In this document: in pieces, positions 1 through 64,000 of the stretch | Position numbering within the stretch: position 1 is the first letter of the stretch | How the letters are laid out: each line of letters begins with the position of its first letter | IMG/VR virus record: IMGVR_UViG_3300024054_000362 | Span: 62,001 to 126,000 of that record | DNA length: 64,000 nucleotides | Strand: one strand, 5' to 3' | Origin: a virus | Program-made: the position numbers and the translations under genes | The notes under the pieces: model-generated | The model's input: only the letters and a program-made list of their open reading frames with translations | Database searches by the model: none | What the model was told of the DNA's origin: nothing

Positions 1-6
1 CGCAGT

Positions 7-168
7 TCAGCGTCGACGACGACGGTGGCCGACGGGCTTGTGGAAGCCCATCGCGATCATGATCCCGGCCGACAGAACCAGGCCTGCAACACCGAGCATG
101 ACTGCAGGTCCACGTGACGGCGGCGTCGACGGGGCCGACGTCGGCGGCGCCGCCTGTGCCAACATCAT
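7..168 (-). CDS. small C-terminally anchored membrane protein
   Basis: Fifty-three residues. A Pro/Ala/Ser-rich N-terminus (about 1-21) leads into one hydrophobic segment (about 22-41) and a tail ending RRRRR. The same hydrophobic-plus-arginine ending closes the four larger proteins encoded upstream on this strand (up to 4957), so it is probably the last gene of that membrane-protein operon. Start is ATG 168 with a second ATG directly after it; the ribosome site is weak. No family is recognised. Inferred role: minor virion membrane protein. Confidence 0.6.
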   Translation of the reverse strand: MMLAQAAPPTSAPSTPPSRGPAVMLGVAGLVLSAGIMIAMGFHKPVGHRRRRR

Positions 169-200
169 ATACCGCGAAGGCGACGTCCACTGTGCAGCGA

Positions 201-1037
201 TCACGCAGCCCTCCGACGACGACGCATCAACCAGTAACCGCCACCGCCGACAGCCGCCACCGCTCCGACGATCGCGAACCACATCACTGGATTGTTTACA
301 CGGAAGAAGTTGTCACGCTCCTCGCCCGGACGTGCGGACGTTGTTGCTGGAAATTGCGATCCTGGAAACTGCGATCCTGGAACCTTCGGCGGTACGAACG
401 GCGGCGAGCTGGATGGCGGAACCGTCGTCGGTCCCACGTCAACACGCGGCGGTTCGACGGTCGTTGGTACGGGCTCCGTCGATGTCGAGGCCGGCGGCGT
501 CACCGACGTTGCTCCCCCCGGCGCAGGCTCGCCGACGGCAACCGCGAACGTCGCGATGTCGACTTGCTGCACGCCTTGTGGCGGGGCATCGGTCTCGGCG
601 ACCGACTGGTGGGTCACAGCTTGGCCGAAGTACCCACCGAAGCCCGATCGCGGCGTCGCCATCGCAGCTGCCGGCGTGAGTGCAGTGATGAAACCGGCCG
701 CTGTCGGCGTCATCGGCGTCAACGTACGCGGTGGTACTGGAAGCGGTGGCGGCCGTAGCACGTCGAACGTCACCGCGATGCGCCACTTCCCACGACGCGC
801 GTCGAACGCTGTGATCGTCCCGGCCGGATACAGACAGCCGACGGACGTCGCGATCATCCACGGCGCCGGGCAGAGCGGCGGTTGCGTGGGTTGTGGGTTG
901 GTCGTCAACGCAGGCGCGAACTGTCCCGAACGCAGGCAGCCGCGCGACGTCAACACGGAACCCGGCGGACACGCTTGTGGCGTCACCGTTGGTGTCGTCG
1001 GTGTCATTCCGGGTGCGGTGGGCGATGCCGAGAACAT
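201..1037 (-). CDS. membrane-anchored virion-like protein, Arg-tail family (a)
   Basis: 278 residues. A Pro/Thr-rich N-terminus with paired cysteines is followed at about 69-90 by a short beta module of the pattern PAGTxxAFxxxxGxWRIAV. A long Pro/Ser/Thr linker follows, then one hydrophobic segment (about 250-270) and a tail with five arginines. The module and tail recur in the next three upstream genes, so these are paralogues. Topology suggests the bulk lies on one face of a membrane with the Arg tail on the other. It starts 3 nt after the stop of the gene at 1040 and is probably translationally coupled. Virion membrane location is inference. Confidence 0.75.
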   Translation of the reverse strand: MFSASPTAPGMTPTTPTVTPQACPPGSVLTSRGCLRSGQFAPALTTNPQPTQPPLCPAPWMIATSVGCLYPAGTITAFDARRGKWRIAVTFDVLRPPPLPVPPRTLTPMTPTAAGFITALTPAAAMATPRSGFGGYFGQAVTHQSVAETDAPPQGVQQVDIATFAVAVGEPAPGGATSVTPPASTSTEPVPTTVEPPRVDVGPTTVPPSSSPPFVPPKVPGSQFPGSQFPATTSARPGEERDNFFRVNNPVMWFAIVGAVAAVGGGGYWLMRRRRRAA

Positions 1038-1039
1038 GT

Positions 1040-2119
1040 TCAGGCCGCCTTCGCTGCGGGGACAGTTCTGCGACGACGGATATACCAGTAACCGCCACCC
1101 ACAGCGGCCACACCGCCGATCGTAGCGACCCAGAACAACGGCTTCTTGTAGAACGGCGTCGTGCCGGTCAGCTTCTCCAGCTCGGCCTCAGTAACCTGTC
1201 GAGCAGGCGCTGCGGGTGCGGTCGTCGACGGTGCCGTCTCGGTGAACGTCGCGCTCGCAGCTTGTCCGAGGCCACAGTCCCCGAAGATGCACTGACCGCC
1301 TCCGAACGTGGTGTCACGCATGATGCCAAAGCCAAGACCGGCCGTCTTGGGAGGTGTCGTAGTCGTCGGTGTCGGCGTTGTGACCGGAACCTTTGGGACG
1401 GCGACGCGATACTTGCCGAGCTTCTTGCTGAATGCGTAGACCGTGCCGGCCTTGACCGGGCTGGCCTTGACCGGGCTGGCCTTGAGCACCGTACCTGTCG
1501 TCAAGCTTTTCAGAACGTCCGGCGAGACGTGCGCCGTGATCTTGCGGCCACCGCTTGTCGTTGTCCCTGGTGCACCGGGCGTTCCCGCTTGCGGCGTTGT
1601 GCCAGCGGGGAAGATGACACGTAACGCTTTTTCGATGATCGCTGCTTGTCCGCCGACAGCGTTGTAGATCGTGTCGCGCATCTTCAAGGCCGCATCTGCG
1701 GCTTGATCACCTCTACCTTCACTGATTTCATTGCCGACTCCACGAATTAGCGCAGTAACATCTGTGAAGTGGCGGAACAAATCATATAGATTGAAGAAGC
1801 CTTTCGTCCAGCTCTCGATCTGAGCATTAGCGTCCTTCAACGTCGTAACGATCTCGGTGATGGCCGACTTGACGTCCGGCTGCTTGTCGAGCAACGACAA
1901 CTTGCTGACGAATTCAGCCGTTGCAATGAACTCGTTGAAGATCGCCGCCATCGTGATGTCGTTGATCACGCCGGTTGCTTGATCCTGTGGAATCTTTTTT
2001 CGGCTTATCAAATAAGTCTGGAGCGACTTGATCGCAGGCGAAGACATCTCTGCCCCGAGACCATTCATCGGGCTCAGGAAACCGGCCGGGCTCGCACCGA
2101 GAAGTTGAGTCGTCAGCAT
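1040..2119 (-). CDS. membrane-anchored virion-like protein, Arg-tail family (b), with PG-binding-like N-terminus
   Basis: 359 residues from ATG 2119, chosen because an AAGGAGC ribosome site lies just upstream. Residues about 28-60 resemble a weak peptidoglycan-binding helix bundle (KSLQTYL then GVINDITMAAI). A helical region follows, then the shared beta module at about 225-242 (GTVYAFSKKLGKYRVAV). The end is KKPLFWVA, a Gly-rich hydrophobic segment and RRRR. Before the module the peptide SPVKA is repeated, encoded by a 15-bp tandem repeat near 1450-1485. It has its own promoter at 2163-2192. Function unknown; virion membrane protein inferred. Confidence 0.8.
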   Translation of the reverse strand: MLTTQLLGASPAGFLSPMNGLGAEMSSPAIKSLQTYLISRKKIPQDQATGVINDITMAAIFNEFIATAEFVSKLSLLDKQPDVKSAITEIVTTLKDANAQIESWTKGFFNLYDLFRHFTDVTALIRGVGNEISEGRGDQAADAALKMRDTIYNAVGGQAAIIEKALRVIFPAGTTPQAGTPGAPGTTTSGGRKITAHVSPDVLKSLTTGTVLKASPVKASPVKAGTVYAFSKKLGKYRVAVPKVPVTTPTPTTTTPPKTAGLGFGIMRDTTFGGGQCIFGDCGLGQAASATFTETAPSTTAPAAPARQVTEAELEKLTGTTPFYKKPLFWVATIGGVAAVGGGYWYIRRRRTVPAAKAA

Positions 2120-2136
2120 CCGCGTGCTCCTTGGTC

Positions 2137-2152
2137 GATCGCGCGAGCGATC
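2137..2152. promoter_or_regulatory. 16-bp palindrome, copy 1 (GATCGC-N4-GCGATC)
   Basis: Perfect inverted repeat with spacer GCGA. It begins about ten bases downstream of the -10 box of the promoter at 2163-2192 and ends before the ribosome site of the gene starting at 2119. It therefore lies at about +5 to +20, as an operator or a 5' UTR hairpin. Confidence 0.75.
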
Positions 2153-2162
2153 TAACCCCTTC

Positions 2163-2192
2163 AAGCTACGCGGTGGGGAGCTACCTTGTCAA
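2163..2192 (-). promoter_or_regulatory. sigma70-type promoter, TTGACA-N18-TAGCTT
   Basis: On the minus strand TTGACA (2192-2187) and TAGCTT (2168-2163) are 18 nt apart. The site lies across and just beyond the 3' end of the 2181-4160 gene. The same two boxes with the same spacing occur at 4999-5028, and each is followed at about +5 by the 16-bp palindrome. Confidence 0.7.
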
Positions 2193-4160
2193 ACGTCGTC
2201 GCCGTCGGTACAGCACGTAACCGCCCGCTCCTGCTGCGATTACGCTAGTCCCCACCACGACCCAGAACAACGGTTGCTTGGTGATCGGCAACGTGCCCGT
2301 CGCCTTCTGGAATTCGGTCAGTGCCACGAGCGACGTGCTCGATGGTAACGTCGCCGCAGTTTGCTGGACGACTTCAAAGGGTGCGCTTTGCTCAAAAGCG
2401 CCGAGCCTTGTATGAACTCGTTTCGCGATTCGAAAACGCTGGATCTTCGGATCGAATGCGGCAATCGACCCCCTCGGATAGATCGGCGTCGTAGCAAGCG
2501 GGACAACTGGTGGCGTCAACGGCAGGAGCACCTGGCCGCCAACGGGCGTCTTCCCCGGACAACCCGTCACGTCGTTGGCAGCAGTCGCCATCGTGATCAT
2601 GTTCGCGGAGATGTTCGCGAGGATCGACGCACGCAGCTGTAGGAGGTGATTCGGAATTCCCGTAACTGGTGTCGACGAACCCGCGCCGGGCGACAGCGGC
2701 GCCGGCTTGGGGAAGTCCATCGCGAGGAACTTCAAGATCGCATACACCAGCTCGGCGACGTCGAGCGCCGCGCAAGCCGCGCGACCCTGTGCCGCTGCCG
2801 ATACGACGGCGGCTGACGTCGCCGGTGTTGCGACGAGACCGGTTCCAGCAGCCGCGATCGCGACGACGACATCGTTGTTGATCAGTGCGCAGCCGAACTC
2901 CTTGATGGTGGAGTAGATCTCCCCGATGTTGTCTTCGATCCAATTCCACGCGTCCGACGCAGCGTCGATGACCGTTCGCGCAGCAGCTGCAACAGCATCG
3001 GCAACGTAGTCCCACGGGTACCGCGATTCGTCTGGATCGGGGACGCGCTTGATCACGAGCAGCTCGGTCTGATCGTTCCAGAACGCGCCCATACGCGAGC
3101 CGTCGTTGCCCTTGAAAACGAGGAACGCAATCGCGCCACGCCGAACACTCAGGTCGAGCGAATCACCTTCGTTTTTGTGTTTCTCCCACTCAGCGAGATC
3201 GCGTGCCGCGAGATTCGCGCGCGGAGCCTTACCGGAGTACGACCGTGACGCGCCCCAGTCCGCCGACACGATCTCCTTACCCTTGGGCCACTCACGGTGG
3301 TCGCGTACTGCCTCACGCGCCATGATCCCTGGCGAAGGTGGTGGCAGCACGGGCTGGCAACCGGCTGGCGACGGACACGTCGTCAGCTGCGCCGTCATCA
3401 ACGGATACTTGATCGTTCGATCGACCTTCTTACACCACTGCCCCGAACGAAGTCGCTCCCAGTGGCCCGGCACGCCGGGCGACGCCGCCCAAATGAAGTT
3501 TCCGTCCGCGCTACACGTTCCGACTTCTGGTGCTGCATTGGTCGCACAACCGCCGAGGCCAATTTCACCGTTTCCACCAAGCCCATAGAGCGGACCGTCG
3601 ATCTTGGGGTCGTAGAAACGGGGCGGACGCCAATCCGACGCGAGAACCGCCTCAGCAGATCCCAACCCTGACGACGGCGCAGGCGGCGGGATGACGGCAA
3701 GCAGTGTTGCGATCGGAGCTGCTGCAACGCTCAACGCGCTCTTCACGGCCTTCATCGCGTTGTCGATGCTGCTCGCAACACCGCCACCGCCTGGAATCAA
3801 CCGAATGATGCCGAGCAGCGCGCTGTAGACCGTATCGATGATCCACGGCGAGAGGACGACGTTGATCACTTCCTCGCCGTACGGGATGACGCTGATCGGT
3901 TTTTTGATCAGTCCAACGACGTCGACAGCAGCGCCGACGACAGGATGGATCTGCGTCCCTACGAACTTTCCCGTATGCGCGATCGCGATGATCGTGCTCA
4001 ACGTCATCGTCCCGTCGTAGCGCGCAGGATCGCATTCGAGCTTCCCACGCTCGAATGCAAAACGGCGGAGCTGCTCCTGCAGCGCCTTTACGCCCGCCGT
4101 GACACCCGTCGGAATCGCGGCGGCGTCACCGAGCAAGTCACCTTGGTTGTAGTGGAGCAC
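2181..4160 (-). CDS. large membrane-anchored virion-like protein, Arg-tail family (c)
   Basis: 659 residues, the largest member of the Arg-tail family. The N-terminus (about 18-60) resembles a peptidoglycan-binding helix bundle. Hydrophobic or amphipathic stretches follow at about 75-185, then a Cys-containing Gly/Pro-rich middle and another Ala-rich hydrophobic region at about 425-480. The shared beta module is near 585 (YPRGSIAAFDPKIQRFRIA). It ends KQPLFWVV, a hydrophobic segment and RRRRR. Start is GTG 4160, 8 nt after the upstream stop, with a poor ribosome site, so coupling is likely. Several internal hydrophobic stretches suggest a more intimate membrane role than its paralogues. Not recognised further. 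Confidence 0.75.
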   Translation of the reverse strand: MLHYNQGDLLGDAAAIPTGVTAGVKALQEQLRRFAFERGKLECDPARYDGTMTLSTIIAIAHTGKFVGTQIHPVVGAAVDVVGLIKKPISVIPYGEEVINVVLSPWIIDTVYSALLGIIRLIPGGGGVASSIDNAMKAVKSALSVAAAPIATLLAVIPPPAPSSGLGSAEAVLASDWRPPRFYDPKIDGPLYGLGGNGEIGLGGCATNAAPEVGTCSADGNFIWAASPGVPGHWERLRSGQWCKKVDRTIKYPLMTAQLTTCPSPAGCQPVLPPPSPGIMAREAVRDHREWPKGKEIVSADWGASRSYSGKAPRANLAARDLAEWEKHKNEGDSLDLSVRRGAIAFLVFKGNDGSRMGAFWNDQTELLVIKRVPDPDESRYPWDYVADAVAAAARTVIDAASDAWNWIEDNIGEIYSTIKEFGCALINNDVVVAIAAAGTGLVATPATSAAVVSAAAQGRAACAALDVAELVYAILKFLAMDFPKPAPLSPGAGSSTPVTGIPNHLLQLRASILANISANMITMATAANDVTGCPGKTPVGGQVLLPLTPPVVPLATTPIYPRGSIAAFDPKIQRFRIAKRVHTRLGAFEQSAPFEVVQQTAATLPSSTSLVALTEFQKATGTLPITKQPLFWVVVGTSVIAAGAGGYVLYRRRRRLTR

Positions 4161-4168
4161 GCACGTAC

Positions 4169-4957
4169 CTAGTAGTACGCCGCCTTCGCCACGACAGGTG
4201 CACGACGACGCATGAGCAGCGCCGCGCCGCCACCAAGGATGATCACGCCGCCCGCGATCGCGACCCAGAAGAGCGGCTTCTTGAAGATCGGCTGCGTGCC
4301 CGTCTTCTCTTCGAAGTTACCCTCCGTGATCGTTGTGGCGCTTGCTGAAGGCGTTGCCGCGGATGGAATTTCAGAAATGGTTGGGGATGCACCTAAACCG
4401 AAAAAATCGCGCAAACCGGTTTGCGGCGGCAACGTCGTACCAACGGGAATGCCAACACGCCACAACCCCGTCTTGGCACTGAACGCTTGAACTGATCCGA
4501 CCGGCAGGTTGGTGTATGTCTGCGGTGTGCCAGTACTCGATGGCGTCGTCGGAAACTGCGTCGACGGCGGAAACTGCTGTGTTGATGTCGTCGGGAATGG
4601 CTGGCTCGGTGGGAACTGCTGGTCCGCGCCTGCCGGCTGGAACGTGTTCGATGTCTGGAACGCCGCGAACCGTGGATCCGTCGAAGACGACGATGTCGTC
4701 TGGAACGACGGTCCGAAAGCCGCCTGCGCGAGATGTGCGTTCGCCGTTGTGGTCGGCGTGTGCTGCTCTGCGGGTCGACCGCCACAGATCCCTTGCGCGG
4801 CGGACGTCACGAAGGCACCCATCGCCTGCGGCGTCGAGCGTGGCGCATGAACGCCCTCGACAGCAGGTCCGATCTCGCAAGCGAGATTCTGCAGATCGGC
4901 CACAGTCGAGTCCTCGACTGGGCGCGCATCACGACCGTTCAGCTGCGCGTAAAGCAT
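4169..4957 (-). CDS. membrane-anchored virion-like protein, Arg-tail family (d)
   Basis: 262 residues. First gene of the minus-strand membrane-protein operon. A 70-residue N-terminus with two cysteines precedes a long Gln/Phe/Pro/Thr linker with repeated QFP units. The shared beta module is at about 151-170 (LPVGSVQAFSAKTGLWRVGI). A spacer, KKPLFWVA, a hydrophobic segment and RRR close the protein. Start ATG 4957 has a GGAG ribosome site. The promoter is at 4999-5028. Confidence 0.8.
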   Translation of the reverse strand: MLYAQLNGRDARPVEDSTVADLQNLACEIGPAVEGVHAPRSTPQAMGAFVTSAAQGICGGRPAEQHTPTTTANAHLAQAAFGPSFQTTSSSSTDPRFAAFQTSNTFQPAGADQQFPPSQPFPTTSTQQFPPSTQFPTTPSSTGTPQTYTNLPVGSVQAFSAKTGLWRVGIPVGTTLPPQTGLRDFFGLGASPTISEIPSAATPSASATTITEGNFEEKTGTQPIFKKPLFWVAIAGGVIILGGGAALLMRRRAPVVAKAAYY

Positions 4958-4971
4958 GTTGGCTCCAAGTC

Positions 4972-4987
4972 GATCGCGCGCGCGATC
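4972..4987. promoter_or_regulatory. 16-bp palindrome, copy 2
   Basis: GATCGC, spacer GCGC, GCGATC. It lies eleven bases downstream of the TAGCTT box of the 4999-5028 promoter and upstream of the 4957 start, the same layout as copy 1. Confidence 0.75.
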
Positions 4988-4998
4988 TTGACACTTTC

Positions 4999-5028
4999 AA
5001 GCTACTCGCCGGGTACGCACGTTGTCAA
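4999..5028 (-). promoter_or_regulatory. sigma70-type promoter, TTGACA-N18-TAGCTT
   Basis: On the minus strand TTGACA (5028-5023) and TAGCTT (5004-4999) with 18 nt between them drive the membrane-protein operon starting at 4957. It is arranged back to back with the leaderless start of the gene at 5097. Confidence 0.7.
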
Positions 5029-5096
5029 ATGCCCGATCGCAGCAGCGATCGCCGCGAAGCTACCCAGAAACCCTGAGGTCATGTTAGGTTGAACGT

Positions 5097-5942
5097 ATGA
5101 CCGAAGCGGTACTCGGGCGCGCTTTCACCGTCGGTGCTCAGGCCGGCCGCGCGCTCGCGCGACGACATCGCGTCCGCAGCTCCCTCGGTGCAACCGACGG
5201 GTTGACTACGACTTCCAGTGAAAAGATCGCCATCGCTGCCATCATCGCAGGCGGTGTCGCCGTGCTTGGTGGTGCAATCGCGTATGGAATTGCCGCGCGC
5301 CGTCGTACGGCTACACTGCGAGACACGCTCGGTCGCGTCCAGACACGCGTCAGCAAGGGCGGCATGACGCTCACCCACCACTACGATCCAGAGATGCCGA
5401 TCCAGCAACGCGTCGGCATTCTCCAGGATCTCGTGTGGAAGGGCGTCACCAACCCACAGATGCGCGAACTTGCGCTCGCGATCACGGGCTACGGAACACG
5501 TGACGTCACCGTCGGCAAGCGGCGATTCCGTGTGAAGGGTGCGGGTTGTCCCGCGCGCGACGGACTTTGCGAGTCCGAGGCGGTCTACAACTGGACCAAG
5601 AACAACATCCGCTACACCGGCGACGTCGCGCCCGTGAAGATGCCAGGAGGTGACGTTGAAGGCGTCGACCTCTTCCAGGCACCGCACCGCACCGTCGAAT
5701 TCGGTGGCGAAGACTGCGATGGCCACACGGTCGTCACGACGACGCTTCTCTCACTCAACGGCATCCCTGCAAAGTTTCGCATCACCGCGCCGACGAAATC
5801 TAGTGACTGGGCACACATCTTCGGGCTCGCGGGCCTCCCGAAGACCAATCCGAAGCGTTGGGTGCCCTTGGATACAACCCTTCCAGGAAACATGTTTGGA
5901 CGAGAAGTACCCTCGGCCAAGCACATGGATTTTGTTGCTTGA
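5097..5942 (+). CDS. membrane-anchored transglutaminase-like protein
   Basis: 281 residues. One membrane segment at about 43-66 follows a basic N-terminus. The C-terminal domain has the transglutaminase-like (papain-fold) pattern: Cys207 in GGEDCDGH, His240 in SDWAHIF and Asp259 in WVPLDTT. In this superfamily such a triad supports peptidase, amidase or crosslinking activity. With a membrane anchor and virion-protein neighbours it may cleave or crosslink envelope or structural proteins, which is inference. Start ATG 5097 lies six bases after TAGGTT with no Shine-Dalgarno sequence, so the mRNA is probably leaderless. Confidence 0.85.
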   Translation: MTEAVLGRAFTVGAQAGRALARRHRVRSSLGATDGLTTTSSEKIAIAAIIAGGVAVLGGAIAYGIAARRRTATLRDTLGRVQTRVSKGGMTLTHHYDPEMPIQQRVGILQDLVWKGVTNPQMRELALAITGYGTRDVTVGKRRFRVKGAGCPARDGLCESEAVYNWTKNNIRYTGDVAPVKMPGGDVEGVDLFQAPHRTVEFGGEDCDGHTVVTTTLLSLNGIPAKFRITAPTKSSDWAHIFGLAGLPKTNPKRWVPLDTTLPGNMFGREVPSAKHMDFVA

Positions 5943-5952
5943 GTAGCAAGAG

Positions 5953-6486
5953 TCACGACTTGAAACGTTGTGTGCCGCGAAGGTAGCGCACGGCAGCTTC
6001 AAGAAGTTCAACGTCATCCTTGAAGCTACCGATGCCGACGTTGCATTGATGGCATAGAAGTCCACGGACCTCATTGGTCTTGTGGTCGTGATCGACTGCG
6101 ATCCATTTCACGCGACTGTTTTTAATTCGCGTCTCGATCTGTCGACAGATCGCGCAACGTCCATCGTGAGCGACGTACAACTGATCGTAGTCGGTTTGCG
6201 TGATGCCATAGTTGCGCATGTACTTGTACGCACGCTGGTTGATCTTTTCGCGTTCGTGAACAAGTCCACCACGCTTTCGATATTGCTTTCGGTATTTCGA
6301 AACCTTTTCTCGATGTCCAGGCTTTGCCCACTTTCGCTTCGCGATCGCCTTCACCTTCTTCGGGTTCTTCCTGTACCAATCGCGGAAGTACGCCTTGCAG
6401 CATTCCTTGCACCAGCGTTTCCGGCCGCGTGGATAGAACTCGCCGGGTAGGTTGCACTTCGTGCAGATTTTGGAGATGTCACTCAC
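5953..6486 (-). CDS. recombination endonuclease VII-like HNH nuclease
   Basis: 177 residues. Two N-terminal zinc-binding pairs (C8/C11 and C26/C29) and a Lys/Arg-rich stretch precede the endonuclease VII core: CAIC, then VDHDHKT and RGLLCHQCN, with a YGIT..DYD helix before it. Such proteins resolve DNA junctions in T4-like phages; stand-alone copies in other phages often behave as mobile nucleases. Convergent with the gene ending at 5942. Start GTG 6486. Confidence 0.9.
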   Translation of the reverse strand: MSDISKICTKCNLPGEFYPRGRKRWCKECCKAYFRDWYRKNPKKVKAIAKRKWAKPGHREKVSKYRKQYRKRGGLVHEREKINQRAYKYMRNYGITQTDYDQLYVAHDGRCAICRQIETRIKNSRVKWIAVDHDHKTNEVRGLLCHQCNVGIGSFKDDVELLEAAVRYLRGTQRFKS

Positions 6487-6574
6487 GTCTGATTGGTTGT
6501 AACATGCACGCTGATTGGTCGCAATAACCTCGACGCTATGGTGATCGTACCCGCGACCGTGATACGTTCATCAC

Positions 6575-6799
6575 GTGAGCTGCTCCATCGGCTACGAGGT
6601 CTCGTTCGAAGTTCGCTCGCTGAAGACAACGCGCAACGTGGTCTTCACGAAGAAGCAAGCTGCACGCGACTTCAAGAAGAAATGGCCAGGCGCGACGATC
6701 CGCGCTGTGGAAATCTGCGACGACACCGGCAAGATCACGCGTCGAGGCAAGCGTACCTTCACCGGACGTCGCAAGCATCGGGTGCGTCGTCGACGGTGA
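6575..6799 (+). CDS. small basic protein, unknown
   Basis: 74 residues, strongly basic, ending RRKHRVRRRR. The middle (KKQAARDFKKKWPGATIRAVEICDD, split here only by reading) looks like a small alpha/beta fold. GTG 6575 is six bases after TACGTT without a Shine-Dalgarno sequence. The next gene begins 3 nt after its stop. A nucleic-acid-binding role is suggested only by charge. Confidence 0.65.
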   Translation: MSCSIGYEVSFEVRSLKTTRNVVFTKKQAARDFKKKWPGATIRAVEICDDTGKITRRGKRTFTGRRKHRVRRRR

Positions 6800-6802
6800 A
6801 TC

Positions 6803-7141
6803 GTGCCGATTCACTACTTTCAAGACGACAACGGCTACCTCGTCTACAAGAACACCAAGACGGGTGCGTTCGTTCACGTCTGGGATGGCGATCTCGCGAA
6901 CGCCGTCGACATCTGCGAGGACTGGTACGAGAACCAGCGGAGCCCGTGTCATCGCCTGATCAACAACGACTTCTCGTTTCGAAATTTGCGCGGCGTCCTG
7001 CGTGAGCTGAACCGTGCCGTCGAACTCGCCGACGCAACTAGCGCTGAGATCGACGGCGATGACTACCTCGACTTGCTCACGACCGTAGAAGATCTCGAAG
7101 GCATCATCGATCGCATCATCGCGATCGCAGATCAACGCTAG
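6803..7141 (+). CDS. hypothetical acidic protein
   Basis: 112 residues from GTG 6803. Beta-rich N-terminus with aromatic residues, then two acidic helices (ELNRAVELADA and LLTTVEDLEGIIDRIIAIA). No membrane segment. It follows the basic 74-residue protein by 3 nt, so the pair may be co-expressed. Overlaps the end of the opposite-strand gene at 7138. No family recognised. Confidence 0.65.
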   Translation: MPIHYFQDDNGYLVYKNTKTGAFVHVWDGDLANAVDICEDWYENQRSPCHRLINNDFSFRNLRGVLRELNRAVELADATSAEIDGDDYLDLLTTVEDLEGIIDRIIAIADQR

Positions 7142-7824
7142 TCGTTGACCTGCTGACCACGTCCGCAAATCGGACGACCAGCAGAATCCTTATATGCGAG
7201 CGCGGCCTCGACAGCGCGGTTCTGACCCGTCGCAACGCTGTTGACGAGCCCGTTGTTGAGGCCGCCACGACGGACGCCGTCGCGGTGGATGACGCTCCAG
7301 AAGTGTTTGCCGCCGATGACCGGATCGATCACACCACGTTGCCGAAAGTCTTCCATCTCCTCCGGCGTGAACGACGTGACGCGAAGCGTACAGGCACCGA
7401 GCCTCGCTTCGAGACGCGGTCCACGCCACGCGGCGCCGATACGCTTGCGACCCGGCGGACCCTTCTCACGCCAGTCGAGCGCAATCGGCCCACCCAACGA
7501 TCGACGACGCGTCCGCGCTCGCGCGAAGCCACCCCTCCTGGCGTGTGCGGGCGTGCGCGGAGAGCCTTCAAGGAACTTCTTCGTGAGGAAGACGGTCCCC
7601 GTCATGAACATCGCCGTCAGGATCAGCGGTGGCAGCACTCGCCCGATGATGTCCGTCGTCGGAGGGAGCACTACGTCGTGCTCGATCTTGATCTTGAAAT
7701 CGGACGCGATGGTCGCAAGCTTCTCAGCTGCCGTCGTTAGCTTGTCGACGGCGGTCGCGACCTCGGGTGGAACGGTGATGGTTTGGTTGAACTGACCCAG
7801 TTCGCTGTGTGTTGCAGCCAGCAT
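7138..7824 (-). CDS. single-pass membrane protein with basic C-terminal domain
   Basis: 228 residues. The N-terminal 60 residues are amphipathic helix, followed by one membrane segment at about 66-84. A highly Arg-rich stretch and a compact C-terminal domain ending in two cysteines follow. Start ATG 7824 has a GGAGG ribosome site. It is downstream of 7840-8397 on the same strand, which encodes another single-pass protein. Inferred virion membrane protein that contacts the DNA or capsid through the Arg-rich part. Confidence 0.7.
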   Translation of the reverse strand: MLAATHSELGQFNQTITVPPEVATAVDKLTTAAEKLATIASDFKIKIEHDVVLPPTTDIIGRVLPPLILTAMFMTGTVFLTKKFLEGSPRTPAHARRGGFARARTRRRSLGGPIALDWREKGPPGRKRIGAAWRGPRLEARLGACTLRVTSFTPEEMEDFRQRGVIDPVIGGKHFWSVIHRDGVRRGGLNNGLVNSVATGQNRAVEAALAYKDSAGRPICGRGQQVND

Positions 7825-7839
7825 AACTTCCTCCGAGGG

Positions 7840-8397
7840 TTAGCAACCGCGAACGACACGAACGACGCGCGCCTTCTTTACACCGCCGCGAACCAGATCC
7901 GCTGCATCGGTCTTGTTGGCCGCTTCGACACAGAGGCTCGTCGGCGTCGGGAACTTCGGGTAGCGCACCGTCACGCGGTAACGCGCACCGAGCGCACGAC
8001 CACGCAGTTTCTTGTACTCGACGGTCGACTGATCAAGTTCGATTACGTCGCCTGTGGCTGGATCAACAAAGTAGACGGGCTCCCGCTCCCGCGTCGGCCG
8101 TTTGTACGGTCCACGCTTCGCGCCCGCCAACGCCTCTGACGAACGTCGAAAGATTGTCAGTGCGGCGATGCCAGCCCCGATCGCCGCGATGCCTGCGACG
8201 ACAACAGCAGGAACGAGAACCTTGCGAGCTGCATCCTCGGCGTTACAGCGAACTGTCGAGACTAGCTCGTCGGCGATGCCTTTGGCCGTCGCTTCGTCGA
8301 TGGGTTGAATCGGACCGACTGAAATACTCGTCAGCTTCTGCACGAGCGCGTTCGGGTCACTCGACGGGCAGGCACCCAAACACGAGACGGCGAGCAT
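7840..8397 (-). CDS. single-pass membrane protein
   Basis: 185 residues. The N-terminus has Cys6 and Cys10 and a helical region; a membrane segment lies at about 61-84. A basic linker and a beta-rich C-terminal domain (EPVYFVDPATGDVIELD) follow, ending VVRGC. It overlaps the stop of the excisionase-like gene at 8397 by one base, so the two are coupled. Role unknown. Confidence 0.7.
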   Translation of the reverse strand: MLAVSCLGACPSSDPNALVQKLTSISVGPIQPIDEATAKGIADELVSTVRCNAEDAARKVLVPAVVVAGIAAIGAGIAALTIFRRSSEALAGAKRGPYKRPTREREPVYFVDPATGDVIELDQSTVEYKKLRGRALGARYRVTVRYPKFPTPTSLCVEAANKTDAADLVRGGVKKARVVRVVRGC

Positions 8398-8624
8398 TAG
8401 GTATCTCCCGACGGCTTTCGTTTGGTGACGTGTGCGAGTACTTCGCTTGGCATGAAGCGAACACGATTTCCGATTCGGAAATGCGGCAGTTCATGAAGGC
8501 GTCGACGAATCGTCGCCGAACTCACTTTCAAGAAGCTCGCTAGTTCCCGCGGCGTCAGCGGCCGTTCGATCGTCTGAGGGATCACGACGTCCCCCAGCGC
8601 GCGTTGACGTCGACGCTTCGCCAT
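8397..8624 (-). CDS. excisionase-like helix-turn-helix protein
   Basis: 75 residues. Residues about 23-65 match the MerR/excisionase-type HTH_17 pattern: LTPRELASFLKVSSATIRRR, then FRIGNRVRFMPSEVLAHV. These proteins bind DNA as regulators or recombination directionality factors. The 11-bp direct repeats at 8675-8705 lie just upstream and are a natural operator. It is far from the integrase at 60.8 kb, so a transcriptional role is as likely as excision. Confidence 0.8.
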   Translation of the reverse strand: MAKRRRQRALGDVVIPQTIERPLTPRELASFLKVSSATIRRRLHELPHFRIGNRVRFMPSEVLAHVTKRKPSGDT

Positions 8625-8674
8625 CTCTTCAGCACAACGTACGTGGAGTCGCGGACGCGATCAAGTCACCAACG

Positions 8675-8705
8675 TGATCAGGGATGCTCAGTGATGATCA
8701 GGGAT
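8675..8705. repeat. phased direct repeats TGATCAGGGAT
   Basis: Two exact 11-bp copies at 8675-8685 and 8695-8705 are 20 bp apart start to start, about two helical turns. They lie between the divergent genes at 8624 (minus) and 8777 (plus), and may be the binding site of the excisionase-like protein. Confidence 0.6.
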
Positions 8706-8746
8706 CAACAGGCTAACTCAGCGAAATCGCAGTCCTTTATATTGCA

Positions 8747-8761
8747 GTCGCGCGAGCGATC
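8747..8761. promoter_or_regulatory. imperfect palindrome, copy 3
   Basis: GTCGC, GCGA, GCGATC: one half site is degenerate. It ends three bases before the TACGGT box of the leaderless start at 8777. Confidence 0.55.
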
Positions 8762-8776
8762 GACTACGGTATTCGC

Positions 8777-9640
8777 ATGATGGTCCCGTGGACGCGCAGT
8801 GAGCACGTCTCGATGCATTGGCGCCCCGACGCCATTACGTCGACGAGCGTGATCCAGCCGATGTGGATCCGTCAGCTCTCGCCCGTGGACATGGCAACGC
8901 ACACCGTCGATCCGTTCGTTACGTCCGTTCGCGGTCGTGGTCCGGCGGTATCGCCGTATCCATCGTCCGAGGACGTCGCGTACGCCGCGGGCAAGCTCGC
9001 ACAGCTGTTCGCCCGCGGCCAGACCGGTGTCGTATGTGCCGGCACGGAGAAGATTCGCGTCGACGCGAACACGCCGCCGAGCGGCGGTATCGTCGGCATC
9101 ATCATCCAGGCCGCACAGCAGCTCATGCGCGGTGGCCCGGTGAAGATCCAGATCGGCTCGCGCGCCGTCATGGTCTGCAACAGCGGACCCAATGGTGAAC
9201 CGGCCATCACACCGACGAACGGCGCGGCACCGGCCATCACACCAGCGAACGGTGCAGCTTCGCCCGCACAGCCTACCTCGATGACAGTCGGCCCGACGAG
9301 TGGCCTCGGCCAGATGCAGGAAGTGCTACCGAAGGTCCCACCACCCGGGCATGTCCCTCAACAACCGTTCCTCGACTACGCATTCACGTACCGGAAGCTC
9401 AACTACGACGACAACGTTTGGGGTCGTCGGAACTTCCAGGCGTCAATCGCGAGTCGCTTTGCACCAAACGCGATCGCGGCGACGAACGCCGTTGCATCGA
9501 TTCCGGTGCGCGACGCTCAACGCCAGGTCGATCCGGCGCTCGCGTCGCGCGCACCGATGGTGATGCGGCGATGGCCACACCCCGAAGCGGTGTGGCCGCA
9601 CCAGGCGCACATGGTCCACACCCGCCGAGGGGGTCGCTGA
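8777..9640 (+). CDS. hypothetical structural protein
   Basis: 287 residues. The N-terminal half (to about 135) looks compact, with a helix (EDVAYAAGKLAQLF) and strands. A low-complexity Ala/Pro/Asn/Gly spacer holds two copies of the unit AITPxNGAA, and a C-terminal third carries Arg/Pro/His. First gene of the plus-strand cluster that ends with the capsid candidate. ATG 8777 (or 8780) is six bases after TACGGT with no Shine-Dalgarno sequence. No family recognised; virion protein inferred from position. Confidence 0.65.
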   Translation: MMVPWTRSEHVSMHWRPDAITSTSVIQPMWIRQLSPVDMATHTVDPFVTSVRGRGPAVSPYPSSEDVAYAAGKLAQLFARGQTGVVCAGTEKIRVDANTPPSGGIVGIIIQAAQQLMRGGPVKIQIGSRAVMVCNSGPNGEPAITPTNGAAPAITPANGAASPAQPTSMTVGPTSGLGQMQEVLPKVPPPGHVPQQPFLDYAFTYRKLNYDDNVWGRRNFQASIASRFAPNAIAATNAVASIPVRDAQRQVDPALASRAPMVMRRWPHPEAVWPHQAHMVHTRRGGR

Positions 9641-9888
9641 TGCCCAGCGTCTTCACCATCGACGGCGCTCCTGTGGCGCCGCCCAAGAAGTCCAAGTCCA
9701 AGCGAGTGTCCAAAGCGCTCGGTGACGCCCCCGTCGTCGGCTTCTGCAAGACCGTCAAGAACCCGCGAACCGGATGCGAGATGCAGCTCTGCTACGTCGG
9801 CGTCGGTTCACGGACCAAGAACGGCAAGAAGAGTCGAACCGGCTGGGAATTCCAAGAAGGGTCTTCGCGCTGCCCGACGCGGCGCTGA
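9640..9888 (+). CDS. small basic Cys-containing protein
   Basis: 82 residues; ATG 9640 shares a base with the upstream stop (TGATG), so translation is coupled. Lys-rich N-terminus (PPKKSKSKRVSK), then a small Cys-containing beta domain (FCKTVKNPRTGCEMQLCYVG). No membrane segment. Between two candidate virion genes. Function unknown. Confidence 0.7.
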   Translation: MPSVFTIDGAPVAPPKKSKSKRVSKALGDAPVVGFCKTVKNPRTGCEMQLCYVGVGSRTKNGKKSRTGWEFQEGSSRCPTRR

Positions 9889-9918
9889 GCACAACCGACA
9901 AGAGAGGTCGAAAGCATC

Positions 9919-10680
9919 ATGAAGAACAACGGCAATCTGGGTGACACCGACGGCTTCTCCGACGTCGGCGAGGTCGACATGTTCGGCCTCGATGAATTCG
10001 GACAACCTGCGGGCGGCGACTCCATGTGGGGTGCCGTCATCGGTGGTGGTGTCGGAACCGGCGTCGCGATGATCGCGCGCAAGATGACGAATAATCCGAC
10101 GAAGTCCATCCACAAGTTCTCCGAGCTGCTCGGCCTCGCGGCCGGCGGTATCGCAGGCGGCGTGATGATGGCGTTCCCGAGCACGCGTCGCATGGGCTGG
10201 GCTGCAGCCGCGACCGCGCTCGTGACGAACGGCCTACGTCAGCTGGAGAACTCGCTCGACAAGCAGGCGCAGCAGGCGGCGGCGAGCCCGACGGGTACGG
10301 CGCCGACGCCGACGCCGGCCGCGTTCGGTCGCGGCTTCGGCATCCCGACGATCGAGCCAGGCTACGTCGTCCCGGCCAACCTCCCAGCGATGGCGAACAA
10401 CGGCTTCGGTGCTGTGACGATCGATCCGGCCTTCCCGGTTCCGGGCTCGATCCACGGTGGCGGCATGGGCGGTGTCGTGATCGACCCGACCGCGGTGATC
10501 CAGCCGGGGCAGGGCTTCGGTCGCCCGGTCGAGCTGGTCGGTCCGCCGACGCTCGTCGGTGCCGGCGACTACGGTATGAGCGACAACGCGGGCGCGAACC
10601 AGACCAAGATCCTGGGCGGCCCGAGCCTGTCAGCCATGGGCGCGCACTTCGGCGCGACCCTGTTCGGCGGCAACAACTAG
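9919..10680 (+). CDS. membrane-associated Gly-rich structural protein
   Basis: 253 residues. After an acidic N-terminus there are two hydrophobic Gly/Ala segments (about 35-53 and 72-95), then a helix, and a long Gly/Pro-rich C-terminus with repeated units of the kind GFGxxTIxPxxxVP. It sits immediately before the main capsid candidate. A GAGAGG ribosome site precedes ATG 9919. Possible major membrane or scaffold protein of the particle; inference from position and composition. Confidence 0.7.
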   Translation: MKNNGNLGDTDGFSDVGEVDMFGLDEFGQPAGGDSMWGAVIGGGVGTGVAMIARKMTNNPTKSIHKFSELLGLAAGGIAGGVMMAFPSTRRMGWAAAATALVTNGLRQLENSLDKQAQQAAASPTGTAPTPTPAAFGRGFGIPTIEPGYVVPANLPAMANNGFGAVTIDPAFPVPGSIHGGGMGGVVIDPTAVIQPGQGFGRPVELVGPPTLVGAGDYGMSDNAGANQTKILGGPSLSAMGAHFGATLFGGNN

Positions 10681-10830
10681 CGACCAACGCTGTTCAAGCG
10701 ATCCAGTCGCAACAACGACTGGGTCGTTTGGGCGATCGCTGGTCGGCGATCACGACGCCCGAAGCATGTTGCTTCGGGGTCATCAGGCGGCGTTGAGCCG
10801 CTCCTCCCTCGACAACAAGGATACAAGACC
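10681..10830 (+). promoter_or_regulatory. structured leader upstream of capsid candidate
   Basis: Three inverted repeats are packed into 150 bp: CCAGTCG/CGACTGG near 10704-10722, a palindrome relative (GATCGC-N6-GCGATC) at 10734-10751, and a stem of eight pairs (CCCGAAGC/GCTTCGGG, loop ATGTT) at 10758-10778. No T-run follows, so none is a clear terminator. They may regulate or stabilise the capsid mRNA. Confidence 0.5.
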
Positions 10831-11580
10831 ATGGCCGGAGCAGTTGGCGTAGCGCCATCAACCACCACCCTCACGCTGCCCGACGGCAGCACCATCGCCC
10901 TCGCGGACTGGATCGACGACAAGCTGTACGGCTCGGTCCAGTTCCAGAACGGGCTCACCACGCCGCTGGAGGCCTACTCGTCGGGCCGCAGCCAGCCGAT
11001 CCCCGGCGGCCAGCGCGTGCAGACGCGCGTCGACACCAACATCCCGCGCAACGGCGACTCCGGTCTGCCCAAGGACTGGGAGATGCTCGTCTATGGATGG
11101 GGCATCGAGGTCGTGCGCGTGATGCGCGCGCCGGACACCGCACCGGATCGCCCGACGCTGAAGGACGACTTCTCGACGGTGATCCCGGGCGCGGGCGCCC
11201 CGATCGCGCCGTTCGCGCTGTCGGATCCGCCGATGCTCGTGACGCTGTTCCAGATGGATCGTGTGACGTTCTTCCAGTACGAGTACAACGCCAAGTTCTA
11301 CACGCAGGGCGTCCTCCAGGACTACCCGCAGGGACACGGCTACAACGTGTTCTCGACGAACACGGCGTTCGAGCTGGCGCAGAACGGCGTGCCGTCGCCG
11401 CGCGACCGCGTCGCGCTCGTGCTCCCCGTGCACGAGCGCGAGAACCTCGGCTACAAAGGCATCTTTCAGCCCGAGGCACCGGTGCGCATCGCGCAAGCTG
11501 CATCGGATGGTGCTACGGCACTGAACTTCGCGGACGTCAAGCTCTACAAATACGGTCTAATCAAAAGAACCGTGGTGTGA
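10831..11580 (+). CDS. candidate major capsid protein
   Basis: 249 residues, beta-rich with many aromatic residues, no membrane segment and no recognisable enzyme motif. Motifs include TLPDGSTIALADWID near the start and LVLPVHERENLGYKGIFQ near the end. Evidence for a capsid role: a structured leader, a good AAGGA ribosome site, very high G/C third positions suggesting strong expression, and the best terminator of the window directly after it (11609-11640). It could instead be another abundant virion protein. No jelly-roll fold can be proved from sequence alone. Confidence 0.6.
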   Translation: MAGAVGVAPSTTTLTLPDGSTIALADWIDDKLYGSVQFQNGLTTPLEAYSSGRSQPIPGGQRVQTRVDTNIPRNGDSGLPKDWEMLVYGWGIEVVRVMRAPDTAPDRPTLKDDFSTVIPGAGAPIAPFALSDPPMLVTLFQMDRVTFFQYEYNAKFYTQGVLQDYPQGHGYNVFSTNTAFELAQNGVPSPRDRVALVLPVHERENLGYKGIFQPEAPVRIAQAASDGATALNFADVKLYKYGLIKRTVV

Positions 11581-11608
11581 GCAACTACGCGTTATTTAAC
11601 GCGTAATA

Positions 11609-11640
11609 CGGCTACCAAGGGAAACCTTGGTAGCCGTTTT
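11609..11640 (+). terminator. strong intrinsic terminator
   Basis: A perfect 12-bp stem (CGGCTACCAAGG and its complement) with a GAAA tetraloop is followed by TTTT and more T-rich sequence. It ends transcription after the capsid candidate. Confidence 0.9.
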
Positions 11641-11738
11641 GGTTATGTAGTCAAATTTTCACGTCGATCAGTCGCGTACATGAAGAAGTTAGCGTGAAAG
11701 ATTGACAGCTAACGTGAAAACGTGACAAAACTTTCTCG

Positions 11739-13364
11739 ATGACAAGTTTGTCCACGCGTTTTTGGGCACTTACCGAGCAAGTTGATGGATGTTGTGTGTG
11801 GCGTGGCGGACAGTCAAACGGCCATGCGCGGTTTCATCTTCTCGCCGACGAGCGTGCTGTCTTCGAAGGTCGACGCGACATCTCTGCGCAACTTGTCGCA
11901 TGGTATCTGACCCACAACACCACCGAGCGCTTCGTCGATCGCACGTGTGGCAACACGCTCTGCGTCGAGCCAACACATCTTGAAGTGCGAACGATCGCCT
12001 CACGCTTCTGGCGAAACGTCGATCGTAGTGACGCGAACGGTTGTTGGCCGTGGAGAGGCGGCAAACACACCTTCGGATACGGCTCGACGAGTCACGGCTC
12101 GGCACATCGTATGGCCTACGAGCTTACTTACGGCGCAATCCCCGAAGGTGCCGTCGTGCGGCATACCTGCCATCAGCCGACGTGCTGTCGTCCCGATCAT
12201 CTCAAACTCGGTACGCAACGCGACAACGTCCACGACGCCATAGAAGCCGGACGAATGAACTACGCACGCGGTGAACGGATCCCACTCGCGAAATTCACCG
12301 ATGCACAAGCGGCAGCCATTTGTGAAGTCTTCACGGCGATGCGTAAAAACGCTGCTGAACCCAAACGTGAATCCATAGACAAGCTCGCACGCGCGTTGAA
12401 CGTCAATGCACGTACGGTCTGGCGGGTCGTCACCAACCGTGCATATCAAGATGTCGCCGTCGACGGTTCAACCGCGGGTGTTCTTCAGGCACTGCGTAGG
12501 CAAGGCTTCCCATGGCAAACAGTTCTCGACGTCGAAGAAGATCCTATCGCGCGTGTGCGCAATGCCAAGCTTGTCGTCGAGCACGACATCGTTACCAGCG
12601 TTGGAAGCGGCGGTCAGGCAACCTGTCTTCAGGCGCATCCACACCGATTCGCGGCGCGGCACCGCGGGCAACTATCTCTGATTGAAGCGTTCAACGATGA
12701 TGCCACGCTGACGCGCGCCATTCAGTACCAACAACGTCGCGGCGATCCCACTACACCAGCTAGCGTCGTACGCGCGCTTCAAGCGTTGGTGCGTTCACCG
12801 CGCAACTTCCCGCCTGCACTCGCGCGTTGGATCGTCGATGAATATGCACCAGAACATGGAACTGTTCTCGATCCGTGTTCTGGTTACGGTGGTCGCTTGC
12901 TTGGTGCAATAGCAAGCACGAAGAACGTGTGTTACATCGGACGTGACATCAACCCCGACTCCGTCCGCGGCAACCAACAGCTAGCGCAACAGTTGAAGGT
13001 CGACGAACGCGTCACGCAAACGCTCGCGTCCGTCCTCGACGACGATTGGCCCTCGGCGGATTTGATTTTCACGAGCCCGCCGTACTTCAACATCGAGGAC
13101 TACAGCAACGAGCCTGGTACGGAAACGTACGAGAGCTGGCGCGACGGCTTTTTGACGACGCTGATTGCACGCGCGCTCGCGGCTGCACCGCGACTTGTGC
13201 TCAACGTGGCTGCCGTAGGCGAACATGATCTTCCAACTGACGCTGTGCGGATTGCTGAGGTGCTAGGCGGTCGCATTGAGCGGATGTTGACATGGCCGCT
13301 ACGAAGTTTCGGTCGTGGTCCGCGCCGCGAGGAGAAGATCCTTGTCTTTCGATGTACCTTGTGA
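11739..13364 (+). CDS. HNH-HNH-HTH-DNA methyltransferase fusion
   Basis: 541 residues. Two successive HNH/His-Me-finger modules occupy about 1-90 (GCCVWRGG, then CGNTLCVEPTHLEV) and 90-185 (GCWPWRGG, then HTCHQPTCCRPDHLKLGTQRD, split by reading). Next is an HTH (IDKLARALNVNARTVWRV) at about 210-235. The C-terminal half is an amino-methyltransferase: motif I DPCSGYGGRLLGA and motif IV TSPPYFN, typical of N4-cytosine or N6-adenine enzymes. Nuclease and methylase in one chain suggest either a self-protecting restriction-modification enzyme or a homing nuclease fused to a phage methylase. ATG 11739; short GTGAAA repeats lie upstream. Confidence 0.85.
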   Translation: MTSLSTRFWALTEQVDGCCVWRGGQSNGHARFHLLADERAVFEGRRDISAQLVAWYLTHNTTERFVDRTCGNTLCVEPTHLEVRTIASRFWRNVDRSDANGCWPWRGGKHTFGYGSTSHGSAHRMAYELTYGAIPEGAVVRHTCHQPTCCRPDHLKLGTQRDNVHDAIEAGRMNYARGERIPLAKFTDAQAAAICEVFTAMRKNAAEPKRESIDKLARALNVNARTVWRVVTNRAYQDVAVDGSTAGVLQALRRQGFPWQTVLDVEEDPIARVRNAKLVVEHDIVTSVGSGGQATCLQAHPHRFAARHRGQLSLIEAFNDDATLTRAIQYQQRRGDPTTPASVVRALQALVRSPRNFPPALARWIVDEYAPEHGTVLDPCSGYGGRLLGAIASTKNVCYIGRDINPDSVRGNQQLAQQLKVDERVTQTLASVLDDDWPSADLIFTSPPYFNIEDYSNEPGTETYESWRDGFLTTLIARALAAAPRLVLNVAAVGEHDLPTDAVRIAEVLGGRIERMLTWPLRSFGRGPRREEKILVFRCTL

Positions 13365-13366
13365 CC

Positions 13367-13783
13367 ATGTCCTGGCGCCAAACCATCGACGCTTTGAAGC
13401 GCGACGCCTTCACGAACACGATCGAAGATCCGACACCGACGCCCGAAGCGCGCGCCGTCATCGAAGACGCTCTCCGCGCGCCCACAGCCGACGCCCAGAT
13501 GGCCCAAATCCGAACCGCAGCCCGTCAAGGTCTCGACGTCGGATTTGGTGTAGGCGCGACGTGCTCCGCACACGGCTGGAAGATCTCACTGAGCCGGATG
13601 CGACGCCCTAGCGGCTACATCTGGCATCTCGTTGCGTCACGGCGCACGTTCGTGAACGTCGCGCAGGATCTAAAAAAGCTCGGCCAGATCGTCGCACACC
13701 TTGGCGGACCGCGCGATGCGCTCGTGATCCCCGAAGATCCGACGCAGGTACATCATTGGCGTTGGCCGGAGATCGCCAGCTGA
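13367..13783 (+). CDS. hypothetical protein
   Basis: 138 residues from ATG 13367 (ATG 13352 and GTG 13361 are alternatives). Helical N-terminus, then a mixed domain with WKISLSRMRRPSGYIWHLVA and a helix. It begins directly after or slightly overlapping the methyltransferase fusion and may be co-transcribed. No family recognised. Confidence 0.65.
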   Translation: MSWRQTIDALKRDAFTNTIEDPTPTPEARAVIEDALRAPTADAQMAQIRTAARQGLDVGFGVGATCSAHGWKISLSRMRRPSGYIWHLVASRRTFVNVAQDLKKLGQIVAHLGGPRDALVIPEDPTQVHHWRWPEIAS

Positions 13784-13811
13784 CACCGCGCACCTGTGTT
13801 ACGTTGAGCCT

Positions 13812-14021
13812 ATGACCACCCAGCGCCCAACTTCCACCAAGGCGCTCAACGCCTTCCTCGTCGCTCGCGGCCTGACGTTGACCGTCGCACTCTCACAGGT
13901 CGGCGGCGATGTCGCCCTCCTCAACGAGGAGACTATCAGCGACGACATGATCGGCAAGATCGCACGTCGCTACGGCCTGACGTTCGAGCAACTGCGTGAC
14001 GGCGCCGCAGCGCACGCGTAA
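13812..14021 (+). CDS. small hypothetical protein
   Basis: 69 residues. Short helices (TKALNAFLVARGL, DDMIGKIARRYGLTFEQLRD); the second resembles a small DNA-binding helix pair but is not decisive. ATG 13812 is six bases after TACGTT with no Shine-Dalgarno sequence, so a leaderless start is likely. Confidence 0.65.
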   Translation: MTTQRPTSTKALNAFLVARGLTLTVALSQVGGDVALLNEETISDDMIGKIARRYGLTFEQLRDGAAAHA

Positions 14022-14043
14022 GCGTAGCGTCCATATACACAGA

Positions 14044-14382
14044 TCACTCACAGATCACCGTGATCTTCTTCTTGGTACGGATGATCTTCGCCAGCATTTC
14101 GAAAAACGCTGCGATGTCTTCACCGTCCGCACTCGAAAATTCACAAATCACGCGCGCTGCCAGAAGCTGTCTCGGCAGAGGCTTGGTAGGTACGCGACTC
14201 TCCGGTGGCTCGATGTCGTCAACGATCGTCTTCTCGACCTCGTCTATCGCCGACCGCGCCGCATGGCGCTGACCAACATCATGGCCACACGGTGTAACTA
14301 ACGTCGTTCCAATCGGGCACGTGTTGCATGCGTCGCCGCGACAGAACGGACACGTCGGACCTGGGCACGTGAGCGGCGAGAT
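14044..14382 (-). CDS. Cys-rich zinc-ribbon-like protein with non-canonical start
   Basis: An open frame of 112 codons between a TAA (14392-14394 region) and TGA 14044. The N-terminal third has CPGPTCPFC, CNTC and PCGHD, a likely zinc-ribbon or RING-like cluster. The C-terminal half is a normal-looking helical domain (LLAARVICEFSSADGEDIAA, then FFEMLAKIIRTKKKITVIC). No ATG, GTG or TTG lies before the cysteine cluster. The TAACCT box is followed by six bases and then ATC (14382), exactly the spacing of the leaderless starts elsewhere in the window. Start at ATC is inferred from that. Confidence 0.55.
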   Translation of the reverse strand: MSPLTCPGPTCPFCRGDACNTCPIGTTLVTPCGHDVGQRHAARSAIDEVEKTIVDDIEPPESRVPTKPLPRQLLAARVICEFSSADGEDIAAFFEMLAKIIRTKKKITVICE

Positions 14383-14405
14383 GTCTCTAGGTTACCCGAG
14401 TTGTC

Positions 14406-14421
14406 GATCGCTGGAGCGATC
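14406..14421. promoter_or_regulatory. 16-bp palindrome, copy 4
   Basis: GATCGC, TGGA, GCGATC, eleven bases upstream of the TAACCT box of the minus-strand Cys-rich gene, and also upstream of the VWA gene at 14608. Confidence 0.7.
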
Positions 14422-14607
14422 CAGTCGCGCACGGCATCTTGCTCTCGACTTGGCGGTCGTGTTACGGCTGACACCGCGATCGATGAGTTAGGGGTTGGTC
14501 TGCACCGTACGTAACGCCTCGATTTGATTTGGGAAAATCTCCGTTGTCAGACAGCTCCTGTAGCGTTGATCGCGTTCAACCGACCGTTTCAGAAGGAGCA
14601 CGAGAGC

Positions 14608-16917
14608 ATGGGGAAGAAGATCGACGCCGTTTCGTTCGAGATCGACAAGGGCCTCTACCTGATCGAGCAGACGATCAGTCCGGGACAATCAACCAAGGCT
14701 GCCGAAACGCCGACCAATCACATCGCCGTCATCGACTGCTCGGGCAGCATGACCAGCGATCTGCCGCGCATCCGCGAACAGCTCAAGAAGAAGCTGCCGA
14801 AACTGCTCAAGGACGGCGACACGCTCTCGATGATCTGGTTCTCGGGCAAGGGCGAGACTGGCGCTCTGTTCGAGGCCGAACCTGTCGCGACGCTCGCCGA
14901 TCTCAACGACGTCAACAAGGCCGTCGACCGCTGGCTGCGCCCGATTGGCCTGACCGGCTTCAAGGAGCCGCTCGTCGAGGTCGAGAAGCTCGTCGGCCGC
15001 GTCGCCAAGAAGAACAAGAACCCGTTCTCGCTCTTCTTCATGAGCGACGGCTGCGACAACCAGTGGCCGCGCGCCGACATCCTGAAGGTCGTCGAGAAGA
15101 CGGCCGGCGTTCTGGCTTCGTCAACGTTCGTCGAGTACGGCTACTACGCCGACCGACCGCTGCTCGCCGCGATGGCCGAGAAGGCCGGCGGAACGCACAT
15201 TCACGCCGATGCCTTCGACAAGTACGAGGTCACGTTCGAGGCTTCGATGCAGAAGCGGCCGATGGCGGGCAAGCGCGTCGAGGTCGCTGTCGGCGGCGAC
15301 CCGATCGGCGGCTTCGCGTGGACGATCACGTGCGACGACGATCTCGTCACCTATGACGCGTCGACCGGCAAAACGTCCGTCCCCGAATTCACCGAAGCTA
15401 TCTACTACTTGTCGCCGACCGCCGTCGGCAACACAGGACTCCTGGCAGACCGCGCCGAGAGGGAGGCATCCGGCAAGGCGCGTTGCGCGATCAGCCCCGC
15501 GCACGCGGCGATGTCACTCTTCGCCGTTCGCATGAAGCCGGACATCGTCTACCCGATCCTGAAGGCACTCGGCGACGTCGCATTCATCGATCAATTCAGC
15601 GTGTGCTTCGGCAAGCAGAAGTACTCCGAATTCATGGACGCCGCGAAACTCGCCGCCGTCGACGAGACCAAGCGCTACACGAAGGGCCGCGACCCCAAGA
15701 AAGTCCCAACCGACGATGCGTTCACGGTGCTCGATCTACTCCGCGTGCTTTCTGAAGACGATAACACGCGGTTGCTCCTCGATCACCCCGACTTCAAGTA
15801 CTCGCGGATCAGCCGCGGACGCGTCGACGCCGACGAAAACCTGACCGCCGACGAACAGCTCGCCGTCGAGGTCATCCGTCAACAGATGGCCGGCGAGAAG
15901 TCCGCCAAGCGTCTCAAGGAGCTACAGTCTGAACTGGACGGCGTTCTCGCAGCCAAGCGCGACGCACTCAAGTTCGTGGCCGACGAAGCGCCGGACGGCT
16001 ATGCGATCTCAGGCCTCGTGTTCAACGAGAACAGCCCGAACATCAGCGTGCGCGTCAGGAAGACCGGCAAGGTCGATCTGTCGTCGCGTCCGGATCACGC
16101 CAAGTACAAGATCCCGACGAGCTTCCAGACGCACATCTGGCGCAACTACGCGATCGTGAGCCACGGCCTCGTGAACGTCGACAAGCTACCGGTTCGAATG
16201 TCGAAGACGGTGTGGGACACGCTTCACAAGGCGGGTGTTGCGATGTCCGATGACGGACACGGAACCGTCGTCATCGATGTGAAGCCGCTGCCGATCATCA
16301 ACCGCAAGATGGTCAAGGCGGTCTCCGCGAAAGACATCATCGAGCTGGAATATGAGCTGACGCGGGCTCGCGCCGCGCAGAAGGTCTACAAGGCCTACCA
16401 GGGCGAGCTGTTCCCGGACGCGAAGACCAAGAGCTTTGCCGATCTCTACGGTGAAGACGGCGCGACGTGGCTCAAGGACAACGGCTTCACGTACAACGGC
16501 TTCGCGCCGAAGATGGTCCAGGCCGAGAGCAAGGACTTCATCGTCGGCAAGGAGCTGGAGGTGAAGCTCAAGGGCTACTCGACGCTGCCGTCGCTCAAGG
16601 ACGCCAAGGCGAAGATGGGCGGCAAGATGAACGGCCCGACTGCGCTCATGGCGAAGGTGATCAACGAGGTCGACGACTTCCTCAAGAAGAACCCGAAGAA
16701 CCTCCACGAGAAGTGGCTCACGGGACAGACGCAGGCGCAGATCGCGAAGACCCGTGGCCTCATCTACCAGACGGCGCAGATCAAGTTCGGGATCATCGTG
16801 GGCCAGGTCTGGTTCAATGAATGGTCGAGCCTCGACGAAAACACCATGACGGTGAAGATCGACGGGCAGGAGATCGTCGGCGTCTGCGAGATGCGCGAGA
16901 TTGAGATCAGGATCTAG
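14608..16917 (+). CDS. VWA (MIDAS) domain protein
   Basis: 769 residues. The MIDAS motif DCSGS is at 43-47 (metal-binding DxSxS), followed by a von Willebrand A-like fold to about 230. A beta domain, a long helical region (about 340-480) and a C-terminal alpha/beta region rich in lysine follow. VWA proteins of this kind often partner with MoxR AAA ATPases; one is encoded at 43593 together with a second VWA protein at 44711. Start ATG 14608 is set by AGAAGGAGC upstream; longer upstream reading is not supported. Overlaps the convergent gene by 4 nt. Confidence 0.85.
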   Translation: MGKKIDAVSFEIDKGLYLIEQTISPGQSTKAAETPTNHIAVIDCSGSMTSDLPRIREQLKKKLPKLLKDGDTLSMIWFSGKGETGALFEAEPVATLADLNDVNKAVDRWLRPIGLTGFKEPLVEVEKLVGRVAKKNKNPFSLFFMSDGCDNQWPRADILKVVEKTAGVLASSTFVEYGYYADRPLLAAMAEKAGGTHIHADAFDKYEVTFEASMQKRPMAGKRVEVAVGGDPIGGFAWTITCDDDLVTYDASTGKTSVPEFTEAIYYLSPTAVGNTGLLADRAEREASGKARCAISPAHAAMSLFAVRMKPDIVYPILKALGDVAFIDQFSVCFGKQKYSEFMDAAKLAAVDETKRYTKGRDPKKVPTDDAFTVLDLLRVLSEDDNTRLLLDHPDFKYSRISRGRVDADENLTADEQLAVEVIRQQMAGEKSAKRLKELQSELDGVLAAKRDALKFVADEAPDGYAISGLVFNENSPNISVRVRKTGKVDLSSRPDHAKYKIPTSFQTHIWRNYAIVSHGLVNVDKLPVRMSKTVWDTLHKAGVAMSDDGHGTVVIDVKPLPIINRKMVKAVSAKDIIELEYELTRARAAQKVYKAYQGELFPDAKTKSFADLYGEDGATWLKDNGFTYNGFAPKMVQAESKDFIVGKELEVKLKGYSTLPSLKDAKAKMGGKMNGPTALMAKVINEVDDFLKKNPKNLHEKWLTGQTQAQIAKTRGLIYQTAQIKFGIIVGQVWFNEWSSLDENTMTVKIDGQEIVGVCEMREIEIRI

Positions 16918-17825
16918 GACATCGCCTTCCAGCCGTCGTAGCTGTGCACAGACTGCCCCAGGAAGCTCGCGTTCGCGGTCACGCGAAACTGGTTTGAGAT
17001 CAGCGAGTGCTGTGCTTCCATTGTGGCCTTGCTCATGCCGAAGTACGTCACGTATGCGGGCGTGACACTGATGGTCTCCGAGCCTGCATAGAGCCCGAAG
17101 TTCTTGCCCTGCTGGCTCGCGTAGTCGTACCAAGGCTGGAACAGCGAGATTTGACCGGGGCCGTCGGTGCCGTTGTCGGCGGCGTGGTTGCGGTAGGAGC
17201 CGACAGCAACGAAGTCACACACGTCCATCAGATGCTCGCCGTCCTGCGCGCTCTTGCCGTTGTACGAGATGCTCGGGCGCGTGCCGGTGTTGTCCTTCAA
17301 ATAGAACGCCGCGAAGCAGCCGACTTCGAGGTTCGTCATCTGCTTCGTCGCCTTGATCAGATCGCACAGACCCGGCAGGTTCGTCGCGGGCGGGTACGTG
17401 ACTTCGTCGCTCCAGTACTCGACATCGTAGATGACGCCGTCGAAGCAACCTGAGATGTCCTGCGACTGTGCGTTGAACGCCATGATCGCGTTCAGGATGT
17501 TTTTGGTCACCCACGACTGGTTGGTGCCCCAGTCCGGCGAGCCGCACAGCGCGTAGACCTTGATGCCTGAACGCTTCGCGCGGTCTACGAACTGGCGCAT
17601 ACGGTCACGCTTTGTGTTCGTCCAGTTGCTACCGCCGAGGTAGAGCCAGATGTCGAGGAAGATGACGTTGCAGCCGACGGTGCCGCAGAAGTTGAGCAGG
17701 TTCTGCTGATCGGTATCGGTGTCGAGCGGATCTTGTGCTGCGTTCGATGTCACCCACGTGAACATTGCGCGGTTGATGTTGCTGTTGGGCGGGACAGGAC
17801 GATTGGTCAGCGGGGTCACAGCCAT
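16914..17825 (-). CDS. glycoside-hydrolase-like (TIM-barrel) virion protein
   Basis: 303 residues from ATG 17825 (AGGAG upstream). The pattern of alternating strands and helices with VIFLDIWLYLGG, IKVYALCGSPDW, FDGVIYDVEYW and VCDFVAVGSYRN fits a TIM barrel. DVEYW sits where the catalytic DxE of GH18-like folds would be. Possible roles: cleaving or binding host surface polysaccharide as part of a spike. Last gene of a minus-strand structural cluster (20561 to 16914). Enzyme activity is not proved. Confidence 0.6.
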   Translation of the reverse strand: MAVTPLTNRPVPPNSNINRAMFTWVTSNAAQDPLDTDTDQQNLLNFCGTVGCNVIFLDIWLYLGGSNWTNTKRDRMRQFVDRAKRSGIKVYALCGSPDWGTNQSWVTKNILNAIMAFNAQSQDISGCFDGVIYDVEYWSDEVTYPPATNLPGLCDLIKATKQMTNLEVGCFAAFYLKDNTGTRPSISYNGKSAQDGEHLMDVCDFVAVGSYRNHAADNGTDGPGQISLFQPWYDYASQQGKNFGLYAGSETISVTPAYVTYFGMSKATMEAQHSLISNQFRVTANASFLGQSVHSYDGWKAMS

Positions 17826-17844
17826 AGTGGTTTCTCCTCTTGAG

Positions 17845-18603
17845 TTAGAACTGCATGTACTCGAAACCGGCGACCGCTGTCGAGGCCGTTGCTGCGACAG
17901 GTCGTTCGACGAGCCATACAAAGTCAGGGCCCGGAACAGCAAGAGGGATCTTAAGTTCGTTCTTGAACGAGTTTGCTGCCGCGTGGACGATCGTCGGGCC
18001 GATCTGCAGCTGCGGTAAGTTCGTCGCCAACGGATTTCCCGACCGGTTCAGGTTGGTCTGTCCTGCGACAACCGTCGCCCCCGCGACGATGCCGAGCAGA
18101 TAGCACGTCACGCCTGCAGGAACGTAGTGGTGCGCCCAAAACGTTTGGTTGTCGCTTGCAGCGATCGATCCCCAGATCGCGCCTGTGCCGTTGTTCGCGG
18201 TCCACAGCTGGATCGTGCCGACGTTACCGCCCGCCGAGCCGACTGTGTCGACGACGATCGACTCGATGAATGCAATGTCGGTCGCGACCGTCGCGACCGC
18301 CGTCAAACCGTTGAGTGCAACGACCTCACTCTTGAGCACGAAGTTCGTGTCGAGATAATTGATCGTGACGGTGCGGGCACCCGTACCGGCCGCTGTGTCG
18401 TTCGCGTTCGTCGAATTGACGCTGCGCTGCGCGTTCGCACCCTGTGGCGCGTACGTCGTCGCGCGGATCACCTTGCCGGTGGTTGCGCTCGTCGCGGTGT
18501 AGCCTTGCACACGTCCTGTGACGGCAACACCGTTACCGACCTGCCCCATGGCCAAGGACCAGGAGCCGTCGAGGATCGTGAGAGCGGTATCGAAGAGGGC
18601 CAT
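17845..18603 (-). CDS. spike/receptor-binding-like structural protein (paralogue 1)
   Basis: 252 residues, beta-rich, high in Thr, Ala, Gly and Asn, no membrane segment. Residues about 45-170 align with the C-terminal part of the neighbour at 18607: NAQRSVNSTNANDTAAGTGA, then IAFIESIVVDTVG and NQTFWAHHYVPAG. Such repetitive beta proteins are typical of spikes, knobs or tail fibres. Starts right after the neighbour's stop. Confidence 0.7.
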   Translation of the reverse strand: MALFDTALTILDGSWSLAMGQVGNGVAVTGRVQGYTATSATTGKVIRATTYAPQGANAQRSVNSTNANDTAAGTGARTVTINYLDTNFVLKSEVVALNGLTAVATVATDIAFIESIVVDTVGSAGGNVGTIQLWTANNGTGAIWGSIAASDNQTFWAHHYVPAGVTCYLLGIVAGATVVAGQTNLNRSGNPLATNLPQLQIGPTIVHAAANSFKNELKIPLAVPGPDFVWLVERPVAATASTAVAGFEYMQF

Positions 18604-18606
18604 AGA

Positions 18607-19965
18607 TTACTGATCGTAGTAGTCGAAGCTCGCACGGGTGGTGATGCTCGGTGTGCCTTCAGGCGCGCCGTAGAGGAGTAGACGTGCCGGACCTGTCACG
18701 ATCAGCGGAACGGTGCGAGGCCGTGATGCTTGAATTCCGCCCCTACCGCCGACGCGGATGAAGTCGCTGATCTGAATGTCTGGGGCCGTACCACCAAGCG
18801 ACTTACTGCGCAATGTCACGATCGTACCGTTGGACGCGTTGCTGTTGTGGCCCGAGATGATCGAGACGCTACATTGTTTACCCGTCGCGACATAGTGCTG
18901 CGCCCACAGTGTTTGGTTGTCACCTGCGTTGACTGTCGCGAGCGTACCGCCACCGCCTGCCGTCGCGTTGAACAGCGTCAAGATACCCGCGTTCTGACCG
19001 CCCGAGCCGACGGAGATGACCTTGATCGACTCGATGTAGCAGATGTTCGTTGCGACGGTGTTGACCGCCGCGACGCCGTTGAGCGTGACATCTTCCGTGA
19101 ACGGACCTGTGAACGTCGCGGTGTAGTACGTGATCCGAACCTGGCGTGCACCGGTACCGGCGGCTGTATCATTTGCATTCGCCGACGAAATCGAACGTTG
19201 CGCGTTCGCGGCAGGCTCGTTGTACGTCGATGCACGGATCGGCACGTTGGTCGTCGCCGCGGTTGTGACCGTACCGAACTGTGTGCCTTTGATGTTCGTT
19301 GAATCGAGTGTTGTGAGCGTCGAGTTTTCAACCGCCGACGCACGAAGCTGACACGACGCCGTGCCTGATGTGAACGCCGACACACGCACGCGAACGTGCG
19401 AAGCGCCGCTCGACGCGAAGAACGATCGTGCCGTTGCCGTGTTCGCGGCACTAAATACCAAACTCGATGCTGTCAGATCTGTCGTCGGATCGAAAAAGAA
19501 CGTCGAGACCCACGTCGTACCGCCATCAAACGAAAGCTCGGCGACGAGCGTGCCGATCAACGTACCGGCCGAGAGTTGCATGCCCGCGCCTGCGAGACCC
19601 GCAAGCGCGACTTGCACCGCAACGTTGAGCGCGTTCAGGTTACCGGTCGACGTGACATCCGTGGCGCCCGTCGTACCGATGATCAACTTGCCGGTGGCGT
19701 CGGTCAGTAGCGTACGCGCGTTTGCGCCGTCGGAGCCCGCGACAAGTACTGGGTTGCCCGCGACCGCCGCGCCGCTCGCTGCCGCACCGACCGCCAACTG
19801 ACGCCCTGACGCGTCGAGGAGAATAAACCGCGCGTTCGTGCCGTCGGAACCTGCTGCGAGAAGCCCGCGTGTACCGACCGGAATCGCGACACCGTTGGCG
19901 ACAGCCAGCTCGACCCCGTTGGAGTCGTAGAGCATGACGTCGGGTGTCTGATCGGTAACCGGCAT
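18607..19965 (-). CDS. spike-like structural protein (paralogue 2) with N-terminal repeats
   Basis: 452 residues. The N-terminal part has two copies of a beta unit: VAGSDGxNARxLLxDAxGxxL, broken here as consensus. A middle beta domain (EGxSFDGGTTWVSTFFFDP-like) follows. The C-terminal 250 residues are homologous to the 17845 protein (NAQRSISSANANDTAAGTGA). Likely a larger spike subunit made by duplication and addition of domains. Start ATG 19965; weak ribosome site. Confidence 0.7.
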   Translation of the reverse strand: MPVTDQTPDVMLYDSNGVELAVANGVAIPVGTRGLLAAGSDGTNARFILLDASGRQLAVGAAASGAAVAGNPVLVAGSDGANARTLLTDATGKLIIGTTGATDVTSTGNLNALNVAVQVALAGLAGAGMQLSAGTLIGTLVAELSFDGGTTWVSTFFFDPTTDLTASSLVFSAANTATARSFFASSGASHVRVRVSAFTSGTASCQLRASAVENSTLTTLDSTNIKGTQFGTVTTAATTNVPIRASTYNEPAANAQRSISSANANDTAAGTGARQVRITYYTATFTGPFTEDVTLNGVAAVNTVATNICYIESIKVISVGSGGQNAGILTLFNATAGGGGTLATVNAGDNQTLWAQHYVATGKQCSVSIISGHNSNASNGTIVTLRSKSLGGTAPDIQISDFIRVGGRGGIQASRPRTVPLIVTGPARLLLYGAPEGTPSITTRASFDYYDQ

Positions 19966-20006
19966 CGGTCGGGTCCGACGCTATCCCATCGCAGTCGCTG
20001 GTGCGA

Positions 20007-20561
20007 CTACGGCGTCAGCTCGGTGGCGAGCATCGTTGCTGTTCCCACAGCCGTGATCGCCGTAATGATGCCGGTATAGACCGGGAACGGGATTTCCCAC
20101 TCGCTCTGGTTCGCAAGACGCGCCGTGAAGCTTGCTGTCGTCGCTGCGGCGCCGAGCTTGACGTATGCCTGCTGGGCGCCGTTGTTCCACAGAATCGCAC
20201 CTAGGCGGTTCGCGTTCGATGCGAGGACCGTTGCGACGACGGTCGAGAGCGCGACGCTCGTGACTGTCGATGTGGCAGGTTGCGCGATTGTCGTGGTGAT
20301 AGAACCTGCGACACGAACGACGAGACCGAAGGCGCCCGCGCCCGGTGCGGCGTTCACGACCTCGGCGGTGTCGACGCCGTCCGTGACCAGAATCGGCCAC
20401 GCACTCGCGACAGCAGCTGCAGTGCCCTGATTCGCCGTAACCGTGCCGCTCACAGGCTGCGTGGTCGTGCCTGTCGGGTCGATGCGTAGCGGGTTGGCAG
20501 CGGTGCCGGTCTCGACGTCCGCGGAGTTGTACAAAACCGTGTAGGCGTTCGTTAACGACAT
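20007..20561 (-). CDS. virion surface protein with phage-structural beta domain
   Basis: 184 residues. N-terminus has the PVSGTVTANQGT and WPILVTDG motifs seen in many phage structural proteins. The C-terminal 100 residues form a beta domain (NRLGAILWNNGAQQAYVKLG, then EWEIPFPVYTGIITAI) that is repeated in the protein at 21866. ATG 20561 has a GAGGAG ribosome site; a TAGACT box followed by palindrome copy 5 lies upstream. Confidence 0.75.
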   Translation of the reverse strand: MSLTNAYTVLYNSADVETGTAANPLRIDPTGTTTQPVSGTVTANQGTAAAVASAWPILVTDGVDTAEVVNAAPGAGAFGLVVRVAGSITTTIAQPATSTVTSVALSTVVATVLASNANRLGAILWNNGAQQAYVKLGAAATTASFTARLANQSEWEIPFPVYTGIITAITAVGTATMLATELTP

Positions 20562-20579
20562 CCGTCTATGCTCCTCGTC

Positions 20580-20595
20580 GATCGCAGGAGCGATC
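20580..20595. promoter_or_regulatory. 16-bp palindrome, copy 5
   Basis: GATCGC, AGGA, GCGATC between the divergent genes at 20561 (minus) and 20649 (plus). It is eight bases downstream of a minus-strand TAGACT box, the same layout as copies 1 and 2. Confidence 0.7.
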
Positions 20596-20648
20596 GCCCC
20601 CCAAGTCTACCTCGATCGACCCGTCTTCGTGCGTGTTACCGTGCCGCC

Positions 20649-21569
20649 GTGAAGACGATCATCCGTATTAGCCCTCACGCCCTCGACACACCCGAGCGAA
20701 TTGTCGCGGAAAAGCTGCCCCCACTGGCGGTACGAATGCTTGCCGAAGCGTACTCGACGCGTCGTGCCGAGCTAGGAGACGACGCCCTTCTCGTGCTCGA
20801 CCAAGGTAAAGACGGCAAGCCTGTCTACTTGACAATCGGCTCGAAGCCGCCCGAGCTAACCATCGGCGGTCGGCGCGTTCACGCCGTCTTTGCCCCACCT
20901 GAAAGCCAAGAACCGCTTGCAACGTTCTTCGATCGAGAGGACGCCAAGAAGTGGGCACTCGCGAAGTGGCCCGTCGATCCAACGCATCCAGTGTCCGACG
21001 AATTCAAGATCGGCGAGATCGATGCAACAGACAAACCCGTCGTTCGCGTCGCCGTCACCGCGCTGATGATCCACGAGGGCAAAGTCCTCATGGGCAAGCT
21101 CAAGAAGAGTGGCTTCTGTGTACTCCCAGAAGGCACGCTCGAAGTCGGCGAGTCGGTCGAGAGCGCCGTACAGCGCGCCGTGAAGGTCACGACCGGGCTC
21201 GACGTTGGGCGCATCTCAGTCTCGAAGTTTGCGCCCTACGTCTCGACGTTCGTCGAGAAGGCGGGTCAGCACTTCTTGACGCTCGTGATGTCCACCGAGT
21301 ACGTCGGTGGCGATCCACAGGCGCTCGATGCGATGTGGGAGAGCTGCGGTTGGTTCGACGCCGAACAGCCGCCCGAACCACGCAGCGTGATCGTTCAACA
21401 GATCATCGCGCTTGCGAAGTACAACACCGCGTCGCCCGTGCCGCCGGCACCGCCCGTGACGTTGCCCGAAAATCCGCCGAGTCTCGTCGCAGCTGCGGCG
21501 AAGGCCCGAGAGAAGGCGAAGACGAAGAAGGTGAAGAAGCCCGCGCGACGTCAGCGTCGTTCGGCTTAA
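20649..21569 (+). CDS. degenerate Nudix-domain protein
   Basis: 306 residues. N-terminal 100 residues are unassigned; residues about 135-265 follow a Nudix fold with LPEGTLEVGESVESAVQRAV in the Nudix-box position. The first Gly and Glu and the Arg are kept, but the catalytic REUXEE part reads RAVKVTT, so the metal-binding glutamates are missing. It may bind a nucleotide or sugar-nucleotide without hydrolysing it, or be a regulator. Lys-rich C-terminal tail. Start GTG 20649 is six bases after TACCGT (leaderless type). Confidence 0.75.
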   Translation: MKTIIRISPHALDTPERIVAEKLPPLAVRMLAEAYSTRRAELGDDALLVLDQGKDGKPVYLTIGSKPPELTIGGRRVHAVFAPPESQEPLATFFDREDAKKWALAKWPVDPTHPVSDEFKIGEIDATDKPVVRVAVTALMIHEGKVLMGKLKKSGFCVLPEGTLEVGESVESAVQRAVKVTTGLDVGRISVSKFAPYVSTFVEKAGQHFLTLVMSTEYVGGDPQALDAMWESCGWFDAEQPPEPRSVIVQQIIALAKYNTASPVPPAPPVTLPENPPSLVAAAAKAREKAKTKKVKKPARRQRRSA

Positions 21570-21856
21570 CCGTTCGCTTTGGCGGCGTCCGCGGCGAGCT
21601 TCGCTGCACGCTCCTCGGCGAGCTTCGCAGTTGCTTCCTCGTGTTCCTTCTGCACGATGGCAGCATCCATGTCGCAGATCTTCTGCAGCGCGAGATTTGC
21701 GGCAGGATCCTTGCCTTCACCGTCCATCGATGCCGTTACGATGACGAGCGATGCGCCACCTCCGGCATCCTGGATCGTGAGCTTGGCCTTCGAATCGGTG
21801 ACGGCCTTGTCAACCTGCGCACGGGTGAGCTTGCGGATGAGAGCTTGAACGGGCAT
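21566..21856 (-). CDS. small helical protein with Ala/Glu/Lys-rich C-terminus
   Basis: 96 residues. A small alpha/beta N-terminus (LIRKLTRAQVDKAV, LTIQDAGGGASLVIVTA) and a long helix rich in Ala, Glu and Lys from about 55, possibly coiled coil. ATG 21856 is six bases after TAGGAT with no Shine-Dalgarno sequence. Overlaps the end of the Nudix-like gene by 4 nt. Function unknown. Confidence 0.65.
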   Translation of the reverse strand: MPVQALIRKLTRAQVDKAVTDSKAKLTIQDAGGGASLVIVTASMDGEGKDPAANLALQKICDMDAAIVQKEHEEATAKLAEERAAKLAADAAKANG

Positions 21857-21865
21857 GGCTTCATC

Positions 21866-22270
21866 CTACGTCAACTCGGTGACCGTCGCGAAGCCACCAA
21901 CGCCGGGCCCCCAAACGCCTTCGATGACGCCCGTGTACGCGGGAAACGGCAGCTCGAAGTAGCTGTGCGGCCCCAGGCGTACCGAGTAACTAACGCTGCT
22001 CACACCGCCGCCGAGCTTGATGTACATGAAGCGGTTCGCCGAGTCGTTGTTGATCGTCGCGCCGAGCCGCGCGGGATTGGCTGCCAGATAGACTGCCGGG
22101 ACAGCCGACGCTGGGATCGTCGTCGTCACGCCGATAGACGGCTGCGTGATCGTGACGATGATCGGAATCCCGCCGCCCTTGAGCAGGACAACCATCGCCC
22201 AGTCGTCGGGCGCTGCAGGCGCGTCCTGACGAATCGTCGGTGACGTGACTAGCGCCCGCGCCGGGTCCAT
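21866..22270 (-). CDS. virion surface protein, beta-domain paralogue
   Basis: 134 residues. Homologous to the C-terminal domain of the 20007 protein: NPARLGATINNDSANRFMYI aligned with NRLGAILWNNGAQQAYV, and YFELPFPAYTGVI with WEIPFPVYTGII. Probably a capsid decoration or spike-base protein. ATG 22270 is six bases after TAGGCT (leaderless type). Confidence 0.7.
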   Translation of the reverse strand: MDPARALVTSPTIRQDAPAAPDDWAMVVLLKGGGIPIIVTITQPSIGVTTTIPASAVPAVYLAANPARLGATINNDSANRFMYIKLGGGVSSVSYSVRLGPHSYFELPFPAYTGVIEGVWGPGVGGFATVTELT

Positions 22271-22300
22271 GTCCTCAGCCTATCACGCGCACCCAAACGC

Positions 22301-23164
22301 TCAGCGCGAAGCATAGTTGTCGACGCCGCTGATCGAGACGACCACGGGGCCCGTCGGGTTCAGCGTAGGCGACATGTTGCCCTTGGCATACAAGACTTGC
22401 TTTGCATTCATCCGAATCAGTTGATGTTGACCAGCTGGAACGGTCAGCGTGTCTCCGGCGGGCACCGTTGACAAGCCGGCGGCAATCACGTTCTGTGGGA
22501 TATTCAGCTCGTTCGCCGAAAACGAAAACGATGCGAGCGCTCCCGGCGGAGCGACCACGCGAACGATGACTTCGTGAGAGACGCCGCCTGCTGTAGCGAT
22601 GCGAATCGCAGGTGTGTTTGCGTCAGCGAGCCACGGCAACCGATACGTTCGCATCGTTGATTGTCCGAAAGGACGCTCTGAGTGGCTCACGAGTGCACCG
22701 ATCCCCGATTCGAGACGGCCGATCGCCGCCAGCATGTTGCTGTCGTCGAAGATCGGCGGCTCCGGCGATATAGGCTCCGCGCGAACCACTTGCGCTTGAC
22801 CGTTACCGGTGTTGATCAAGTACACTTGCGGCGATGGCGCCGACATGAACCGTGGCTCGGACGCGCCAAGCGCCGTTTTTGTCGAATCGTCCTTACGGAG
22901 AAGTAGGTATACGATCACGCCAGTCAAGCCGATGAAGGCGATCGCACCCAGACCGATCGCGAGCGGTACCCATGGAGAAAGGCGATCCGTCGACGTCGGT
23001 GAAGAGCCCGTAAGAGTTGGCGTAGACGATGATGGTTCTGACGGTTCTGGGGCATCACGATGGACGATTACAGCCGTAGTCGGCGCTCGCACGGAAGGAC
23101 CGCGTGCGAACCGTCGTACCATCCCACGGCCAGCAAGAAACACGCCTGTAGGGTATCCGGCCAC
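22301..23164 (-). CDS. single-pass membrane protein with large C-terminal domain
   Basis: 287 residues from GTG 23164. A Ser/Thr/Pro-rich N-terminus of about 65 residues is followed by one membrane segment (about 66-91: WVPLAIGLGAIAFIGLTGVI within it). A spacer and a beta-rich C-terminal domain of about 130 residues follow, with PAGDTLTVPAGQHQLIRMN. The C-terminal domain recalls the beta proteins at 25558 and 26791 (VPAGESAVFQL, GQQHALVLAPKQG). Likely a membrane-anchored virion protein. Confidence 0.7.
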   Translation of the reverse strand: MAGYPTGVFLAGRGMVRRFARGPSVRAPTTAVIVHRDAPEPSEPSSSTPTLTGSSPTSTDRLSPWVPLAIGLGAIAFIGLTGVIVYLLLRKDDSTKTALGASEPRFMSAPSPQVYLINTGNGQAQVVRAEPISPEPPIFDDSNMLAAIGRLESGIGALVSHSERPFGQSTMRTYRLPWLADANTPAIRIATAGGVSHEVIVRVVAPPGALASFSFSANELNIPQNVIAAGLSTVPAGDTLTVPAGQHQLIRMNAKQVLYAKGNMSPTLNPTGPVVVSISGVDNYASR

Positions 23165-23205
23165 GCGCGCCCAATCAACCCCAGTAAGTCGCTGAAGATG
23201 AACGC

Positions 23206-23688
23206 GTGATCACGATGGTCGACAAACGGGTCGGCAGGGCGCTTGTCGCCGCTGTCTACGCGACCGATCGGCACATCTCGATCATGGAAGTCGCGCTGAA
23301 GGCATCACGACAAGGTCTTTCACCCGTCGACGTTGACACACCGAACGGTGTCGATGCGTTGATCGCAATCGCCGTCGCACTGATGGCCACACCGATCCTG
23401 TACCGACCGGTGATCGATCGACCGCGAGGTCTCTGGGCTAGCGCGGTCGACTGGGCACTCAAGATCGTCTCGTCCAAATTTGAAACGCCGGCTCAAGTTG
23501 CGGCTGCACACTGGCGCGCCGAGGTCGACCGTAAGCGCGAGATCAACCGTCGTATAGAGATGCTGAGACGTGCCGCGACCGTTTGCGGTACGGGCTTCGC
23601 CCAGAAGGCCACCGTAGACGCTCAAGCTCATCCAGAAGTTGCTCCGCTTCATGAGGTTCAAGATCAGCTCGGTAACGCGTCAGGATGA
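23206..23688 (+). CDS. RQGL-family small protein, copy 1
   Basis: 160 residues from GTG 23206 (ATG 23215 also possible). Residues about 35-65 carry RQGLSPVDVDTPNGVDALIA, shared with the proteins at 49302 and 52930. The family has a helical N-terminus and a second helix after the motif. The C-terminal 50 residues overlap, antisense, the end of the LAGLIDADG gene. Function unknown; three scattered copies argue for a real conserved role. Confidence 0.65.
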   Translation: MITMVDKRVGRALVAAVYATDRHISIMEVALKASRQGLSPVDVDTPNGVDALIAIAVALMATPILYRPVIDRPRGLWASAVDWALKIVSSKFETPAQVAAAHWRAEVDRKREINRRIEMLRRAATVCGTGFAQKATVDAQAHPEVAPLHEVQDQLGNASG

Positions 23689-24532
23689 GATCGACTTCTG
23701 CGGCCTTTTCGATCACGTATGGCCGAACGTCTTGTAGAAATTTGAAAACGGCCTCGCGCGCGATCAGACGATACATGATTGATGAACGTTCTCGCCCTGT
23801 ACGGGCGACGTACTGAAAGCATCCACCATAGACCTGCCAGATGCGTTTGACGCCGTCTGCAAAGGTTTGATCGAACGCAACACGTACGTGCCACGTACGA
23901 CCGATTTTCTGGACGTCGATGTTACCGTCGCCGTCGAAGTACCCCGCGAAATAGTTCAAGTCCGTTTCATTTGGTTGACGTACGTACTCGAACGTTCGCA
24001 ACTTGTTTCGCGGTCCGACAACGAACGCACCATCGCGCTTCGCTTGTTGATAGTGACAACCACACAAGCCGCGACAAACGGCCACGAAACGACAGCCTTC
24101 GTGACTGCACGAGCCGCGACGTTTCTTCGTCAACGGGACATCAGTTTTCTTGAGACGACGTCTCTTCGCGCGCGCAAGATCTCGCATCAACGCTCGGCCC
24201 ACTGTGCGCGGTAACCGCGATGCGAAACGATCCAAAACCATCTGTGCTTGATCACGCTTCTCACCGAGGAAAGGCAAAACGTCGTTGAGGAAACATGCAA
24301 CGACAGCGTAGCGACGCATTTGCCAGCACGTCTTGTTGCCACTACGACGTAATGTTCCACCGTAGATCTGTTGAATACGTTCGAGGACGATCGGCTTTAC
24401 TTGCTGGAAGGCGACAGTCGCCTGCCAGAACTGCTCGTGATTCGTCGCGACACGAATACAACCTTCGGCGTCGAAGTAGCCCGCAAGATATGCACGGAAG
24501 CTAGACGACGGGGCAGGCAAACCGCGTGTCAT
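23543..24532 (-). CDS. LAGLIDADG homing endonuclease with inserted zinc motif
   Basis: 329 residues. Two LAGLIDADG motifs: YLAGYFDAEG at about 15-24 and YFAGYFDGDG at about 193-203, each with the active-site acidic residue, so one chain forms the two-fold nuclease. Between them a basic region and a zinc-like cluster (CSHEGCRFVAVCRGLCGCHY, about 142-161) similar to clusters in phage HNH proteins. It lies 138 bp from, and divergent to, the capsid-like gene split by a group I intron, so it may mobilise that intron. ATG 24532 is six bases after TAAGAT (leaderless type). Overlaps the 23206 gene tail by 146 bp. Confidence 0.9.
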   Translation of the reverse strand: MTRGLPAPSSSFRAYLAGYFDAEGCIRVATNHEQFWQATVAFQQVKPIVLERIQQIYGGTLRRSGNKTCWQMRRYAVVACFLNDVLPFLGEKRDQAQMVLDRFASRLPRTVGRALMRDLARAKRRRLKKTDVPLTKKRRGSCSHEGCRFVAVCRGLCGCHYQQAKRDGAFVVGPRNKLRTFEYVRQPNETDLNYFAGYFDGDGNIDVQKIGRTWHVRVAFDQTFADGVKRIWQVYGGCFQYVARTGRERSSIMYRLIAREAVFKFLQDVRPYVIEKAAEVDLILTRYRADLEPHEAEQLLDELERLRWPSGRSPYRKRSRHVSASLYDG

Positions 24533-24617
24533 AAGGAGATCTTAGCAACGACATGTTGCGATCCGCAAGGGAACTTTGCTCGACAGACGCACGTCGGTCT
24601 TCGCTTGCGTTAAGTTC

Positions 24618-24633
24618 GATCACAACAGCGATC
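24618..24633. promoter_or_regulatory. palindrome-like element, copy 6 (one half degenerate)
   Basis: GATCAC, AACA, GCGATC, upstream of the split capsid-like gene at 24671. Confidence 0.5.
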
Positions 24634-24670
24634 AACATCGATCGCGCCCGTGACTAGCGAGGAGGACAAC

Positions 24671-24797
24671 GTGGGCCGATTGCCACTACAATTTGCCGGA
24701 AAGGACATCACCTTTCGGATTCCGTACAACATCGCTGCTGAATTGGACGTTGGTCCAAATCTCAACGGTGTTGTCTTCCCCGAAGCGTCCAACTACT
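24671..24797 (+). CDS. capsid-like protein, exon 1 (gene split by group I intron)
   Basis: Encodes the first 42 residues plus one base of the next codon, from GTG 24671 (GAGGAGG ribosome site) to the 5' splice site; without splicing it stops at TGA 24797-24799. After removal of the intron the frame joins exon 2 (25118-25536) to give a 181-residue beta-rich protein. It has motifs such as DITFRIPYNIAAELDVG near the start. Size and strand-rich character recall the small single-jelly-roll capsid proteins of membrane-containing phages, but this is only a resemblance. No enzyme motif. Confidence 0.75.
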
Positions 24798-25117
24798 GAA
24801 CGCCGCCCAAGGTAACTTGGGACGAAAAACCACGTGAACTGCTGGAACCCCCTAAAGCTCGAACGCCACAGCGTGGCCGGCAACGGCGAGCGCGACGGCT
24901 TGAAAAGCGTCGAGATGTACAATGGGCAATCAGCAGCCAAGCGACTCGGCGACGAGTCGAAGGTTCAACGACTAGGGCATGGAGTCTCAGCGGCGCAGGT
25001 CGGTGAGATGGTAGAGCCCCACGAGTGCGTGGCAACCGGTCACACCGGTTGAAGATATAGTCTGAGCTACCGGGAAACCGGTAGGAGCCGCATAAACAGC
25101 GGCTCGCTAACACACCT
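24798..25117 (+). ncRNA. group I self-splicing intron
   Basis: About 320 nt with no ORF. Core elements seen: the J3/4-P4 signature GGGCAATCAGCAGCCAAGC; a stem CGACTCG/CGAGTCG; GGTTCAACGACTA (P7 5' strand GACTA 24970-24974) pairing with TAGTC (25058-25062) in AAGATATAGTC; P9 (25067-25084, GAAA loop); and a further hairpin 25085-25105. P1 can form with U24797 opposite G24811. The sequence CTG occurs at both junctions, so the boundary is ambiguous by up to three bases; in-frame splicing gives an uninterrupted protein. The terminal G normally expected would be G25118. Confidence 0.9.
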
Positions 25118-25536
25118 GCTTCCTCCACAACGTCGACAAACCGTTCGAGATCCACCGCGTCAAGATCGAGCTGACGGCCAAGGGCACCCCAGAAGGCTTC
25201 AGCACGCCGACTGTATTGGAGCCCCAACCGACGACGATGCAGCGTCGCGTGCGGCTCAACATCCTCGACTTCTCGAAGAACGAGAAGCTGACGAAGTCGT
25301 CGACGCTCGTCGGGCTTCTTCTTGCGCGCAACACGGGTGCGTGGGATCTCGAAGAGCCCTACACGATCGTCCGCAGCGAGGGCTTCCAAGTCGGCGTCGA
25401 CACGCTCGACTTTCCCGCCGTCGTCATCCTCGACGAGAACATCGAACCCGAGCGCGTGCTCGTCGAGTTCGTTCGCGTCGAGGTAAATCTTCAGGGCTAT
25501 CTCGACATCGTCGGTCCACCCAGCGAGGTCCGCTAA
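25118..25536 (+). CDS. capsid-like protein, exon 2
   Basis: Encodes about 139 residues (CFLHNVDKPFEIHRVKIEL onward, ending VGPPSEVR). It has no start codon of its own before residue 60 or so and opens just after an in-frame TAA inside the intron, which supports splicing. Alternating hydrophobic strands (RRVRLNILDFS, TLVGLLLARNTGAW, VLVEFVRVEVNLQGYL) suggest a beta barrel. It is followed by two small structural genes. Strong candidate for a capsid or penton-type protein. Confidence 0.75.
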
Positions 25537-25557
25537 CGCTCACGCGTTCGGTGAACC

Positions 25558-25860
25558 ATGCAGAATACGACCTTCGAGACCTTCAACGTTCAACCCGTCG
25601 GTTCCAACACGCCGACAACGCTGGCCAAGGCCGCGACGCATCCGTTGCGCGTCCTTGTCAACAACGTCGGTCCGGTCACGATCTTCGTCAGCCTCAACAC
25701 GACAGATCTACAGCCGACGCCGTCGATGCAGACCTATCGCGTGTTCCCGGGTCAACAGCACGCGCTCGTGCTCGCACCCAAACAAGGCCTCCACGCCGTT
25801 GGTGTCGCTGCCGGCGGTCTCATGTCGGTCACCGCTTCCGAAGCGTTGCCGGTCGGCTGA
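25558..25860 (+). CDS. small beta-rich virion protein
   Basis: 100 residues. Strands with VNNVGPVTIFVSL, YRVFPGQQHALVLAPKQGLH and a Gly/Ala-rich end. Its pattern (a sandwich with a PGQQ loop) recalls the C-terminal domains at 22301 and 26791. ATG 25558 lies 21 nt after the split gene. Probable capsid or spike-base component; inference. Confidence 0.7.
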   Translation: MQNTTFETFNVQPVGSNTPTTLAKAATHPLRVLVNNVGPVTIFVSLNTTDLQPTPSMQTYRVFPGQQHALVLAPKQGLHAVGVAAGGLMSVTASEALPVG

Positions 25861-25870
25861 AAGGACAGTC

Positions 25871-26218
25871 ATGAAGGATCAAGAGACCTGGGACGATCGC
25901 TACAATCTGATCAACCACCCGTACCTGCACTACGGCACCTTCACGACGACGGTGTCCATTACGGCTGGTGAAGAAAGCGCTGCGGCCGTCATCCTCGCGA
26001 ACGGCGCCATCACGATCACGCTGCCGCTCGCCGTCGACAACAAAGGCCGCGCGTTCTACATCAAAAACATCGGCGTTGGCGCAGTCACCGTGGCACCATC
26101 GGGCGGAGACCTGATCGATGGCGGGGCCGGCGGATCGCTGCCCGATCAGTACGACGTTATGTTGGTCGTGTCCGACGGCACAACCAACTGGTGGATCCTG
26201 TCGTTCAGCGATCTGTAG
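25871..26218 (+). CDS. phage fibre/spike-type beta protein
   Basis: 115 residues. The segment ANGAITITLPLAVDNKGRAF, IKNIGVGAVTVAP and GDLIDGGAGGSLP follows the well-known repeat of phage fibre tips and capsid decoration proteins. ATG 25871, with AAAGGAC upstream. Third in the run beginning with the split capsid-like gene. Confidence 0.75.
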   Translation: MKDQETWDDRYNLINHPYLHYGTFTTTVSITAGEESAAAVILANGAITITLPLAVDNKGRAFYIKNIGVGAVTVAPSGGDLIDGGAGGSLPDQYDVMLVVSDGTTNWWILSFSDL

Positions 26219-26352
26219 CGTTCCGTCGTCGGAAACTTACCGTCGGGTTGACAGCGCGTCGGGTAACTTATTGAATTTTCAGCGTATTACAGGCCCGGAA
26301 ACCTACCGTTTGCAGGGCTTCGTACAGCATGCCAACATACTCTTGACAAGTT
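26219..26352 (+). promoter_or_regulatory. promoter region with direct repeats
   Basis: Contains TTGACA in GGGTTGACAGCGCG followed by TAACTT/TATTGA, and two copies of GGAAAC(T/C)TACCGT at 26231-26243 and 26297-26309. A second TCTTGAC occurs just before ATG 26353. Likely drives the lipoprotein gene. Confidence 0.45.
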
Positions 26353-26787
26353 ATGAAGCAGATCAAGAAGATGATGATGATGGTTCTGATGCTCACGCTC
26401 GCCGGGTGCGGTTGCAGAGACAACCACGGCGACGATGATGACGCCGACATCGACGCGCCTGCGGTCGTCATCGACGCGCCCCCCGACGGGCCCAAGTCGT
26501 ACGCGCCGTGTGAAGGCTGCTGCGATCCGATCAACCAGACCGGCTGTGCGACGGGACAGGCTTGTTACCATCACGCAACCGGGCCCGATGCCGGACGGAC
26601 GTACTGCGATACGATGGGTACTGCGCCTTACGGCGGAAACTGTTTTGTTGATACTGACTGCTCAGCAGGCACAGGGTGCTTCAACGGCAAGTGCATCAAG
26701 TTCTGCACCGTCGCCGCCGAGTGCGCACCGATCCACAACAATTGTTTCCCAGCACAAGACCCGTTCATCTACGGCGTCTGTAGTTAG
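26353..26787 (+). CDS. Cys-rich lipoprotein
   Basis: 144 residues. Type II signal peptide with lipobox LAGC (cysteine near residue 19), then an acidic linker DADIDAPAVVIDAPPDG of the kind common in Myxococcota lipoproteins. Twelve or more cysteines follow in EGF-like spacing (CDPINQTGCATGQACY, CFVDTDCSAGTGCFNGKC). It resembles host surface proteins more than phage proteins, so it may be a captured host gene used for lysogenic conversion or exclusion. Confidence 0.85.
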   Translation: MKQIKKMMMMVLMLTLAGCGCRDNHGDDDDADIDAPAVVIDAPPDGPKSYAPCEGCCDPINQTGCATGQACYHHATGPDAGRTYCDTMGTAPYGGNCFVDTDCSAGTGCFNGKCIKFCTVAAECAPIHNNCFPAQDPFIYGVCS

Positions 26788-26790
26788 TGG

Positions 26791-27777
26791 TTAGTCGAAC
26801 GCGTCGATGCTGATCGAGACACCTGCGATGACGATCGCCGACGTCTTGACGAGCATGAAACTGACGCCGGGGTTACAAAGTTGAAAAACGGCGCTCTCCC
26901 CTGCAGGAACAGTCGTCGCTGCAAGCATCTCGACCTCTTCGTTCGTGTGCGACGCGAATACGGGACCTGAAACTTCCACGACCTGATGAAAGGTCCCGGA
27001 TACCGCGAGGTCGAAATCCGAACCGCCGATGTTGCGCACGCTGACCGAGATGTTTCGTCGGCCAGCAATCGGAACGACCATGGTTCCTTGAGGCACGTTG
27101 AGCGGGTAGGTGTACGCACGGTGGAACGGCGCACGTCGTCCCGTCGGAAGCGCCCCGAGACTGCTCATGTAAAGCAACAAGCGTAACTCAGGGTTCGTCC
27201 ACGTATCCGGCAGTGCAACCGTTCCTGAATTCATCGCGGTGCCGTATGGCAAGCTCGCGCCTGTTGTCAGCTGCAGGTACGTGTCGCTGTACCAGTGCGC
27301 GGGATCCGCGCGCACGATGAACGGCCCCGGTACGACGCCAATCAACGGCGATTCCTTGTTGAGAACGAACTCCGTCTCCAGGATGCCGCCGCGATTCACG
27401 AAGCCCGACTCGAACGGCACGTTGCCGCCGGGGGGCGGCACCTGTGGCAACGGCGGCGGAACGAACAAAGGCGACGGCGGAACGTTCGGCAAACTGGGCG
27501 GCGTCTGCGGCAACGAGTTGAAGTGCAAGATGCAACGGTCGATGTCGCTACGCGGCGAGATCGCGATGGCGTAGACGCTCGGGATCAACGGCGCCATGAA
27601 CCGTCCCTCGATGGGGATCGATCCGTTGGCGTTGGTCTTGACCGGCGGATACTGAATCGAGCCGTTGTCGGCGTCCTGTTTTTGTCCGCGGTTTCCCCAG
27701 TTCGTCAGGATCAGCTCGTAGATGTTGTCACCGAGCTTGATCGCGTCTGCGAACGTTCGCGGGTTGATCTGGGCCAT
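26791..27777 (-). CDS. virion structural protein
   Basis: 328 residues. A beta domain at 1-85, a Pro-rich linker (repeats of PPxPxxPPP type, about 88-115), and a C-terminal beta region of about 210 residues ending VKTSAIVIAGVSISIDAF. The end (GESAVFQLCNPGVSFMLVK) is similar to those at 22301 and 25558. No membrane segment. Start ATG 27777. Pro hinge suggests an extended spike or vertex protein. Confidence 0.7.
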   Translation of the reverse strand: MAQINPRTFADAIKLGDNIYELILTNWGNRGQKQDADNGSIQYPPVKTNANGSIPIEGRFMAPLIPSVYAIAISPRSDIDRCILHFNSLPQTPPSLPNVPPSPLFVPPPLPQVPPPGGNVPFESGFVNRGGILETEFVLNKESPLIGVVPGPFIVRADPAHWYSDTYLQLTTGASLPYGTAMNSGTVALPDTWTNPELRLLLYMSSLGALPTGRRAPFHRAYTYPLNVPQGTMVVPIAGRRNISVSVRNIGGSDFDLAVSGTFHQVVEVSGPVFASHTNEEVEMLAATTVPAGESAVFQLCNPGVSFMLVKTSAIVIAGVSISIDAFD

Positions 27778-27855
27778 AGCGCCTCGGTCCCAATGTACGA
27801 GGCCTCGAAGAGAGGGTCAAACGGTCGCTGCTGGGATCCCTCATGTTCCTGCGGC

Positions 27856-27871
27856 GATCGCTTGCGCGATC
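27856..27871. promoter_or_regulatory. 16-bp palindrome, copy 7
   Basis: GATCGC, TTGC, GCGATC, upstream of the leaderless start at 27900 and of the opposite gene starting at 27777. Confidence 0.7.
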
Positions 27872-27899
27872 GCTCCTGGGATCGTGCTAGGATGGCCGC

Positions 27900-28037
27900 A
27901 TGCTCGGTCGTCGTGCTCCCAAGGCAGCTGGCAACAACTGTTGTGTTCGGCAGGTCCCCACTCGTCCTGCAGTCACACCGCGTCCAGTGCCACAACCGAC
28001 ACAGCGCCCGATCCAACGCCCCCTCGTGAAGCGATAA
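27900..28037 (+). CDS. tiny basic Pro-rich protein
   Basis: 45 residues, Arg/Pro/Gln-rich with a CC pair, ending RPLVKR. ATG 27900 is six bases after TAGGAT with no Shine-Dalgarno sequence, just like many genes here. It opens the run of small virion-like genes to 29634. Composition suggests DNA or membrane contact. Confidence 0.65.
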   Translation: MLGRRAPKAAGNNCCVRQVPTRPAVTPRPVPQPTQRPIQRPLVKR

Positions 28038-28049
28038 GAGGAGATCAAG

Positions 28050-28370
28050 ATGCTCGGAGACATGTTCGGCAACCTCGGTGCTCGTCGACGCAAGCGCAGC
28101 CGCAAGAGCCGCAGGGGCCGCGGTGGATGTGCTGTCAAGACGATCACGATCAAGACGCGTCGGGGCAAAGTCGTCCGGTTCCGCGGCAAGAGCGGCGCCG
28201 GCTGCGGTCCGCGTCCGAAGCCGCGTACCGGCCACCTCGCCCCGTACAAACGCGCTATGGCAAGCGCCGCACGCTCCTGCAAAGGCCTCAAGAAGCGCCA
28301 GTTCGAGAGCTGCGTCGCGAGCGCAATGCGCAGTGGTGGCGGCAAGCGCCGTCGCCGTCGCCGCAAGTAG
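28050..28370 (+). CDS. protamine-like basic protein
   Basis: 106 residues. Arg/Lys-rich at both ends (RRRKRSRKSRRGRGG near the start, KRRRRRRK at the end) with a short Cys-containing middle (SCKGLKKRQFESCVASAM). It resembles small DNA-condensing core proteins of viruses. A good GAGGAG ribosome site precedes ATG 28050. Likely packages or neutralises DNA in the particle; inference from charge and neighbours. Confidence 0.75.
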   Translation: MLGDMFGNLGARRRKRSRKSRRGRGGCAVKTITIKTRRGKVVRFRGKSGAGCGPRPKPRTGHLAPYKRAMASAARSCKGLKKRQFESCVASAMRSGGGKRRRRRRK

Positions 28371-28378
28371 GTCACGCC

Positions 28379-28600
28379 GTGGACTTCTTGCAGATGGTCA
28401 TCGAACGATGGGGCTTTCCAGCCTTCTTCGTCGTGTGGCTCATGCGAGACGTCATGCGTGAACAGCGGGCGCAGCGAGCACAGATCACCAAGTTGGTCGT
28501 CGTCAACACGGTGATTCTGAAAACGCTGGACATCCCGGAGGCAGAAAAGGCGGCGCTTCTCGCCGAGGACGAGGGCAAGGACGGGGGCAGAAAGGACTAG
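28379..28600 (+). CDS. small single-pass membrane protein
   Basis: 73 residues from GTG 28379. One hydrophobic stretch at about 10-22, a basic heptad region and an acidic C-terminus (EAEKAALLAEDEGKD). Likely coiled coil after the membrane anchor. Part of the small membrane-protein run. Confidence 0.65.
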   Translation: MDFLQMVIERWGFPAFFVVWLMRDVMREQRAQRAQITKLVVVNTVILKTLDIPEAEKAALLAEDEGKDGGRKD

Positions 28601-28603
28601 CCC

Positions 28604-28840
28604 ATGGAGTCATTTCTCGTTTCGATCATCGTGTTCATCGTCGCCGGGATCGCGCTCGGCATTTGGAAACACGCGACGCGGAAGCGATTCAAAATCGAGG
28701 TCGCACACCTTGATGAACAGATCGCCGAGGTCGCTGAAGTCGCCCAACGACGACACAAGAAGCGCTTCGGCCGTGCCAGCACCGACCTCAACGCCTCGTT
28801 CACAATCACCGCTAACGGCGGTGCACACCGAAAGGTGTGA
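28604..28840 (+). CDS. small single-pass membrane protein
   Basis: 78 residues. N-terminal membrane segment (about 3-22) and a basic coiled-coil-like helix (HLDEQIAEVAEVAQRRHKKR). ATG 28604, 4 nt after the previous stop. Confidence 0.7.
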   Translation: MESFLVSIIVFIVAGIALGIWKHATRKRFKIEVAHLDEQIAEVAEVAQRRHKKRFGRASTDLNASFTITANGGAHRKV

Positions 28841-28892
28841 AAACATCGTGAGGGCCGCCCACACCCAACGTGAATCACCGAGTAGTACCCAA

Positions 28893-29189
28893 GTGAATCA
28901 CCACGAAGTCCCCATTGCAGCCTCCGTCCTTGTCGCGCTCGCGTGGCTGCCTGTGCTGCTCCGGTTCTTCCGGTCGTGGCGCATTCGGAACAACCCGATC
29001 AGCTTCGCAATCTGCATGCTGGTGCTCTTCGCACTGTACATGCCGGTCTTCGCGATCGCGTCGTTCGACTTCCAGTTGTGGCCGCTCGCGACGATCCTCA
29101 CGCTCAACACCATGGTGTGCATCACGTTCTACGTGACGTTTCGCCTGTCCGACCGGAAGTTCCACGACGCTCGAAAACACGGCGGCTGA
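28893..29189 (+). CDS. small multi-pass membrane protein
   Basis: 98 residues from GTG 28893. Three probable membrane segments (about 10-27, 35-55, 60-82) and a basic C-terminus. No recognised family; a holin is possible from size and topology but cannot be told apart from a virion membrane protein. Confidence 0.65.
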   Translation: MNHHEVPIAASVLVALAWLPVLLRFFRSWRIRNNPISFAICMLVLFALYMPVFAIASFDFQLWPLATILTLNTMVCITFYVTFRLSDRKFHDARKHGG

Positions 29190-29205
29190 CGCCAAGGAGA
29201 TACTG

Positions 29206-29634
29206 ATGCTCGCCCTGCAACACGAAAATGCACAAATGATGTTCGGTCAGGCGACTGCCCCGAGCGTCACGCAACAAGTCACCCAGTCGATCGCAGACCG
29301 CATCGCGGCAATTCGCGCGAAGATGGTCAAGGTTGGCATCCCGGCCGCCGTCGGCACTGGCGTTGTGGCAACGTTCGTGTCCGCGGGCGCTTTCGGACTC
29401 GCACGCACCGAGCGCGTCTGGACGCCGAGCCTCTTCCTCGGCGGTGTCGCCGTCGCAGCAGGCCTCATTGCAACAGCGCTGGCTGCCAAGGTCGCCAAGG
29501 ACACAGCAACTGCGCAGGCGACCGCGGCGGCGACAGCACCTACTGCAGCGCCTGCAACTGCACCGGTCGTCGATGCCTCAGCAGTCGCGACGGGCAACGG
29601 CTTCGGCTTCGGCTTCGGCTTCGGCGGCTACTAG
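29206..29634 (+). CDS. two-pass membrane protein with Gly/Phe tail
   Basis: 142 residues. Helical N-terminus (VTQSIADRIAAIRAKMVK), two Gly/Ala-rich membrane segments (about 47-66 and 78-97), an Ala/Thr-rich spacer and a C-terminal GFGFGFGFGGY repeat. AAGGAGATA upstream of ATG 29206. Candidate abundant virion membrane protein. Confidence 0.7.
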   Translation: MLALQHENAQMMFGQATAPSVTQQVTQSIADRIAAIRAKMVKVGIPAAVGTGVVATFVSAGAFGLARTERVWTPSLFLGGVAVAAGLIATALAAKVAKDTATAQATAAATAPTAAPATAPVVDASAVATGNGFGFGFGFGGY

Positions 29635-29686
29635 ACGACGTGCTAGCTTCCTCCTGTCGCCACTTCGTGACGACATGGGTAGAAAC

Positions 29687-30019
29687 CTAGAGCGATGTGT
29701 GGTGGTGCGTGTAGATGCCCGGCGGTAGCCCCACTGGACAGTTGATCGCGTGCTCGGTCCACGTCACCTGGCCGTTCGAGAGGCGCGTCAGGAAGCGCAT
29801 GCGGCAGATGAACGGCCGCGACTGCGAGACCGGTTGCGGCGGTCCCGGCGGCATGAACGCCGGCTGCGGCGGCCGTGCGTTCTGGGGCAGGCCGCCTTGC
29901 TGCTGGAGCTTGACCATTGCGTCGGCGAAGGCACTCTGCAGGTTGTTGTGGGCCGACGGATCGATGGCGACCGAACCGAGAACTTGTCCGTTGGCGCTGC
30001 GCAGGTTGGCGTACATCAT
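29687..30019 (-). CDS. hypothetical protein with Pro-rich linker
   Basis: 110 residues. A small N-terminal part (MMYANLRSANGQVLGSVAID), a Gln/Pro-rich middle and a beta-rich end (CRMRFLTRLSNGQVTWTEH). AAGGGAG upstream of ATG 30019. Unknown; follows the thioredoxin-like gene on the minus strand. Confidence 0.65.
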   Translation of the reverse strand: MMYANLRSANGQVLGSVAIDPSAHNNLQSAFADAMVKLQQQGGLPQNARPPQPAFMPPGPPQPVSQSRPFICRMRFLTRLSNGQVTWTEHAINCPVGLPPGIYTHHHTSL

Positions 30020-30034
30020 GTGCGTGTTTCTCCC

Positions 30035-30364
30035 TTAATGATTGGTTGCGGCCTCGCGCGCAGCGATACCGAGCAGTCGCGCGATTTCAGAATCTGGAGC
30101 CCCGCCTTCGAGACGAGCAACACCCGTTGGGCGTCGCAATACAAACGTGACCGGAACGTTGTACACGCCCAGTCGCGTCGCGATCTCAGCACAGCGGGGG
30201 TCGTTGGCGTCGTACATGAAGATGGGGACGTGTTGGAGTGCAGGGACTTGCTGACGGTAATGCTGCACGGCGCGAATGAAGCGGGGTTTGTACTCAAGAC
30301 ACGCTTCACAGCCTGGAATCGTAAAAACCAAGATCACGACACGCGCTTCGACGAGATTTGTCAC
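30035..30364 (-). CDS. thioredoxin-like protein
   Basis: 109 residues from GTG 30364. Redox motif CEAC in VFTIPGCEACLEYKPRF, the following strands, and the cis-Pro loop YNVPVTFV fit the thioredoxin fold. A phage thioredoxin may form disulphides in structural proteins, several of which here are Cys-bearing. The GTG overlaps the TGA of the upstream HTH gene (GTGA), so it is coupled. A broken second copy of its N-terminus lies at 30488-30574. Confidence 0.85.
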   Translation of the reverse strand: MTNLVEARVVILVFTIPGCEACLEYKPRFIRAVQHYRQQVPALQHVPIFMYDANDPRCAEIATRLGVYNVPVTFVLRRPTGVARLEGGAPDSEIARLLGIAAREAATNH

Positions 30365-30501
30365 GGAACGTGTCTCCAGCTTTGGCCATTCACAGCACTT
30401 CGACAGGTCCACGCCGAGACATTGAACTTACGCGCAAGCGCAGCCCAGGACAACCCGCAGTCTCTCGCCTGACGCAGTTCAACCATTTTAGAACGCGCCA
30501 C
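30361..30501 (-). CDS. small HTH peptide, possible nuclease remnant
   Basis: 46 residues from GTG 30501. The helix-turn-helix WAALARKFNVSAWTCRSAVN and the end GQSWRHV resemble the C-terminal HTH tail found on phage HNH homing nucleases. No nuclease core remains. It sits exactly between a truncated and an intact thioredoxin start. May be a small regulator or a relic. Confidence 0.55.
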   Translation of the reverse strand: MARSKMVELRQARDCGLSWAALARKFNVSAWTCRSAVNGQSWRHVP

Positions 30502-30574
30502 GGCTATGTCCCCTACAGGCTTCGCAACCTGGGATCGTGAACAGCGCCACGACGACGTTCGGTCCATGCGGCAT
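30488..30574 (-). pseudogene. truncated thioredoxin N-terminus
   Basis: 28 codons: NVVVALFTIPGCEAC then eight unrelated residues and a stop. It matches VVILVFTIPGCEAC of the intact copy at 30035. After CEAC the sequence switches to the HTH peptide in another frame. Interpreted as a duplicated start left by an insertion, though a tiny CXXC peptide could still be made. Confidence 0.6.
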
Positions 30575-30648
30575 GCGTTTTTGCCTTGCAGCCATCATCC
30601 TACTCTGGAACGGACGTTTGATCGAGGTTTCAGCGCACTTCGGAGGGC

Positions 30649-30664
30649 GATCGCGCGAGCGATC
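30649..30664. promoter_or_regulatory. 16-bp palindrome, copy 8
   Basis: GATCGC, GCGA, GCGATC, identical to copy 1, followed at once by TTTGACC. It is upstream of the three-gene peptidoglycan-binding-like operon at 30734. Confidence 0.7.
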
Positions 30665-30733
30665 TTTGACCGGTCCGGTAGGTGCGTGATACACGTTTGA
30701 GGGACGTAGGCGCACGATCCGACACGGAGATCC

Positions 30734-31396
30734 ATGAGTCTCACCCAAGATACGGACTTCAAGTGCGTCGACAAAGCGGGCAACCCGCTGAACTTCTGCT
30801 TCGGGATCGGTGCAGCAAACCACACGCTGCTTCAGAAGTTGCAACAAGCAGTCAACCGGCTCGCGAACCTCGGTGGATTCCCCGCGTTGACCGTCGACGG
30901 TTTTATCGGACCTGATACGGTGGCTGCCGTTCGAAAGGTGCTCTTCATCGGCCCCGTAGGCAGCCTTCCTTGGACCAAGGAGACAATCTCCAACAACGCG
31001 TCTGAAGTCATCGACGGGTTGAACAGTATCGCCGCCGATCTTCAAACCAGGGGCGACGTACTAGCGCCCGAGGGTACGCCCGTCGAGCCGACCATCCAGA
31101 CGATGGCGACGTCGACCGGTATTCCTCAAGAAAGCGCAGCTGACATCATCGCCGCCGCACTCGGACCGGCACCGAGTAACCAAAAAACCTTCAAGCTCCT
31201 GCCGTGGATCTTGGGTGGCTTGGCGGTCGTCGCCGCTGTCGGCGTCGGCGGCTACTTCTACCACCGCCACAAGGCGCGTCAGCAACTCGGATGGGGCGAC
31301 GACGATGATTTCGGAGACGATGATCTCGGAAACGATGATCTCGGCGACGACGATCTCGGCGACAACGACTTCGACGGCGGTAGCGAGGAGCTATAG
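30734..31396 (+). CDS. PG-binding-like membrane protein, tandem copy 1
   Basis: 220 residues. N-terminus has DFKC and FCFGIG, then a peptidoglycan-binding-like helix bundle at about 30-70 (LQKLQQAVNRLANLGGF, LTVDGFIGPDTVAAVRK). A helical spacer, one membrane segment (KLLPWILGGLAVVAAVGVGG inside, about 157-180) and an acidic tail of repeated DDDLG units follow. Copies 2 and 3 come directly after. Family knowledge: such domains bind cell-wall peptidoglycan. Inferred role: virion membrane protein contacting the wall during DNA entry. Confidence 0.8.
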   Translation: MSLTQDTDFKCVDKAGNPLNFCFGIGAANHTLLQKLQQAVNRLANLGGFPALTVDGFIGPDTVAAVRKVLFIGPVGSLPWTKETISNNASEVIDGLNSIAADLQTRGDVLAPEGTPVEPTIQTMATSTGIPQESAADIIAAALGPAPSNQKTFKLLPWILGGLAVVAAVGVGGYFYHRHKARQQLGWGDDDDFGDDDLGNDDLGDDDLGDNDFDGGSEEL

Positions 31397-31398
31397 CC

Positions 31399-32037
31399 GT
31401 GAGTCTTCTCCCCGAGCAGTTCCCACTTCCCGACAGTCTTGTCCCTGGAACAGACTTCAAGTGCGCCGATCGTGCCGGGACGCCGCTGAACTTCTGTTTC
31501 GGAATCGGCGCCGGCAACCACGCGACCCTTCAACTCCTACAGCAGGCCATCAACCAGTTCTCGGTTCTGAAGGGCTTCGCACAGCTCACCGTCGACGGTT
31601 TTGTTGGTACCAACACCGTCAACGCCGTACAAGCCATCCTCCCGATCGATCCGCCATGGACCAAGGAGCAAGTCACGGAACGTGCAACGGGCCTGTTGAT
31701 ACAGATCGACAACGCTGCAAGGCAGCTAGAACAACAAGGACACACGCTCGCATCAATCGGCGAGCCCGTCCCTCCAGCACAGAGCGTGGCGTCGACCGGG
31801 GTTCCGTCGTCGACCGGCAGTGAAATCGTCGCTGCGACGACAGCACCGACAACCGCAGCAGGCATCGCTGCCGTTGTCCCAAAGTCGAAGTTGCTACCGT
31901 GGATCCTCGGCGGTCTCGCTGTTGTCGCCGCGGTCGGCGTCGGCGGTTTCTTCTATCATCGAAACAGACTCCTGAAACAGGCGGGATGGGGTGACTACGA
32001 CGACGCTGACGACCTCGGCGCCGACGAGGAGGACTGA
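31399..32037 (+). CDS. PG-binding-like membrane protein, tandem copy 2
   Basis: 212 residues from GTG 31399, 2 nt after copy 1. Same order: DFKCADRAGTPLNFCFGIG, helix bundle with LTVDGFVGTNTVNAVQA, a spacer, the nearly identical membrane segment KLLPWILGGLAVVAAVGVGG, then an acidic tail (DDADDLGADEED). Closest to copy 1; clearly a tandem duplication. Confidence 0.8.
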   Translation: MSLLPEQFPLPDSLVPGTDFKCADRAGTPLNFCFGIGAGNHATLQLLQQAINQFSVLKGFAQLTVDGFVGTNTVNAVQAILPIDPPWTKEQVTERATGLLIQIDNAARQLEQQGHTLASIGEPVPPAQSVASTGVPSSTGSEIVAATTAPTTAAGIAAVVPKSKLLPWILGGLAVVAAVGVGGFFYHRNRLLKQAGWGDYDDADDLGADEED

Positions 32038-32040
32038 TCC

Positions 32041-32775
32041 ATGTGGGGTGCTGCGCTCACACAAAACGTCGACTTCAACTGCAACAAGGACATCTGCTTT
32101 GGAATCGGTCCCGTCCACGACAAGTACAAGCTGTTTCAGCAAACGCTGAACCGCTTCGCACCGCTCGGGAAGGGTTTCAAGCCGCTCGATGTCGACGGAT
32201 TCATCGGAGATCTAACCGTCGCTGCCGCAAACGCGGCTGCTGAAGTTGCAACACTACCGTCACCAGGTCTCACGCACGAAGCCGTCGCAGCCAGCGTCGA
32301 CGACTTCACGTCGCAGCTGTCGAGTATCATCGACATGCTTGTCACGGCAGGCGTGATCGCGCCGATCAACGATGCCGAACGCGCCAAGATCGCGGCCACC
32401 GATACCGACCTCACCAAGCCACCGCCGGCTGCTGCAACCGCCATCGTCGGCACATCGACGCCGTCGCCTGAGATCGACGGTGTGATCCAACAGACCGTTG
32501 CCGCGTGTCGTGCCAGTCGTTCGAGTCCTGCGTGTACCCGCGCCAAGACGATGTGCAAGAGCATCCGCGGGACGCCCCAGGCTTCGCTCGCCGAAGTCAA
32601 AGAAATCTGCGACTCGACTTCGACACCGCTCTGGGTGTTCCTGCTCGCAGGAGGCCTCGGCGTAGGCGCCATCATCGGAATCGGCGTCCTCCACGCCCGT
32701 CGACGTCGCGCCGCCGAAGCCGTGGCACTCGGGAACGATGCACGTCCGGCCCGTCGGTATAAGCGCGTTCGTTGA
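32041..32775 (+). CDS. PG-binding-like membrane protein, tandem copy 3
   Basis: 244 residues. DFNC, ICFGIG and the bundle with LDVDGFIGDLTVAAANA mark it as the diverged third copy. It has an extra Cys-containing helical segment (about 155-195) before the membrane segment (about 200-220), and a basic instead of acidic tail (RRRRAAEAV, ARRYKRVR). The opposite tail charge suggests a different partner on the inner side. Confidence 0.8.
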   Translation: MWGAALTQNVDFNCNKDICFGIGPVHDKYKLFQQTLNRFAPLGKGFKPLDVDGFIGDLTVAAANAAAEVATLPSPGLTHEAVAASVDDFTSQLSSIIDMLVTAGVIAPINDAERAKIAATDTDLTKPPPAAATAIVGTSTPSPEIDGVIQQTVAACRASRSSPACTRAKTMCKSIRGTPQASLAEVKEICDSTSTPLWVFLLAGGLGVGAIIGIGVLHARRRRAAEAVALGNDARPARRYKRVR

Positions 32776-32777
32776 GC

Positions 32778-32793
32778 GATCGCTTGCGCGATC
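32778..32793. promoter_or_regulatory. 16-bp palindrome, copy 9
   Basis: GATCGC, TTGC, GCGATC, upstream of TAGGCT and the start at 32828. Confidence 0.7.
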
Positions 32794-32827
32794 AAGTTTG
32801 TGGTAGGCTCTGCTAGAGGCACCCCAC

Positions 32828-33772
32828 ATGCTCGCAACCTATGTCAACGGTTACGCGTACGGCTTCGGACAGGCGCCAACGTCGTTCGTGCAGTACTTCG
32901 CCCAGATGAGCAAAAAACGGCAACTGGGTGCAGGATTTCAAGGACTAGGGCAACCGGCGAACGACTTTATCGCCTTCAACAACGGCCAGTCGTCACCTGC
33001 ATCCTTTGTCGGTGACCCTGCAGGGTTCGGTCTCGGCAATGTGGTCTTCTGCAACAAGGAAGCAGGGACCAACCGTCCGCAGTGCATCTTGAATCAGACC
33101 GGTGATGGAGCGCGTGCACCCATTCGTGCAATGCAGCTAGCAGCTGATCGGATCATCACACTCATCAATCAAGGCCTTCGTAACCAACTCGCAGGCGACC
33201 AACTGTGTGCACAGTTCCCGCGCGCAGATGGTTCCGGTACGTTCGAGAACTGTGCTCCGATCGGTCAGATTCAAGACAATCCAATCGCGAGCGGCGGTGG
33301 CGGCGGAATCGACGGCATTGTTGGCGACACCACACGAGGTGTCGTCGGCCTAGCACTGACATTTGCCGGAGCCCTCAAACAAGTTCCTCTGGATGCCCGA
33401 GGGCGGAACGTGATGATCGCGATCATCGAACCGCTCAACAACGGCATTCAGGCCGAAATGTCTGGCGATATTGCGGCCTACCTGAACGATGTCGCCGACA
33501 ATTTTCCAGCGCTTGTTGAAGCATTCAAGGCACGCGGCGGTACGTCGATTCAGACGGTGATCGATCCCGCCACGATCGAAGCGCTTCCATTCGTGCTTCC
33601 GGCCGCTGTCGCCGGCACGTCGAACAAGAAGGCGATCATCGCTGCGACGGCCGCAATGATCGGCCTGACCTCGGTCGCAGCGTACGCTGCCGGCGTGAAG
33701 AAGCCGATGGCGCTCTACGCCGACAAGCCCGCGCTCGGTCGCGGTCGTCGCCGTCGCTCGCGGAGGTACTAG
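32828..33772 (+). CDS. membrane protein with PG-binding-like motif and basic tail
   Basis: 314 residues. Four cysteines in the middle, a peptidoglycan-binding-like half motif GGIDGIVGDTTRGVVGLAL at about 157-176, a helical C-terminal half, one membrane segment (about 268-287) and a tail GRGRRRRSRRY. It follows the three-copy cassette but has its own palindrome and promoter. Probably related in function to that cassette. Confidence 0.75.
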   Translation: MLATYVNGYAYGFGQAPTSFVQYFAQMSKKRQLGAGFQGLGQPANDFIAFNNGQSSPASFVGDPAGFGLGNVVFCNKEAGTNRPQCILNQTGDGARAPIRAMQLAADRIITLINQGLRNQLAGDQLCAQFPRADGSGTFENCAPIGQIQDNPIASGGGGGIDGIVGDTTRGVVGLALTFAGALKQVPLDARGRNVMIAIIEPLNNGIQAEMSGDIAAYLNDVADNFPALVEAFKARGGTSIQTVIDPATIEALPFVLPAAVAGTSNKKAIIAATAAMIGLTSVAAYAAGVKKPMALYADKPALGRGRRRRSRRY

Positions 33773-33810
33773 CCCGTGCTCGCCTCCTCGACAAACTGGA
33801 GAGGTCGTCT

Positions 33811-34269
33811 ATGCTCTCCGTGACGCAATCCCAACGCGTCGAGGATAGAAACGGCGAGAGCGCCAACGAACTGATCGCGGCGTGGGGGCGGAGCGGCTAT
33901 CGCTACGGCTTCCCCGACTTCTACGCAGCGCAGTTCCCGGTCCGTCCGATGTACTACGACCAAAGCTGCATCTACAACGGTGTGATCGGTCGGCACTACC
34001 CGGACGCGCAGACCGGCCGCTACCACTACATGTTCGATCAGAACATGTACCTGCAGCCCGGCAACTACGATCCCAACCCGTTCCCGACGCGGGGGTTTGG
34101 TCAGACCGAACCAGCGTCGACACCGCCGGTAACACAGGCCGCCGTTCAGACCCCGTCATCAGGTACAGCCCGCGCAGGTCGCGTCGCAATCGGTGTAGGG
34201 ATCACGGCAGTTCTGATCGGCGCCGGCATCTTCATCAGCTCGCGATCGCGGCGTTCTTCCCATCGCTAG
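33811..34269 (+). CDS. single-pass membrane protein, Tyr-rich
   Basis: 152 residues. N-terminal 85 residues are rich in Tyr, Asn, Gln and Asp (YRYGFPDFYAAQFPVRPMYY), then a Thr/Pro linker, a membrane segment (about 127-145) and a basic tail. GGAGAGG upstream of ATG 33811. Probable minor virion membrane protein. Confidence 0.7.
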   Translation: MLSVTQSQRVEDRNGESANELIAAWGRSGYRYGFPDFYAAQFPVRPMYYDQSCIYNGVIGRHYPDAQTGRYHYMFDQNMYLQPGNYDPNPFPTRGFGQTEPASTPPVTQAAVQTPSSGTARAGRVAIGVGITAVLIGAGIFISSRSRRSSHR

Positions 34270-34302
34270 CAAGTAGGGCAAAGCGCGAGTATAATCACAC
34301 TC

Positions 34303-34533
34303 GTGAACAAGCCCAAACGCCCCAAGTCCCGTGCGCGACCCAGTCGCAGCGGCGATCGAATCTCCCATCTGCACGTCGTGATCGACGAGGAACTGCAAGA
34401 AGGCCTCGAAGCGCACGCCGTCAAGCTTGACCCTCGCGCAAAGGTTGTCGGTCGCCGGCTGAACCTCTCCGCGGCGGCGCGAGACGCCATGCGGAAGGGC
34501 CTGGGGCTCCGCACTGCTGCGCGCGCAGCCTGA
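34303..34533 (+). CDS. basic ribbon-helix-helix-like protein
   Basis: 76 residues from GTG 34303. Lys/Arg-rich start, then ISHLHVVIDEELQEGLEAHA and two helices (LNLSAAARDAMRKGL), the layout of ribbon-helix-helix regulators. TATAAT lies seven bases before the GTG, the only perfect -10 box noticed here, and there is no Shine-Dalgarno sequence. A candidate regulator for the palindromes. Confidence 0.65.
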   Translation: MNKPKRPKSRARPSRSGDRISHLHVVIDEELQEGLEAHAVKLDPRAKVVGRRLNLSAAARDAMRKGLGLRTAARAA

Positions 34534-34534
34534 C

Positions 34535-34550
34535 GATCGCTCCAGCGATC
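34535..34550. promoter_or_regulatory. 16-bp palindrome, copy 10
   Basis: GATCGC, TCCA, GCGATC, seven bases upstream of the TATCGT box of the leaderless start at 34570. Confidence 0.75.
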
Positions 34551-34569
34551 GGTGTGGTATCGTCGCGGT

Positions 34570-35067
34570 ATGCGCCGACTCGGCCGATCTCGGATTCCCA
34601 ACGGCTATGCGCGTCGTCACGGCTGTACGGCCAAGGATGTCGATCCTGCGCAGCTCAAGATCGGAATGGAAGTCGAGATGGAGCACACGAGCGACCCAAA
34701 AATCGCTCGTGAAATCGCCCTCGATCACATCTGCGAAAACAAGGGACGTCCCTACTACATCCCGGCAGGTGTTCGACACGAACAGCTGCTTCTCAAACGT
34801 CGTGGTGGATTCGGTGCCGTCGGAGGGACGAGTTGTTCGACGAGCCCACGATGGGTCCGTGGCGGTATCGGACTTTTGTTGGGCGGCGTCCTCGGCGGCA
34901 TGATCGGCGGCGGCATCGCCATGGTGATGGTCAACTCGGCCAGCATCACCGAGCCGCTACAGTCGGCGATTCGGCTGAAGACCGCAACTATGCTCCCGAT
35001 CTTCGGAGCCCTCGTTGGTGGCGCGGGCGTCGGCATCTTCGCCGCCGCCAAGCCGGAGTGCACGTGA
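34570..35067 (+). CDS. PEC-family membrane protein 1, with DUF5661-like N-terminus
   Basis: 165 residues. Residues about 22-65 (LKIGMEVEMEHTSDPKIARE, then IALDHICENKGRPYYIPAG) match the DUF5661 type seen in phages. The C-terminal 80 residues are two Gly-zipper membrane segments and end AAAKPECT. The next two genes encode only that membrane part. ATG 34570 is six bases after TATCGT (leaderless type). Confidence 0.75.
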   Translation: MRRLGRSRIPNGYARRHGCTAKDVDPAQLKIGMEVEMEHTSDPKIAREIALDHICENKGRPYYIPAGVRHEQLLLKRRGGFGAVGGTSCSTSPRWVRGGIGLLLGGVLGGMIGGGIAMVMVNSASITEPLQSAIRLKTATMLPIFGALVGGAGVGIFAAAKPECT

Positions 35068-35324
35068 GACGCCGACACCGTCAGTTAGGCGCGGAATGTG
35101 CCACCAGCTCACGCCTGTCGCGTGGCGTCGTCGGCGGCATCATGGGCGGCGTCGCAGGCGGCGTAATCGGCCTCCTTGTCGGCGCTGTCGTCGGTTTCAA
35201 AAAGATCAACGATGCATCGTCGCAGACGGCACCGTTCAAGGCCTCGATTGGAGCTGCCGCCGGGGTCACCGCTCTCGGCATTCTTGTCGGCGCGACGGCG
35301 AGCGCCATCCAACCGGAGTGCTGA
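35064..35324 (+). CDS. PEC-family membrane protein 2
   Basis: 86 residues from GTG 35064, overlapping the upstream stop (GTGA). A basic Cys-containing N-terminus, two Gly/Ala/Val membrane segments (about 20-42 and 60-80) and the ending AIQPEC. Same plan as its neighbours, so a tandem duplicate. Confidence 0.8.
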   Translation: MRRRHRQLGAECATSSRLSRGVVGGIMGGVAGGVIGLLVGAVVGFKKINDASSQTAPFKASIGAAAGVTALGILVGATASAIQPEC

Positions 35325-35557
35325 TGGCACGCGACATCCTTGTGAAGCGCAGCTGTAAGGGAAGCTCGCGTGCTGCACGCGCAGTCGAAGGTGCAGCCCT
35401 CGGCGCGATCGTCGGTCTGTTTGCAGGCGGTTTGATCGGCGGCCTTGTATTTGCGGGCGGGTCTTCGAAGAAGACCGCGATCCTTGTCGGACTGGGCGTG
35501 ATGGGCGCCGCCACGGCCGGCGAGAGCGTGCTTACGGCTCTGCCGCCCGAATGCTAG
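35324..35557 (+). CDS. PEC-family membrane protein 3
   Basis: 77 residues; ATG 35324 overlaps the upstream stop (TGATG). Basic N-terminus with one Cys (VKRSCKGSSRAARAV), two Gly-zipper segments and the ending ALPPEC. The shared N-terminal Cys and final Glu-Cys suggest paired thiols on one side of the membrane. Confidence 0.8.
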   Translation: MARDILVKRSCKGSSRAARAVEGAALGAIVGLFAGGLIGGLVFAGGSSKKTAILVGLGVMGAATAGESVLTALPPEC

Positions 35558-35615
35558 CGAGGTAGCGCTCGCGGTCTCTTGCGTCGTGCTTCATGTTAGT
35601 GGTGCTGCGTGGACG

Positions 35616-35852
35616 TTACTTGACCCCCTTATTGCAGCCCTTCCCCTTGCGACAGAAGAAGTACGTGCCGTCGTAGTAGACATGCGCGATCAGGTTCTTC
35701 GCCGGTCGCCGTGCAGGCTTGCGTCGAACCTTGCAACAGCTCGTCGGAAGCAGTCGGTTCGGCGGGTTCTTGACCCAGTGGTTGCGGTCCAACAACGCGA
35801 TCGCGTAACGCGTCGCCGGCTGATCCACAGCACGGTAGATGTGGAAGCTCAT
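35616..35852 (-). CDS. small basic protein with Cys pairs
   Basis: 78 residues from ATG 35852, overlapping the upstream stop by 4 nt. Contains TSCCKVRRKPARRPAKN and ends YFFCRKGKGCNKGVK, a possible zinc site. Last gene of the minus operon that starts at 36822. Confidence 0.65.
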   Translation of the reverse strand: MSFHIYRAVDQPATRYAIALLDRNHWVKNPPNRLLPTSCCKVRRKPARRPAKNLIAHVYYDGTYFFCRKGKGCNKGVK

Positions 35853-36016
35853 CGGGACCTGCGCTCCTTCTGAACGACGTCGTACGCCGCCTCGGCCTGT
35901 GCGTACGTCGTGACGATGCCCTCGCGAGCTTGGGTCGCGATGATGGTCGGGACCATCAACCTTCGACGAAGAACCGGATCGGCCAAGATCGCCCGGATAT
36001 CGACTCGTCTCAGCAT
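35849..36016 (-). CDS. small helical protein
   Basis: 55 residues from ATG 36016, overlapping the upstream stop by 7 nt. Two helices (VDIRAILADPVLRRRLMVPT, YAQAEAAYDVVQKE). Unknown function. Confidence 0.65.
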   Translation of the reverse strand: MLRRVDIRAILADPVLRRRLMVPTIIATQAREGIVTTYAQAEAAYDVVQKERRSR

Positions 36017-36441
36017 GGCCAACCCTCCGTTTCGAGATGGTGCGCCCACGCGCCTGCCTCGTAGTCTTCGAGCTGATCGGCGAACCACTGTCGCTGCCGC
36101 TCGTCGCCGTTGTGGGCGGAACGCCAAGACTCCATCCGCTCGTTGTAGTTGCGATAGCCGTCATGGAAGGCGGTCGACGGAAAGCCGCCTGTGATGTGCT
36201 CGAACTTCCCGATCAGGAAGTCGTAGGCGAGCTGCTCGACGTACGGGTTCAGCGACTCGCCGAACGGCAGCAGCGCGAAGCAATGATCGCAGTGAAACGT
36301 CCGCGCGGTTTTGAAATCGCGCCGCATGTGGCACTTGTACCCGTTGGCGTCCTGCCAGTGACGTCCGGGCGGATGCTCGCAGCGTTTCTGGAGAGCCTTG
36401 AGCTTCCGCAGGGCCTTCGCTCGACGTTCATCTTCGGTCAT
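36010..36441 (-). CDS. phage zinc-binding hypothetical protein
   Basis: 143 residues. Basic helix at the start, then C20..H..H (RCEHPPGRHW), C37..H38, and FHCDHCFALLPFG, a zinc-ribbon pattern. The rest is aromatic-rich helix (YNERMESWRSAH, QRQWFADQLEDYEAGAW). Similar zinc proteins are common in phage early regions. Confidence 0.7.
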   Translation of the reverse strand: MTEDERRAKALRKLKALQKRCEHPPGRHWQDANGYKCHMRRDFKTARTFHCDHCFALLPFGESLNPYVEQLAYDFLIGKFEHITGGFPSTAFHDGYRNYNERMESWRSAHNGDERQRQWFADQLEDYEAGAWAHHLETEGWPC

Positions 36442-36444
36442 GGG

Positions 36445-36822
36445 CTAGTCCTTCCCCATCACGTCGACGTGGAAGCGGCCAGCACTGTACGCTGCCTTGA
36501 GCGCTCGCGCGTGGCCGTTGCGGTACTGCGTCGCGAGCAGCGCCACCAGCTCGTTCCGTGACCGCGGCTTGTTGCCGATCATGGCATCGGTGACGCCGAT
36601 CTTCGCCGCCATGTTGAGCTGCTCGCACCATTCGTGCGGCGAACAGTTGACGAGATCGACGCGCTTGAAGGTGATGCTCTTCGGTTCATTCGACGAGATC
36701 TCATCGATGGTGAACGGCCCGCCAGACGTGTACTGCAAGAGGCCGAGACCGTCGATCGAGACCTGGCAGGAGTTGCGGCCCTGACCTGCGTGGATTCGCG
36801 CTGCGAGCTTGGGAGACTTCAT
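36445..36822 (-). CDS. hypothetical early protein
   Basis: 125 residues from ATG 36822 (GGAAGG upstream). Beta-rich first half (CQVSIDGLGLLQYTSGGPF), helical second half (EWCEQLNMAAKIGVTDAMIG). First gene of the leftward operon 36822-35616, divergent from the SNF2 gene and sharing with it an inverted-repeat promoter region. Confidence 0.65.
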   Translation of the reverse strand: MKSPKLAARIHAGQGRNSCQVSIDGLGLLQYTSGGPFTIDEISSNEPKSITFKRVDLVNCSPHEWCEQLNMAAKIGVTDAMIGNKPRSRNELVALLATQYRNGHARALKAAYSAGRFHVDVMGKD

Positions 36823-37257
36823 CGGGGTGTTTCCTTCCGTTCGTTCGCTGGTTCGCTTGACAGACGTATGAATAGGGCCGGCTATTCGACAAAGCAAGAG
36901 CTAGTTGATAAGAAAGCAAAACCACGAGTGAAAGTCAGGCTGATCTGTCGATAGTCCCGGCGATCTGCCGACAGATCCGGCGATCGACGTGCTGTCGTTT
37001 GAGGGCGGATCCAGGCTTGGATCGCTGCAGATCCGCCCCTGATTCACGGGCTATTGACGTAAATTCACATAGTTACGCGAGTCCGCAAGCTCCCGCGCGA
37101 GGTCTCTCGCGCGCAGAAAGGATACAGGCTTCCCTGAGCTTAAAGACCTGATGAAGAAGCTGGTTTTTGGAGCCTCCAAAACCCCTTGAAATTACGCATA
37201 TTTAGCAAATAGCTCTTGCTTTGCGAATAAACCGGCCGTATCAACCGTCCTACAGAC
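36823..37257. promoter_or_regulatory. divergent control region with long inverted repeat
   Basis: 435 bp without a gene. Outer arms at 36876-36903 and 37210-37237 form a 28-bp nearly perfect inverted repeat sharing the 14-bp core CAAAGCAAGAGCTA, so each divergent operon has the same upstream sequence. Inside are CGCGCGAG/CTCGCGCG (37094-37113), TTTTGGAG/CTCCAAAA (37165-37181), and paired GCGGATC/GATCCGC repeats near 37006-37037. It is more A/T-rich than its surroundings. It looks like a paired early promoter-operator; an origin of replication is also possible. Confidence 0.65.
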
Positions 37258-39381
37258 ATGGCAACGAACAAACACCCCGGAAAGTGCGCGACCTGCCAGA
37301 CTCCCGTTCCTGCCGGTCAGGGCGAGCTGCGCATGGGCAACAAGGGCTGGATGGTGCTGTGCGCTGCGCACGGCTCGGTGTCTGCTGCTCAGGCAGTCGT
37401 CGCACTGGTCATCCGGGTGTGGCTGGCTGCCGGCCGCGTGTTCTGTGCGCCGGTTGCCCGGCTGAACGGCACCTTCGAGAAGTACGTCGCCATCACCCGC
37501 GAGGCGGGCTTCGGCTACAGCAAGGCGGACAACGCGCAGGTCGGCACGGTGGCTCAGGCGCTCGCGTTGGTGAACAACCTCCGTGCAGGAGGGTTCACGC
37601 CGGACGTCTCACCCGAGCTGTTGGTGCAGCTCCAGGCACGTGAAGCACAGGCCCGTCAAGAGGTCACCGATGCACAGGGTCGTGCTGTCGAAGTCAACGC
37701 GCGCCTCGCCGAGCGTGGCCTCGGACTGATGGCGTTCCAGAACATCGGCATCGAGTGGCTTGCGCCGCGCCAGAAGGCCCTACTCGGCGACGACATGGGC
37801 CTCGGCAAGACTGTTCAGGCACTCGCGGCGTCGCCCGTTGGTGCACCGATTGTCGTGGTGTGCCCTGCCGTCGCCAAGGGTGTGTGGCTCCGCGAGGTCT
37901 CGCGCTTCCGTCCTGATATCACGCCGGTCGTGCTGTCCGGTCGCAACTCGTTCCGCTGGGCGCAGCCAGGCGAGATGATCATCGTCAACTACGACATTCT
38001 CCCGGGCGAGCCGGCCACGGAGAAGGGCTACGCCGCCACGCTGTCGGCCGATCTCGCGAACGCGCCCGAGGGCACGGTGCTGATCGGCGACGAGGCCCAC
38101 ATGCTCAAGGAAAGCGACGCCAACCGCACGAGCCAGTTTCGCGCGCTGCGCCAGGCCGCGCTCGCTTCGAACGGTCGCGTGTGGCTGCTGACGGCGACGC
38201 CGATTCTGAATCGGCCGACGGAGCTGTGGGCGCTTCTGCAGGCGATGGACGCCGGTCGCGAAGTCTACGGCAGCTACGACAAGTTCAAGCGCCTGTGGAA
38301 CGCACAGCAGGGCCGTTACGGCACCGTGTGGGGCGATGCACAGCCCGAGGTCGCGTCGCTGCTCAAGAAAATCATGCTCCGCCGCATGAAGCGCGACGTG
38401 CTCACGCAGCTGCCGCCGAAGACGGTCCGCGACGTCGAAGTGAACGGCCTGTCCGATTCCGTTCGCCGTCTCTGTGACCAGGCGCTCGCCCAGCTGGAGG
38501 CCGACGGCGTCTCCATCGAGGAAGCGCTCCGCATCGCCTCCGAAACGGAGAACATCACGCGTCCGAGCATCCAGATCTGGTCCAAGGCGCGCGCCGCCCT
38601 CGCTACGGTCAAGCTCGGCGCCGCCCTCGACATGATCGAGGCCTTCGAGGACGCCGAGGAGCCCGTCGTCGTGTTCAGCGCGCACCGCGCGTCGGTGGAC
38701 ACGCTTGGCAAGCGTCCCGGTTGGGCGGCGATCACTGGTGACACGCCGGGCACGGAGCGTGAAGCGATCGCGGCACGCTTCCAGGCCGGTGAGCTGGCCG
38801 GTGTGGCTGCGACGATCAAGGCTGGCGGTGTTGCCATCACGCTGACTCGCGCCTCCAACGCGATCTTCATCGATGAGGAAGTCACCCCGGCACTCAACAA
38901 CCAGGCACAGGATCGCGTCTACCGCATCGGCCAGTCGCGCGGCGTGGTCATCACCCGCCTGGTTGCGACGCACGCACTCGATCGCCACACGGCGATGCTG
39001 CTCGATCGCAAGAGCGAGATCATCGCCAGCAGCGTGGACGCTGCCGTCGTCGGCGGCGATGAAGTCGTGTCGAGCGTCCCGACGGTCGACGTCGCCGCGA
39101 TCACCGCCGGCGCTGAGAAGGCGATCGCAGCCGAGATCGCCGTGCTCGAAGCCGAGCAGGCTGTCCCGGCGCCTGTCGCCCCGGCACTGTCGCCGACGGA
39201 CGCACGCATCGCCGTCATCAACCACGACCTGCGCGAGCTGAACATCGGCCGCACGATGCTCGCCGGCAATCGGGCGGCCTGCGAAGTGCTCGACGCACGC
39301 ATCGCCGAGTTGATGGCCGAGTACACCAAGCTCGCGTACGACGACATCGAGATCGTCGTCCCCGCCGAGTGCCCGTTTTGA
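37258..39381 (+). CDS. SNF2-family DNA helicase/translocase
   Basis: 707 residues. N-terminal zinc-like cluster (C10, C13, C35, H38). Then the SNF2 ATPase: Walker A LLGDDMGLGKT at about 175-185, DEAH at about 280, LLTATPILN, and the C-terminal helicase half with QAQDRVYRIGQS near 547. A C-terminal extension of about 110 residues is helical. Such phage proteins remodel DNA-protein complexes during replication or expression. First gene rightward from the control region; antisense reading is a shadow. Confidence 0.95.
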   Translation: MATNKHPGKCATCQTPVPAGQGELRMGNKGWMVLCAAHGSVSAAQAVVALVIRVWLAAGRVFCAPVARLNGTFEKYVAITREAGFGYSKADNAQVGTVAQALALVNNLRAGGFTPDVSPELLVQLQAREAQARQEVTDAQGRAVEVNARLAERGLGLMAFQNIGIEWLAPRQKALLGDDMGLGKTVQALAASPVGAPIVVVCPAVAKGVWLREVSRFRPDITPVVLSGRNSFRWAQPGEMIIVNYDILPGEPATEKGYAATLSADLANAPEGTVLIGDEAHMLKESDANRTSQFRALRQAALASNGRVWLLTATPILNRPTELWALLQAMDAGREVYGSYDKFKRLWNAQQGRYGTVWGDAQPEVASLLKKIMLRRMKRDVLTQLPPKTVRDVEVNGLSDSVRRLCDQALAQLEADGVSIEEALRIASETENITRPSIQIWSKARAALATVKLGAALDMIEAFEDAEEPVVVFSAHRASVDTLGKRPGWAAITGDTPGTEREAIAARFQAGELAGVAATIKAGGVAITLTRASNAIFIDEEVTPALNNQAQDRVYRIGQSRGVVITRLVATHALDRHTAMLLDRKSEIIASSVDAAVVGGDEVVSSVPTVDVAAITAGAEKAIAAEIAVLEAEQAVPAPVAPALSPTDARIAVINHDLRELNIGRTMLAGNRAACEVLDARIAELMAEYTKLAYDDIEIVVPAECPF

Positions 39382-39383
39382 TC

Positions 39384-39581
39384 ATGGACCGTTTCATCAT
39401 CGTACAGCGCACCGGTTTCTGTACGTACTTCCTGTACGCGTGGGACGGCGGTGAAGACCGATGGCTCGCGCACATCGACCTCGCGCAACAGTTCACCGCG
39501 AAGCAGGCGCGAAAGATCGTCAAGCAGATCAACGCGCGGTACCCCCTCGCACCGATCCCTGTCCACGTCCAACGCCTCTAG
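39384..39581 (+). CDS. small hypothetical protein
   Basis: 65 residues from ATG 39384. Beta strands (DRFIIVQRTGFCTYFLYAWD) then a helix (AKQARKIVKQINARY). It starts 2 nt after the helicase stop and is probably coupled. Unknown. Confidence 0.65.
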   Translation: MDRFIIVQRTGFCTYFLYAWDGGEDRWLAHIDLAQQFTAKQARKIVKQINARYPLAPIPVHVQRL

Positions 39582-39589
39582 GAGCCACC

Positions 39590-39964
39590 ATGCAGATTCA
39601 GAATCCTGACCTCGGCATGCCCGAAGGCCTCAGCGATAAGGGCCAGAAGGCTCACGCGATCATCGTCGAGTACCTCGTCGCCAACGGCCTCACCAGGACC
39701 GAGGTGCAAGCGTTCTACGCGCCCGCGGAGTGGTGCGAACGCGGTGAGGAGTACGGCCGCGACTCGCTGCTGGTCGTCATGTACGACGGCTGTGCTGCGC
39801 TGAAGACGGCCTTCTCGTTGGACTACTGCTACGAGGTTGTCGCGTCGAGGCGCGGCTATCCCGAGTGCTACGAGCACCACACGGCCATGCAGGCGAAGTT
39901 GGAAGAAGCTGGCCTGCGCGTCGAGGAATGCACCCGATGGTATGCCGCGATCTACGCGAACTAA
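39590..39964 (+). CDS. hypothetical acidic protein
   Basis: 124 residues from ATG 39590 with a CTAGGAG ribosome site. Helix-rich, with LIVVMYDG-like strand and many Tyr, Glu and Cys (WCERGEEYGRDSLLVVMYDG, YPECYEHHTAM). No family recognised. Confidence 0.7.
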   Translation: MQIQNPDLGMPEGLSDKGQKAHAIIVEYLVANGLTRTEVQAFYAPAEWCERGEEYGRDSLLVVMYDGCAALKTAFSLDYCYEVVASRRGYPECYEHHTAMQAKLEEAGLRVEECTRWYAAIYAN

Positions 39965-40040
39965 CATCGCGCAAGTTACTCTTGACTTGTTCGAATAACC
40001 AACGACACTGAAGCGTCTCACCGGCGAAGGCAGACACCCC
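39965..40040 (+). promoter_or_regulatory. promoter resembling the divergent control region
   Basis: TTACTCTTGACTTG, then TTCGAATAACC. It matches the repeat arms at 36876 and 37210 (CTCTTGC, TTTG, CGAATA). TTACTCTTGACTTG also occurs at 48773. Probably the same class of early promoter. Confidence 0.55.
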
Positions 40041-41924
40041 ATGAGCAAGTTTACCCCCGGCACCTACCGCCTGACCGTCGAGGTCGTGAACCCTACGCCC
40101 GATCGTCGCGTCAAGGACGATTGGCGCAAGCGCCCGACGGTCCCCAACGGGAAAATTTTCCGCGTGATCAGCATGTACTCGGGCATGGAGAACCCCGAGA
40201 CGGGTGAGGCGATCAGAATTGCCAAGCTCGTTCCCGTCGGAGATCGTTTCTGGATCCTACACGACGTCACGATCGACGGGCGCTACGAGCACAAGGAGCT
40301 GTGGACCGCGCCCGACGGTGCATGGCGCCTTGCCATGTGTCTCAATAACGACGCCAGCGACGATCGCGAAGAGGGTCTTGCAGACGTCGCGCTCGGGATC
40401 TTAAAGGGTACAAAAAAGCTCGTCGGGAACGAGAGCGGCATGAAGCTCGTCAAGGAGCACAAGAAGGTCACCGAGGCCTACTTGAAGCAGGTCGCGTTCA
40501 TCTACGCCGGCCGCATTCGCATCCGCGACAAGTGGTACCGCCCGATCGCGTACGTGACCAACTGCGGTCGACACGACATGCGCAACGATCACAACAAGCC
40601 TGTGTACCGTTGCCGGGACAACATGGGCTACGCCAACCGCGCGTGGCATTACGCCGGACCCGACGAAATCGTCTCCGAGAGCGCCACCTACCCCGACCCC
40701 GATCATCCCAGCATCAAGCGCGAGGTCATCTTCCGCGCCTGCGGCGACCGCCCCCACTGGCTGGACGTGCCGATCACCGAACAGGCCGCCGTCGACGAGT
40801 ACCTCGCGGCAGGACAGTTCCTTGAAGAGCGCAGCCACTCGATCATGTACCGCAACGAAGATGTGTCATCCGACGAGGAGACGCCGATCAATCGAAAGCG
40901 GATCCTCGCGCTCGGCGAGCGCGTCTCGCGCGAGCGCAAGGCCATCAAGAACGGCGACCTGACGCCGATGAACGCGCGCCTCAACGCTGAGCTGGAGCTA
41001 GCGCAGGTGCTCGACGAGGACGATCGTCCGATCGTGCAAGTGCTGCGCACCGACAAGGCGCCCAAGAAGAAGTCCGAAGCTCCGCTCGAAGAACATCTCG
41101 GTCCCGACACGCTCGCCTCCGTCCAGAAGAAGATCGTAGGTCTTCGTGAAGATTTGTACCTAGCCCGAGAGATCGACGACGAGGACGAGCGTGAGCTTGC
41201 CGAAGAACAAATCGAGCGCGAGTTGGAAGATCTGCGCGTGCGAGAACTTGCCGTGTTGCGCGAAGCGATTCTGAAACAGGCGAACGGCGATCTGATCGAT
41301 CTCACCTGGGACGCAGTCATGAAGACCCGCCCCCTCGACGGGGAGGAGGCTCGCATCCCTGCTGGCAGTATCAAGGTCCCGCGCGCGCCGTTCCTACACT
41401 GGGCGTTCGCTCGCATGAAGATGTTCGAGTCGCAACTCCCACCATGGAAATGCGTCTGCCCCTCAGGCATGAAGATGGCGATGGACGATCCGTTCCACAC
41501 CGACTGGGTCGTCGGTGGCGGTCTCGATCCACAGAACCGCGAACTACTCTACTACCCGGGTCCTGTTTGCGAAGCGTCGCTCAAACTCGCCCACGAGCTA
41601 CAGGACAAGTTCGATGCGCCTAGCGACGTGCACGTCCTCGTCGACGGTGCACCTGTCGGCGGCGCCATCCACCATGGCCGTAAGAAGAAACCGTGTCCCG
41701 ACGGTGCGATCGTCGTGCTCCCCAACCTGCATCCTGACTACGTCGAGACCATCGAGAACGCGGCGGCGGTCATCACCGAAGAAGGCGGCATGACGGCACA
41801 CCTCGCCCAGGTTGGTCGTGAGCGCGCTCTACCGATCGTCCGCATCGCGAACGCACGTACGCGCTTTCAGGAAGGCGACATGGTGGTGGTCAACACGGCG
41901 AACCGGACGGTAATGGGCGTATGA
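40041..41924 (+). CDS. large protein with C-terminal PEP-utiliser swivelling domain
   Basis: 627 residues. The last 120 residues follow the mobile phosphohistidine domain of PEP synthase and PPDK: AAAVITEEGGMTAHLAQVGR, then ALPIVRIANA and EGDMVVVNT, with His587 in the phosphohistidine position. The N-terminal 500 residues are unassigned: a beta region, a Cys/His part (CGRHDMRNDHNKPVYRC) and coiled-coil-rich acidic helices (about 280-410). No ATP-grasp or PEP-binding domain is evident, so the swivel may act as a carrier or processing element. Function unknown. Confidence 0.75.
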   Translation: MSKFTPGTYRLTVEVVNPTPDRRVKDDWRKRPTVPNGKIFRVISMYSGMENPETGEAIRIAKLVPVGDRFWILHDVTIDGRYEHKELWTAPDGAWRLAMCLNNDASDDREEGLADVALGILKGTKKLVGNESGMKLVKEHKKVTEAYLKQVAFIYAGRIRIRDKWYRPIAYVTNCGRHDMRNDHNKPVYRCRDNMGYANRAWHYAGPDEIVSESATYPDPDHPSIKREVIFRACGDRPHWLDVPITEQAAVDEYLAAGQFLEERSHSIMYRNEDVSSDEETPINRKRILALGERVSRERKAIKNGDLTPMNARLNAELELAQVLDEDDRPIVQVLRTDKAPKKKSEAPLEEHLGPDTLASVQKKIVGLREDLYLAREIDDEDERELAEEQIERELEDLRVRELAVLREAILKQANGDLIDLTWDAVMKTRPLDGEEARIPAGSIKVPRAPFLHWAFARMKMFESQLPPWKCVCPSGMKMAMDDPFHTDWVVGGGLDPQNRELLYYPGPVCEASLKLAHELQDKFDAPSDVHVLVDGAPVGGAIHHGRKKKPCPDGAIVVLPNLHPDYVETIENAAAVITEEGGMTAHLAQVGRERALPIVRIANARTRFQEGDMVVVNTANRTVMGV

Positions 41925-42232
41925 ATCAGTTCTACGAGACGATCGCGAAGCTTTGTGAGCCCAAGACCCGTGCGCTGATTGCCTGCCAGATCCCATGCGG
42001 CGACGGTTGGATGGATCGAACGTACGAGGTCGTTCGGTCGCGCGACGGTCAGTGGATGGTCGACTTCGGCGCTGGCCCGCTCGAACCTCGACGGAGCTGG
42101 GAAGACATCCTGAACTGGCTCTGTCGCCTGTCGCCGCGCGACGTCGAGATGATGGAGGAGGAGCGCAGTGTTTTCGAGAAATCTGTACGAAGACGTTCCC
42201 GTGAACGAGGTCGAGCGCTTCTTATGGCGTGA
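41921..42232 (+). CDS. small hypothetical protein
   Basis: 103 residues; ATG 41921 overlaps the upstream stop (ATGA). Strand pair with WMDRTYEVVRSRDGQWMVDF, then helices, Arg-rich end. Unknown; first of four overlapping small genes. Confidence 0.65.
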   Translation: MNQFYETIAKLCEPKTRALIACQIPCGDGWMDRTYEVVRSRDGQWMVDFGAGPLEPRRSWEDILNWLCRLSPRDVEMMEEERSVFEKSVRRRSRERGRALLMA

Positions 42233-42362
42233 GAAGCACGTACGCGGCTTCTTGACAAACATCCAACGCGAGCTGATTGATTCGGCACTCACGCGTGACG
42301 ATGTCGAACAGGCCAAAAAATTTCTGCGTGACTGGAAGGTTCTACGTGATGACGCTCGATGA
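42168..42362 (+). CDS. small hypothetical protein
   Basis: 64 residues from GTG 42168, with GGAGGAG upstream inside the preceding gene (65-nt overlap). All helix: NEVERFLWREKHVRGFL, RELIDSALTRDDVEQAKKFL. Unknown. Confidence 0.6.
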   Translation: MFSRNLYEDVPVNEVERFLWREKHVRGFLTNIQRELIDSALTRDDVEQAKKFLRDWKVLRDDAR

Positions 42363-42624
42363 GATGAAGACGCTGTACGTGAAGACGATGGGACCATCGT
42401 CGTTCGAGATCGAAGGCGACGGCCCGTTCACGGTGCGTGTCTACGACGGCATGGACCACTGTTGGTGCGATGTACTTGTCGGCGTCGATTTAGCGTTCGC
42501 GTTGCAGCGTTGGTGCAAGGAAACCAAGAACGGCACCGAGAAGACCTGCTTCGACGACATCGACTACTACCGGATCTTCCCGGCGAACACGCGCATGCTC
42601 AACCCTTGGGCCCGGGACGACTGA
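42349..42624 (+). CDS. small hypothetical protein
   Basis: 91 residues from ATG 42349 (GTG 42346 possible). Mixed fold with FEIEGDGPFTVRVYDG and HCWCDVLVGVDLAFALQRW. Overlaps the upstream stop. Unknown. Confidence 0.65.
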   Translation: MTLDEMKTLYVKTMGPSSFEIEGDGPFTVRVYDGMDHCWCDVLVGVDLAFALQRWCKETKNGTEKTCFDDIDYYRIFPANTRMLNPWARDD

Positions 42625-42626
42625 TC

Positions 42627-43433
42627 GTGAAGATCTTGAAGGGCCGCGTCGACTGGCGGGAAGACGATCACACGGAACGCCCCGACGTTCTGCTCCTGGT
42701 TGATGCTGTTCCCGCACGCGAGGACATGCGTTTCGATCAACGAAACTACGCACTCAACAACGGCTGCCACCGTAGCGTCTTCTACGCCGAGGACGACGGC
42801 TTCTGTCGAGCGTTCTCGACAAGCATGGGAGTGTTCGAAGAGGAACCTCGCTCGGTAGTCGGCCGTACGACTTGGCGACCGATCACGATGCACGATGGCT
42901 CACGTCGGTGGGCATCTACTTCGACCGTCGCACCGTCCGGTTTTCGTCTCAACGATCTAGGTTTCGGCCCGTGCATGCCGATTCGCTATACGACCTGCGA
43001 ACATCGCTACCGACAAGGACACGCGCTGACGGGCTGGGTGCTCGTCTCGAAGCTTCGCGCGAATGCACATCTGATCGACGTCGGAGAAGGCTATAGCTGG
43101 CGACCCGGCCTCGCTTCAGCTGCTGGCGTCGTCTTCCCCGGAGGTAGTCGGTTCTCGTTGGCGTGCTGTGCCGCTGGGAACGAGTACAGCAGCACCGGGT
43201 ATCGAAGCGAAAAGCGAATCGTCACCGATCGTTTCCCTGACGGCGTTCTCGTCGAAGACGCCCGCAACGCCATCCAAGCTTCGCTTGCTGCAGGACACGC
43301 GAACGTCGCGAAGGAAATCGCCGACCGCTACGTCCGTTACTTGGGGGCGAACGCAACTGGTGTCCTACTGACCTTGCTGAGCTACGAGCCGGCTGTCAAG
43401 CTGCCAGACGGCACGTTTTGGGTCCGCCCATAG
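42627..43433 (+). CDS. hypothetical protein
   Basis: 268 residues from GTG 42627, 2 nt after the upstream stop. Mixed alpha/beta with RTTWRPITMHDGSRRW, GWVLVSKLRANAHLIDVG and a helical C-terminus. No catalytic motif recognised. Confidence 0.7.
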   Translation: MKILKGRVDWREDDHTERPDVLLLVDAVPAREDMRFDQRNYALNNGCHRSVFYAEDDGFCRAFSTSMGVFEEEPRSVVGRTTWRPITMHDGSRRWASTSTVAPSGFRLNDLGFGPCMPIRYTTCEHRYRQGHALTGWVLVSKLRANAHLIDVGEGYSWRPGLASAAGVVFPGGSRFSLACCAAGNEYSSTGYRSEKRIVTDRFPDGVLVEDARNAIQASLAAGHANVAKEIADRYVRYLGANATGVLLTLLSYEPAVKLPDGTFWVRP

Positions 43434-43483
43434 GGGCCCCTCAAGAGCTTTCTCGTCGAAGATCGCCTCACCGCCAACAGGTC

Positions 43484-43527
43484 GATCGCTGATGCGATAA
43501 AGCTCTTGACAAGTCGCGCGAGCGATC
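43484..43527. promoter_or_regulatory. palindrome pair, copy 11, with TTGACA
   Basis: GATCGC, TGAT, GCGATA at 43484-43499, then CTCTTGACA, then GTCGC, GCGA, GCGATC at 43513-43527. They lie in the 159-bp gap before the MoxR gene at 43593. Confidence 0.6.
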
Positions 43528-43592
43528 GCAGACTCGTCGCTGACACGATCGAGCTACGGCCCGCGGGGCCAAACTAGGGAGCCACGAAGAAC

Positions 43593-44687
43593 ATGCCACT
43601 GTCGTTCGAGAAGACCGAGCAAGCACTGCTCGCTTGCGTCAAGACCCAGATCACGCCCGTCGTCGTCGGACCGCCCGGAATCGGCAAGACGGCGATCGTC
43701 CGCGCCGTCGGCGTCAAGGCCAAGCTGCCGGTGCACGAGCTGTTGGCATCGAACTGCGACGCCGTCGACATCGCCGGTTTCCCGTTCGTCGATGCCAAGA
43801 CCGCAACGCTGAAGCGCGCACTGCTGCCGGAGATCGAAGCCTGTGTCAAGGCGCCCGGCATCCTGTTCCTGGACGAACTGACGGCTGTCCCGCCGAGCGT
43901 ACAGGGGCCGCTGATGCGGCTGCTCCTCGAACGATACGCAGGTGGGACTCGTCTGCACCCCGAGAGTTGCGTCGTCGGCGCCGCCAACCGTCCCGAAGAG
44001 TGTCCCGGCGGCATCGAATTGTCGGCAGCCAGCATCAACCGCGTGATCAAGATGGTCGATTTCATGCCGACCCTCGACGAGATCCGTGGCTACTTCGAGC
44101 GTGTCGGCGATGCTGGTACGCGTCTCCACGAGGAGATGGTCGATTTCGCAGCCACGCTCGCGGTCAACGCAGACCTTCTCGACATGTCGCCACCACGCGC
44201 GTCGATCGATGCCGGTGCGCCGTTCGCGTCGCCGCGCGCGTGGGATCGAGGACTCACGGTGTACGCCAGCTACTGCGACGCGGCCAAGGTTGGATTCAAC
44301 CTCGGTCAGAACGAGGATGACGTCGGCTTCGCGCTGCTCTCCGGCGCTGTGGGGGAGACCAAGGCGGTCGCGTTCTTCGCGATCCGCAAGATGCGCAAGC
44401 ATCTACCGAGCATCGACGACATCCTCAACGATCCTGTGAAGGCCAAGGTCCCAGAGAAGAAGGACCAGCAGATCGCAGCCGTTGGGCTCATCGCGCGCGT
44501 CGCCGAGAAGGATCTCTGGGCGTCATGGATCTACGTCGAGCGCCTCCTGCCCGAGATCAGTGCCGCGTGCGCGCGTGTCCTCATGACCAAGAACGACCCC
44601 GGCAAGTCGAAGTGGCTCATGCAAGGCAAGAACGCGCAGGTCAACGGCCTCGCTGCGATTCATCGTAGCATGAACACCAAGCCGTAA
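43593..44687 (+). CDS. MoxR-family AAA+ ATPase
   Basis: 364 residues. Walker A VVGPPGIGKT at about 24-33, Walker B GILFLDELT near 90, sensor-like AANRPEE near 133. The C-terminal 120 residues are helical. MoxR ATPases act as chaperones that insert metals or remodel VWA partners; the next gene encodes exactly such a partner. Found as a pair in many bacteria but rarely in viruses. Confidence 0.9.
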   Translation: MPLSFEKTEQALLACVKTQITPVVVGPPGIGKTAIVRAVGVKAKLPVHELLASNCDAVDIAGFPFVDAKTATLKRALLPEIEACVKAPGILFLDELTAVPPSVQGPLMRLLLERYAGGTRLHPESCVVGAANRPEECPGGIELSAASINRVIKMVDFMPTLDEIRGYFERVGDAGTRLHEEMVDFAATLAVNADLLDMSPPRASIDAGAPFASPRAWDRGLTVYASYCDAAKVGFNLGQNEDDVGFALLSGAVGETKAVAFFAIRKMRKHLPSIDDILNDPVKAKVPEKKDQQIAAVGLIARVAEKDLWASWIYVERLLPEISAACARVLMTKNDPGKSKWLMQGKNAQVNGLAAIHRSMNTKP

Positions 44688-44710
44688 CTCAGCTCGTAGG
44701 AGCGCCGTCC

Positions 44711-46024
44711 ATGTCCAATCGCAACAAGAGCCCCCATCAGGTCAACACGTCGACGGAAAAGCCGCTGCGGCCTCGCGTGGTTGATCCGGCTGTTGCGGCG
44801 GCACTGATTTCACGGTGCAAGGCCAACGCACTGTATTTGGGATGGAAACAGACGCCGTTTTTCCTGCCCGCGGTAGGACGCGTCGAGTTCCGTCCCACAA
44901 CAGAAATCCCGACCGCGGCTGTTGATTTGCGTGGACGGATCTACGTCAACGTCGATTTCGCTGCCAAGCTGAAGGACGCTGAGCTGCAGTTCGTGATCGC
45001 ACACGAGCTGATGCACCTCCTGTTGCTCCACCACGATCGTCGTGGACACCGCGATCGACTGAAGTGGAACATCGCCACCGACCTGATCATCAACCGTACG
45101 CTCAAGGACGTTGCTGACGCTGTCGGCGCGGGCGCGTTCGAGATGCCCAAGGTGGGACTGATCGCCGACGAGAGCCAGGCTGGCTTGACTGCAGAACAGC
45201 TCTACGCCGACATCCCAGATCCGCCGGCCGAGATGCGCGCAGCCTTTGAGGCTGGGACAATCCCCGTCGGCCAAGGGTGTGGTGTCGACGACGGCACCGA
45301 TCCCAACGGCAACCCGGATCCCGATGATCCGGACGGTCAAGAAGCCAAGACGCCCGACCAGCTCAAGCGTGATTGGCAGGAGTGTGCGGTCCAGTGTCAG
45401 ATGCAAGGCCGTCAAGCTGGTGATGTCGCAGGCAACATGCTCGCCGACATTCTCGACGTTCCCGATCCTCTCGTGCGCTGGTCCGAGGTTCTGCGTGGTG
45501 CGCTTCTCCGTGCCATCGCCGAAGCCGGCCGCGACGATGTGTCGTGGCGACGCCGCTCGCGACGTAGCACGGTGGAGTTCATCCTACCTGGCGGCGTCAA
45601 CTACCGCTGCAAGGCAGCCGTCGTGATCGATGCGTCCGGATCGGTCGACGATGAAGCTCTTGCACGCTGTACCGCCGAGACCACGGCCATCGTCAACCAC
45701 TGTGGCGTCGCAGTCTTTCTCGTCGTTCACGATCACGCCGTACAGTCTGCTACCTGGATCCGTCCTGGCGTCAAGTCCAAGGTCCATCAGGACATCAAGA
45801 AGGAAATGAAAGGCCGTGGCGGTACCAGCTTCGACGAGGCGTATGATCGTGTTCAAGAAGAAGGCGAAAAGTTCAACGTCATGGTCCACCTGACTGATGC
45901 AGAAATCGGCGGTGTGTGGCCTCCACGTCCATCGTCGGTACGGCGCCTCGTCGTCGCACTGGTGGGTTCGGCTTGCAAAGACAACTGTCCGCCGGATGCA
46001 CGCGTCATCGAAGTCGAAATCTGA
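44711..46024 (+). CDS. VWA-like metallopeptidase (DUF2201 type)
   Basis: 437 residues. N-terminal zinc-peptidase-like domain with HELMH at 98-102 and WNIATDLIIN after it, an acidic Asp/Pro linker (about 195-215), and a C-terminal VWA-like domain with VVIDASGSVDD near 310 and GGTSFDEAYD near 375. This is the DUF2201 architecture (putative metallopeptidase plus VWA-like). 23 nt after the MoxR ATPase, so they form a two-gene module. Substrate unknown. Confidence 0.9.
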   Translation: MSNRNKSPHQVNTSTEKPLRPRVVDPAVAAALISRCKANALYLGWKQTPFFLPAVGRVEFRPTTEIPTAAVDLRGRIYVNVDFAAKLKDAELQFVIAHELMHLLLLHHDRRGHRDRLKWNIATDLIINRTLKDVADAVGAGAFEMPKVGLIADESQAGLTAEQLYADIPDPPAEMRAAFEAGTIPVGQGCGVDDGTDPNGNPDPDDPDGQEAKTPDQLKRDWQECAVQCQMQGRQAGDVAGNMLADILDVPDPLVRWSEVLRGALLRAIAEAGRDDVSWRRRSRRSTVEFILPGGVNYRCKAAVVIDASGSVDDEALARCTAETTAIVNHCGVAVFLVVHDHAVQSATWIRPGVKSKVHQDIKKEMKGRGGTSFDEAYDRVQEEGEKFNVMVHLTDAEIGGVWPPRPSSVRRLVVALVGSACKDNCPPDARVIEVEI

Positions 46025-46040
46025 AGCTGGCACGTCGCAG

Positions 46041-46065
46041 CGTCGGTGCTTACTGATCACCGACG
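46041..46065. other. hairpin between metallopeptidase and next gene
   Basis: Stem CGTCGGTG/CACCGACG with a nine-base loop and no T-run. It might attenuate or process the transcript. Confidence 0.4.
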
Positions 46066-46089
46066 AGGGTTGAAATCTAGGGAGAAATC

Positions 46090-46893
46090 ATGAGCAAGAG
46101 CAAGAAGAGCGAGAGCGGTGTGTTCCACTTCAGGCCAGGGTGGATGATCGTCGACTGTTCGTCGGCGAGCGGCGGCATCCAGTACGATCGGGAGCTTCTC
46201 AAAGAGAAGTCGATCAACGAAGGCAACGGCATGCAGGCCGATCACAAGACCCGCAAGACCGTCGACAACGTCGAATTCTGCGCGGCGGTCGATGCTGTCG
46301 TGAAAAAGGTCGATTACGTGCTGCGTAAGCACTGCGCGCGCACCGAGATGGGCTGGTTTGCCGACGACCGTGCCCTCCAGAGGGTCAAGGCTGAAGTCGC
46401 CGAGATCGAGGCCGAAGCCGAGGAGCTGAACACGGCGGGTGCGCGCCGCGCCAAGAGCGCACGCCGCGCCAAGATCCGCGTCGTGCCGCTCCGACTCGAT
46501 CTCGCGAAGCCGGAAGCCGTGCAGGAGATCGCGCACACGATCCGCTCGATTCTGATCGAGCTGCGCGACACGCTCCGCGCCGGTGACCTGGCGAACCTTC
46601 ACAAGCTCAAGATCCGCTCGAAAAACCTCCACCAGCTGGCCGTCGGTTTTCAGTCGGACGCCATCCGCTTTGCGCTCGATCGCGTACCGCTCGCGGCAAA
46701 CGAGATCCGCGAGGAGATGAAGAACGCCAAGCGCGGTGCGCAGAACGACGGCAAGAGCAAGGAGAGGGTCGAGAGGGACGTCAACGCCGCCGCCAGGCGG
46801 GCAGGCGCCAAGGTCGACATCCAGGCGATCGAGGCGGCGATCATGCACTTCACCGACGACTCCGTCGACGCCGATCTCGACGAGGCTGCGTAG
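46090..46893 (+). CDS. coiled-coil protein
   Basis: 267 residues. A 40-residue N-terminus, then long charged helices with heptads (VKAEVAEIEAEAEELN, Ala/Arg-rich stretch, LRAGDLANLHKLKIRSKNL). GGGAGAAA before ATG 46090. No family recognised; may be a scaffold or partner of the MoxR/VWA module upstream. Confidence 0.7.
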   Translation: MSKSKKSESGVFHFRPGWMIVDCSSASGGIQYDRELLKEKSINEGNGMQADHKTRKTVDNVEFCAAVDAVVKKVDYVLRKHCARTEMGWFADDRALQRVKAEVAEIEAEAEELNTAGARRAKSARRAKIRVVPLRLDLAKPEAVQEIAHTIRSILIELRDTLRAGDLANLHKLKIRSKNLHQLAVGFQSDAIRFALDRVPLAANEIREEMKNAKRGAQNDGKSKERVERDVNAAARRAGAKVDIQAIEAAIMHFTDDSVDADLDEAA

Positions 46894-47181
46894 ATGCAGC
46901 GTGCGGTCTGGAAGTGGGTGCTGGAGCCAGCGCTCAACGAGATCTCGATGCCGCGCGGCGCGCGGATTCTCACCGTTCAGCTTCAAGGCGACAAACCGGT
47001 CGTCTGGGCGCTCGTCGATCCAAACGCACCGTGTGAGGTTCGTAAGCTACGTGCGGTCGCGACGGGCATCGAGTGGTCGTGCGACGCGTTCCACTACATC
47101 GGCACGTTCCAGTTCAATCATGCGGTCCCGCTCGTGTTCCACGTATTCGAAGAACTGCGCGATTCGAATGAGATCTCCTGA
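46894..47181 (+). CDS. DUF7352-like phage protein
   Basis: 95 residues. Pattern IWKWVLEP-like start, ISMPRGARILTVQLQGDKP, VVWALVDPNAP, ATGIE, YIGTFQ and LVFHVFE is the small phage/bacterial DUF7352 beta fold. Starts on the base after the upstream stop. Confidence 0.8.
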   Translation: MQRAVWKWVLEPALNEISMPRGARILTVQLQGDKPVVWALVDPNAPCEVRKLRAVATGIEWSCDAFHYIGTFQFNHAVPLVFHVFEELRDSNEIS

Positions 47182-47507
47182 TGTCAGACGAAAAGCCCGA
47201 CAACCAGTGGTTGCTCGACGCCATCGAGCGCGCCAAGAAGAGCGCCCTCCCGGTCTTCCTGCGAACTCTCGTCGAAGATCCCGACGACGAGGTAGCTATC
47301 GAAGCGCTCTGTGACGCCATCGAGGTGAGCCTCTTGGCCATCACGGGCGACGTCACTGAAGAGAAGTTGCGCAACGCGCTTCGCGCGGTCGCTGAATCAC
47401 TCGCCGCGAACATCGGCTGCCAGTGGCAGAAGCTCGTCGACGCACTTCTCGGGACCATGGAGTGGCTTCCGCCGGACAAGTCGACGCACGTCATCGGCGG
47501 TCGGTAG
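47181..47507 (+). CDS. hypothetical acidic helical protein
   Basis: 108 residues, ATG 47181 overlapping the upstream stop (TGATG). Acidic helices (LVEDPDDEVAIEALCDAIEV). Unknown. Confidence 0.65.
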   Translation: MSDEKPDNQWLLDAIERAKKSALPVFLRTLVEDPDDEVAIEALCDAIEVSLLAITGDVTEEKLRNALRAVAESLAANIGCQWQKLVDALLGTMEWLPPDKSTHVIGGR

Positions 47508-47519
47508 AGAGGAACGAAC

Positions 47520-47696
47520 ATGTACAACCGAGACATCGAATTCATGACCCTGGATGAGATCAACACAGAGATCGCCGCTTTCAAGAAGTTGCCGATCGGA
47601 CAGCGGTCGGTACGCGATGCCGATCGCCTGCGAGATTTGGAATTTGCACAACGCCGCATCCGCGGTCTGCCCGGTCGGCGCTTCGGCTGTCGCTAA
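47520..47696 (+). CDS. small hypothetical protein
   Basis: 58 residues from ATG 47520 with GAGAGGAA upstream. Helices MTLDEINTEIAAFKKLP and VRDADRLRDLEFAQRRI, basic end. Unknown. Confidence 0.6.
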   Translation: MYNRDIEFMTLDEINTEIAAFKKLPIGQRSVRDADRLRDLEFAQRRIRGLPGRRFGCR

Positions 47697-47700
47697 CGCC

Positions 47701-47889
47701 GTGAACGCCTTCGCATTCTGTCGTCGATGTGGTGACGTCGACGTCGTACACGTCAACGGTGCTGGACGTGTCGTCGAGCACAACCATGTCTGCCGCACGT
47801 CGACAGCACCCGCCACCAAGTACACCAGTCGCCGGGTCTACTTCCGCGCCCGCAACGGACTGATCCGATGCGTGCCCGTGTCCCTGTAG
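47701..47889 (+). CDS. small zinc-ribbon-like protein
   Basis: 62 residues from GTG 47701. FCRRCGDVDVVHVN and VVEHNHVCR suggest a one-finger zinc site, followed by a basic beta part. Unknown. Confidence 0.6.
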   Translation: MNAFAFCRRCGDVDVVHVNGAGRVVEHNHVCRTSTAPATKYTSRRVYFRARNGLIRCVPVSL

Positions 47890-47896
47890 GAACTTC

Positions 47897-48538
47897 ATGA
47901 AGCACGAACAGCTGCTCGCGATCCTCGCCGACATCAAAATCTTCGATCGGCTCTTCATCGCGACGCCCTCGGACCGAGGGGGATGGCATCTTCAGGTCAC
48001 GTATCCTGAGGCCGACGTCGAAACTGGTCAGATCGAGCCACAGTACTCGCGCAAGTGGTTCATCGAGCCCGACGCGACCGAGAGCGACGTCGTCGCCACG
48101 GCCTACGCCGCCACACGGCGCAGCTATAAGCACGTGGTGCAGGAGCATTTTACGTACAAGGGCCATCGCGTCTTCTCGCCGCACTTCACGGTCGATCAAC
48201 GTTTGCGCATGTGCGAAGAGAGTGACGGCGTCAAACGCACGCAACAAATCGTCGAAGGCAAGGCAAGGCGTTCTATCGCGCAGAGCATCACCGAAGTGAT
48301 TCTCGGATCGTTCGAGTTCGTGCTGAGGATGGGGAAGTTCGACGACGCCGACGTTCTACTCACGCAGCTCAACATCGCGACCTTGCCGCCCGAGGCGTTG
48401 TTGAGTGCGTTGTCGATCACGTTTCACGCCAAGGACAAGCTCAAGAACCGCGAAACGTTCTTGGTGCAGGTCGAAGCGCGGCTCCGCGCCGATCTCGGTG
48501 ACGTGCGCACGGAAGACCTGCTCAAGCATCGTCGATGA
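47897..48538 (+). CDS. hypothetical protein
   Basis: 213 residues. N-terminal beta part (GGWHLQVTYPEADVETG), then helices to the end. Overlaps the next start by 4 nt. No family recognised. Confidence 0.7.
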   Translation: MKHEQLLAILADIKIFDRLFIATPSDRGGWHLQVTYPEADVETGQIEPQYSRKWFIEPDATESDVVATAYAATRRSYKHVVQEHFTYKGHRVFSPHFTVDQRLRMCEESDGVKRTQQIVEGKARRSIAQSITEVILGSFEFVLRMGKFDDADVLLTQLNIATLPPEALLSALSITFHAKDKLKNRETFLVQVEARLRADLGDVRTEDLLKHRR

Positions 48539-48759
48539 CCGCTGAGCGACCGCTGTCGAAGACGCAAGTTCGCATGCTGCGTCTCGTTCGCGAAGGTGAA
48601 CCGTACGATCGCGGCGCCTACGGCATGTCCGGTCACGCTGGCGTCGAGAGTACGCTGCACTCGTTGGAGCGTCGCGGACTTCTAGCGACGCTCGATCGCG
48701 AGGTCGTCATCACCGCTGCGGGACGCGTCGCGTTGATGGAGATCTCCGACGAGGACTGA
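48535..48759 (+). CDS. winged-helix-like small protein
   Basis: 74 residues, ATG 48535 overlapping the upstream stop (ATGA). LSKTQVRMLRLVREGEP, VESTLHSLERRGLLATL and a wing-like strand VVITAAGRVAL fit a winged helix. Possible DNA-binding regulator. Confidence 0.65.
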   Translation: MTAERPLSKTQVRMLRLVREGEPYDRGAYGMSGHAGVESTLHSLERRGLLATLDREVVITAAGRVALMEISDED

Positions 48760-48772
48760 CGGTTGCTAGGTT

Positions 48773-48815
48773 ACTCTTGACTTGCTAGGCTCGGGTGCAG
48801 TACTTGGAGGGTGCC
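48773..48815 (+). promoter_or_regulatory. candidate promoter
   Basis: TTACTCTTGACTTG followed by CTAGGCT. The first part is identical to that at 39973. It precedes the gene at 48816, which has its own GGAGGG ribosome site. Confidence 0.45.
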
Positions 48816-49067
48816 GTGGGCATGCATTTCGAAATGCCGACCATTGAACTGTCGCCCGAGAACGTGGCGAAGAACGCGCACGAGATCGCGGCAGCGCGTG
48901 TCACGCTGAAGGCGATGTTGAAGGCTTTGGACGGCTACGAAAACGCCAACCTGGCGATCTGCGATCACGAAGGCAGTATCGAGGTCTGGAAGGGCGCAAA
49001 CTACGGCGGATACAGCCCCGAGCGCTACCTTCGTTGCCCGAAGTGCAGACACGATCGGAGGGCCTGA
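48816..49067 (+). CDS. small hypothetical protein with C-terminal Cys pair
   Basis: 83 residues from GTG 48816 (ATG 48822 possible). Helix (NAHEIAAARVTLKAMLKAL), a strand region with ICDHEG, and a final CPKCRHD. Unknown. Confidence 0.6.
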   Translation: MGMHFEMPTIELSPENVAKNAHEIAAARVTLKAMLKALDGYENANLAICDHEGSIEVWKGANYGGYSPERYLRCPKCRHDRRA

Positions 49068-49315
49068 TGGTCGAGCCGAAGTACCCGAAGTGGATCGTCA
49101 TCTACAACATCCACACGCCGGGCAGTGATTGGCTCGGGAAGAGCGTCGAGTTTTTCGACGATGCGGTTCCCGCTCGCGCACGCAGTCACGAAACCAGCGG
49201 CTCGTGTCGTCCGTTCTACCCTCCGTACGACCGGCAGTATCTCGCCGCCACACAAGGCTACAAGCCGGCCGTGTCTTGGGAGGACTACATCAAGGAGTGC
49301 AATGACGCTACGTAG
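49067..49315 (+). CDS. small hypothetical protein
   Basis: 82 residues, ATG 49067 overlapping the upstream stop (TGATG). Beta-rich with WIVIYNIHTPGSDW and aromatic residues. Unknown. Confidence 0.6.
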   Translation: MVEPKYPKWIVIYNIHTPGSDWLGKSVEFFDDAVPARARSHETSGSCRPFYPPYDRQYLAATQGYKPAVSWEDYIKECNDAT

Positions 49316-49613
49316 CCGCAAGAGGGCGGCCAAGGCGCTCCTTCTGATCGTCCTGAAGGAATTCAAGGTGACGTTCACCGACGTCCAACTGCTCAACGGC
49401 ATGCGTCGCCTCGCGGCGCAGGCACAACGTCAAGGGCTCACGCCAGATGACCTGGTTACACGCAACGGCTACGACGCCTTCATCGTGATCGCGCGCGCGA
49501 TCGCCCACCAGCAGGCACGAAACGGTGATGTGGGCGCCGAGTGGGCGCTCGTGATCGCGCTTGCCGAGCCCAAGACCAAACGCCCGAAGAAACAGGAATT
49601 GCTCGCTGTATGA
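49302..49613 (+). CDS. RQGL-family small protein, copy 2
   Basis: 103 residues from ATG 49302. RQGLTPDDLVTRNGYDAFIV aligns with copies at 23206 and 52930. Helical before and after; basic end. Overlaps the next start. Confidence 0.7.
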   Translation: MTLRSRKRAAKALLLIVLKEFKVTFTDVQLLNGMRRLAAQAQRQGLTPDDLVTRNGYDAFIVIARAIAHQQARNGDVGAEWALVIALAEPKTKRPKKQELLAV

Positions 49614-50596
49614 CGTTCGAACGACTCAACCGCATCGGCCACGACGGCGGACCGTTGTGGACCATGCGCCTCAACAAGAACGGTTACGGTGAGCGAGGAC
49701 GCAACCGCGCGCTCGTTTTCGAACCAACGCAATCGCGAAACCCGTCACGAGGTGCCGAGTTGTACTTCTGGATGGAAGAAGACCGTCCACGTTTGTATTG
49801 GCGCGTCGATTACGACAGGGAGATGGCACGACCACCGGCCACGACAACTCCAGAGTTTGTCGTTGACCGCGTCGAGGTCAACAACTCACGGCGCGTTCTC
49901 GGATCAGCGTCCCCTTACGAGTACATCTGTGTGCGCGCTCTCGCCACTAGCGAACTGCTCGGTGAGAGTGCGACGTCCGCCGTGTACAGCATCTTCTGGC
50001 AGAACTTCGTCGAAAATGACGGCGGTCTGCACTACTTGCACCGGTTCGCGGATCGCGAGACCGCCAACTACTACGCGCGTCAACGGCTGCTTCGTTACAT
50101 CGGACACGACGGCCCGCAAGCCCACTACGTAGCGCGCTCTCTCGTCGAGGATTCGATGACGCATGACCACGCGCTCGCCGAACGATTCTCGATGCGACTC
50201 GTACGTGATCGAAACCTGGTCGCAGCCATCGAAGCGATTGGGATGACGAACGACGACAAAGACACGCAGCATACCAACGTCCGTCGTATCGTCGAGCTGA
50301 ACGCGAGCCGCATGGATCACGTCATCACGCGTGTCGTCGATACGACGCGTGACAAACAAGCGCTGCTCGGGCTCCGTGCCTGTCAGCGCATCGAAGCCGA
50401 CGCAACGTTCTTCGCCGCGTGCGACGCGTACGTGCTCGCCCATCCCGACGGCAAAGGCCTCAGCAAGATGTTGAGACCGCACTGCCCGACGCCCAAAACG
50501 CACTGGCCGCCGGATTCGTCGCGGTACGACACCGATGAGACCGAAGCGGACCTCGACGATCCCTCCGACGACGAGGAGTCACAAGATGCCGCCTGA
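49610..50596 (+). CDS. hypothetical protein
   Basis: 328 residues, ATG 49610 overlapping the upstream stop (ATGA). N-terminal beta region with PRLYWRVDYDREM, then an all-helical C-terminal half with paired repeats such as RETANYYARQRLLRYI, ending in an acidic tail. No family recognised. Confidence 0.7.
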   Translation: MTFERLNRIGHDGGPLWTMRLNKNGYGERGRNRALVFEPTQSRNPSRGAELYFWMEEDRPRLYWRVDYDREMARPPATTTPEFVVDRVEVNNSRRVLGSASPYEYICVRALATSELLGESATSAVYSIFWQNFVENDGGLHYLHRFADRETANYYARQRLLRYIGHDGPQAHYVARSLVEDSMTHDHALAERFSMRLVRDRNLVAAIEAIGMTNDDKDTQHTNVRRIVELNASRMDHVITRVVDTTRDKQALLGLRACQRIEADATFFAACDAYVLAHPDGKGLSKMLRPHCPTPKTHWPPDSSRYDTDETEADLDDPSDDEESQDAA

Positions 50597-50990
50597 GAAC
50601 CATCACACGCGCGAACCCCATCAGCCAACCTACGCGATCCTCGTCGACGGTACGTACTACTGCAGCCACTGCAGCGCGAATCATCATCAACGCTCCGCCA
50701 TCCCCTACGAGATCAAGCTCACGCGAACAGGACCCGGTGCTGTCGAGTTCAAGCTGACGATCGACGGCAGCGCCTACGGCACCATGCCGTTCGACAACCT
50801 GGTGAAAGCTGCGACGCGCATCGATCCTGATCATGCCGTCGGTCCCGAGAAGCAGATCCGCGAGCTTCGTGAAGAGGTCGCGAAGGCTCGTGCTGCGATG
50901 TACGACCAGCAAGCGCGCGCCGATCAAGCTGAACAACGCGTTCACGCCCTCGAAGCTGAGCTGAAGCAAAAGAACGATGCGACCGACTGA
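50586..50990 (+). CDS. coiled-coil protein with Cys/His cluster
   Basis: 134 residues. GTYYCSHCSANHHQ is a possible zinc site; the last 45 residues (QIRELREEVAKARAAMYDQQ onward) are a coiled coil. Start ATG 50586 lies inside the preceding gene. Unknown. Confidence 0.65.
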   Translation: MPPENHHTREPHQPTYAILVDGTYYCSHCSANHHQRSAIPYEIKLTRTGPGAVEFKLTIDGSAYGTMPFDNLVKAATRIDPDHAVGPEKQIRELREEVAKARAAMYDQQARADQAEQRVHALEAELKQKNDATD

Positions 50991-51615
50991 CACCACGCCG
51001 ATTCAGGATCCGCGCAACGCCGTCGGTCTCATGATCGACGTCGCCGAGCTTACGATCCCAACCGACGACAGCATCCCGGACGTGACGAACAGCGTGTTCA
51101 TCACAGCGCGCGACCTCGGGCGCGAGTTTTCCAGAGCATCGCGCCGCGTGTTCAACGGCTACCGACGACAGGACGGCGCGGATCTCTATGAACGCACACA
51201 ACGCGTCTACCGCGACGAACTACGAGACCACAGCAAATTGATGATTCGTCCAGGTTCGGCCGCCGAACGAACGTCGACCATCACACATCTCTTCGAGCGC
51301 GCGCTCGGCATCGCCGAGCTGGTCATGCGCAATTTCGACGGCTGGAAGGCCTACACGCACGAACAGGTCCCCCCACGCAGTCCGTATAGCGGCGTCCGCG
51401 CGACTACTCCTGCCCTTTGGGCCAAGACCTGGCACGACTTCGTCAGCACAGCCCTTCGTGCCGGCGTCGACGGCACCAAGATCGAACTGATCGAATGCAA
51501 CTGGCGCTTTCGCGATCTGACCGACCGCAAACATCGTGGCCTCAACCGTCGCGCTGCCTTCGAAGCTGCTTGGCTCGTCGGCAACTACAAGTTCGCCAAG
51601 CAACTGCTCGAATGA
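50977..51615 (+). CDS. hypothetical helical protein
   Basis: 212 residues, overlapping the upstream gene by 14 nt. Helix-rich with FEAAWLVGNYKFAKQLLE at the end. No family recognised. Confidence 0.7.
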   Translation: MRPTDTTPIQDPRNAVGLMIDVAELTIPTDDSIPDVTNSVFITARDLGREFSRASRRVFNGYRRQDGADLYERTQRVYRDELRDHSKLMIRPGSAAERTSTITHLFERALGIAELVMRNFDGWKAYTHEQVPPRSPYSGVRATTPALWAKTWHDFVSTALRAGVDGTKIELIECNWRFRDLTDRKHRGLNRRAAFEAAWLVGNYKFAKQLLE

Positions 51616-51625
51616 AAGGACGAAC

Positions 51626-52648
51626 ATGACTGTCTCTGTTGCCCTCTCCGAAGCCCTCCGCGCCGAGATCCGAACCGCCCTCGAAGCCGACGGCAAGCCG
51701 TTCTCGATCGCCGTCGCACGGCGCGTCTACGACATCGCGATCGCGGCCCGAGATCTGCTCGTGACTGCTTCCGGCAACAGCGTTGGAAGCGCGATCGAAG
51801 CCGTCGAGGACGCACAAGGCCCGCTCGACAACATCAGCGGACCGTCAGCGACGCCTGCACCATCCATCGTCGCCGAGACCTACGGCGCTCGCATGATCCG
51901 TGAGCTGCTTGCCGCACTTCCAATGCTGCGTGGTGAGACTCAGTCGCCGCCAGGCGAAGACCCCAAGGCGCTCGTTCACGCACTCGCAGAAGCTCGTCGG
52001 CATGGCATGAACGACATCGGTGACGAGCTGGAGCGGAAGCTGTTCGGCCGCGTCCTCACGGTGCCCAAAATGATCTCGGACGCACCTCCCGACGACTTCC
52101 CCAAAGACAGTTTCGAACAAGGCTTCGTCGACGGTCAGGACGGCCTACCGCCGGACGTCGACACGTCCGAGTACAAGGCTGGGTATCAGGAGGGCGTGCA
52201 CGCGCGGTACATCACGCCGTTTCGATTCGAGCCGCCGCGTTGCTCGATGTGCGCAGCCGAACGCAGTGATCGCAAGGCGTCCGACTGCGAACTTCGCAAG
52301 GCCAAAGCTCTCAAGCTCACAAGCGGCGAGTGCATCCGTGTCGTTGCGGGCGGTCCGTTCGAACGATGGGGACAGAAGGCGAAAACGCTTCAACGCGAGT
52401 TTCGTGTCTGCTCGATCGGCGGCGCCGGGAAGGCTGCTTCGATTCAGATCTCGACGCCGGACATTCCCGATCCAGACATGCCCGGCGAGCGAACGACACG
52501 CAAGATCCTCGTCGGCGACGTCAACAAGATGTGCCGCTTCGGCTGGCCGCAGGTCTCCTACGAGTCGGATCTGGAGCCGTACAAGAAGAACGTCAAAGAA
52601 ATCCATGGACGTCGGCGGTCACGTTCTCGGCGCAAGAGGAGCCGCTAG
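51626..52648 (+). CDS. hypothetical protein with Cys motif and Arg tail
   Basis: 340 residues from ATG 51626. Helical first half; a region with FEQGFVDGQDGLP and YKAGYQEGVHARY (phage repeat type); CSMCAAERSDRKASDC, a zinc-like site; ends RRRSRSRRKRSR. Unknown. Confidence 0.7.
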   Translation: MTVSVALSEALRAEIRTALEADGKPFSIAVARRVYDIAIAARDLLVTASGNSVGSAIEAVEDAQGPLDNISGPSATPAPSIVAETYGARMIRELLAALPMLRGETQSPPGEDPKALVHALAEARRHGMNDIGDELERKLFGRVLTVPKMISDAPPDDFPKDSFEQGFVDGQDGLPPDVDTSEYKAGYQEGVHARYITPFRFEPPRCSMCAAERSDRKASDCELRKAKALKLTSGECIRVVAGGPFERWGQKAKTLQREFRVCSIGGAGKAASIQISTPDIPDPDMPGERTTRKILVGDVNKMCRFGWPQVSYESDLEPYKKNVKEIHGRRRSRSRRKRSR

Positions 52649-52650
52649 TC

Positions 52651-52863
52651 ATGGCGCGCAAGAAAGCGGCACGTGAAGCATCCGGGCAACAGCAGAAGCA
52701 GGTGGCACGCGCTGCGGAGCAGCGCATGTTCAACGTCTGCAACACCTTCAACGAGATCCAATCCGGCCCCAACCCGCTCACGCAGGCCGAGATCGAGAAG
52801 CTGATCGCGAAGCGTCCTGACGTCTACGGCGTCTTGCGCGCCTGTTCACGAAGGAGAAGCTAG
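52651..52863 (+). CDS. small basic helical protein
   Basis: 70 residues. Basic helix (RKKAAREASGQQQKQVARAA) then VCNTFNEIQSG and PLTQAEIEKLIAKRP. 2 nt after the upstream stop. Unknown. Confidence 0.65.
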   Translation: MARKKAAREASGQQQKQVARAAEQRMFNVCNTFNEIQSGPNPLTQAEIEKLIAKRPDVYGVLRACSRRRS

Positions 52864-52865
52864 CC

Positions 52866-52958
52866 ATGGCGCACAAGAGCACGCTATCCGTAACGGGCAG
52901 GGCCATCGCGAACTACGTCCGCGACGATCGTGCGACAGGCGAAACGGCAAGGGCTTGA
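52866..52958 (+). CDS. short ORF, likely N-terminal part of a frameshifted RQGL protein
   Basis: 30 codons from ATG 52866. GRAIANYVRDD matches the N-terminal helix position of RQGL copy 1 (GRALVAAVYATD). It runs out of frame before the RQGL motif, which continues in the frame starting at GTG 52930. Either a decayed gene or a coupled pair. Confidence 0.45.
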   Translation: MAHKSTLSVTGRAIANYVRDDRATGETARA

Positions 52959-53205
52959 GCCCATAGACATCGATGCCGCGAACGGCGATCCCAAACGCCT
53001 GTTCGACGGTCAGAAGGGTGTCGAGGCGTTGGAGGCGATCGCTGCAGTGATCTTGCGGCCCGATCCAAACGATTCTATCGACGGCGTTCTAGGTCCGCGC
53101 GAAACGACCATCCGCGTAGCACTTTCCGACGAGTGGCGTCATGTCGTCCAGGCCGCCGCTCGCATCCTCGCTAGGGCAGTAGATGCTAGGTTCGGCGGCC
53201 TGTAA
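52930..53205 (+). CDS. RQGL-family small protein, copy 3 (5' end displaced)
   Basis: 91 residues from GTG 52930. QAKRQGLEPIDIDAANG matches copies 1 and 2; the C-terminus is helical (RHVVQAAARILARAVDAR). It lacks the N-terminal helix unless joined by frameshift to 52866-52958, which overlaps it by 29 nt. Confidence 0.6.
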   Translation: MRQAKRQGLEPIDIDAANGDPKRLFDGQKGVEALEAIAAVILRPDPNDSIDGVLGPRETTIRVALSDEWRHVVQAAARILARAVDARFGGL

Positions 53206-53214
53206 ACTTGCGTC

Positions 53215-53877
53215 ATGGGCAAGAAATTCTGGAAAGGCGGCGGCAACGTCACCGAGTCGTGGCGTTCGTCGCTGGAGAAGATCGCCGACTGGGTGCCCGT
53301 CGACTTCTTGCTCGGCTGGATCGATGTCGAGTCGAACGGCATCCCGACCATCATCGAGCTTGGCGCTGACCCGCGCGGCGAGCGTGGCCTCTTCCAGGTT
53401 CACCCCGACGAGCGTGAATATTTGGGCCTGACGCAGGAACAGTTCGAGGCACTGACGAAAGACATCGGTCTTGCGCTACGTACGGGCGTGAAGCACGCCA
53501 AGATGTTCGCGTACCAGGCCAAGCGTGCGCTCAACAACGTCGGTCAGGAGTGGCACGGGCGCGACTTCTGGAAGCTCGTGAAGCTCTATCACGGCGCGTT
53601 CGGCATGCCGAACACTGCCGTCAACGCGTTCAAGCGTTCCAAAGGACGCGGTCCTGACACGTGGGACGAGTTGATGGCGTTCGCCCTCGATGAGGCCAAG
53701 AACGGTCGCGCACTCGATCCCGCCAACCCACAGCTCTCGACGACACTTCGCAACCTCACCAAAAGCACCTTCGAAAACGCGCAAGACACGGGTGAGCGTT
53801 CCGAGCTGCCGATTATCGCGCGCAGCACGGTGTCGTCGGTCGCCCCAGTGTTGCGACAGGGCGGCCTCTTGCTCTAA
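53215..53877 (+). CDS. lytic transglycosylase (SLT type)
   Basis: 220 residues. Glu39 in GWIDVESNG and the following ERGLFQVHPDE are the SLT core; later helices contain LVKLYHGAFGMPN and WDELMAFA. Such enzymes cut peptidoglycan glycan strands. It lacks a signal peptide. May be a virion enzyme for entry or work in lysis. ATG 53215 is six bases after TAAACT without a Shine-Dalgarno sequence. Confidence 0.9.
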   Translation: MGKKFWKGGGNVTESWRSSLEKIADWVPVDFLLGWIDVESNGIPTIIELGADPRGERGLFQVHPDEREYLGLTQEQFEALTKDIGLALRTGVKHAKMFAYQAKRALNNVGQEWHGRDFWKLVKLYHGAFGMPNTAVNAFKRSKGRGPDTWDELMAFALDEAKNGRALDPANPQLSTTLRNLTKSTFENAQDTGERSELPIIARSTVSSVAPVLRQGGLLL

Positions 53878-54191
53878 TGGCGCTGTACGGTCCCTACGGC
53901 GCGATGGTGGCGCTTCTCAAAAAGACCTACTCGGTGGAGGAGTACTTGACCCGCGAGAAAGAGCTTGGCGTCTGGACGTACCCGCACTTCGTGCGATACC
54001 TGCGCGCGTTGATCCCACATCTCACGCCCGAGCCGCATCACACCGTGAAGCAGCTCCTCACAGCACTCGACAGCGGCACGCTCAACAACCCGACGCCGAC
54101 AGCCCTGCGATCGCTACAAACTGTCCCGCCGAACAAAAACAGCCCCGGCCAGGCTGCGCGCGTAATCGCGAACGCGATTTGCGACATCTGA
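53877..54191 (+). CDS. hypothetical protein
   Basis: 104 residues, ATG 53877 overlapping the upstream stop (TAATG). Helical with YGPYGAMVALLKKTYS at the start. Coupled to the transglycosylase; unknown. Confidence 0.65.
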   Translation: MALYGPYGAMVALLKKTYSVEEYLTREKELGVWTYPHFVRYLRALIPHLTPEPHHTVKQLLTALDSGTLNNPTPTALRSLQTVPPNKNSPGQAARVIANAICDI

Positions 54192-54210
54192 GCTTGCTGC
54201 GCCCGACCAC

Positions 54211-54351
54211 GTGCTCTCGTTCAGCATGGTCCCGAACGACATGCTCTTCATCGACAACACGGCGATCGCGCACGATCGCGACGCCTATATCGATGATCCG
54301 ACCGCGCCGCGTCTCATGTTGAGGCTCTGGCTATCCGAGAGGCAGCCATGA
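54211..54351 (+). CDS. small hypothetical protein
   Basis: 46 residues from GTG 54211: FSMVPNDMLFIDNTAIAHDR then RLMLRLWLSERQP. Its stop overlaps the start of the phosphatase gene (ATGA). Unknown. Confidence 0.55.
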   Translation: MLSFSMVPNDMLFIDNTAIAHDRDAYIDDPTAPRLMLRLWLSERQP

Positions 54352-54779
54352 CCGACACGAACGACGATCCCCCGAGCGAGATCCTTCCAGGCCAGCTTTA
54401 CATGGGTAGACACCAGCAGCCCGGCACGTTGACTGCGTTCGACGTCGTCATCGGCGTGTCGAAACAGAAGCCGGTCTACGTCATCGATCATCCACATGCG
54501 ATCGTCATCCACGTCCCACTTCAAGACGAAGGACCGCCAACGCCAGAAGAGCGTGTTGCCGCCCGCGCGGCGGCCCAACTTGTCAACCAACACATCGACG
54601 CCGGCAAGAAGGTCTACGTGAGCTGTTCGATGGGCCAGAATCGATCCGGCTGGGTCGTCGGTTTGGCGCTCCGCGCTCGCGGCTACTCTGGCGTAGCGGC
54701 GGTCTTGTTGATGCGTGAACGGCGAAGCTACGCAGTGCTCAACAACGAGTTCTTCGAGCGCGACGTGAAGCGAGACTGA
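54348..54779 (+). CDS. dual-specificity phosphatase-like protein
   Basis: 143 residues. The P-loop CSMGQNRSG (Cys93, Arg99; CX5R) and the upstream acid Asp60 in PLQDEG fit the DSP family; the usual His before the Cys is Ser. Substrate may be a protein or an RNA 5' end. Context: host-facing genes (transglycosylase, lanthipeptide-like precursor). Confidence 0.85.
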   Translation: MTDTNDDPPSEILPGQLYMGRHQQPGTLTAFDVVIGVSKQKPVYVIDHPHAIVIHVPLQDEGPPTPEERVAARAAAQLVNQHIDAGKKVYVSCSMGQNRSGWVVGLALRARGYSGVAAVLLMRERRSYAVLNNEFFERDVKRD

Positions 54780-54781
54780 TC

Positions 54782-55009
54782 ATGGAGACGCACATCTCGT
54801 TCTGCGACCGCGTGACCGGCGTCGTTCTCTACGGCGTGAACGGTTCCTTCGATCATCTTCCGCGACAACATGAGCACGTGCTCGTCGAGCACGTTCGCTA
54901 CACCGTCGATCGCGTTGAATGGTGGTTCGACTTCACGAACGATCGTGTTGTAGTCAAGGTTCTCATCGGCAAGCTCATGGACGAACCCGAACGAAAGGAG
55001 CGCACGTGA
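54782..55009 (+). CDS. small hypothetical protein
   Basis: 75 residues. Beta-rich: HISFCDRVTGVVLYGVN, YTVDRVEWWFDFTNDRVVVK. Its stop overlaps the GTG of the lanthipeptide-like gene (GTGA), and its last codons contain that gene's ribosome site. Confidence 0.65.
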   Translation: METHISFCDRVTGVVLYGVNGSFDHLPRQHEHVLVEHVRYTVDRVEWWFDFTNDRVVVKVLIGKLMDEPERKERT

Positions 55010-55248
55010 AGAAGACCATCAAGAAGCTGACCCTCAAGACCGAGACCATCAAGCAACTCAACGACGTCCAGCTCGGACAGGTCGCTGGAGGTATGACCGG
55101 TAGTATCTGTGTTGGGTGCTCGGGAACCGTGTGCCCAAGCGGCGGCCAGAACCCGTGCCCGCAGAGCGTGACGCTGTGTTCCGGCCTCAACTGCACCGCC
55201 AACACATGCGTCACGGCGTGTGGGAGTTGTCAGGGGTGCAACGGGTGA
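55006..55248 (+). CDS. orphan class I lanthipeptide-like RiPP precursor
   Basis: 80 residues from GTG 55006 with AAAGGAG upstream. The leader (1-29) ends IKQLNDVQLGQVAGG, matching the GG-type leader of class I lanthipeptide precursors in Bacteroidota and Myxococcota. The core (30-80) has ten Cys and twelve Ser/Thr (for example ICVGCSGTVC and CQGCNG). No LanB, LanC, LanM, transporter or protease gene is in the window, so maturation would need host enzymes. Alternative: a secreted disulphide-rich peptide. Overlaps the convergent gene by 19 nt. Confidence 0.75.
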   Translation: MKKTIKKLTLKTETIKQLNDVQLGQVAGGMTGSICVGCSGTVCPSGGQNPCPQSVTLCSGLNCTANTCVTACGSCQGCNG

Positions 55249-55436
55249 GAACAGGCGTTCCCGTCGGGATCGTGATCGTCTCCCGTCGGGACGGTGATCG
55301 TCTCCGTCGGGATCACCGTCCCGGCCGGAATCAGAATCGCCGGGATGACCTCGAACCATGTCGAGTGCGCCGCGCAGCGGCCGGTCTGAGCCGCACAGTC
55401 GCGACAGAAACGCCATGGCTCGGTTACGAGTTGCAC
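55230..55436 (-). CDS. small Cys-containing protein
   Basis: 68 residues from GTG 55436. CRDC and CAAHSTW, then a Pro/Thr/Ile region encoded by short repeats (GTCGGGA, GATCGTCT), ending CSHPLHP. Overlaps the stop of the upstream gene by 13 nt and the lanthipeptide-like gene tail. Unknown. Confidence 0.5.
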   Translation of the reverse strand: MQLVTEPWRFCRDCAAQTGRCAAHSTWFEVIPAILIPAGTVIPTETITVPTGDDHDPDGNACSHPLHP

Positions 55437-55741
55437 GACCGAACCTCTGCAACTCGCTTGGTGCCGAGCGGATGCTCGCCGAGCGGCGTGCCCGATTCCC
55501 ACAACCGGTGATAGCTCTTGGGGGTGACCGGTGGCGGTTCGATCGTCACGCCACGCGTTGCGTAGTCCGCAACCGCCGCGTCGCGGATGTCGAACATGTC
55601 GCCGAGCGCGGCGACAGCATCGAGTGCTGTCTCGTCGGGGAGGACTTGCGTGGCGAGATCTTCTTCGAGAGCTTGCGCAACCCACACAGGGACGTGTTCG
55701 CCGCTCGATTCGCGTTTCACGAGCACACGGAGTTTAGTCAT
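55424..55741 (-). CDS. hypothetical protein
   Basis: 105 residues. N-terminal strand-helix (LRVLVKRESSGEHVPVWVAQ, ALEEDLATQ) and a helix with GDMFDIRDAA. Resembles small phage proteins that tune host factors; no specific family. ATG 55741 overlaps the upstream stop. Confidence 0.65.
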   Translation of the reverse strand: MTKLRVLVKRESSGEHVPVWVAQALEEDLATQVLPDETALDAVAALGDMFDIRDAAVADYATRGVTIEPPPVTPKSYHRLWESGTPLGEHPLGTKRVAEVRSCNS

Positions 55742-56037
55742 CCCGAGAGCTTAACGGGAAACTTCTCCGCAAGGCGCGCGACGCACGCCGCGTCAAGATC
55801 GACGACGTTCTGTCCAAACCGCGCGGCGCAAATGACGAGATCGGCGAGATACTTCCCGATCTCGTCGGTGCGAAGCGCGTGTCGTTCGTGCTCCGCGTCG
55901 TTCAACGCCGAAGCGACCTTGCCGAGCGCCTTGGTTATGTGAAGAAGTGCGTGCTCAGGATCCGAGAGATGGCACGGGTTGTCCTTTTGGCTGCCCCACC
56001 GGTCGTTCACTTCGCACTGCAGCTCCTTGAGATCCAT
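55738..56037 (-). CDS. MazG-like protein
   Basis: 99 residues. LSDPEHALLHITKALGKVAS, RTDEIGKYLADLVICAARFG and a Leu-rich end follow the four-helix MazG-type fold, with the acidic residues Glu and Asp near EIGKYLADL. MazG proteins hydrolyse nucleoside triphosphates or alarmones and are common in phages. The EExxE part is incomplete, so activity is uncertain. Confidence 0.7.
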   Translation of the reverse strand: MDLKELQCEVNDRWGSQKDNPCHLSDPEHALLHITKALGKVASALNDAEHERHALRTDEIGKYLADLVICAARFGQNVVDLDAACVARLAEKFPVKLSG

Positions 56038-56080
56038 GTTCGTGCCTCACGGATTTGATGCTCGAACGGCGCTGCACGCT

Positions 56081-56365
56081 TCAGGTTGTAAGTCGTCCCC
56101 AGTCGTCGAGCTGCACGAATTCGTGGAACGTACATGGTGGGAACGGACAGACATACGACGGCGACACCGTGCCGTCATCGGCGACCGTGTGGTTGTGACC
56201 GACCATCGAGACTTTCTTGCAGATCGGGCAGGCACACTCCGCCCAGAAACGCTGCGTCGGCGTCTTCAGGTGATATGCCTTCCACATCTCGGCGATGCGG
56301 CGATACGTACCCGGCACCGTCGGGAGATCGTGATCATTCGCGACGCGTCGGAACAGGAACATCAC
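56081..56365 (-). CDS. zinc-ribbon protein
   Basis: 94 residues. CACPICKK and CPFPPC with GHNH between suggest one zinc site; helical N-terminus. Overlaps the next upstream stop by 4 nt. Unknown. Confidence 0.65.
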   Translation of the reverse strand: MMFLFRRVANDHDLPTVPGTYRRIAEMWKAYHLKTPTQRFWAECACPICKKVSMVGHNHTVADDGTVSPSYVCPFPPCTFHEFVQLDDWGRLTT

Positions 56366-56631
56366 TTCGCCTGATCGTCGGGATCGACCGGCAAGCCGGG
56401 CAGTTTCTCACGACACTTGGGACAGACCATCGTGAGCGTCGACTTGCCGAGCCGACCTCCGGCGCCGATCCAGCCGTAATGAATTTTCAGAAAGCGCATC
56501 ACGAACGCGCGCGGATCTGAGACGTGCCTGCCGAATGCGAAGTCCCCGCTCTTGATCAGTTGCTCCTTGGCGTACTGAACGTCGACCTTGACGCGTGCCC
56601 TGCACTCGCACTGAACGGTGACCACGGCCAC
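56362..56631 (-). CDS. zinc-ribbon protein
   Basis: 89 residues from GTG 56631. CEC near the start and CPKCREKLPG near the end; SDPRAFVMRFLKIHYGW helix. The start lies well inside the preceding gene in another frame. Unknown. Confidence 0.6.
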   Translation of the reverse strand: MAVVTVQCECRARVKVDVQYAKEQLIKSGDFAFGRHVSDPRAFVMRFLKIHYGWIGAGGRLGKSTLTMVCPKCREKLPGLPVDPDDQAK

Positions 56632-57061
56632 ACACTGTACCGCGTGACGGGCGTAGCGCGACGCGATCAACGAGCCAGACGATTCCTTCGACGGCGACAC
56701 CGAGGATGCCCCACAAGAGACCGTGATCGAGATCGATGCAGCCGGCCCACGGGTTCGCGCAATTCTGATTCGAGTAGTCCCACGAGCACGATCCGAAGAC
56801 GCGACGGTTGATCTGACAACCGGCGAATTCAACGCCCGTCAACAACGCTGAGTAGATCGGCACGCGCACGATCCATGGCAGCTTGTCGAGGTACGGCCGC
56901 GTCGCCATGATGGTCATGCCGCCGAAGGCGTACACAGGAAGAAACGGGATTTGGACGCCGTCGAAGACCGTCGAAAAGCGCGGTCCGAAGAAGACATTCT
57001 CTAGTGTCCAGCCGCCAACGCCGAACAGCGTTCCCTGGAGCGCAAGTTCGGCGGCGTCCAT
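56408..57061 (-). CDS. membrane protein of the putative ABC-transporter type IV (PF06541) kind
   Basis: 217 codons from ATG 57061. Residues 1-140 hold about four membrane segments and the family pattern: PVYAFGGM, GVEFAGCQIN, CSWDYSNQ and GLLWGILG. After about 140 the reading becomes Arg-rich (a shadow of the 56362 gene), so the true end may be lost: a 220-nt overlap is unusual and suggests a frameshift or a missing stop near 56640. Cellular role of the family is unclear. Confidence 0.6.
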   Translation of the reverse strand: MDAAELALQGTLFGVGGWTLENVFFGPRFSTVFDGVQIPFLPVYAFGGMTIMATRPYLDKLPWIVRVPIYSALLTGVEFAGCQINRRVFGSCSWDYSNQNCANPWAGCIDLDHGLLWGILGVAVEGIVWLVDRVALRPSRGTVCGRGHRSVRVQGTRQGRRSVRQGATDQERGLRIRQARLRSARVRDALSENSLRLDRRRRSARQVDAHDGLSQVS

Positions 57062-57414
57062 CAGTGCACCGTCTCCTCGACGAACATGCTCTTGCCCGTC
57101 TTCACATCGCAGTGCGCGCAGCCCCACGCTGGGATGTCTTCACAGCCTGGCGTCGCCGTGATCACGGTGTCGATCGTGTATTCGTGTTCGAGACGCGTGA
57201 AACTGCAGCGGCCGGTCAGGATGCGCACGATGTCCCAGGCCATGAAGACGGCGCCTTCGGGTGTCGGATCACATCCGATCTGAACGCCGCACGAGAGGCC
57301 GATAATCTTGGCAACCCACAAGTTGTCATCGCCGATCGACTTCTCGACGACGATCGTGAACGGCTGCTTGATGTCGATCAGGCCCTTGTCGATACGGCGG
57401 CGCACGTCATCCAT
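57061..57414 (-). CDS. hypothetical protein with C-terminal Cys cluster
   Basis: 117 residues. Beta/alpha with ITIVVEKSIGDDNLWVAK-type strands and PEGAVFMAWDIVRIL; the end has PGCEDIPAWGCAHCD, a possible zinc site. Stop overlaps the next start (TGATG). Unknown. Confidence 0.65.
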   Translation of the reverse strand: MDDVRRRIDKGLIDIKQPFTIVVEKSIGDDNLWVAKIIGLSCGVQIGCDPTPEGAVFMAWDIVRILTGRCSFTRLEHEYTIDTVITATPGCEDIPAWGCAHCDVKTGKSMFVEETVH

Positions 57415-57415
57415 C

Positions 57416-57664
57416 CTAGAACGTCTTGTGCGTGTGTTCTACGGGTCCCATCGAACAGCGCCGCTCCCAACGATCAGTCCCGTCGACGGGCTCGTGCACC
57501 ATGTCTGTGAAACGACCGCAGTTGTAACAGATGTCCGAGTGAACCTGGCCGCAGTTGCACTCGAACACGAACGCCTCGTAGCAGCCGCACCTCGTACAAG
57601 GCTTGTCGGAGATGTAGATCGGCGTGTTGCCGTTTTTCGTGACGATGTTGGTCGGCGTCTTCAC
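57416..57664 (-). CDS. double zinc-ribbon protein
   Basis: 82 residues from GTG 57664. CTRCGCYEAFVFECNCG and CYNCGRF give two knuckles of a zinc ribbon. The GTG lies six bases after TAAAGT with no Shine-Dalgarno sequence. Unknown. Confidence 0.7.
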   Translation of the reverse strand: MKTPTNIVTKNGNTPIYISDKPCTRCGCYEAFVFECNCGQVHSDICYNCGRFTDMVHEPVDGTDRWERRCSMGPVEHTHKTF

Positions 57665-57673
57665 GCGACGACT

Positions 57674-58519
57674 TTACCGACGTCGGCGGCGGCGTGACAG
57701 ATCCTTCGGCGCAGGGCACGTCAGCCGGTAGCGCACGCAGCCATCGCGTCCCGCCGTCGCCATCCAGTCGGGCACCTCATCCTCGTCGACGGCGCGCATA
57801 TCAGAGACGCACGACGCGCGACCCTTCTTGACCTGCTTCTGCCAGAAACCCTGTGACATCGCCGAGCGTTCGACGTCGCTGTGCAGTGGTTCCTTGAACG
57901 TCTTGCACGCGAACTGTGCAGCCTGCTCGTAGAGCTTGGTACCGACGCCGCAACGTTTCATCTCAGCAGCGACACGAATGTCGGAAACATAGGGGACGCC
58001 TTCGCCGTAGACAACGATCGCCTGCCCAACGCTCTCGCCGTTGACGATTGCGGCGATCGCCGCGCCGCGAATGCCGCTGCCTTTCGGTGGTTGGCGCGTT
58101 TCGAATTTGACCACTGGACACGAATCGGCGAGCTGTCGGCGACGTTTCATGGTGAACCTCCGTAGCGTTCTTCCGAGCGCAGCCACAAAACCCGTAGCAT
58201 TCGGATCGATCAACCCTGTTACATCGATCGCACGCACCGTCGACATTCCACGACGCTGTGCCTCGGCGACGCGATGACCACCATCAATCAGCTTGCCGTC
58301 GGCGATGACAACGGGCGGTAGGTTCAACGGGTCGTACGAGCGCGTCTGAGCGGCGGGATACCCCGAGACGTCGATGCGCGCGATGTCGATCTCGCGAAGC
58401 GGGACCGTTCGCGCCTCGAACCCACGCTGGGTGGCTCTTGGGTTGACGCCGGTCGCGTGCAGGCCGAACAACTCCTCGCGCATGTCACGCGGAAGATCTC
58501 CGATGCGCATCCGCTTCAT
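57674..58519 (-). CDS. ParB-like/GNAT fusion protein
   Basis: 281 residues from ATG 58519. N-terminal ParB/sulfiredoxin-like part (VPLREIDIARIDVS, VVIADGKLIDGGHRVAEAQR). C-terminal GNAT acetyltransferase (YVSDIRVAAEMKRCGVGTKL) with the ending SQGFWQKQVKKGRA and a basic tail. The GNAT half begins at an internal Met (MKRRRQLADSCP) and is homologous to the stand-alone protein at 59087, so fusion is the likely origin. Substrate unknown. Confidence 0.8.
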   Translation of the reverse strand: MKRMRIGDLPRDMREELFGLHATGVNPRATQRGFEARTVPLREIDIARIDVSGYPAAQTRSYDPLNLPPVVIADGKLIDGGHRVAEAQRRGMSTVRAIDVTGLIDPNATGFVAALGRTLRRFTMKRRRQLADSCPVVKFETRQPPKGSGIRGAAIAAIVNGESVGQAIVVYGEGVPYVSDIRVAAEMKRCGVGTKLYEQAAQFACKTFKEPLHSDVERSAMSQGFWQKQVKKGRASCVSDMRAVDEDEVPDWMATAGRDGCVRYRLTCPAPKDLSRRRRRR

Positions 58520-58824
58520 GGCGTTCCTCTCCGACGTTTCGCGCGCCTGCGTCGCGCGAGTGCCGCCGGTCGTTGGAGCAGCGTCGGGTCGGCCATGAAG
58601 CTGTGGGCCCACGCCTGACGGTAGTTGCAGACGGGGCACTTCCAGCCTTCGGACGTCGCGACAAGTTGACCGTTGTCTTCGTCGTGCTGCTCAGCGTACG
58701 CGCTGTGCGCGGCGTTACCGCGGTCGCGCCCACACGTGAATGGGTGGAACGCGCCGGATCGTTGGTACGCGTTCAACGCGTCGACCTGCTCCGGCGTCCA
58801 TGGTTGGTAGATCTCGTCGGTCAC
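58516..58824 (-). CDS. small zinc-binding protein
   Basis: 102 residues from GTG 58824 (GAAGGA upstream). YQPWTPEQVDALNAYQRSG, FHPFTCG and GWKCPVCNYRQAWAH define a phage zinc-ribbon type; Arg-rich end. Overlaps the ParB-GNAT start by 4 nt. Confidence 0.75.
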   Translation of the reverse strand: MTDEIYQPWTPEQVDALNAYQRSGAFHPFTCGRDRGNAAHSAYAEQHDEDNGQLVATSEGWKCPVCNYRQAWAHSFMADPTLLQRPAALARRRRAKRRRGTP

Positions 58825-59072
58825 TTCCTTCGACGCCTTCGGCGGCGAGCGCGATTCGCGAGCCCTCGACGTACGCGATCCGCGACGATCTGTTTCGCAG
58901 TCGTGTGAGCTTTGCTGCACGGCCCCGGTTCAGAACCAGTCATTCTCCATCCCGTGCGGTCATCGGTGATCACGAACTCACACGATCGGCCCGTCTTACG
59001 CGTGAACACGTGATGGTTGTCGATGGTTTCGTCGACGTACGTATCCAGATCACTCGTCCATTTGCGCGCCAT
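58821..59072 (-). CDS. small basic protein
   Basis: 83 residues. HHVFTRKTGRSCEFVITDD beta part, then KAHTTAKQIVADRVRRG and an Arg-only tail. ATG 59072 is six bases after TAGATT (leaderless type). Stop overlaps the next GTG. Confidence 0.7.
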   Translation of the reverse strand: MARKWTSDLDTYVDETIDNHHVFTRKTGRSCEFVITDDRTGWRMTGSEPGPCSKAHTTAKQIVADRVRRGLANRARRRRRRRK

Positions 59073-59086
59073 TCAACTAATCTACC

Positions 59087-59581
59087 TCACTTCTTGCGCC
59101 TTCGACGGCGGGATAGGTCCGTCGAGCTGCAACTGATCAGCTGGTACATCCCACAGCCACCGCGTCCCATGCGCGGGCCGTCCGTGTCTTGCGTCGAGGC
59201 CTTCTGCGACGCACCGACCATGCACCGTGCGCGGCCCTTCTTGACCTGCTTCTCCCAGAAGCCCTGCGAATCGGTCGTTCGAAGCACGTCGCTCGTAAGC
59301 TTCATGCCGTTGGCGCATCCCCATTTGGCCGCCGCCTCGTACAGTTTGGTCCCCAGGCCACAACGCCGAAACTTTGCGTCCTCGATCGCGATCGATTCGA
59401 CCTCTAGCGCGCTCCCCGACGTCTTCGTCTGAAGCAGTCCGATTTGGCGTACCCCTACAGTCATCTCGAAGTCGACCGCCAGCACGCCGCCCGTGATCGA
59501 ACGGTGCTCGTACTCGTGGATCTTGAAACGCGGACAGCTCGCCGCGTCCGTCAACTGTCGTCGACGCTGTCGTTTCGCCAT
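59087..59581 (-). CDS. GNAT acetyltransferase-like protein
   Basis: 164 residues. VESIAIEDAKFRRCGLGTKL, YEAAAKWGC, and SQGFWEKQVKKGRAR match the C-terminal half of the 57674 protein; basic tail RRRRRRKK. The Q/RxxGxG/A acetyl-CoA loop reads RRCGLGT. ATG 59581 is six bases after TAGGCT (leaderless type), with the same 19-bp upstream sequence as 59803. Confidence 0.8.
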   Translation of the reverse strand: MAKRQRRRQLTDAASCPRFKIHEYEHRSITGGVLAVDFEMTVGVRQIGLLQTKTSGSALEVESIAIEDAKFRRCGLGTKLYEAAAKWGCANGMKLTSDVLRTTDSQGFWEKQVKKGRARCMVGASQKASTQDTDGPRMGRGGCGMYQLISCSSTDLSRRRRRKK

Positions 59582-59590
59582 CCGACAAGC

Positions 59591-59803
59591 CTATCGCGGC
59601 TCGTCGAAACCATCGAGGGCTTCGTCCTCGGGCGGGACCTCGTCTTCCATCAACGATTCGGCACGCTTGAACAGCTCGTTGTGTTCGACGTTGAAGACGA
59701 TGCCTTCACGCTTCGCGACGCGCACGAGGGTCAGCATGTTGTTGAGAGCGGTCAACGCCTGATCCAGCCGTTGCCGATGGACCATTTTCGGACGCTCCGT
59801 CAT
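59591..59803 (-). CDS. small hypothetical protein
   Basis: 70 residues, helical, acidic end (EDEVPPEDEALDGFDEP). ATG 59803 is six bases after TAGGCT; the 19-bp upstream sequence is identical to that at 59581. Unknown. Confidence 0.65.
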   Translation of the reverse strand: MTERPKMVHRQRLDQALTALNNMLTLVRVAKREGIVFNVEHNELFKRAESLMEDEVPPEDEALDGFDEPR

Positions 59804-59906
59804 CCGACAAGCCTATCGCACCCGCGCGCCGTCTCGCGGGTGCTGCTTTGCGCCGGACGGCCAGCCTCAGGGCCCACGTAAGCCTCAAGGAGGACAGTTT
59901 ACCGCG

Positions 59907-60197
59907 TCAGCTCGCGTTCTGACGTGTTTCCAGTTCGTGCTTCGCGAGGTCGACGATCGCCTGCAACACCTTCGGTTCGGCAAGCTGGATCACGCGGCGT
60001 ACGATGTCGAAATCGTGTTCGCCGATCGCGGCTGCTGACGGCGGCGCGATCGGACCTGTCGTCGTGCGACGGACGGCGTCGGCGATCACGTCGCTGAGGC
60101 GCGAGTCCGAGAACCGCGCCTCGATGTCGACGCCCTTCCCGTGAATCGACACCGTCAAGAGCTGGATCGGCGTCTTCACGTTTCGCTTGCGAGGCAT
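59907..60197 (-). CDS. hypothetical protein
   Basis: 96 residues. Strand-helix start (PIQLLTVSIHGKGVDIEARF) and a helical end (FDIVRRVIQLAEPKVLQAIV). ATG 60197 is six bases after TAGCTT (leaderless type). Unknown. Confidence 0.65.
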   Translation of the reverse strand: MPRKRNVKTPIQLLTVSIHGKGVDIEARFSDSRLSDVIADAVRRTTTGPIAPPSAAAIGEHDFDIVRRVIQLAEPKVLQAIVDLAKHELETRQNAS

Positions 60198-60240
60198 CGT
60201 CGCAAGCTAGTAATCGGCCACGCCCTCCGCAAGCCAACAG

Positions 60241-60663
60241 CTATCGCGCCTTCGGCGGCGTCACCCTCTGGCGACCTGTTCGCCGGCTTGAGGTCGCGGG
60301 GGGTGATGACCCTGCGCCCGGCTTAGCCTTCGACCTAAATTTAGCCGGCGGACTCAATCGAGCTGGTTTTTGTCCGCGTCGTGCCTTCGGCAGGCTCGCC
60401 GCGAGCGGCCGGACCCGTAGGTTCGACGGGTGCCAGTTCCATGGGTCCCCGTCGATCACGACGACGGCCTCGCCGCGAGTAACCCACCGGCCGAGCTGCT
60501 CGCTCGCGACGAATCGGTGGATCGACACGTATCCGCGGCGATCCGCGATCGCGCGCTCCGGCGCCGTCGGCGCCGCGAGGAAGGTCGGCGAGGTCCCGTT
60601 GAGCACGACCTCGCGGCCTCGAAAGAAGGCGCCTGAGCTTGGTTGTGGTCCACGTTGGCCCAT
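60241..60663 (-). CDS. degenerate HNH-like protein
   Basis: 140 residues. RGYVSIHRFVASEQLGRWVT and VVIDGDPWNWHPSNLRV follow the HNH_3-type fold, but the first catalytic His (usually HHxD/N) is replaced (AVVVIDGD). The C-terminal half is Pro/Arg/Lys-rich. Probably a decayed homing nuclease or one reused as a DNA-binding protein. Confidence 0.6.
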   Translation of the reverse strand: MGQRGPQPSSGAFFRGREVVLNGTSPTFLAAPTAPERAIADRRGYVSIHRFVASEQLGRWVTRGEAVVVIDGDPWNWHPSNLRVRPLAASLPKARRGQKPARLSPPAKFRSKAKPGAGSSPPATSSRRTGRQRVTPPKAR

Positions 60664-60798
60664 GGCTCGACGTTGCCGGAATCCTTAGGAGTCGGACAAG
60701 CGACTCAACGAGGATAACGTATAAATGCTTGAAATTATTAAGGAAACACCAAATCTGGGATCTGTTGACATAAGTAGCAGTTATGTTACTCCTGGACA
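60664..60798 (+). promoter_or_regulatory. A/T-rich integrase leader, candidate att region
   Basis: 135 bp, notably A/T-rich in the middle (GGATAACGTATAAATG, TTGAAATTATTAAGGAAAC). TTGACA at 60765-60770 with a 16-nt spacer before TACTCC gives a promoter six bases ahead of the integrase GTG. An attachment site is plausible here but no core could be defined. Confidence 0.5.
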
Positions 60799-61689
60799 GT
60801 GTCCGATCAGGCCCTTGCGCGACCCGTTGGTGACTTCCAGTTCGAGCAGGCCGCCCGCGCCCTGATCGCCGCGAAGCGCTCTGAGAACACCCGCGCTGCC
60901 TACCTGCGGGACCTCGATCGTTGGCTCGACTTCTGTCACGTGATCGACGCGAATCCGGGCTCGCCGCCCCTCGACGCGACGACGGCCTTTCGCGACCACC
61001 TACAAGCGAGCCTGTCCAACGAGAGCGCTCGCCGAGCAATCGCTGCGATGTCGTCGATCTATCGCGCGCTTCTCGCCGCCCGCGCGGTGCGCGTCAATCC
61101 CTTTCACCCGGCCGTCCTCAGCTGGCCCCCAGCGAACGCGCTGCCCAAGACGCAGCTCGTCGGTGACACCCACGCCTGCGCCATGATCGCGAACGCGGAA
61201 GCCGACGCCGATCCACTTCGTGGGGCGCGCGACGCCGCGATCCTACAGCTGCTCTACGACACGGGGCTCCGCCGCGCGTCAGTCGCGCGCATCCTGCGGG
61301 CGACCTATCGAAACGGCGTTCTGCGGGCGATCGTGAAGGGCGCCAAGGAGGTCGAGATCGCACTGCCGGCATCCAGCGTAGCTGCCGTCGACCGGTGGTT
61401 GAGGAACGCGTCGGGGCCGTTCCTGTTTCCTGGGCCGCGCGGAGCGATCAACGTCGCCACGATCAACAAGATCGTGAAGCAGCGCGCGAAAGCCGTCGGT
61501 GCGGGTCACGTTCATCCCCACTGCTTCCGTGCTGCATTCGTGACCGCCGGCTATGACGCAGGGCTGCCGGAACACGAGATCCAGGCGTCGGTACATCACA
61601 GCGATCCCAAGACGACGCGTCGCTACGATCGCCATGCTCGCGGCGGTGCAGTACCTGCGGCAGTAGCGGCGTTCCGAGGACAGAAGTGA
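60799..61689 (+). CDS. tyrosine recombinase (integrase)
   Basis: 296 residues from GTG 60799. SAM-like N-terminal domain (about 12-105), catalytic domain with Arg158 (TGLRRAS), Lys180 or Lys183, His241 and Arg244 (HPHCFRA), His266/267 (VHHSD) and Tyr276 (RRYDRH). A complete active site. Likely integrates the element into the host chromosome. Leaderless-type start. Overlaps the HNH gene by 4 nt. Confidence 0.95.
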   Translation: MSDQALARPVGDFQFEQAARALIAAKRSENTRAAYLRDLDRWLDFCHVIDANPGSPPLDATTAFRDHLQASLSNESARRAIAAMSSIYRALLAARAVRVNPFHPAVLSWPPANALPKTQLVGDTHACAMIANAEADADPLRGARDAAILQLLYDTGLRRASVARILRATYRNGVLRAIVKGAKEVEIALPASSVAAVDRWLRNASGPFLFPGPRGAINVATINKIVKQRAKAVGAGHVHPHCFRAAFVTAGYDAGLPEHEIQASVHHSDPKTTRRYDRHARGGAVPAAVAAFRGQK

Positions 61690-62441
61690 TCGACGACGAC
61701 AAGCAGATGGTCGTCGTTGGTCGTGCGGATCTCGAATTTGAAGACACGTCCGACGAGGTGCTGCTTCAACAAGATCGACGGGCCTACGCGGCGCGCGTGC
61801 AGGCGCGCATCGACCTACGGCGTCATGAATTGCTCGACGCACACGGAGTCCCGAACGAGTTGTTTGCGACGTTGGTACTTCTGAGAGACCCTGTCCGTTG
61901 CCAGGAGGTCTTGGACCTCTTGAGTCGCGTAGACATCGACGGCATCGAGCAGGCGCTCACGCGAATCTGGGACGAGGAACACGGTCTGGCGTTACGTCTC
62001 TGTGCACAGTGTCAAGGAGTGCTTCATCCAAACGATCTACGGTTCCCTGCGACGGGGCGGTTCAGTGGATCGATCTGTGATTCATGTGAACAGCGGCGCC
62101 TCGCCGCGCCAAGCAGGCCGCCGCGAGGCGGCATCAGATCGGCGCTTGTGCGTGCGCGCCGAGCGCATCTTCCGGCGACGCTTACCGAGAAAGAATGGGC
62201 ACGCACGGTCGAGTTTTTTGGTGATCGTTGTGCGCTTTGTGGTGGTGCTTGGTCCCTCGTCGAGCATGCGGTGCCTATCGATTTGGGGGGCGGCACGACG
62301 GTAGGAAACTGTTTGCCGGCATGTGTCGGCTGCAACGTTCGCAAGGGCAAACGAGTTCTCGATGCCCTCAGCACACATGAATTTTCGTCGGAACGGCTTC
62401 GCAACGCACGTGAATGGCTTCTCAGGAGTGAACATGGTTGA
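61686..62441 (+). CDS. HNH endonuclease
   Basis: 251 residues from GTG 61686. Helical N-terminus; a zinc-like pair set (CAQCQGVL, CDSCEQR) at about 107-135; then HNH: FGDRCALCGGAW, VEHAVPIDLGGG, CLPACVGCNVRKG. Coupled to the integrase by GTGA overlap. May be a mobile nuclease or packaging-type HNH. Confidence 0.85.
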   Translation: MIDDDKQMVVVGRADLEFEDTSDEVLLQQDRRAYAARVQARIDLRRHELLDAHGVPNELFATLVLLRDPVRCQEVLDLLSRVDIDGIEQALTRIWDEEHGLALRLCAQCQGVLHPNDLRFPATGRFSGSICDSCEQRRLAAPSRPPRGGIRSALVRARRAHLPATLTEKEWARTVEFFGDRCALCGGAWSLVEHAVPIDLGGGTTVGNCLPACVGCNVRKGKRVLDALSTHEFSSERLRNAREWLLRSEHG

Positions 62442-62700
62442 TGACGATGATCGGATCGCGGCCAAGGAGGCTCTTCGAAGGGCTCAGCTCGAAGCCGCAA
62501 GAAACCTGGAGCCGGACTGCGCCTACGGGGCCGTCGGCGCCGGGCGGTATCGTGCGGACAACGAGCGTAGGCGGGCGACCGCCGGCATTGACCCAGCAGC
62601 GACCCCGCAGGCCGGCGACTTTATCGCTGTGTACCCCAACGAGCAGATGTACTTGTTCGAGGACGAGCGCGGGCGTCGCGCGCTTCGGATGAAGGAGTAG
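62434..62700 (+). CDS. small hypothetical protein
   Basis: 88 residues from ATG 62434, overlapping the HNH stop. AAKEALRRAQLEAARNL helix and FIAVYPNEQMYLFEDERG strands. Unknown. Confidence 0.65.
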   Translation: MVDDDDRIAAKEALRRAQLEAARNLEPDCAYGAVGAGRYRADNERRRATAGIDPAATPQAGDFIAVYPNEQMYLFEDERGRRALRMKE

Positions 62701-62703
62701 TCG

Positions 62704-62943
62704 ATGAACACACCCACGAAGCAGCGTCGTCGCCACGAGATCTACGAAGCCACCAAGCCGTGCAAGAACCACAAAGGCTGTGCTTTGTACGGTGAGTGTG
62801 CCGATCCACCGTGTGAGATCACCGTCGTCGACATGATCGAGTACGTCCCCAAGGAGAACTGGGAGGATTTCGAGAAGCAACGCCTTGCGAACTACGTCAG
62901 GCAGACGGGCCGCTTTGCCAATGGAAGGAGCCGACCAATATGA
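62704..62943 (+). CDS. small Cys-containing protein
   Basis: 79 residues. CKNHKGCALYGECADPPCEI suggests a zinc or disulphide cluster; helical end. Overlaps the next start by 4 nt. Confidence 0.65.
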   Translation: MNTPTKQRRRHEIYEATKPCKNHKGCALYGECADPPCEITVVDMIEYVPKENWEDFEKQRLANYVRQTGRFANGRSRPI

Positions 62944-63317
62944 ACGTCGCCGACACTAAGAAGTGGCTTCTCGTCGCCGGGCGCGCTTACGTGCGAGCGA
63001 TGGAAGCCAAGTCGTGTTCTCTCGCCACCACGAACCTTCGGCTCGGTCAGCAAGCCGAGCAGCGTGCTCGTGAAGGTCTACGTGAACATCTTCCTCGTAA
63101 GCTGGAGCCCCGGTTTTATTCGTCAGTGCAGCGCGAGTTGAGCAAGCTTGATGCACAACTCCCCAACGCGGAGATGAACGCGCACCTGCACCGCCTCGAA
63201 CGGTGCGGCATCACGCAGATGCAACACGAACAGCGTACCGCGAAGGAACGTCAGGCTGTCGACGACAATCGGGCGCGTGATCGTCACGATCGCAAGCGCC
63301 CCAAGGTCAGGAAGTGA
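62940..63317 (+). CDS. basic helical protein
   Basis: 125 residues, almost all charged helix, Lys/Arg-rich end (RARDRHDRKRPKVRK). Coupled by overlap at both ends. Unknown. Confidence 0.65.
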   Translation: MNVADTKKWLLVAGRAYVRAMEAKSCSLATTNLRLGQQAEQRAREGLREHLPRKLEPRFYSSVQRELSKLDAQLPNAEMNAHLHRLERCGITQMQHEQRTAKERQAVDDNRARDRHDRKRPKVRK

Positions 63318-63859
63318 TGAACAAACGCGACAAGGAGCGCCTGAAGGCGGCCTACGAGATGGAAGGCGACGCTACGATTGGTGCGGGCGCCGGTTTCGAC
63401 AAGTACACCAAGGAGGTCGCGATGCGTATCCGTTGGCGCGGCACCAAGTTTGATCCGCGGTGCGGTTCACAGGGCGTCGACGGCGACGGTCACTGTATGC
63501 GTTGCGGCCTGCGTGTTCACGAAGACGCCGATGAGAACTGTCCTCCAGGTTTCCTGCCGGCGCCGCCGACAGAAGCCAAGACCGAGGCCGCGCCCGTCGA
63601 ACGCATCGTCGCAGCCGCGATCAATTTCGATGACATCACCATGTCCATGCCGCCGCCTGCGCGGCACCACACGATCTTGTGGAAACTGGTCGAGCTGAAC
63701 CTACCCGAAGGCTTCATGGACATTCGCAACCAGGGCTTCGTGACAAGCACGGGCCGCTTCGTCGATCGCTACGAAGCGTGCAAGATCGCGCGTGCTGCAC
63801 GGCAGCTGGTTCGAGAGCCGACGCCGAAGGACGTGTTGACCTCGGAGGACGTCTGGTGA
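63314..63859 (+). CDS. hypothetical protein with Cys pair
   Basis: 181 residues. GVDGDGHCMRCGLRVHED is a possible zinc knuckle; the C-terminal part (GFMDIRNQGFVTSTGRFVDR, EACKIARAARQL) resembles small phage proteins with a region for T-loop contact. Function unknown. Confidence 0.65.
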   Translation: MMNKRDKERLKAAYEMEGDATIGAGAGFDKYTKEVAMRIRWRGTKFDPRCGSQGVDGDGHCMRCGLRVHEDADENCPPGFLPAPPTEAKTEAAPVERIVAAAINFDDITMSMPPPARHHTILWKLVELNLPEGFMDIRNQGFVTSTGRFVDRYEACKIARAARQLVREPTPKDVLTSEDVW

Positions 63860-64000
63860 GTCGCTTCGAAGACCGAAATCACGCCATTTCCGGTTTGCGT
63901 AACGCGAACGGCTCAGCCTTACGCGAGATGTACGACGCAGGACGTTCCCTCGACGAGATGCGTGAGTATCTGCGCCATCACATTGATCTGGCCTGGCTAC
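63856..64000 (+). CDS. hypothetical protein, truncated by window end
   Basis: At least 48 residues from GTG 63856, overlapping the upstream stop (GTGA). Helical (ALREMYDAGRSLDEMREYL). Continues beyond base 64000. Confidence 0.5.
   Translation, partial: MSRFEDRNHAISGLRNANGSALREMYDAGRSLDEMREYLRHHIDLAWL

Follow-up and report, generated by a model that had tools for sequence, protein, structure and literature searches.

Background

The locus studied here raises the question of what kind of particle its genes encode. The window, which is the whole stretch of 64,000 nucleotides that was analysed, comprises bases 62,001-126,000 of the 221,422-bp virus record IMGVR_UViG_3300024054_000362, and the original prediction assigned it to a large tailless virus containing a membrane. 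Genomes of prokaryotic double-jelly-roll viruses have been reported to measure 7-18 kb (PMC5894146), and a genome of 138-221 kb would therefore be exceptional. Salisaeta icosahedral phage 1 (SSIP-1) contains a membrane and has a PRD1-adenovirus-type architecture with two MCP types (PMC6356626). Its particle has T=49 and measures about 100 nm, its circular dsDNA genome has 44 kb, and its single jelly roll is given with a question mark; at 44 kb it is the largest prokaryotic entry in the comparison table of the same paper (PMC6260650).

In this study, the window, the rest of the record and its relatives were analysed for virion genes, predicted folds, packaging ATPases and membrane proteins. The best explanation, which we consider probable, is an SSIP-1-like lineage of large phages (138-221 kb) that lack a tail and contain lipid. 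The window is probably the virion-gene half of this large dsDNA phage lineage, whose particles are predicted to be tailless and lipid-containing and to be built like those of SSIP-1. No description of such a lineage was found in the open-access papers that were searched, which is not proof that none exists.

Source record and relatives

A total of 260 genes were called over the whole record with our own script. The record is probably circular, because a type I-C cas operon (cas3, cas5, cas8c and cas7, then an array, identified by eye) spans its two ends and cas8c stays open through the junction as a single ORF of 668 codons, given a 1-base overlap of the ends; the chance of such a read-through is one frame in three. 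Cas3_HD and Cas7 in this operon were backed by Pfam, and no convincing match of the CRISPR spacers to any relative was found. A ParB-like protein and integrase-type genes are also present in the record.

Protein A, which is better conserved than the rest of the module described below, was used to search IMG/VR. This yielded 15 relatives with 54-92% identity, their contigs measuring 39-196 kb; rescanning with an alignment of protein A returned the same 15. No match to protein A was found in INPHARED phages, PDB, Pfam or PHROGs, nor in 72,556 PLSDB plasmids. It also occurs on two bacterial MAG contigs, one of them from Gemmatimonadota (CP070815). A provirus in CP070815 was considered and dropped, since 100-N scaffold gaps bound the element at both sides and leave no basis for integration or host; the neighbouring HK97-like protein (PHROG 2e-4) is encoded on another piece of the scaffold, 2.5 kb long, and was rejected as a member of the family. 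Owing to an exact terminal repeat of 123 bp, the sibling G002 (137,914 bp) was taken as complete. G001 (195,792 bp) is likely complete, less clearly so than G002, since its repeat of 127 bp does not sit at the very end of the contig.

These results bear on the possibility of a large element, plasmid-like or defective, from which no particles are made. Integrase-type genes, a ParB-like protein and type I-C CRISPR-Cas are found on plasmids as well, and the two relatives within bacterial MAGs would also fit; against it stand the failure of protein A to match any plasmid searched, an endolysin and anchored lytic enzymes, a homologue of an SSIP-1 structural protein and the jelly-roll protein B. We regard such an element as very unlikely.

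Conserved virion-like module

A module of genes recurs in the relatives with a common arrangement: transglutaminase-like protein, Gly-rich membrane protein, A, B, C, D and protamine-like protein. The transglutaminase-like protein (5097-5942, plus strand; Transglut_core 8.7e-5) has an N-terminal membrane segment and was found in 14 of the 15 relatives. The Gly-rich membrane-type protein (9919-10680, plus strand) lies directly upstream of A and takes the same position in all 15 IMG/VR relatives. The genes proposed originally as capsid candidates, at 10831, 24671+25118, 25558 and 26791, correspond to A, B, C and D, and all of them proved to be conserved and syntenic in relatives. Protein A (10831-11580, plus strand) is the candidate major shell protein. 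Protein C (25558-25860, plus strand) is small and conserved in 13 relatives directly 3' of B, and protein D (26791-27777), which follows C in 9 relatives, is encoded here on the minus strand. The product of 28050-28370 (plus strand), described from the start as protamine-like, indeed contains 35% R+K and has homologues in G001, G002 and G003.

The split candidate at 24671+25118 turned out to be one gene, B, broken by a group I intron. The Rfam model RF00028 matched at 24763-25084 with 71.8 bits (E 3e-16), and the intron was placed at 24790-25118 with approximate boundaries. Exon 1 accordingly covers 24671-24789 (3' end approximate) and exon 2, the jelly-roll-like capsid-type part, 25119-25536 (5' end approximate), all on the plus strand. 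Gene B is uninterrupted in the relatives, where its orthologues are single ORFs of 164-179 aa.

Predicted folds of proteins A and B

Two capsid-like beta proteins had been noted in the window, and comparison of predicted structures with single and double jelly rolls gave a clearer result for B than for A. The model of B was built from the uninterrupted L018 orthologue with a 14-sequence alignment; it is confident (pLDDT 84.5, pTM 0.79) and all-beta, its strands being arranged in a jelly-roll-like pattern. Its neighbours among PDB folds are mostly single-jelly-roll capsids, including those of SH1, HCIV-1, HHIV-2 and P23-77 VP17, with weak matches (E 3e-3 and above, TM below 0.5), and the cement protein of KHP30 had the highest probability among the phage matches. 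Against BFVD, 12 matches fell below 1e-3, in which capsid proteins were mixed with other proteins. The model thus suggests for B a fold like a single jelly roll and not HK97.

The model of A is also all-beta but too poor to carry a fold comparison (pLDDT 45.8); Foldseek with this model gave nothing below E 1e-3, though jelly-roll capsids are frequent among its matches. With 235-249 aa, A would be small for a double-jelly-roll protein, and it has no PDB or Pfam match; no MCP of the double-jelly-roll type was recognised. Neither A nor B could be aligned in sequence with SSIP-1 gp45/gp46 or with the P23-77 capsid proteins; the SSIP-1 profiles used were single-sequence, there being no SSIP-1 relatives to deepen them, and SSIP-1 itself was the only match in the gp45/gp46 scans.

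Homologues of SSIP-1 proteins

A link to SSIP-1 was found in the transglutaminase-like protein. When it was searched against INPHARED with tblastn, the only phage species matched was SSIP-1, by way of gp34 (E 7e-6), which is annotated as a structural protein. The family profile scored gp34 at 49.7 bits, against 5.7 or less for the controls (shuffled SSIP-1, phiCbK and P23-77), and the copy of G012 matched gp34 with 77.8 bits by BLAST. A transglutaminase-like domain by itself is no proof of virion type.

The spike paralogues noticed earlier were recognised as a spike-like family, here called family S, with members at 20007-20561 and 21866-22270, both on the minus strand. The family S profile matches the SSIP-1 structural protein gp48 (24.1 bits, E 9.5e-8 over 57 proteins; controls at 7.4 bits or less). 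Family S was dropped as an SSIP-1-specific marker, because the domain is also present in the podovirus MW202524, a genuine tailed phage with terminase and portal genes, and is therefore not diagnostic for the SSIP-1 type.

The lineage has in common with SSIP-1 a transglutaminase-like homologue of the structural protein gp34, a gp48-like family S and a map that is here probably circular. In both, two shell proteins, which here are candidates, stand in tandem behind a Gly-rich protein, but this parallel is one of position; SSIP-1 gp44-gp48 resemble the Gly-rich protein, A, B, C and D by position and size only. The genomes here are 3-5 times larger, and the SSIP-1 MCPs gp45/gp46 have no detectable relation to A and B. 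No counterpart of the SSIP-1 virion ATPase gp40 was found in the five genomes examined; the RecA-like g234, tried as such a counterpart, gave no match.

Search for tailed-phage genes

It had been claimed that no terminase, portal or tail gene can be recognised in the 64 kb, and this held when the window was scanned with Terminase_6C, PHROG and Pfam profiles. Neither here nor in the remaining 157 kb, where a tail module might have adjoined, was a terminase, portal, tape measure or HK97 capsid recognised. A PHROG scan of 138 proteins of unknown function gave no structural family among the best 25 of 92 matched families, and in a scan of 20 large proteins with all matches considered, only fibre/collagen-type families were found, plus weak tape-measure noise on hydrophobic proteins. 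The Pfam TerL, portal and HK97 profiles had no match in the record. Terminase_6C detected both tailed controls (1e-17 and 1.8e-10) and none of the 16 family records, that is, this record and its 15 IMG/VR relatives. The profile phrog_2 picked up one of the two tailed controls, and the portal and HK97 profiles missed both, for which reason the portal and HK97 negatives are weak. The gene set of Caudoviricetes (large terminase, portal and HK97 MCP) was thus not found here, with single-family tests for portal and HK97 that are insensitive. In the complete G002, the P-loop ATPases, assigned by eye, are of SF3/AAA, SF2, Sak4-like and UvrD types only, and none in this inventory is terminase-like.

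These searches also address the main competing explanation. In it, the phages are tailed or of some other conventional type, and their genes for terminase, portal, capsid and tail are too divergent to be recognised; B and C would then serve as decoration or fibres, and the anchored proteins would work in the envelope of the host. Large tailed phages typically have genomes of this size, one gene of the record, of VWA type, belongs to phrog_2426 (4e-166), which is common to hundreds of tailed phages, and family S, as noted, occurs in a podovirus; the jelly-roll cement protein among the fold matches of B and the failure of the portal and HK97 profiles on tailed controls can be counted on the same side. 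We nevertheless judge a diverged tailed phage to be unlikely, in view of the complete G002 with no terminase-like P-loop ATPase, a Terminase_6C profile that works on the controls and fails in 16 records, the absence of any protein of tape-measure size and the homology to gp34.

Packaging ATPase

The flanking sequence was searched for an FtsK/A32-like ATPase as a candidate packaging motor, and a HerA/FtsK-family ATPase was found outside the window at record positions 189,878-191,599, beside a paralogue of B. It matched DUF87 (4.8e-12) and, at 1.4e-17, a PHROG family that bears the label terminase large subunit. However, the HerA-type gene is present in only 4 of the 16 records, is surrounded by replication genes at a long distance from the module, and is missing in the complete 138-kb sibling G002, so that HerA is not claimed as the motor of the family and was dropped as a universal one. 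The HerA/FtsK-family ATPase may package DNA in this clade, not in all relatives. The absence of a motor here would not be unprecedented, since the Odin group of double-jelly-roll viruses has no detectable packaging ATPase (PMC5894146).

Membrane-anchored proteins and lysis

About twenty membrane-anchored proteins had been noted, and a simple hydropathy scan predicted membrane segments in 19 of the 42 genes in 1-36 kb, some of which are probably false positives, versus 2 of the 37 genes in 36-64 kb (Fisher p = 7e-5). Over the whole record, C-terminal anchors followed by a basic tail were counted in 26 of 260 proteins, compared with 2 of 293 in phiCbK, which served as GC-matched tailed control (p = 2e-7). 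G000 and G001 (14) show a strong excess, and G002 (5) and G003 (3) a weaker one. A P-x-(F/M)W motif ahead of the membrane segment is common to six proteins, with a shuffled expectation of 0.025 per proteome. Three proteins at 1040-4957 (minus strand) share such an anchor, consisting of P-x-FW, membrane segment and Arg tail, and several proteins with C-terminal anchors follow one another at 30734-34269 (plus strand), the first three of which are paralogues with weak peptidoglycan-binding similarity.

Peptidases of the M23 and C39 types and a GDSL hydrolase are among the C-terminally anchored proteins. The wall-binding-like domains proposed for the window are weak there (PG_binding E = 0.008), but wall-lytic domains are strong elsewhere in the record (M23, C39 and GH25). 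A GH25 endolysin with a peptidoglycan-binding domain adjoins a small conserved membrane protein, which suggests lytic release.

The anchored proteins might also be read as spikes on a lipid vesicle, with pleomorphic or outwardly enveloped particles in which the jelly-roll proteins serve as matrix or spikes. Dozens of single-anchor proteins with basic tails, and a G002 with no clear packaging ATPase, would agree with such particles; a pair of shell-type proteins conserved together and the link through gp34 indicate instead the icosahedral type of SSIP-1, and a lytic endolysin argues against budding. Pleomorphic particles therefore seem to us quite improbable.

Predicted virion and comparison with known systems

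The prediction of a large tailless membrane virus is supported in part, by the missing tail and terminase module, by a protein B whose predicted fold is not of HK97 type and by the gp34 link; the model of A is poor, no sequence link of A or B to known jelly-roll capsid proteins was found, and the HerA-type candidate motor is not universal. In the virion of an SSIP-1-like phage of this size, the single-jelly-roll-type proteins A and B would form the shell, with A as the major shell protein, and the internal membrane beneath it would hold many virus-coded proteins anchored by their C-termini. Anchored wall-degrading enzymes might breach the host envelope at entry, the protamine-like and other Arg-rich proteins could help to condense the DNA, and release would follow endolysin-driven lysis. 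It is doubtful, in our opinion, whether the more specific proposal holds as a whole, namely that these are giant tailless membrane phages of a kind not described before, with a single-jelly-roll shell and particles of ~150-170 nm (by cube-root scaling from SSIP-1), and that at least some members do without a dedicated packaging ATPase, their shell and membrane being built around DNA that protamine-like and Arg-rich proteins have condensed.

If the lineage, with its 15 or more relatives in metagenomes, is what we propose, giant tailless membrane viruses exist in bacteria as they do in eukaryotes; a tail can then no longer be taken for granted when a phage genome is large, the orphan phage SSIP-1 gains relatives, and genome packaging at such a size with no terminase becomes testable.

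Among known systems, SSIP-1 is an isolated phage with a tailless icosahedral particle and an internal membrane, and a particle of this kind is predicted for the present lineage. The capsid proteins of P23-77, SH1, HHIV-2 and HCIV-1 (Helvetiavirae/Singelaviria) are among the weak fold neighbours of B, and the present lineage has two co-conserved candidate shell proteins; these viruses differ in their genomes of 17-30 kb and gave no sequence match, and in P23-77 the packaging ATPase adjoins the MCP genes, which is not so in this lineage. Double-jelly-roll prokaryotic viruses (among them Tectiviridae, PM2 and the Odin group) are of the tailless membrane type, with FtsK-HerA ATPases in most. Large tailed phages (phiCbK and Ackermannviridae) resemble the lineage in genome size, in the gene pool of nucleotide metabolism and in the VWA gene, and are unlike it in having TerL, portal and tail genes; phiCbK, as counted above, also has far fewer C-terminal membrane anchors than this record.

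Proteins with homologues in tailed phages and related elements

The VWA-type protein encoded at window positions 14608-16917 was assigned to phrog_2426 (4e-166) and has homologues of about 34% identity across hundreds of tailed phages, the best of which were found in Aeromonas and Dickeya Ackermannviridae-type phages. A domain homologous to the spike-like protein at 21866 (33% identical) was located in the podovirus MW202524.1 (L081, positions 8014-8337), where its coding region is unannotated. An HK97-like head protein (L044:12167-13093, minus strand; PHROG, 2e-4) is encoded beside the related element in the Gemmatimonadota MAG CP070815, on a 2.5-kb piece flanked by N gaps; because this MAG is scaffolded, the piece and the element need not belong together. 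The pair formed at window 43593-46024 by a MoxR-type AAA ATPase and the adjoining DUF2201 metallopeptidase/VWA protein is present in the MAG element too. The protein encoded at 40041-41924 has a PEP-utiliser mobile domain at its C-terminus (1.1e-14), and its relatives occur in the IMG/VR records G001 and G002.

Intervening sequences

A group I intron (window 24763-25084) lies within structural gene B; the orthologues of this gene that were examined are uninterrupted. By eye, inteins also appear to be present in replication and nucleotide genes at record 185-200 kb (L008), the apparent carriers being a PolA-like protein with a uracil-DNA-glycosylase-type N-terminus, NrdB and a PD-(D/E)XK nuclease.

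Features of the record outside the window

A type I-C cas3-cas5-cas8c-cas7 operon, with which no adaptation genes were recognised, is located with its CRISPR array at the record ends and L001:2742-6215. The array, downstream of the operon, comprises about 44 unusually variable repeats (67% mean pairwise identity), among which a GGATAGAAAC-type 3' end is kept and a palindromic core is often present. Comparison of the record's spacers with the relatives gave no convincing match. Small Arg/Lys-rich proteins (20-37% R+K) are clustered at record 168-180 kb (L007), and a similar cluster was found in G002.

Follow-up and report, generated by a model that had tools for sequence, protein, structure and literature searches.

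The question raised by this locus is whether a free-standing LAGLIDADG endonuclease gene and a group I intron devoid of any nuclease ORF, which lie side by side in the genome of a large uncultured phage, cooperate in the mobility of the intron or are neighbors for some other reason. The window, i.e., the whole stretch of 64,000 nucleotides that was analyzed, corresponds to positions 62001-126000 of a virus record of 221,422 bp.

Organization of the locus

The features of the locus, numbered along the window, are distributed as follows.

23206..23688, plus strand: uncertain gene, a 160-aa ORF convergent with the nuclease gene and overlapping its 3' end (ORF list)
23543..24532 (stop included), minus strand: free-standing two-motif LAGLIDADG endonuclease, 329 aa (Pfam, phmmer, PHROGs, Foldseek)
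24050..24109, minus strand: Cys/His cluster between the LAGLIDADG domains, residues 142-161 (residue positions)
24533..24670, no strand: divergent intergenic region between the nuclease and the split gene, 138 bp, G+C 53.6%
24671..24789, plus strand: exon 1 of the split gene, with a GTG start, AGGAGG upstream and AT-shifted third positions (alignment of relatives)
24790..25118, plus strand: 329-nt group I intron devoid of a nuclease ORF (Rfam RF00028; intronless relatives)
25119..25536, plus strand: exon 2 of the split gene (alignment of relatives)

According to the first-pass annotation, a full two-motif LAGLIDADG gene was located 138 bp from the split gene and diverged from it, the intron was devoid of an ORF, and a Cys/His insert occupied residues 142-161 between the motifs of the nuclease. 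These descriptions hold: the divergent interval is found at 24533-24670, the intron contains no recognizable nuclease ORF and its boundary is refined to 24790-25118, and the residues C142, H144, C147, C153, C157, C159 and H160 map between the two motifs. For the uncertain 160-aa ORF at 23206-23688, no homologue was found and no counterpart was seen in the syntenic relatives.

The intron and the gene that it splits

The core of the intron fits the Rfam family model RF00028, with a score of 71.8 bits (E 3e-16) for a family cut-off of 50, and the insertion that occurs between P7 and P3 is typical of subgroup IA. The segment 24790-25118 is the single group I intron that Rfam found, be it in the window or elsewhere in the 221,422-bp record. 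Its boundaries are those suggested by the collinear intronless relatives: upon removal of the intron, a 178-aa protein is obtained, joined between ...EAS and FLHN..., which is collinear with three relatives and shares 84% and 80% identity with the homologues of L002 and L003, respectively. This collinearity points to a spliced intron. The longest sense ORF of the intron, of 72 aa (24834-25052), overlaps the catalytic core. No Pfam or PHROG match was obtained for the product of the split gene, and its beta-rich structure model, of low confidence (pLDDT 62), led to no fold match that could be used.

The terminal base of the intron is a G (25118) and, from a reading of the sequence, the CU that precedes it can pair with the AG that follows P7, as expected for P9.0. 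In the register based on the relatives, the P1 helix (24783-24809) consists of GCGU-C-CA / UG-A-ACGC, in which a C faces an A where the 5' exon is cut. The same hairpin is given by RNAfold, with the C and the A unpaired. The 5' splice site of group I introns is nearly always marked by a U-G pair; C-A at this position is tolerated, as shown by mutants. Since a shift of one base gives U-A but loses the terminal G, C-A appears to be a better reading of the 5' splice site than U-A. The P1 placement proposed by Rfam (GGU / GCC, with a splice after 24768) was discarded, as it allows no in-frame join and drops residues that the relatives keep.

The free-standing nuclease

The 329-aa protein encoded by the minus strand is recognized by the Pfam families LAGLIDADG_3 (3e-10) and LAGLIDADG_1 (8e-7), and phmmer relates it to an I-CreI-derived single-chain enzyme (1.7e-5), to I-CvuI (6.7e-5) and also to I-MsoI. 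Its structure model, of low confidence (pLDDT 57), similarly led Foldseek to the LAGLIDADG fold of I-CvuI, I-CreI and I-MsoI. Among the PHROGs, it matches phrog_5046 (1.5e-29), a family labelled HNH, yet with LAGLIDADG genes among its annotated phage relatives. The two motifs, LAGYFDAEG (residues 16-24) and FAGYFDGDG (residues 195-203), both end with the catalytic acid expected from the alignment with I-CreI and I-CvuI, E23 and D202, respectively. As each half retains its acid together with the Gln and Lys positions of I-CreI, the protein has the appearance of an active enzyme made of a single chain. No Shine-Dalgarno sequence was seen upstream of its ATG. Searches for close homologues in viral contigs and annotated phages yielded only distant single-motif proteins.

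The same residues bear on a very improbable alternative, in which the protein would mainly act as a splicing helper for the intron instead of a homing nuclease. LAGLIDADG proteins can indeed serve as maturases, according to a review (PMC3984707), but the retention of both motif acids and of the Gln/Lys positions in the two domains, the apparently complete core of the intron, and the divergent, stand-alone position of the gene all speak against such a role.

The stretch that connects the two LAGLIDADG domains is similar to a module found in HNH endonucleases of phages (phrog_5351, residues 124-170, 1.7e-4), and mycobacteriophage HNH proteins share 46% identity with it over 44 aa (E 0.03). The Cys/His cluster is a probable zinc-binding module.

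The nuclease gene is the sole free-standing LAGLIDADG gene found in the 221,422-bp record. The other LAGLIDADG match of the record (L006 634-2910, about 199258-199788) is located inside a 758-aa ORF which, read by eye, suggests a PD-(D/E)XK-like nuclease interrupted by an intein, with putative edges between ...EHKC and LHADEK... and between ...GIITHN and TASRF...

Intronless relatives and synteny

Relatives of the split gene occur in four virus records, L010-L013, L002 and L003 designating the same places as L010 and L011, respectively. Relatives lacking both the intron and the nuclease, which the first-pass annotation had proposed to look for, were thus found: the split gene is uninterrupted in all four records and, when these were searched over their whole length, no group I intron and no copy of the nuclease were detected, the nuclease query matching itself in the record of the window at 1e-230 and having no positive control in the relatives' records. 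These records are fragments, and the syntenic region is complete in three of them (L010, L011 and L012), which display the same gene order as the window on both sides of the locus, from about 19000 to 30000, with a similarity that is weaker in places for L011. Among bacterial genomes, 34 pattern matches were obtained and none was confirmed as a relative.

In L010, L011 and L012, the interval that separates the 287-aa gene (22301-23164) from the split gene is occupied by an ORF of 126-134 aa on the minus strand. At that spot, the window possesses the nuclease and the uncertain 160-aa ORF; the ~130-aa protein of the relatives is unrelated to the nuclease and was not found anywhere in the record of the window. 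The insertion site of the intron abuts the most conserved DNA of the split gene, the next 30 nt being identical in L011, L012 and L013, the last of which encodes a protein only 43% identical to that of the window.

The replacement of an ancestral ORF at the nuclease locus is what an intronless homing event would produce, and thus agrees with the main alternative explanation, which we regard as rather unlikely. It assumes that the nuclease belongs to an independent free-standing homing gene and promotes only its own spread, cutting at or near its own locus, with either the spot taken by the ~130-aa ORF in the relatives or a neighboring conserved gene as a candidate target. The intron would then be a passenger, older than the nuclease or unrelated to it. 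The joint absence of the intron and the nuclease from the relatives argues in the opposite direction.

A low-G+C tract ending at the intron

The G+C content amounts to 54.6% in the nuclease gene, 53.6% in the intergenic region, 52.1% in exon 1, 59.0% in the intron and 61.0% in exon 2. Taken as a whole, the tract 23543-24789 contains 54.3% G+C, versus about 61.5% for the window, and falls within the lowest 0.13% of the 1247-bp windows; in the relatives, exon 1 ranges from 59.7 to 63.9%. The synonymous third-base differences of exon 1, a comparison that rests on only 39 codons, are directed towards AT in the window by 8:0 (L010), 12:0 (L011) and 9:3 (L012), as compared to 4:5, 4:1 and 3:3, about 1:1, over the first 40 codons of exon 2. 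Blocks of 39 codons taken from neighboring genes reach the excess of exon 1 in 0/111, 0/98 and 3/112 cases, counts which are descriptive and not p-values, since they were drawn from overlapping blocks and from relatives that lack independence from each other.

The simplest reading of this pattern is that the lower-G+C tract was imported from a related phage, with its right edge at or near the insertion site of the intron. Such an edge fits the trace expected from the repair of a break at this place, with a conversion that would have proceeded mainly leftward, whichever nuclease made the cut. With respect to the independent homing gene discussed above, a compositional tract that extends over exon 1 as well and ends at the intron is unfavorable. 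A shift towards AT at third positions, relative to the same three records, also affects the 287-aa gene on the left side of the nuclease (44:19, 44:19 and 40:26), so that the import may predate, or reach beyond, a single homing event.

Occurrence of similar arrangements

The nuclease gene and the intron are separated by 257 bp, and the chance of such closeness is about 0.005 when a single intron is placed at random in this record with respect to a single gene, which again counts against an independent homing gene. The wider distribution of LAGLIDADG genes in phages favors it to some extent, since free-standing copies devoid of a nearby intron are common: for 8 of the 10 free-standing loci inspected in annotated phages, no group I intron lies closer than about 3 kb. 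The exceptions are the Pseudomonas phage KIL1 (L139 2995-4771) and the Rhizobium phage RHph_N3_13 (L138 2932-6115), in which a group I intron of the ribonucleotide reductase gene lies about 1.0 kb and 2.5 kb, respectively, from the LAGLIDADG gene; the target of these nucleases is ambiguous because a thymidylate synthase gene adjoins them too.

At least 120 viral stretches were retrieved by an intron-core pattern, and do not represent a random sample. Among those listed, the LAGLIDADG profile built for this work found a match in three (L102, L018 and L016). The matches of L102 and L018 are located inside or against introns, and L016 is the only other case of a nearby extra-intronic LAGLIDADG gene among the matches listed. 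In L016 (467-1942), a two-motif LAGLIDADG gene immediately precedes a group I intron with its own HNH ORF, so that two homing nucleases occur at one locus.

Of 80 LAGLIDADG-bearing viral contigs, 18 records contain intron matches at E 1e-3, two of them above the cut-off, and several LAGLIDADG genes overlap or abut intron matches. Low-score matches antisense over LAGLIDADG genes were set aside as likely due to chance after eleven loci were rescanned, a rescan that retained intron matches only in L187, L188 and L223 (E 1e-3). In L187 (1279-2855), a LAGLIDADG gene of opposite strand is situated between two ORFs resembling fragments of a single gene, and a weak group I intron match is located about 0.9 kb away, a layout which possibly represents an antisense nuclease gene within an insertion.

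The frequent location of phage LAGLIDADG genes inside or against intron matches would also suit a turnover of nucleases, in which the intron lost its own endonuclease, with the free-standing gene arriving subsequently at this hot locus. An alternative of this kind has been published for the same arrangement at ICP1 terL, according to that report (PMC10448857). For the present locus it is a reading of low probability: no remnant ORF was recognized in the 329-nt intron, and none of the relatives found has an intron with an ORF at the site.

A proposed collaborative homing

The combination that characterizes a collaborative pair, a free-standing nuclease in the vicinity of an intron devoid of ORF, is found at this locus, and the arrangement appears, with a probability somewhat above even, to be a LAGLIDADG variant of collaborative (trans) homing. 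It is called a variant because the examples of the arrangement that were found use other families of nucleases. Collaborative homing is favored by the joint absence of intron and nuclease from the relatives, their adjacency, the conserved insertion site, and the AT-rich tract stopping at the intron.

In a co-infecting phage, the stand-alone LAGLIDADG protein would cut the intronless allele of the neighboring gene at or very near the insertion site, and repair from the donor genome would copy the intron into the cut allele. An asymmetric conversion tract, extending leftward through exon 1, would carry the nuclease gene along. The intron would split the recognition site, and the donor would be protected, while self-splicing would keep the split gene functional. 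We infer the cleavage at the insertion site, the protection of the donor, the co-transfer of both elements and the direction of the transfer from the arrangement of the locus, and the nuclease could target a site other than that of the insertion.

The first-pass annotation had already noted that the locus fits collaborative homing. Joint absence, adjacency, conserved site and compositional tract all add to this interpretation; a linkage beyond doubt between the two elements does not follow, as a single genome with both intron and nuclease is known and their co-occurrence rests on one positive case.

Comparison with known systems and significance

The pair formed by F-CphI and the psbA intron of S-PM2 was reportedly described by Zeng et al. 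2009, and the case of the T3/T7-like phages is said to originate from Bonocora and Shub 2009. Collaborative homing is established for F-CphI and for the T7-like phage case, as stated in a review (PMC3984707), and it has been proposed for the ICP1 terL intron associated with a T5orf172 gene (PMC10448857). F-CphI, the nuclease encoded beside the psbA intron of cyanophage S-PM2, contains an Endo VII motif and resembles the nuclease of the window by its position next to an intron, with a co-transfer of intron and nuclease being proposed (Fang et al. 2018, PMC6083498). It differs by its family, Endo VII versus LAGLIDADG, and by the fact that cleavage at the insertion site was shown for F-CphI, whereas it is predicted for the nuclease of the window. 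Similarly, the T5orf172 nuclease of ICP1 is GIY-YIG-related, in contrast to the divergent, two-motif LAGLIDADG protein with a Cys/His insert found in the window.

Within the LAGLIDADG family, I-CreI, I-CvuI and I-MsoI match both halves of the window nuclease by their sequence and predicted fold. However, they are intron-encoded homodimers from algal organelles, whereas the window encodes a single chain, outside the intron, with a Cys/His linker. The LAGLIDADG genes of StenR_269, CcrRogue, KIL1 and Gordonia phages belong to phrog_5046 and stand alone, as does the window nuclease, but encode proteins of about 130-165 aa with one motif and no Cys/His insert, and are mostly not adjacent to an intron.

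No LAGLIDADG example of collaborative homing in phages was found in the openly accessible literature searched. The locus may, tentatively, represent the first LAGLIDADG collaborative pair from a phage, combining a monomeric enzyme, a Cys/His DNA-binding module borrowed from HNH proteins, an ORF-less intron with a C-A at its 5' splice site, and a co-conversion tract.

Collaborative homing has been proposed as an intermediate in the making of mobile introns, at which nuclease and intron meet before the nuclease moves inside. LAGLIDADG proteins form the largest family of homing endonucleases, according to the review (PMC3984707), and a LAGLIDADG pair whose members are still separate would offer a test of this intermediate route for that family, for which the conserved intronless relatives provide a ready-made target DNA.

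Follow-up and report, generated by a model that had tools for sequence, protein, structure and literature searches.

An Intron-Interrupted Gene in a Large Viral Record

The window analysed here, a 64-kb stretch of DNA, spans positions 62001-126000 of an IMG/VR virus record (G000) that is 221 kb long, and coordinates below are those of the window unless stated otherwise. On its plus strand, a GTG start codon at 24671, preceded by a GAGGAGG site, opens a reading frame that is interrupted by a TGA codon at 24797, and a second open frame, which has no start of its own near 25111, closes with TAA at 25534-25536. The initial annotation had described a gene stopping at TGA 24797 and a startless frame resuming at about 25111, both of which we confirmed, and had proposed that a group I intron separates the two. 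A covariance search with the Rfam Intron_gpI model (RF00028) bore this out: the match scored 71.8 bits (E = 3e-16; gathering cut-off, 50 bits) and was the only RNA family match at gathering level in the 64-kb window, and all core helices form. A viral gene is therefore confirmed to be interrupted by a genuine group I intron. As judged from the Rfam match, intronless relatives of the host gene and sibling introns, it occupies 24790..25118 on the plus strand (329 nt), and no other group I intron was found in the 221-kb record.

Downstream of P1, which is discussed below, the P2 hairpin (24806..24821, CCCAAG-GUAA-CUUGGG) carries a GNRA loop. The helices P3 (24830-24836 with 25026-25032), P4 (24839-24844 with 24931-24936, with P5 in between), P7, which binds the guanosine (24970-24974 with 25058-25062), P8 (25034-25050, AACCGGU-CAC-ACCGGUU), P9 (25067-25084, GAAA loop) and P9.1 (25085-25105) were placed by Rfam and by a helix check in which full pairing was possible in all six and in P7.1/P7.2; covariation added support for P4 and P7. 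Directly after P8 lies J8/7 (25051-25057, GAAGAUA). The P7.1/P7.2 insertion (24975-25019, GGGC/GCCC and UCUCA/UGAGA) lies between P7 and P3, and by this feature the intron is of the subgroup IA type. The GACTA/TAGTC pairing of P7, AAGATATAGTC and the GAAA-capped P9 had already been pointed out in the initial annotation and are present as claimed; GACUA/UAGUC in P7 and AAGAUAUAGUC in J8/7 are identical across 13 introns. The GUAA loop of P2 with a CC:GG step in P8, and the GAAA loop of P9 near P5, presumably fit the usual tertiary contacts. No convincing P10 was found, and the intron contains no ORF of note. Its intact core suggests that it would be active in splicing. Wider alignment-based searches yielded no second intron-bearing copy; in named phage records, the intron core was matched in part only, and the 3′ exon product had no relative.

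Intronless Relatives Place the Splice Junction

Where does the intron begin and end? A search with the 3′ exon product retrieved five viral contigs, and a later search added one Gemmatimonadota chromosome. All six relatives lack the intron and read PEASFLHN, PDATFLHN or PDATYTHN across the junction with no extra residues, a Ser or Thr immediately preceding F/Y-[LT]-HNVDKPF in every case. The DNA alignments to two of them (L002 and L004) stop exactly at 24789 and restart at 25120, and the base left over between the alignment blocks, 25119, is the third base of a split codon. Because the six relatives show this reading without extra residues, the junction is best read as GCG TC^C TTC, in which TC (24788-24789) joined to C25119 would encode Ser, as in the closest relatives. 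With boundaries taken from the relatives, the intron ends in G25118, the omega-G. No other G lies downstream of the last in-frame stop (TAA, 25108-25110) and ahead of the conserved 3′ exon, and the 5′ exon must therefore end at C24789. The relatives' reading, together with an intron ending in G, thus leaves 24790-25118 as the sole solution; it is homology that shows where these predicted boundaries lie.

The 5′ exon (24671..24789, plus strand) would accordingly run from the GTG start through 39 codons to the TC of the split Ser codon, ending where the alignments with L002 and L004 end, and the 3′ exon (25119..25536, plus strand) would supply the C of that codon, followed by FLHNVDKPFEIHR... 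and ending in TAA. The predicted spliced product, with 24790-25118 taken out, is 178 aa long and aligns without gaps to its three closest relatives.

A different junction had been proposed in the initial annotation, with the 5′ splice site at U24797 (or G24798), a P1 formed by UACU/GGUA with a U24797·G24811 pair, and a product of 181 residues that includes Asn-Tyr-Cys. Both U24797 and G24811 exist, and the frame stays open if the CTG shared by the two junctions is read as ambiguous. However, this solution requires that the intron lack a terminal G or that the exon end in one, and the added Asn-Tyr-Cys is seen in none of the six relatives. It also destroys P2, which is paired in 13 of 13 introns and whose 5′ strand ends with G24811, and the UACU/GGUA helix has an energy of -0.2 and a pairing probability of about 0 in the folded precursor. 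We regard this junction as extremely improbable: with the boundaries set by the relatives, position 24790 is the first base of the intron and lies seven bases upstream of the TGA, the protein is 178 residues long, and the shared CTG is a coincidence.

Sibling Introns and the P1 Helix

Using the pattern GUAA-P2, GAAAAAC and P3, we found 26 stretches in IMG/VR that contain sibling introns, and in these P1 lies directly before P2, as in the window intron. The splice pair is U/G in the distinct siblings that were checked by hand (e.g., GGCGU^U...AGCGCC and GUGAU^U...GUCAC). For one sibling (L064; PHROG 'major head protein'), the exons match positions 3-106 and 108-291 of the SU10 major capsid protein, and its junction is therefore exact to one split codon. 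In a MAFFT alignment with 12 sibling introns, C24789 falls in their splice-site U column; GCGUC^CAAC of the window is aligned with GGCGU^UAAC, and the intron starts CAACU and UAACU correspond. P2 shows 100 % pairing in 13 of 13 introns, its covariation was reached by 0 of 500 shuffles, and five of its six pairs are altered on both sides relative to the sibling introns, although the 12 siblings share one insertion site and are therefore one lineage, so that the five altered pairs of P2 all repeat a single compensatory comparison. The layout of the siblings and their alignment agree with the relatives in suggesting a 5′ exon with a terminal C that faces an A.

P1 (24785..24803) is predicted to pair 24785-24791 with 24797-24803, as indicated by pair probabilities, the MFE structure and the helix check. 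Exon GCGU is paired with ACGC, C24789 faces A24799 right at the splice site, and all other pairs are Watson-Crick. An unconstrained fold of 24775-24826 gave two hairpins, P1 and P2, and in the ensemble of the 24700-25118 precursor the P1 pairs have probabilities of 0.80-0.99 and P2 of 1.0. The chance of an equally good P1 in 16 random bases is 0.2-0.8 %, falling to 0.07-0.28 % if an A must stand opposite the C. Folding and the sibling alignment thus support a P1 with C·A at the splice site as the probable geometry.

The Rfam alignment sets P1 elsewhere, at the upstream U24769 (CGGU^GUU/AACGCCG), from which splicing would give a frameshifted short product by a regulatory or unproductive route. 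That helix has seven continuous pairs including a classic U/G (U24769/G24802), and in isolation it is more stable than the P1 with C·A (-17.7 versus -14.6 kcal/mol). However, its probability in the precursor ensemble is about 0, splicing there would lose GVVFPEAS and shift the frame, and homology to intronless DNA continues up to 24789. Such a route is very improbable; P1 was misplaced by the initial annotation and by the Rfam alignment because a U is expected at the exon end.

The same boundaries could also be served by pairing the splice-site C with a G, either as C24789-G24798 with A24799 bulged or as C24789-G24821. Both G residues are within reach, and for the Tetrahymena ribozyme Pyle et al. 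(1994) reportedly found that a splice-site G-C lowers its binding, reactivity and fidelity without abolishing activity. However, the bulge in the first pairing costs stacking, and the second uses up the closing pair of P2 and requires a guide strand downstream of P2, an arrangement seen in none of the siblings. We consider a C-G pair rather unlikely and retain the C·A pair as the preferred reading.

A P1 with GGACG as guide was rejected on the sibling layout. An automated survey of P1 in 73 introns, comparing U·G with C·A, was too unspecific, some of its 'C·A-only' cases (L028, for example) having an ordinary U·G when examined by hand.

A Probable C·A Pair at a Natural 5′ Splice Site

The U·G pair at the 5′ splice site occurs in nearly all group I introns and is among their most conserved features, and laboratory work has argued that wobble geometry, not base identity, is read there. 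In the window intron this U/G wobble is lacking, and C24789 faces A24799. To our knowledge, the swap of C·A for U·G is known only from engineered ribozymes: Doudna, Cormack and Szostak (1989) are said to have found that engineered introns accept C/A for U/G at the 5′ splice site. Those ribozymes were laboratory mutants, whereas the C/A described here is a natural sequence, known from one metagenomic record. A literature search over open papers found no published case of a natural C·A splice site. The missing U/G does not disqualify the intron from group I, because an exception to the U has been published: the Group B IStron BcISt1 contains a group I intron proven to splice after a non-U base (PMC4227781). 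BcISt1 splices after G and has its U/G pair displaced by one position, whereas the window intron would splice after C opposite A, in register.

How might such a pair have arisen? The exon base occupies the second position of the split codon, for which the relatives use the Ser/Thr codons TCG, AGC and ACG, and a U there would turn it into a codon for Phe, Leu, Ile or Met. The guide base in the intron may have changed from G to A with the wobble geometry kept, likely because the exon base sits in a conserved Ser/Thr codon that does not tolerate U. We infer that the C/A pair functions at the splice site. The wobble C24789/A24799 in P1 would mark the 5′ splice site in place of U/G, in the first of two transesterifications guanosine held in P7 would attack after C24789, and in the second the freed 5′ exon would attack after omega-G 25118, restoring ...PEAS-FLHNV.... 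That a natural intron picks its 5′ splice site by a C/A wobble, through a compensatory G-to-A change in the guide where a conserved Ser/Thr bars U, has in our judgement slightly better than even chances of being correct.

Alternatively, the intron might have decayed and ceased to splice, leaving a gene that is broken or makes two proteins, and the C in place of U could be a mark of such decay. However, the core is complete with no helix broken, the C is the ancestral exon base and so represents no decay change, and the conserved reading is intact in both exons; decay is decidedly unlikely. If the C·A reading is true, this natural intron would provide an evolutionary test of the wobble-geometry reading, in which the intron has accommodated a protein-coding constraint on an exon base, and it would be a warning for annotation that demands a U at the exon end.

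A Neighbouring LAGLIDADG Gene and Probable Intron Mobility

On the minus strand, 257 bp from the 5′ splice site and divergent from the host gene, lies a free-standing LAGLIDADG homing endonuclease gene (HEG; 23543..24532, 329 aa, two motifs; Pfam LAGLIDADG_3, 3e-10), whose product has I-CreI/I-CvuI relatives among PDB sequences. At this position the relatives carry a different, unrelated gene (about 114-134 aa) that has no match anywhere in the whole record. The LAGLIDADG protein also has an unusual layout, its two LAGLIDADG halves being separated by a Cys-rich segment (CSHEGCRFVAVCRGLCGCHYQ) that resembles a zinc finger.

The intron is absent from records G001-G005 and G006, and LAGLIDADG_3 is absent from G001-G003, the three closest relatives, records that may be fragments. 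An ORF-less intron and a free-standing HEG thus adjoin the same gene, as in collaborative homing. Because the adjoining LAGLIDADG gene is missing in close relatives, this arrangement suggests that the intron and the putative endonuclease form a collaborative homing pair, in which the LAGLIDADG protein would probably provide mobility by cutting intronless alleles. We assign a probability of roughly 0.7 to the combined explanation, namely a 329-nt IA intron (24790-25118) in a gene for 178 residues, with a 5′ splice site marked by C24789/A24799 and mobility aided by the LAGLIDADG protein.

Co-conversion of the 5′ exon with the HEG was also considered. The 3′ exon has a higher synonymous identity to L003 and L004 than the 5′ exon has, but the same difference is seen between L002 and L003 and between L003 and L004, pairs without the intron, and the idea was set aside. 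GC3 is low in the 5′ exon (21/39) and in the HEG (185/329).

Comparison with Known Systems

The closest likenesses are with the introns in SU10-type capsid genes (L064, L143 and others), which have about 320 nt, no ORF and the order P1-P2(GUAA)-GAAAAAC-P3, and which resemble the window intron in P4, P7, J8/7 and the omega-G end. They differ in their host gene and in having U/G in P1, whereas the window intron has C/A, a longer P8 and a different P7.1/P7.2. In Cluster J mycobacteriophages, introns in capsid and tail genes, hence in virion genes, likewise had their boundaries set via intronless relatives, and splicing was proven by RT-PCR (PMC3706429). There, however, the LittleE intron holds its endonuclease inside, and the BAKA exon ends in the usual U. 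Collaborative homing is known from cyanophage S-PM2, T3/T7-like phages and ICP1 (PMC3984707, PMC10448857), where, as in the window, a free-standing endonuclease gene lies beside the same host gene as an ORF-less intron. The enzyme families differ: F-CphI of S-PM2 has an Endo VII motif and that of ICP1 is T5orf172, whereas the putative cutter here is of the LAGLIDADG family.

Except for the C·A pair, this is a mobile intron of the ordinary kind. Virion genes split by group I introns are well known and are common among the siblings; what stands out here is the probable natural C·A pair.

Nature of the Element and Other Observations

The host gene had been called capsid-like, and introns in virion genes of non-tailed-looking elements unusual. 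Searches with the host protein in Pfam, PHROGs and PDB sequences found nothing similar, and what speaks for the first description is its conservation in related elements. The second does not hold, given that siblings split SU10-type major capsid genes and that mycobacteriophage capsid and tail introns have been published (PMC3706429). As for the non-tailed appearance, it fits the lack of terminase matches in the 221-kb record and in a 196-kb relative (G001) without being established by it. Both carry a DUF87/HerA-type ATPase, and they would fit either an integrative element or a non-tailed virus of very large size. The same gene cluster occurs in a bacterial chromosome (L133; CP070815.1, a Gemmatimonadota MAG), pointing to Gemmatimonadota as the likely host phylum and to integration.

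Several other genes deserve mention. Another free-standing nuclease, a recombination endonuclease VII (Pfam Endonuclease_7, 1e-22), is encoded at 5953-6486 (minus strand), and at 11739-13364 (plus strand) an HNH endonuclease domain lies in frame with a partial N6/N4 DNA methyltransferase match, reflecting an HNH invasion of the methylase or a fusion to it. A second LAGLIDADG match (locus L158; G000:C1:199258-199515, minus strand) falls within a 768-aa open frame and is possibly an intein. Three tandem paralogues at 30734-32775 (plus strand) have common DF.C....FCFGIG-like motifs near the N terminus, and at 43593-46024 (plus strand) a MoxR-like ATPase adjoins a DUF2201 metallopeptidase/VWA protein.
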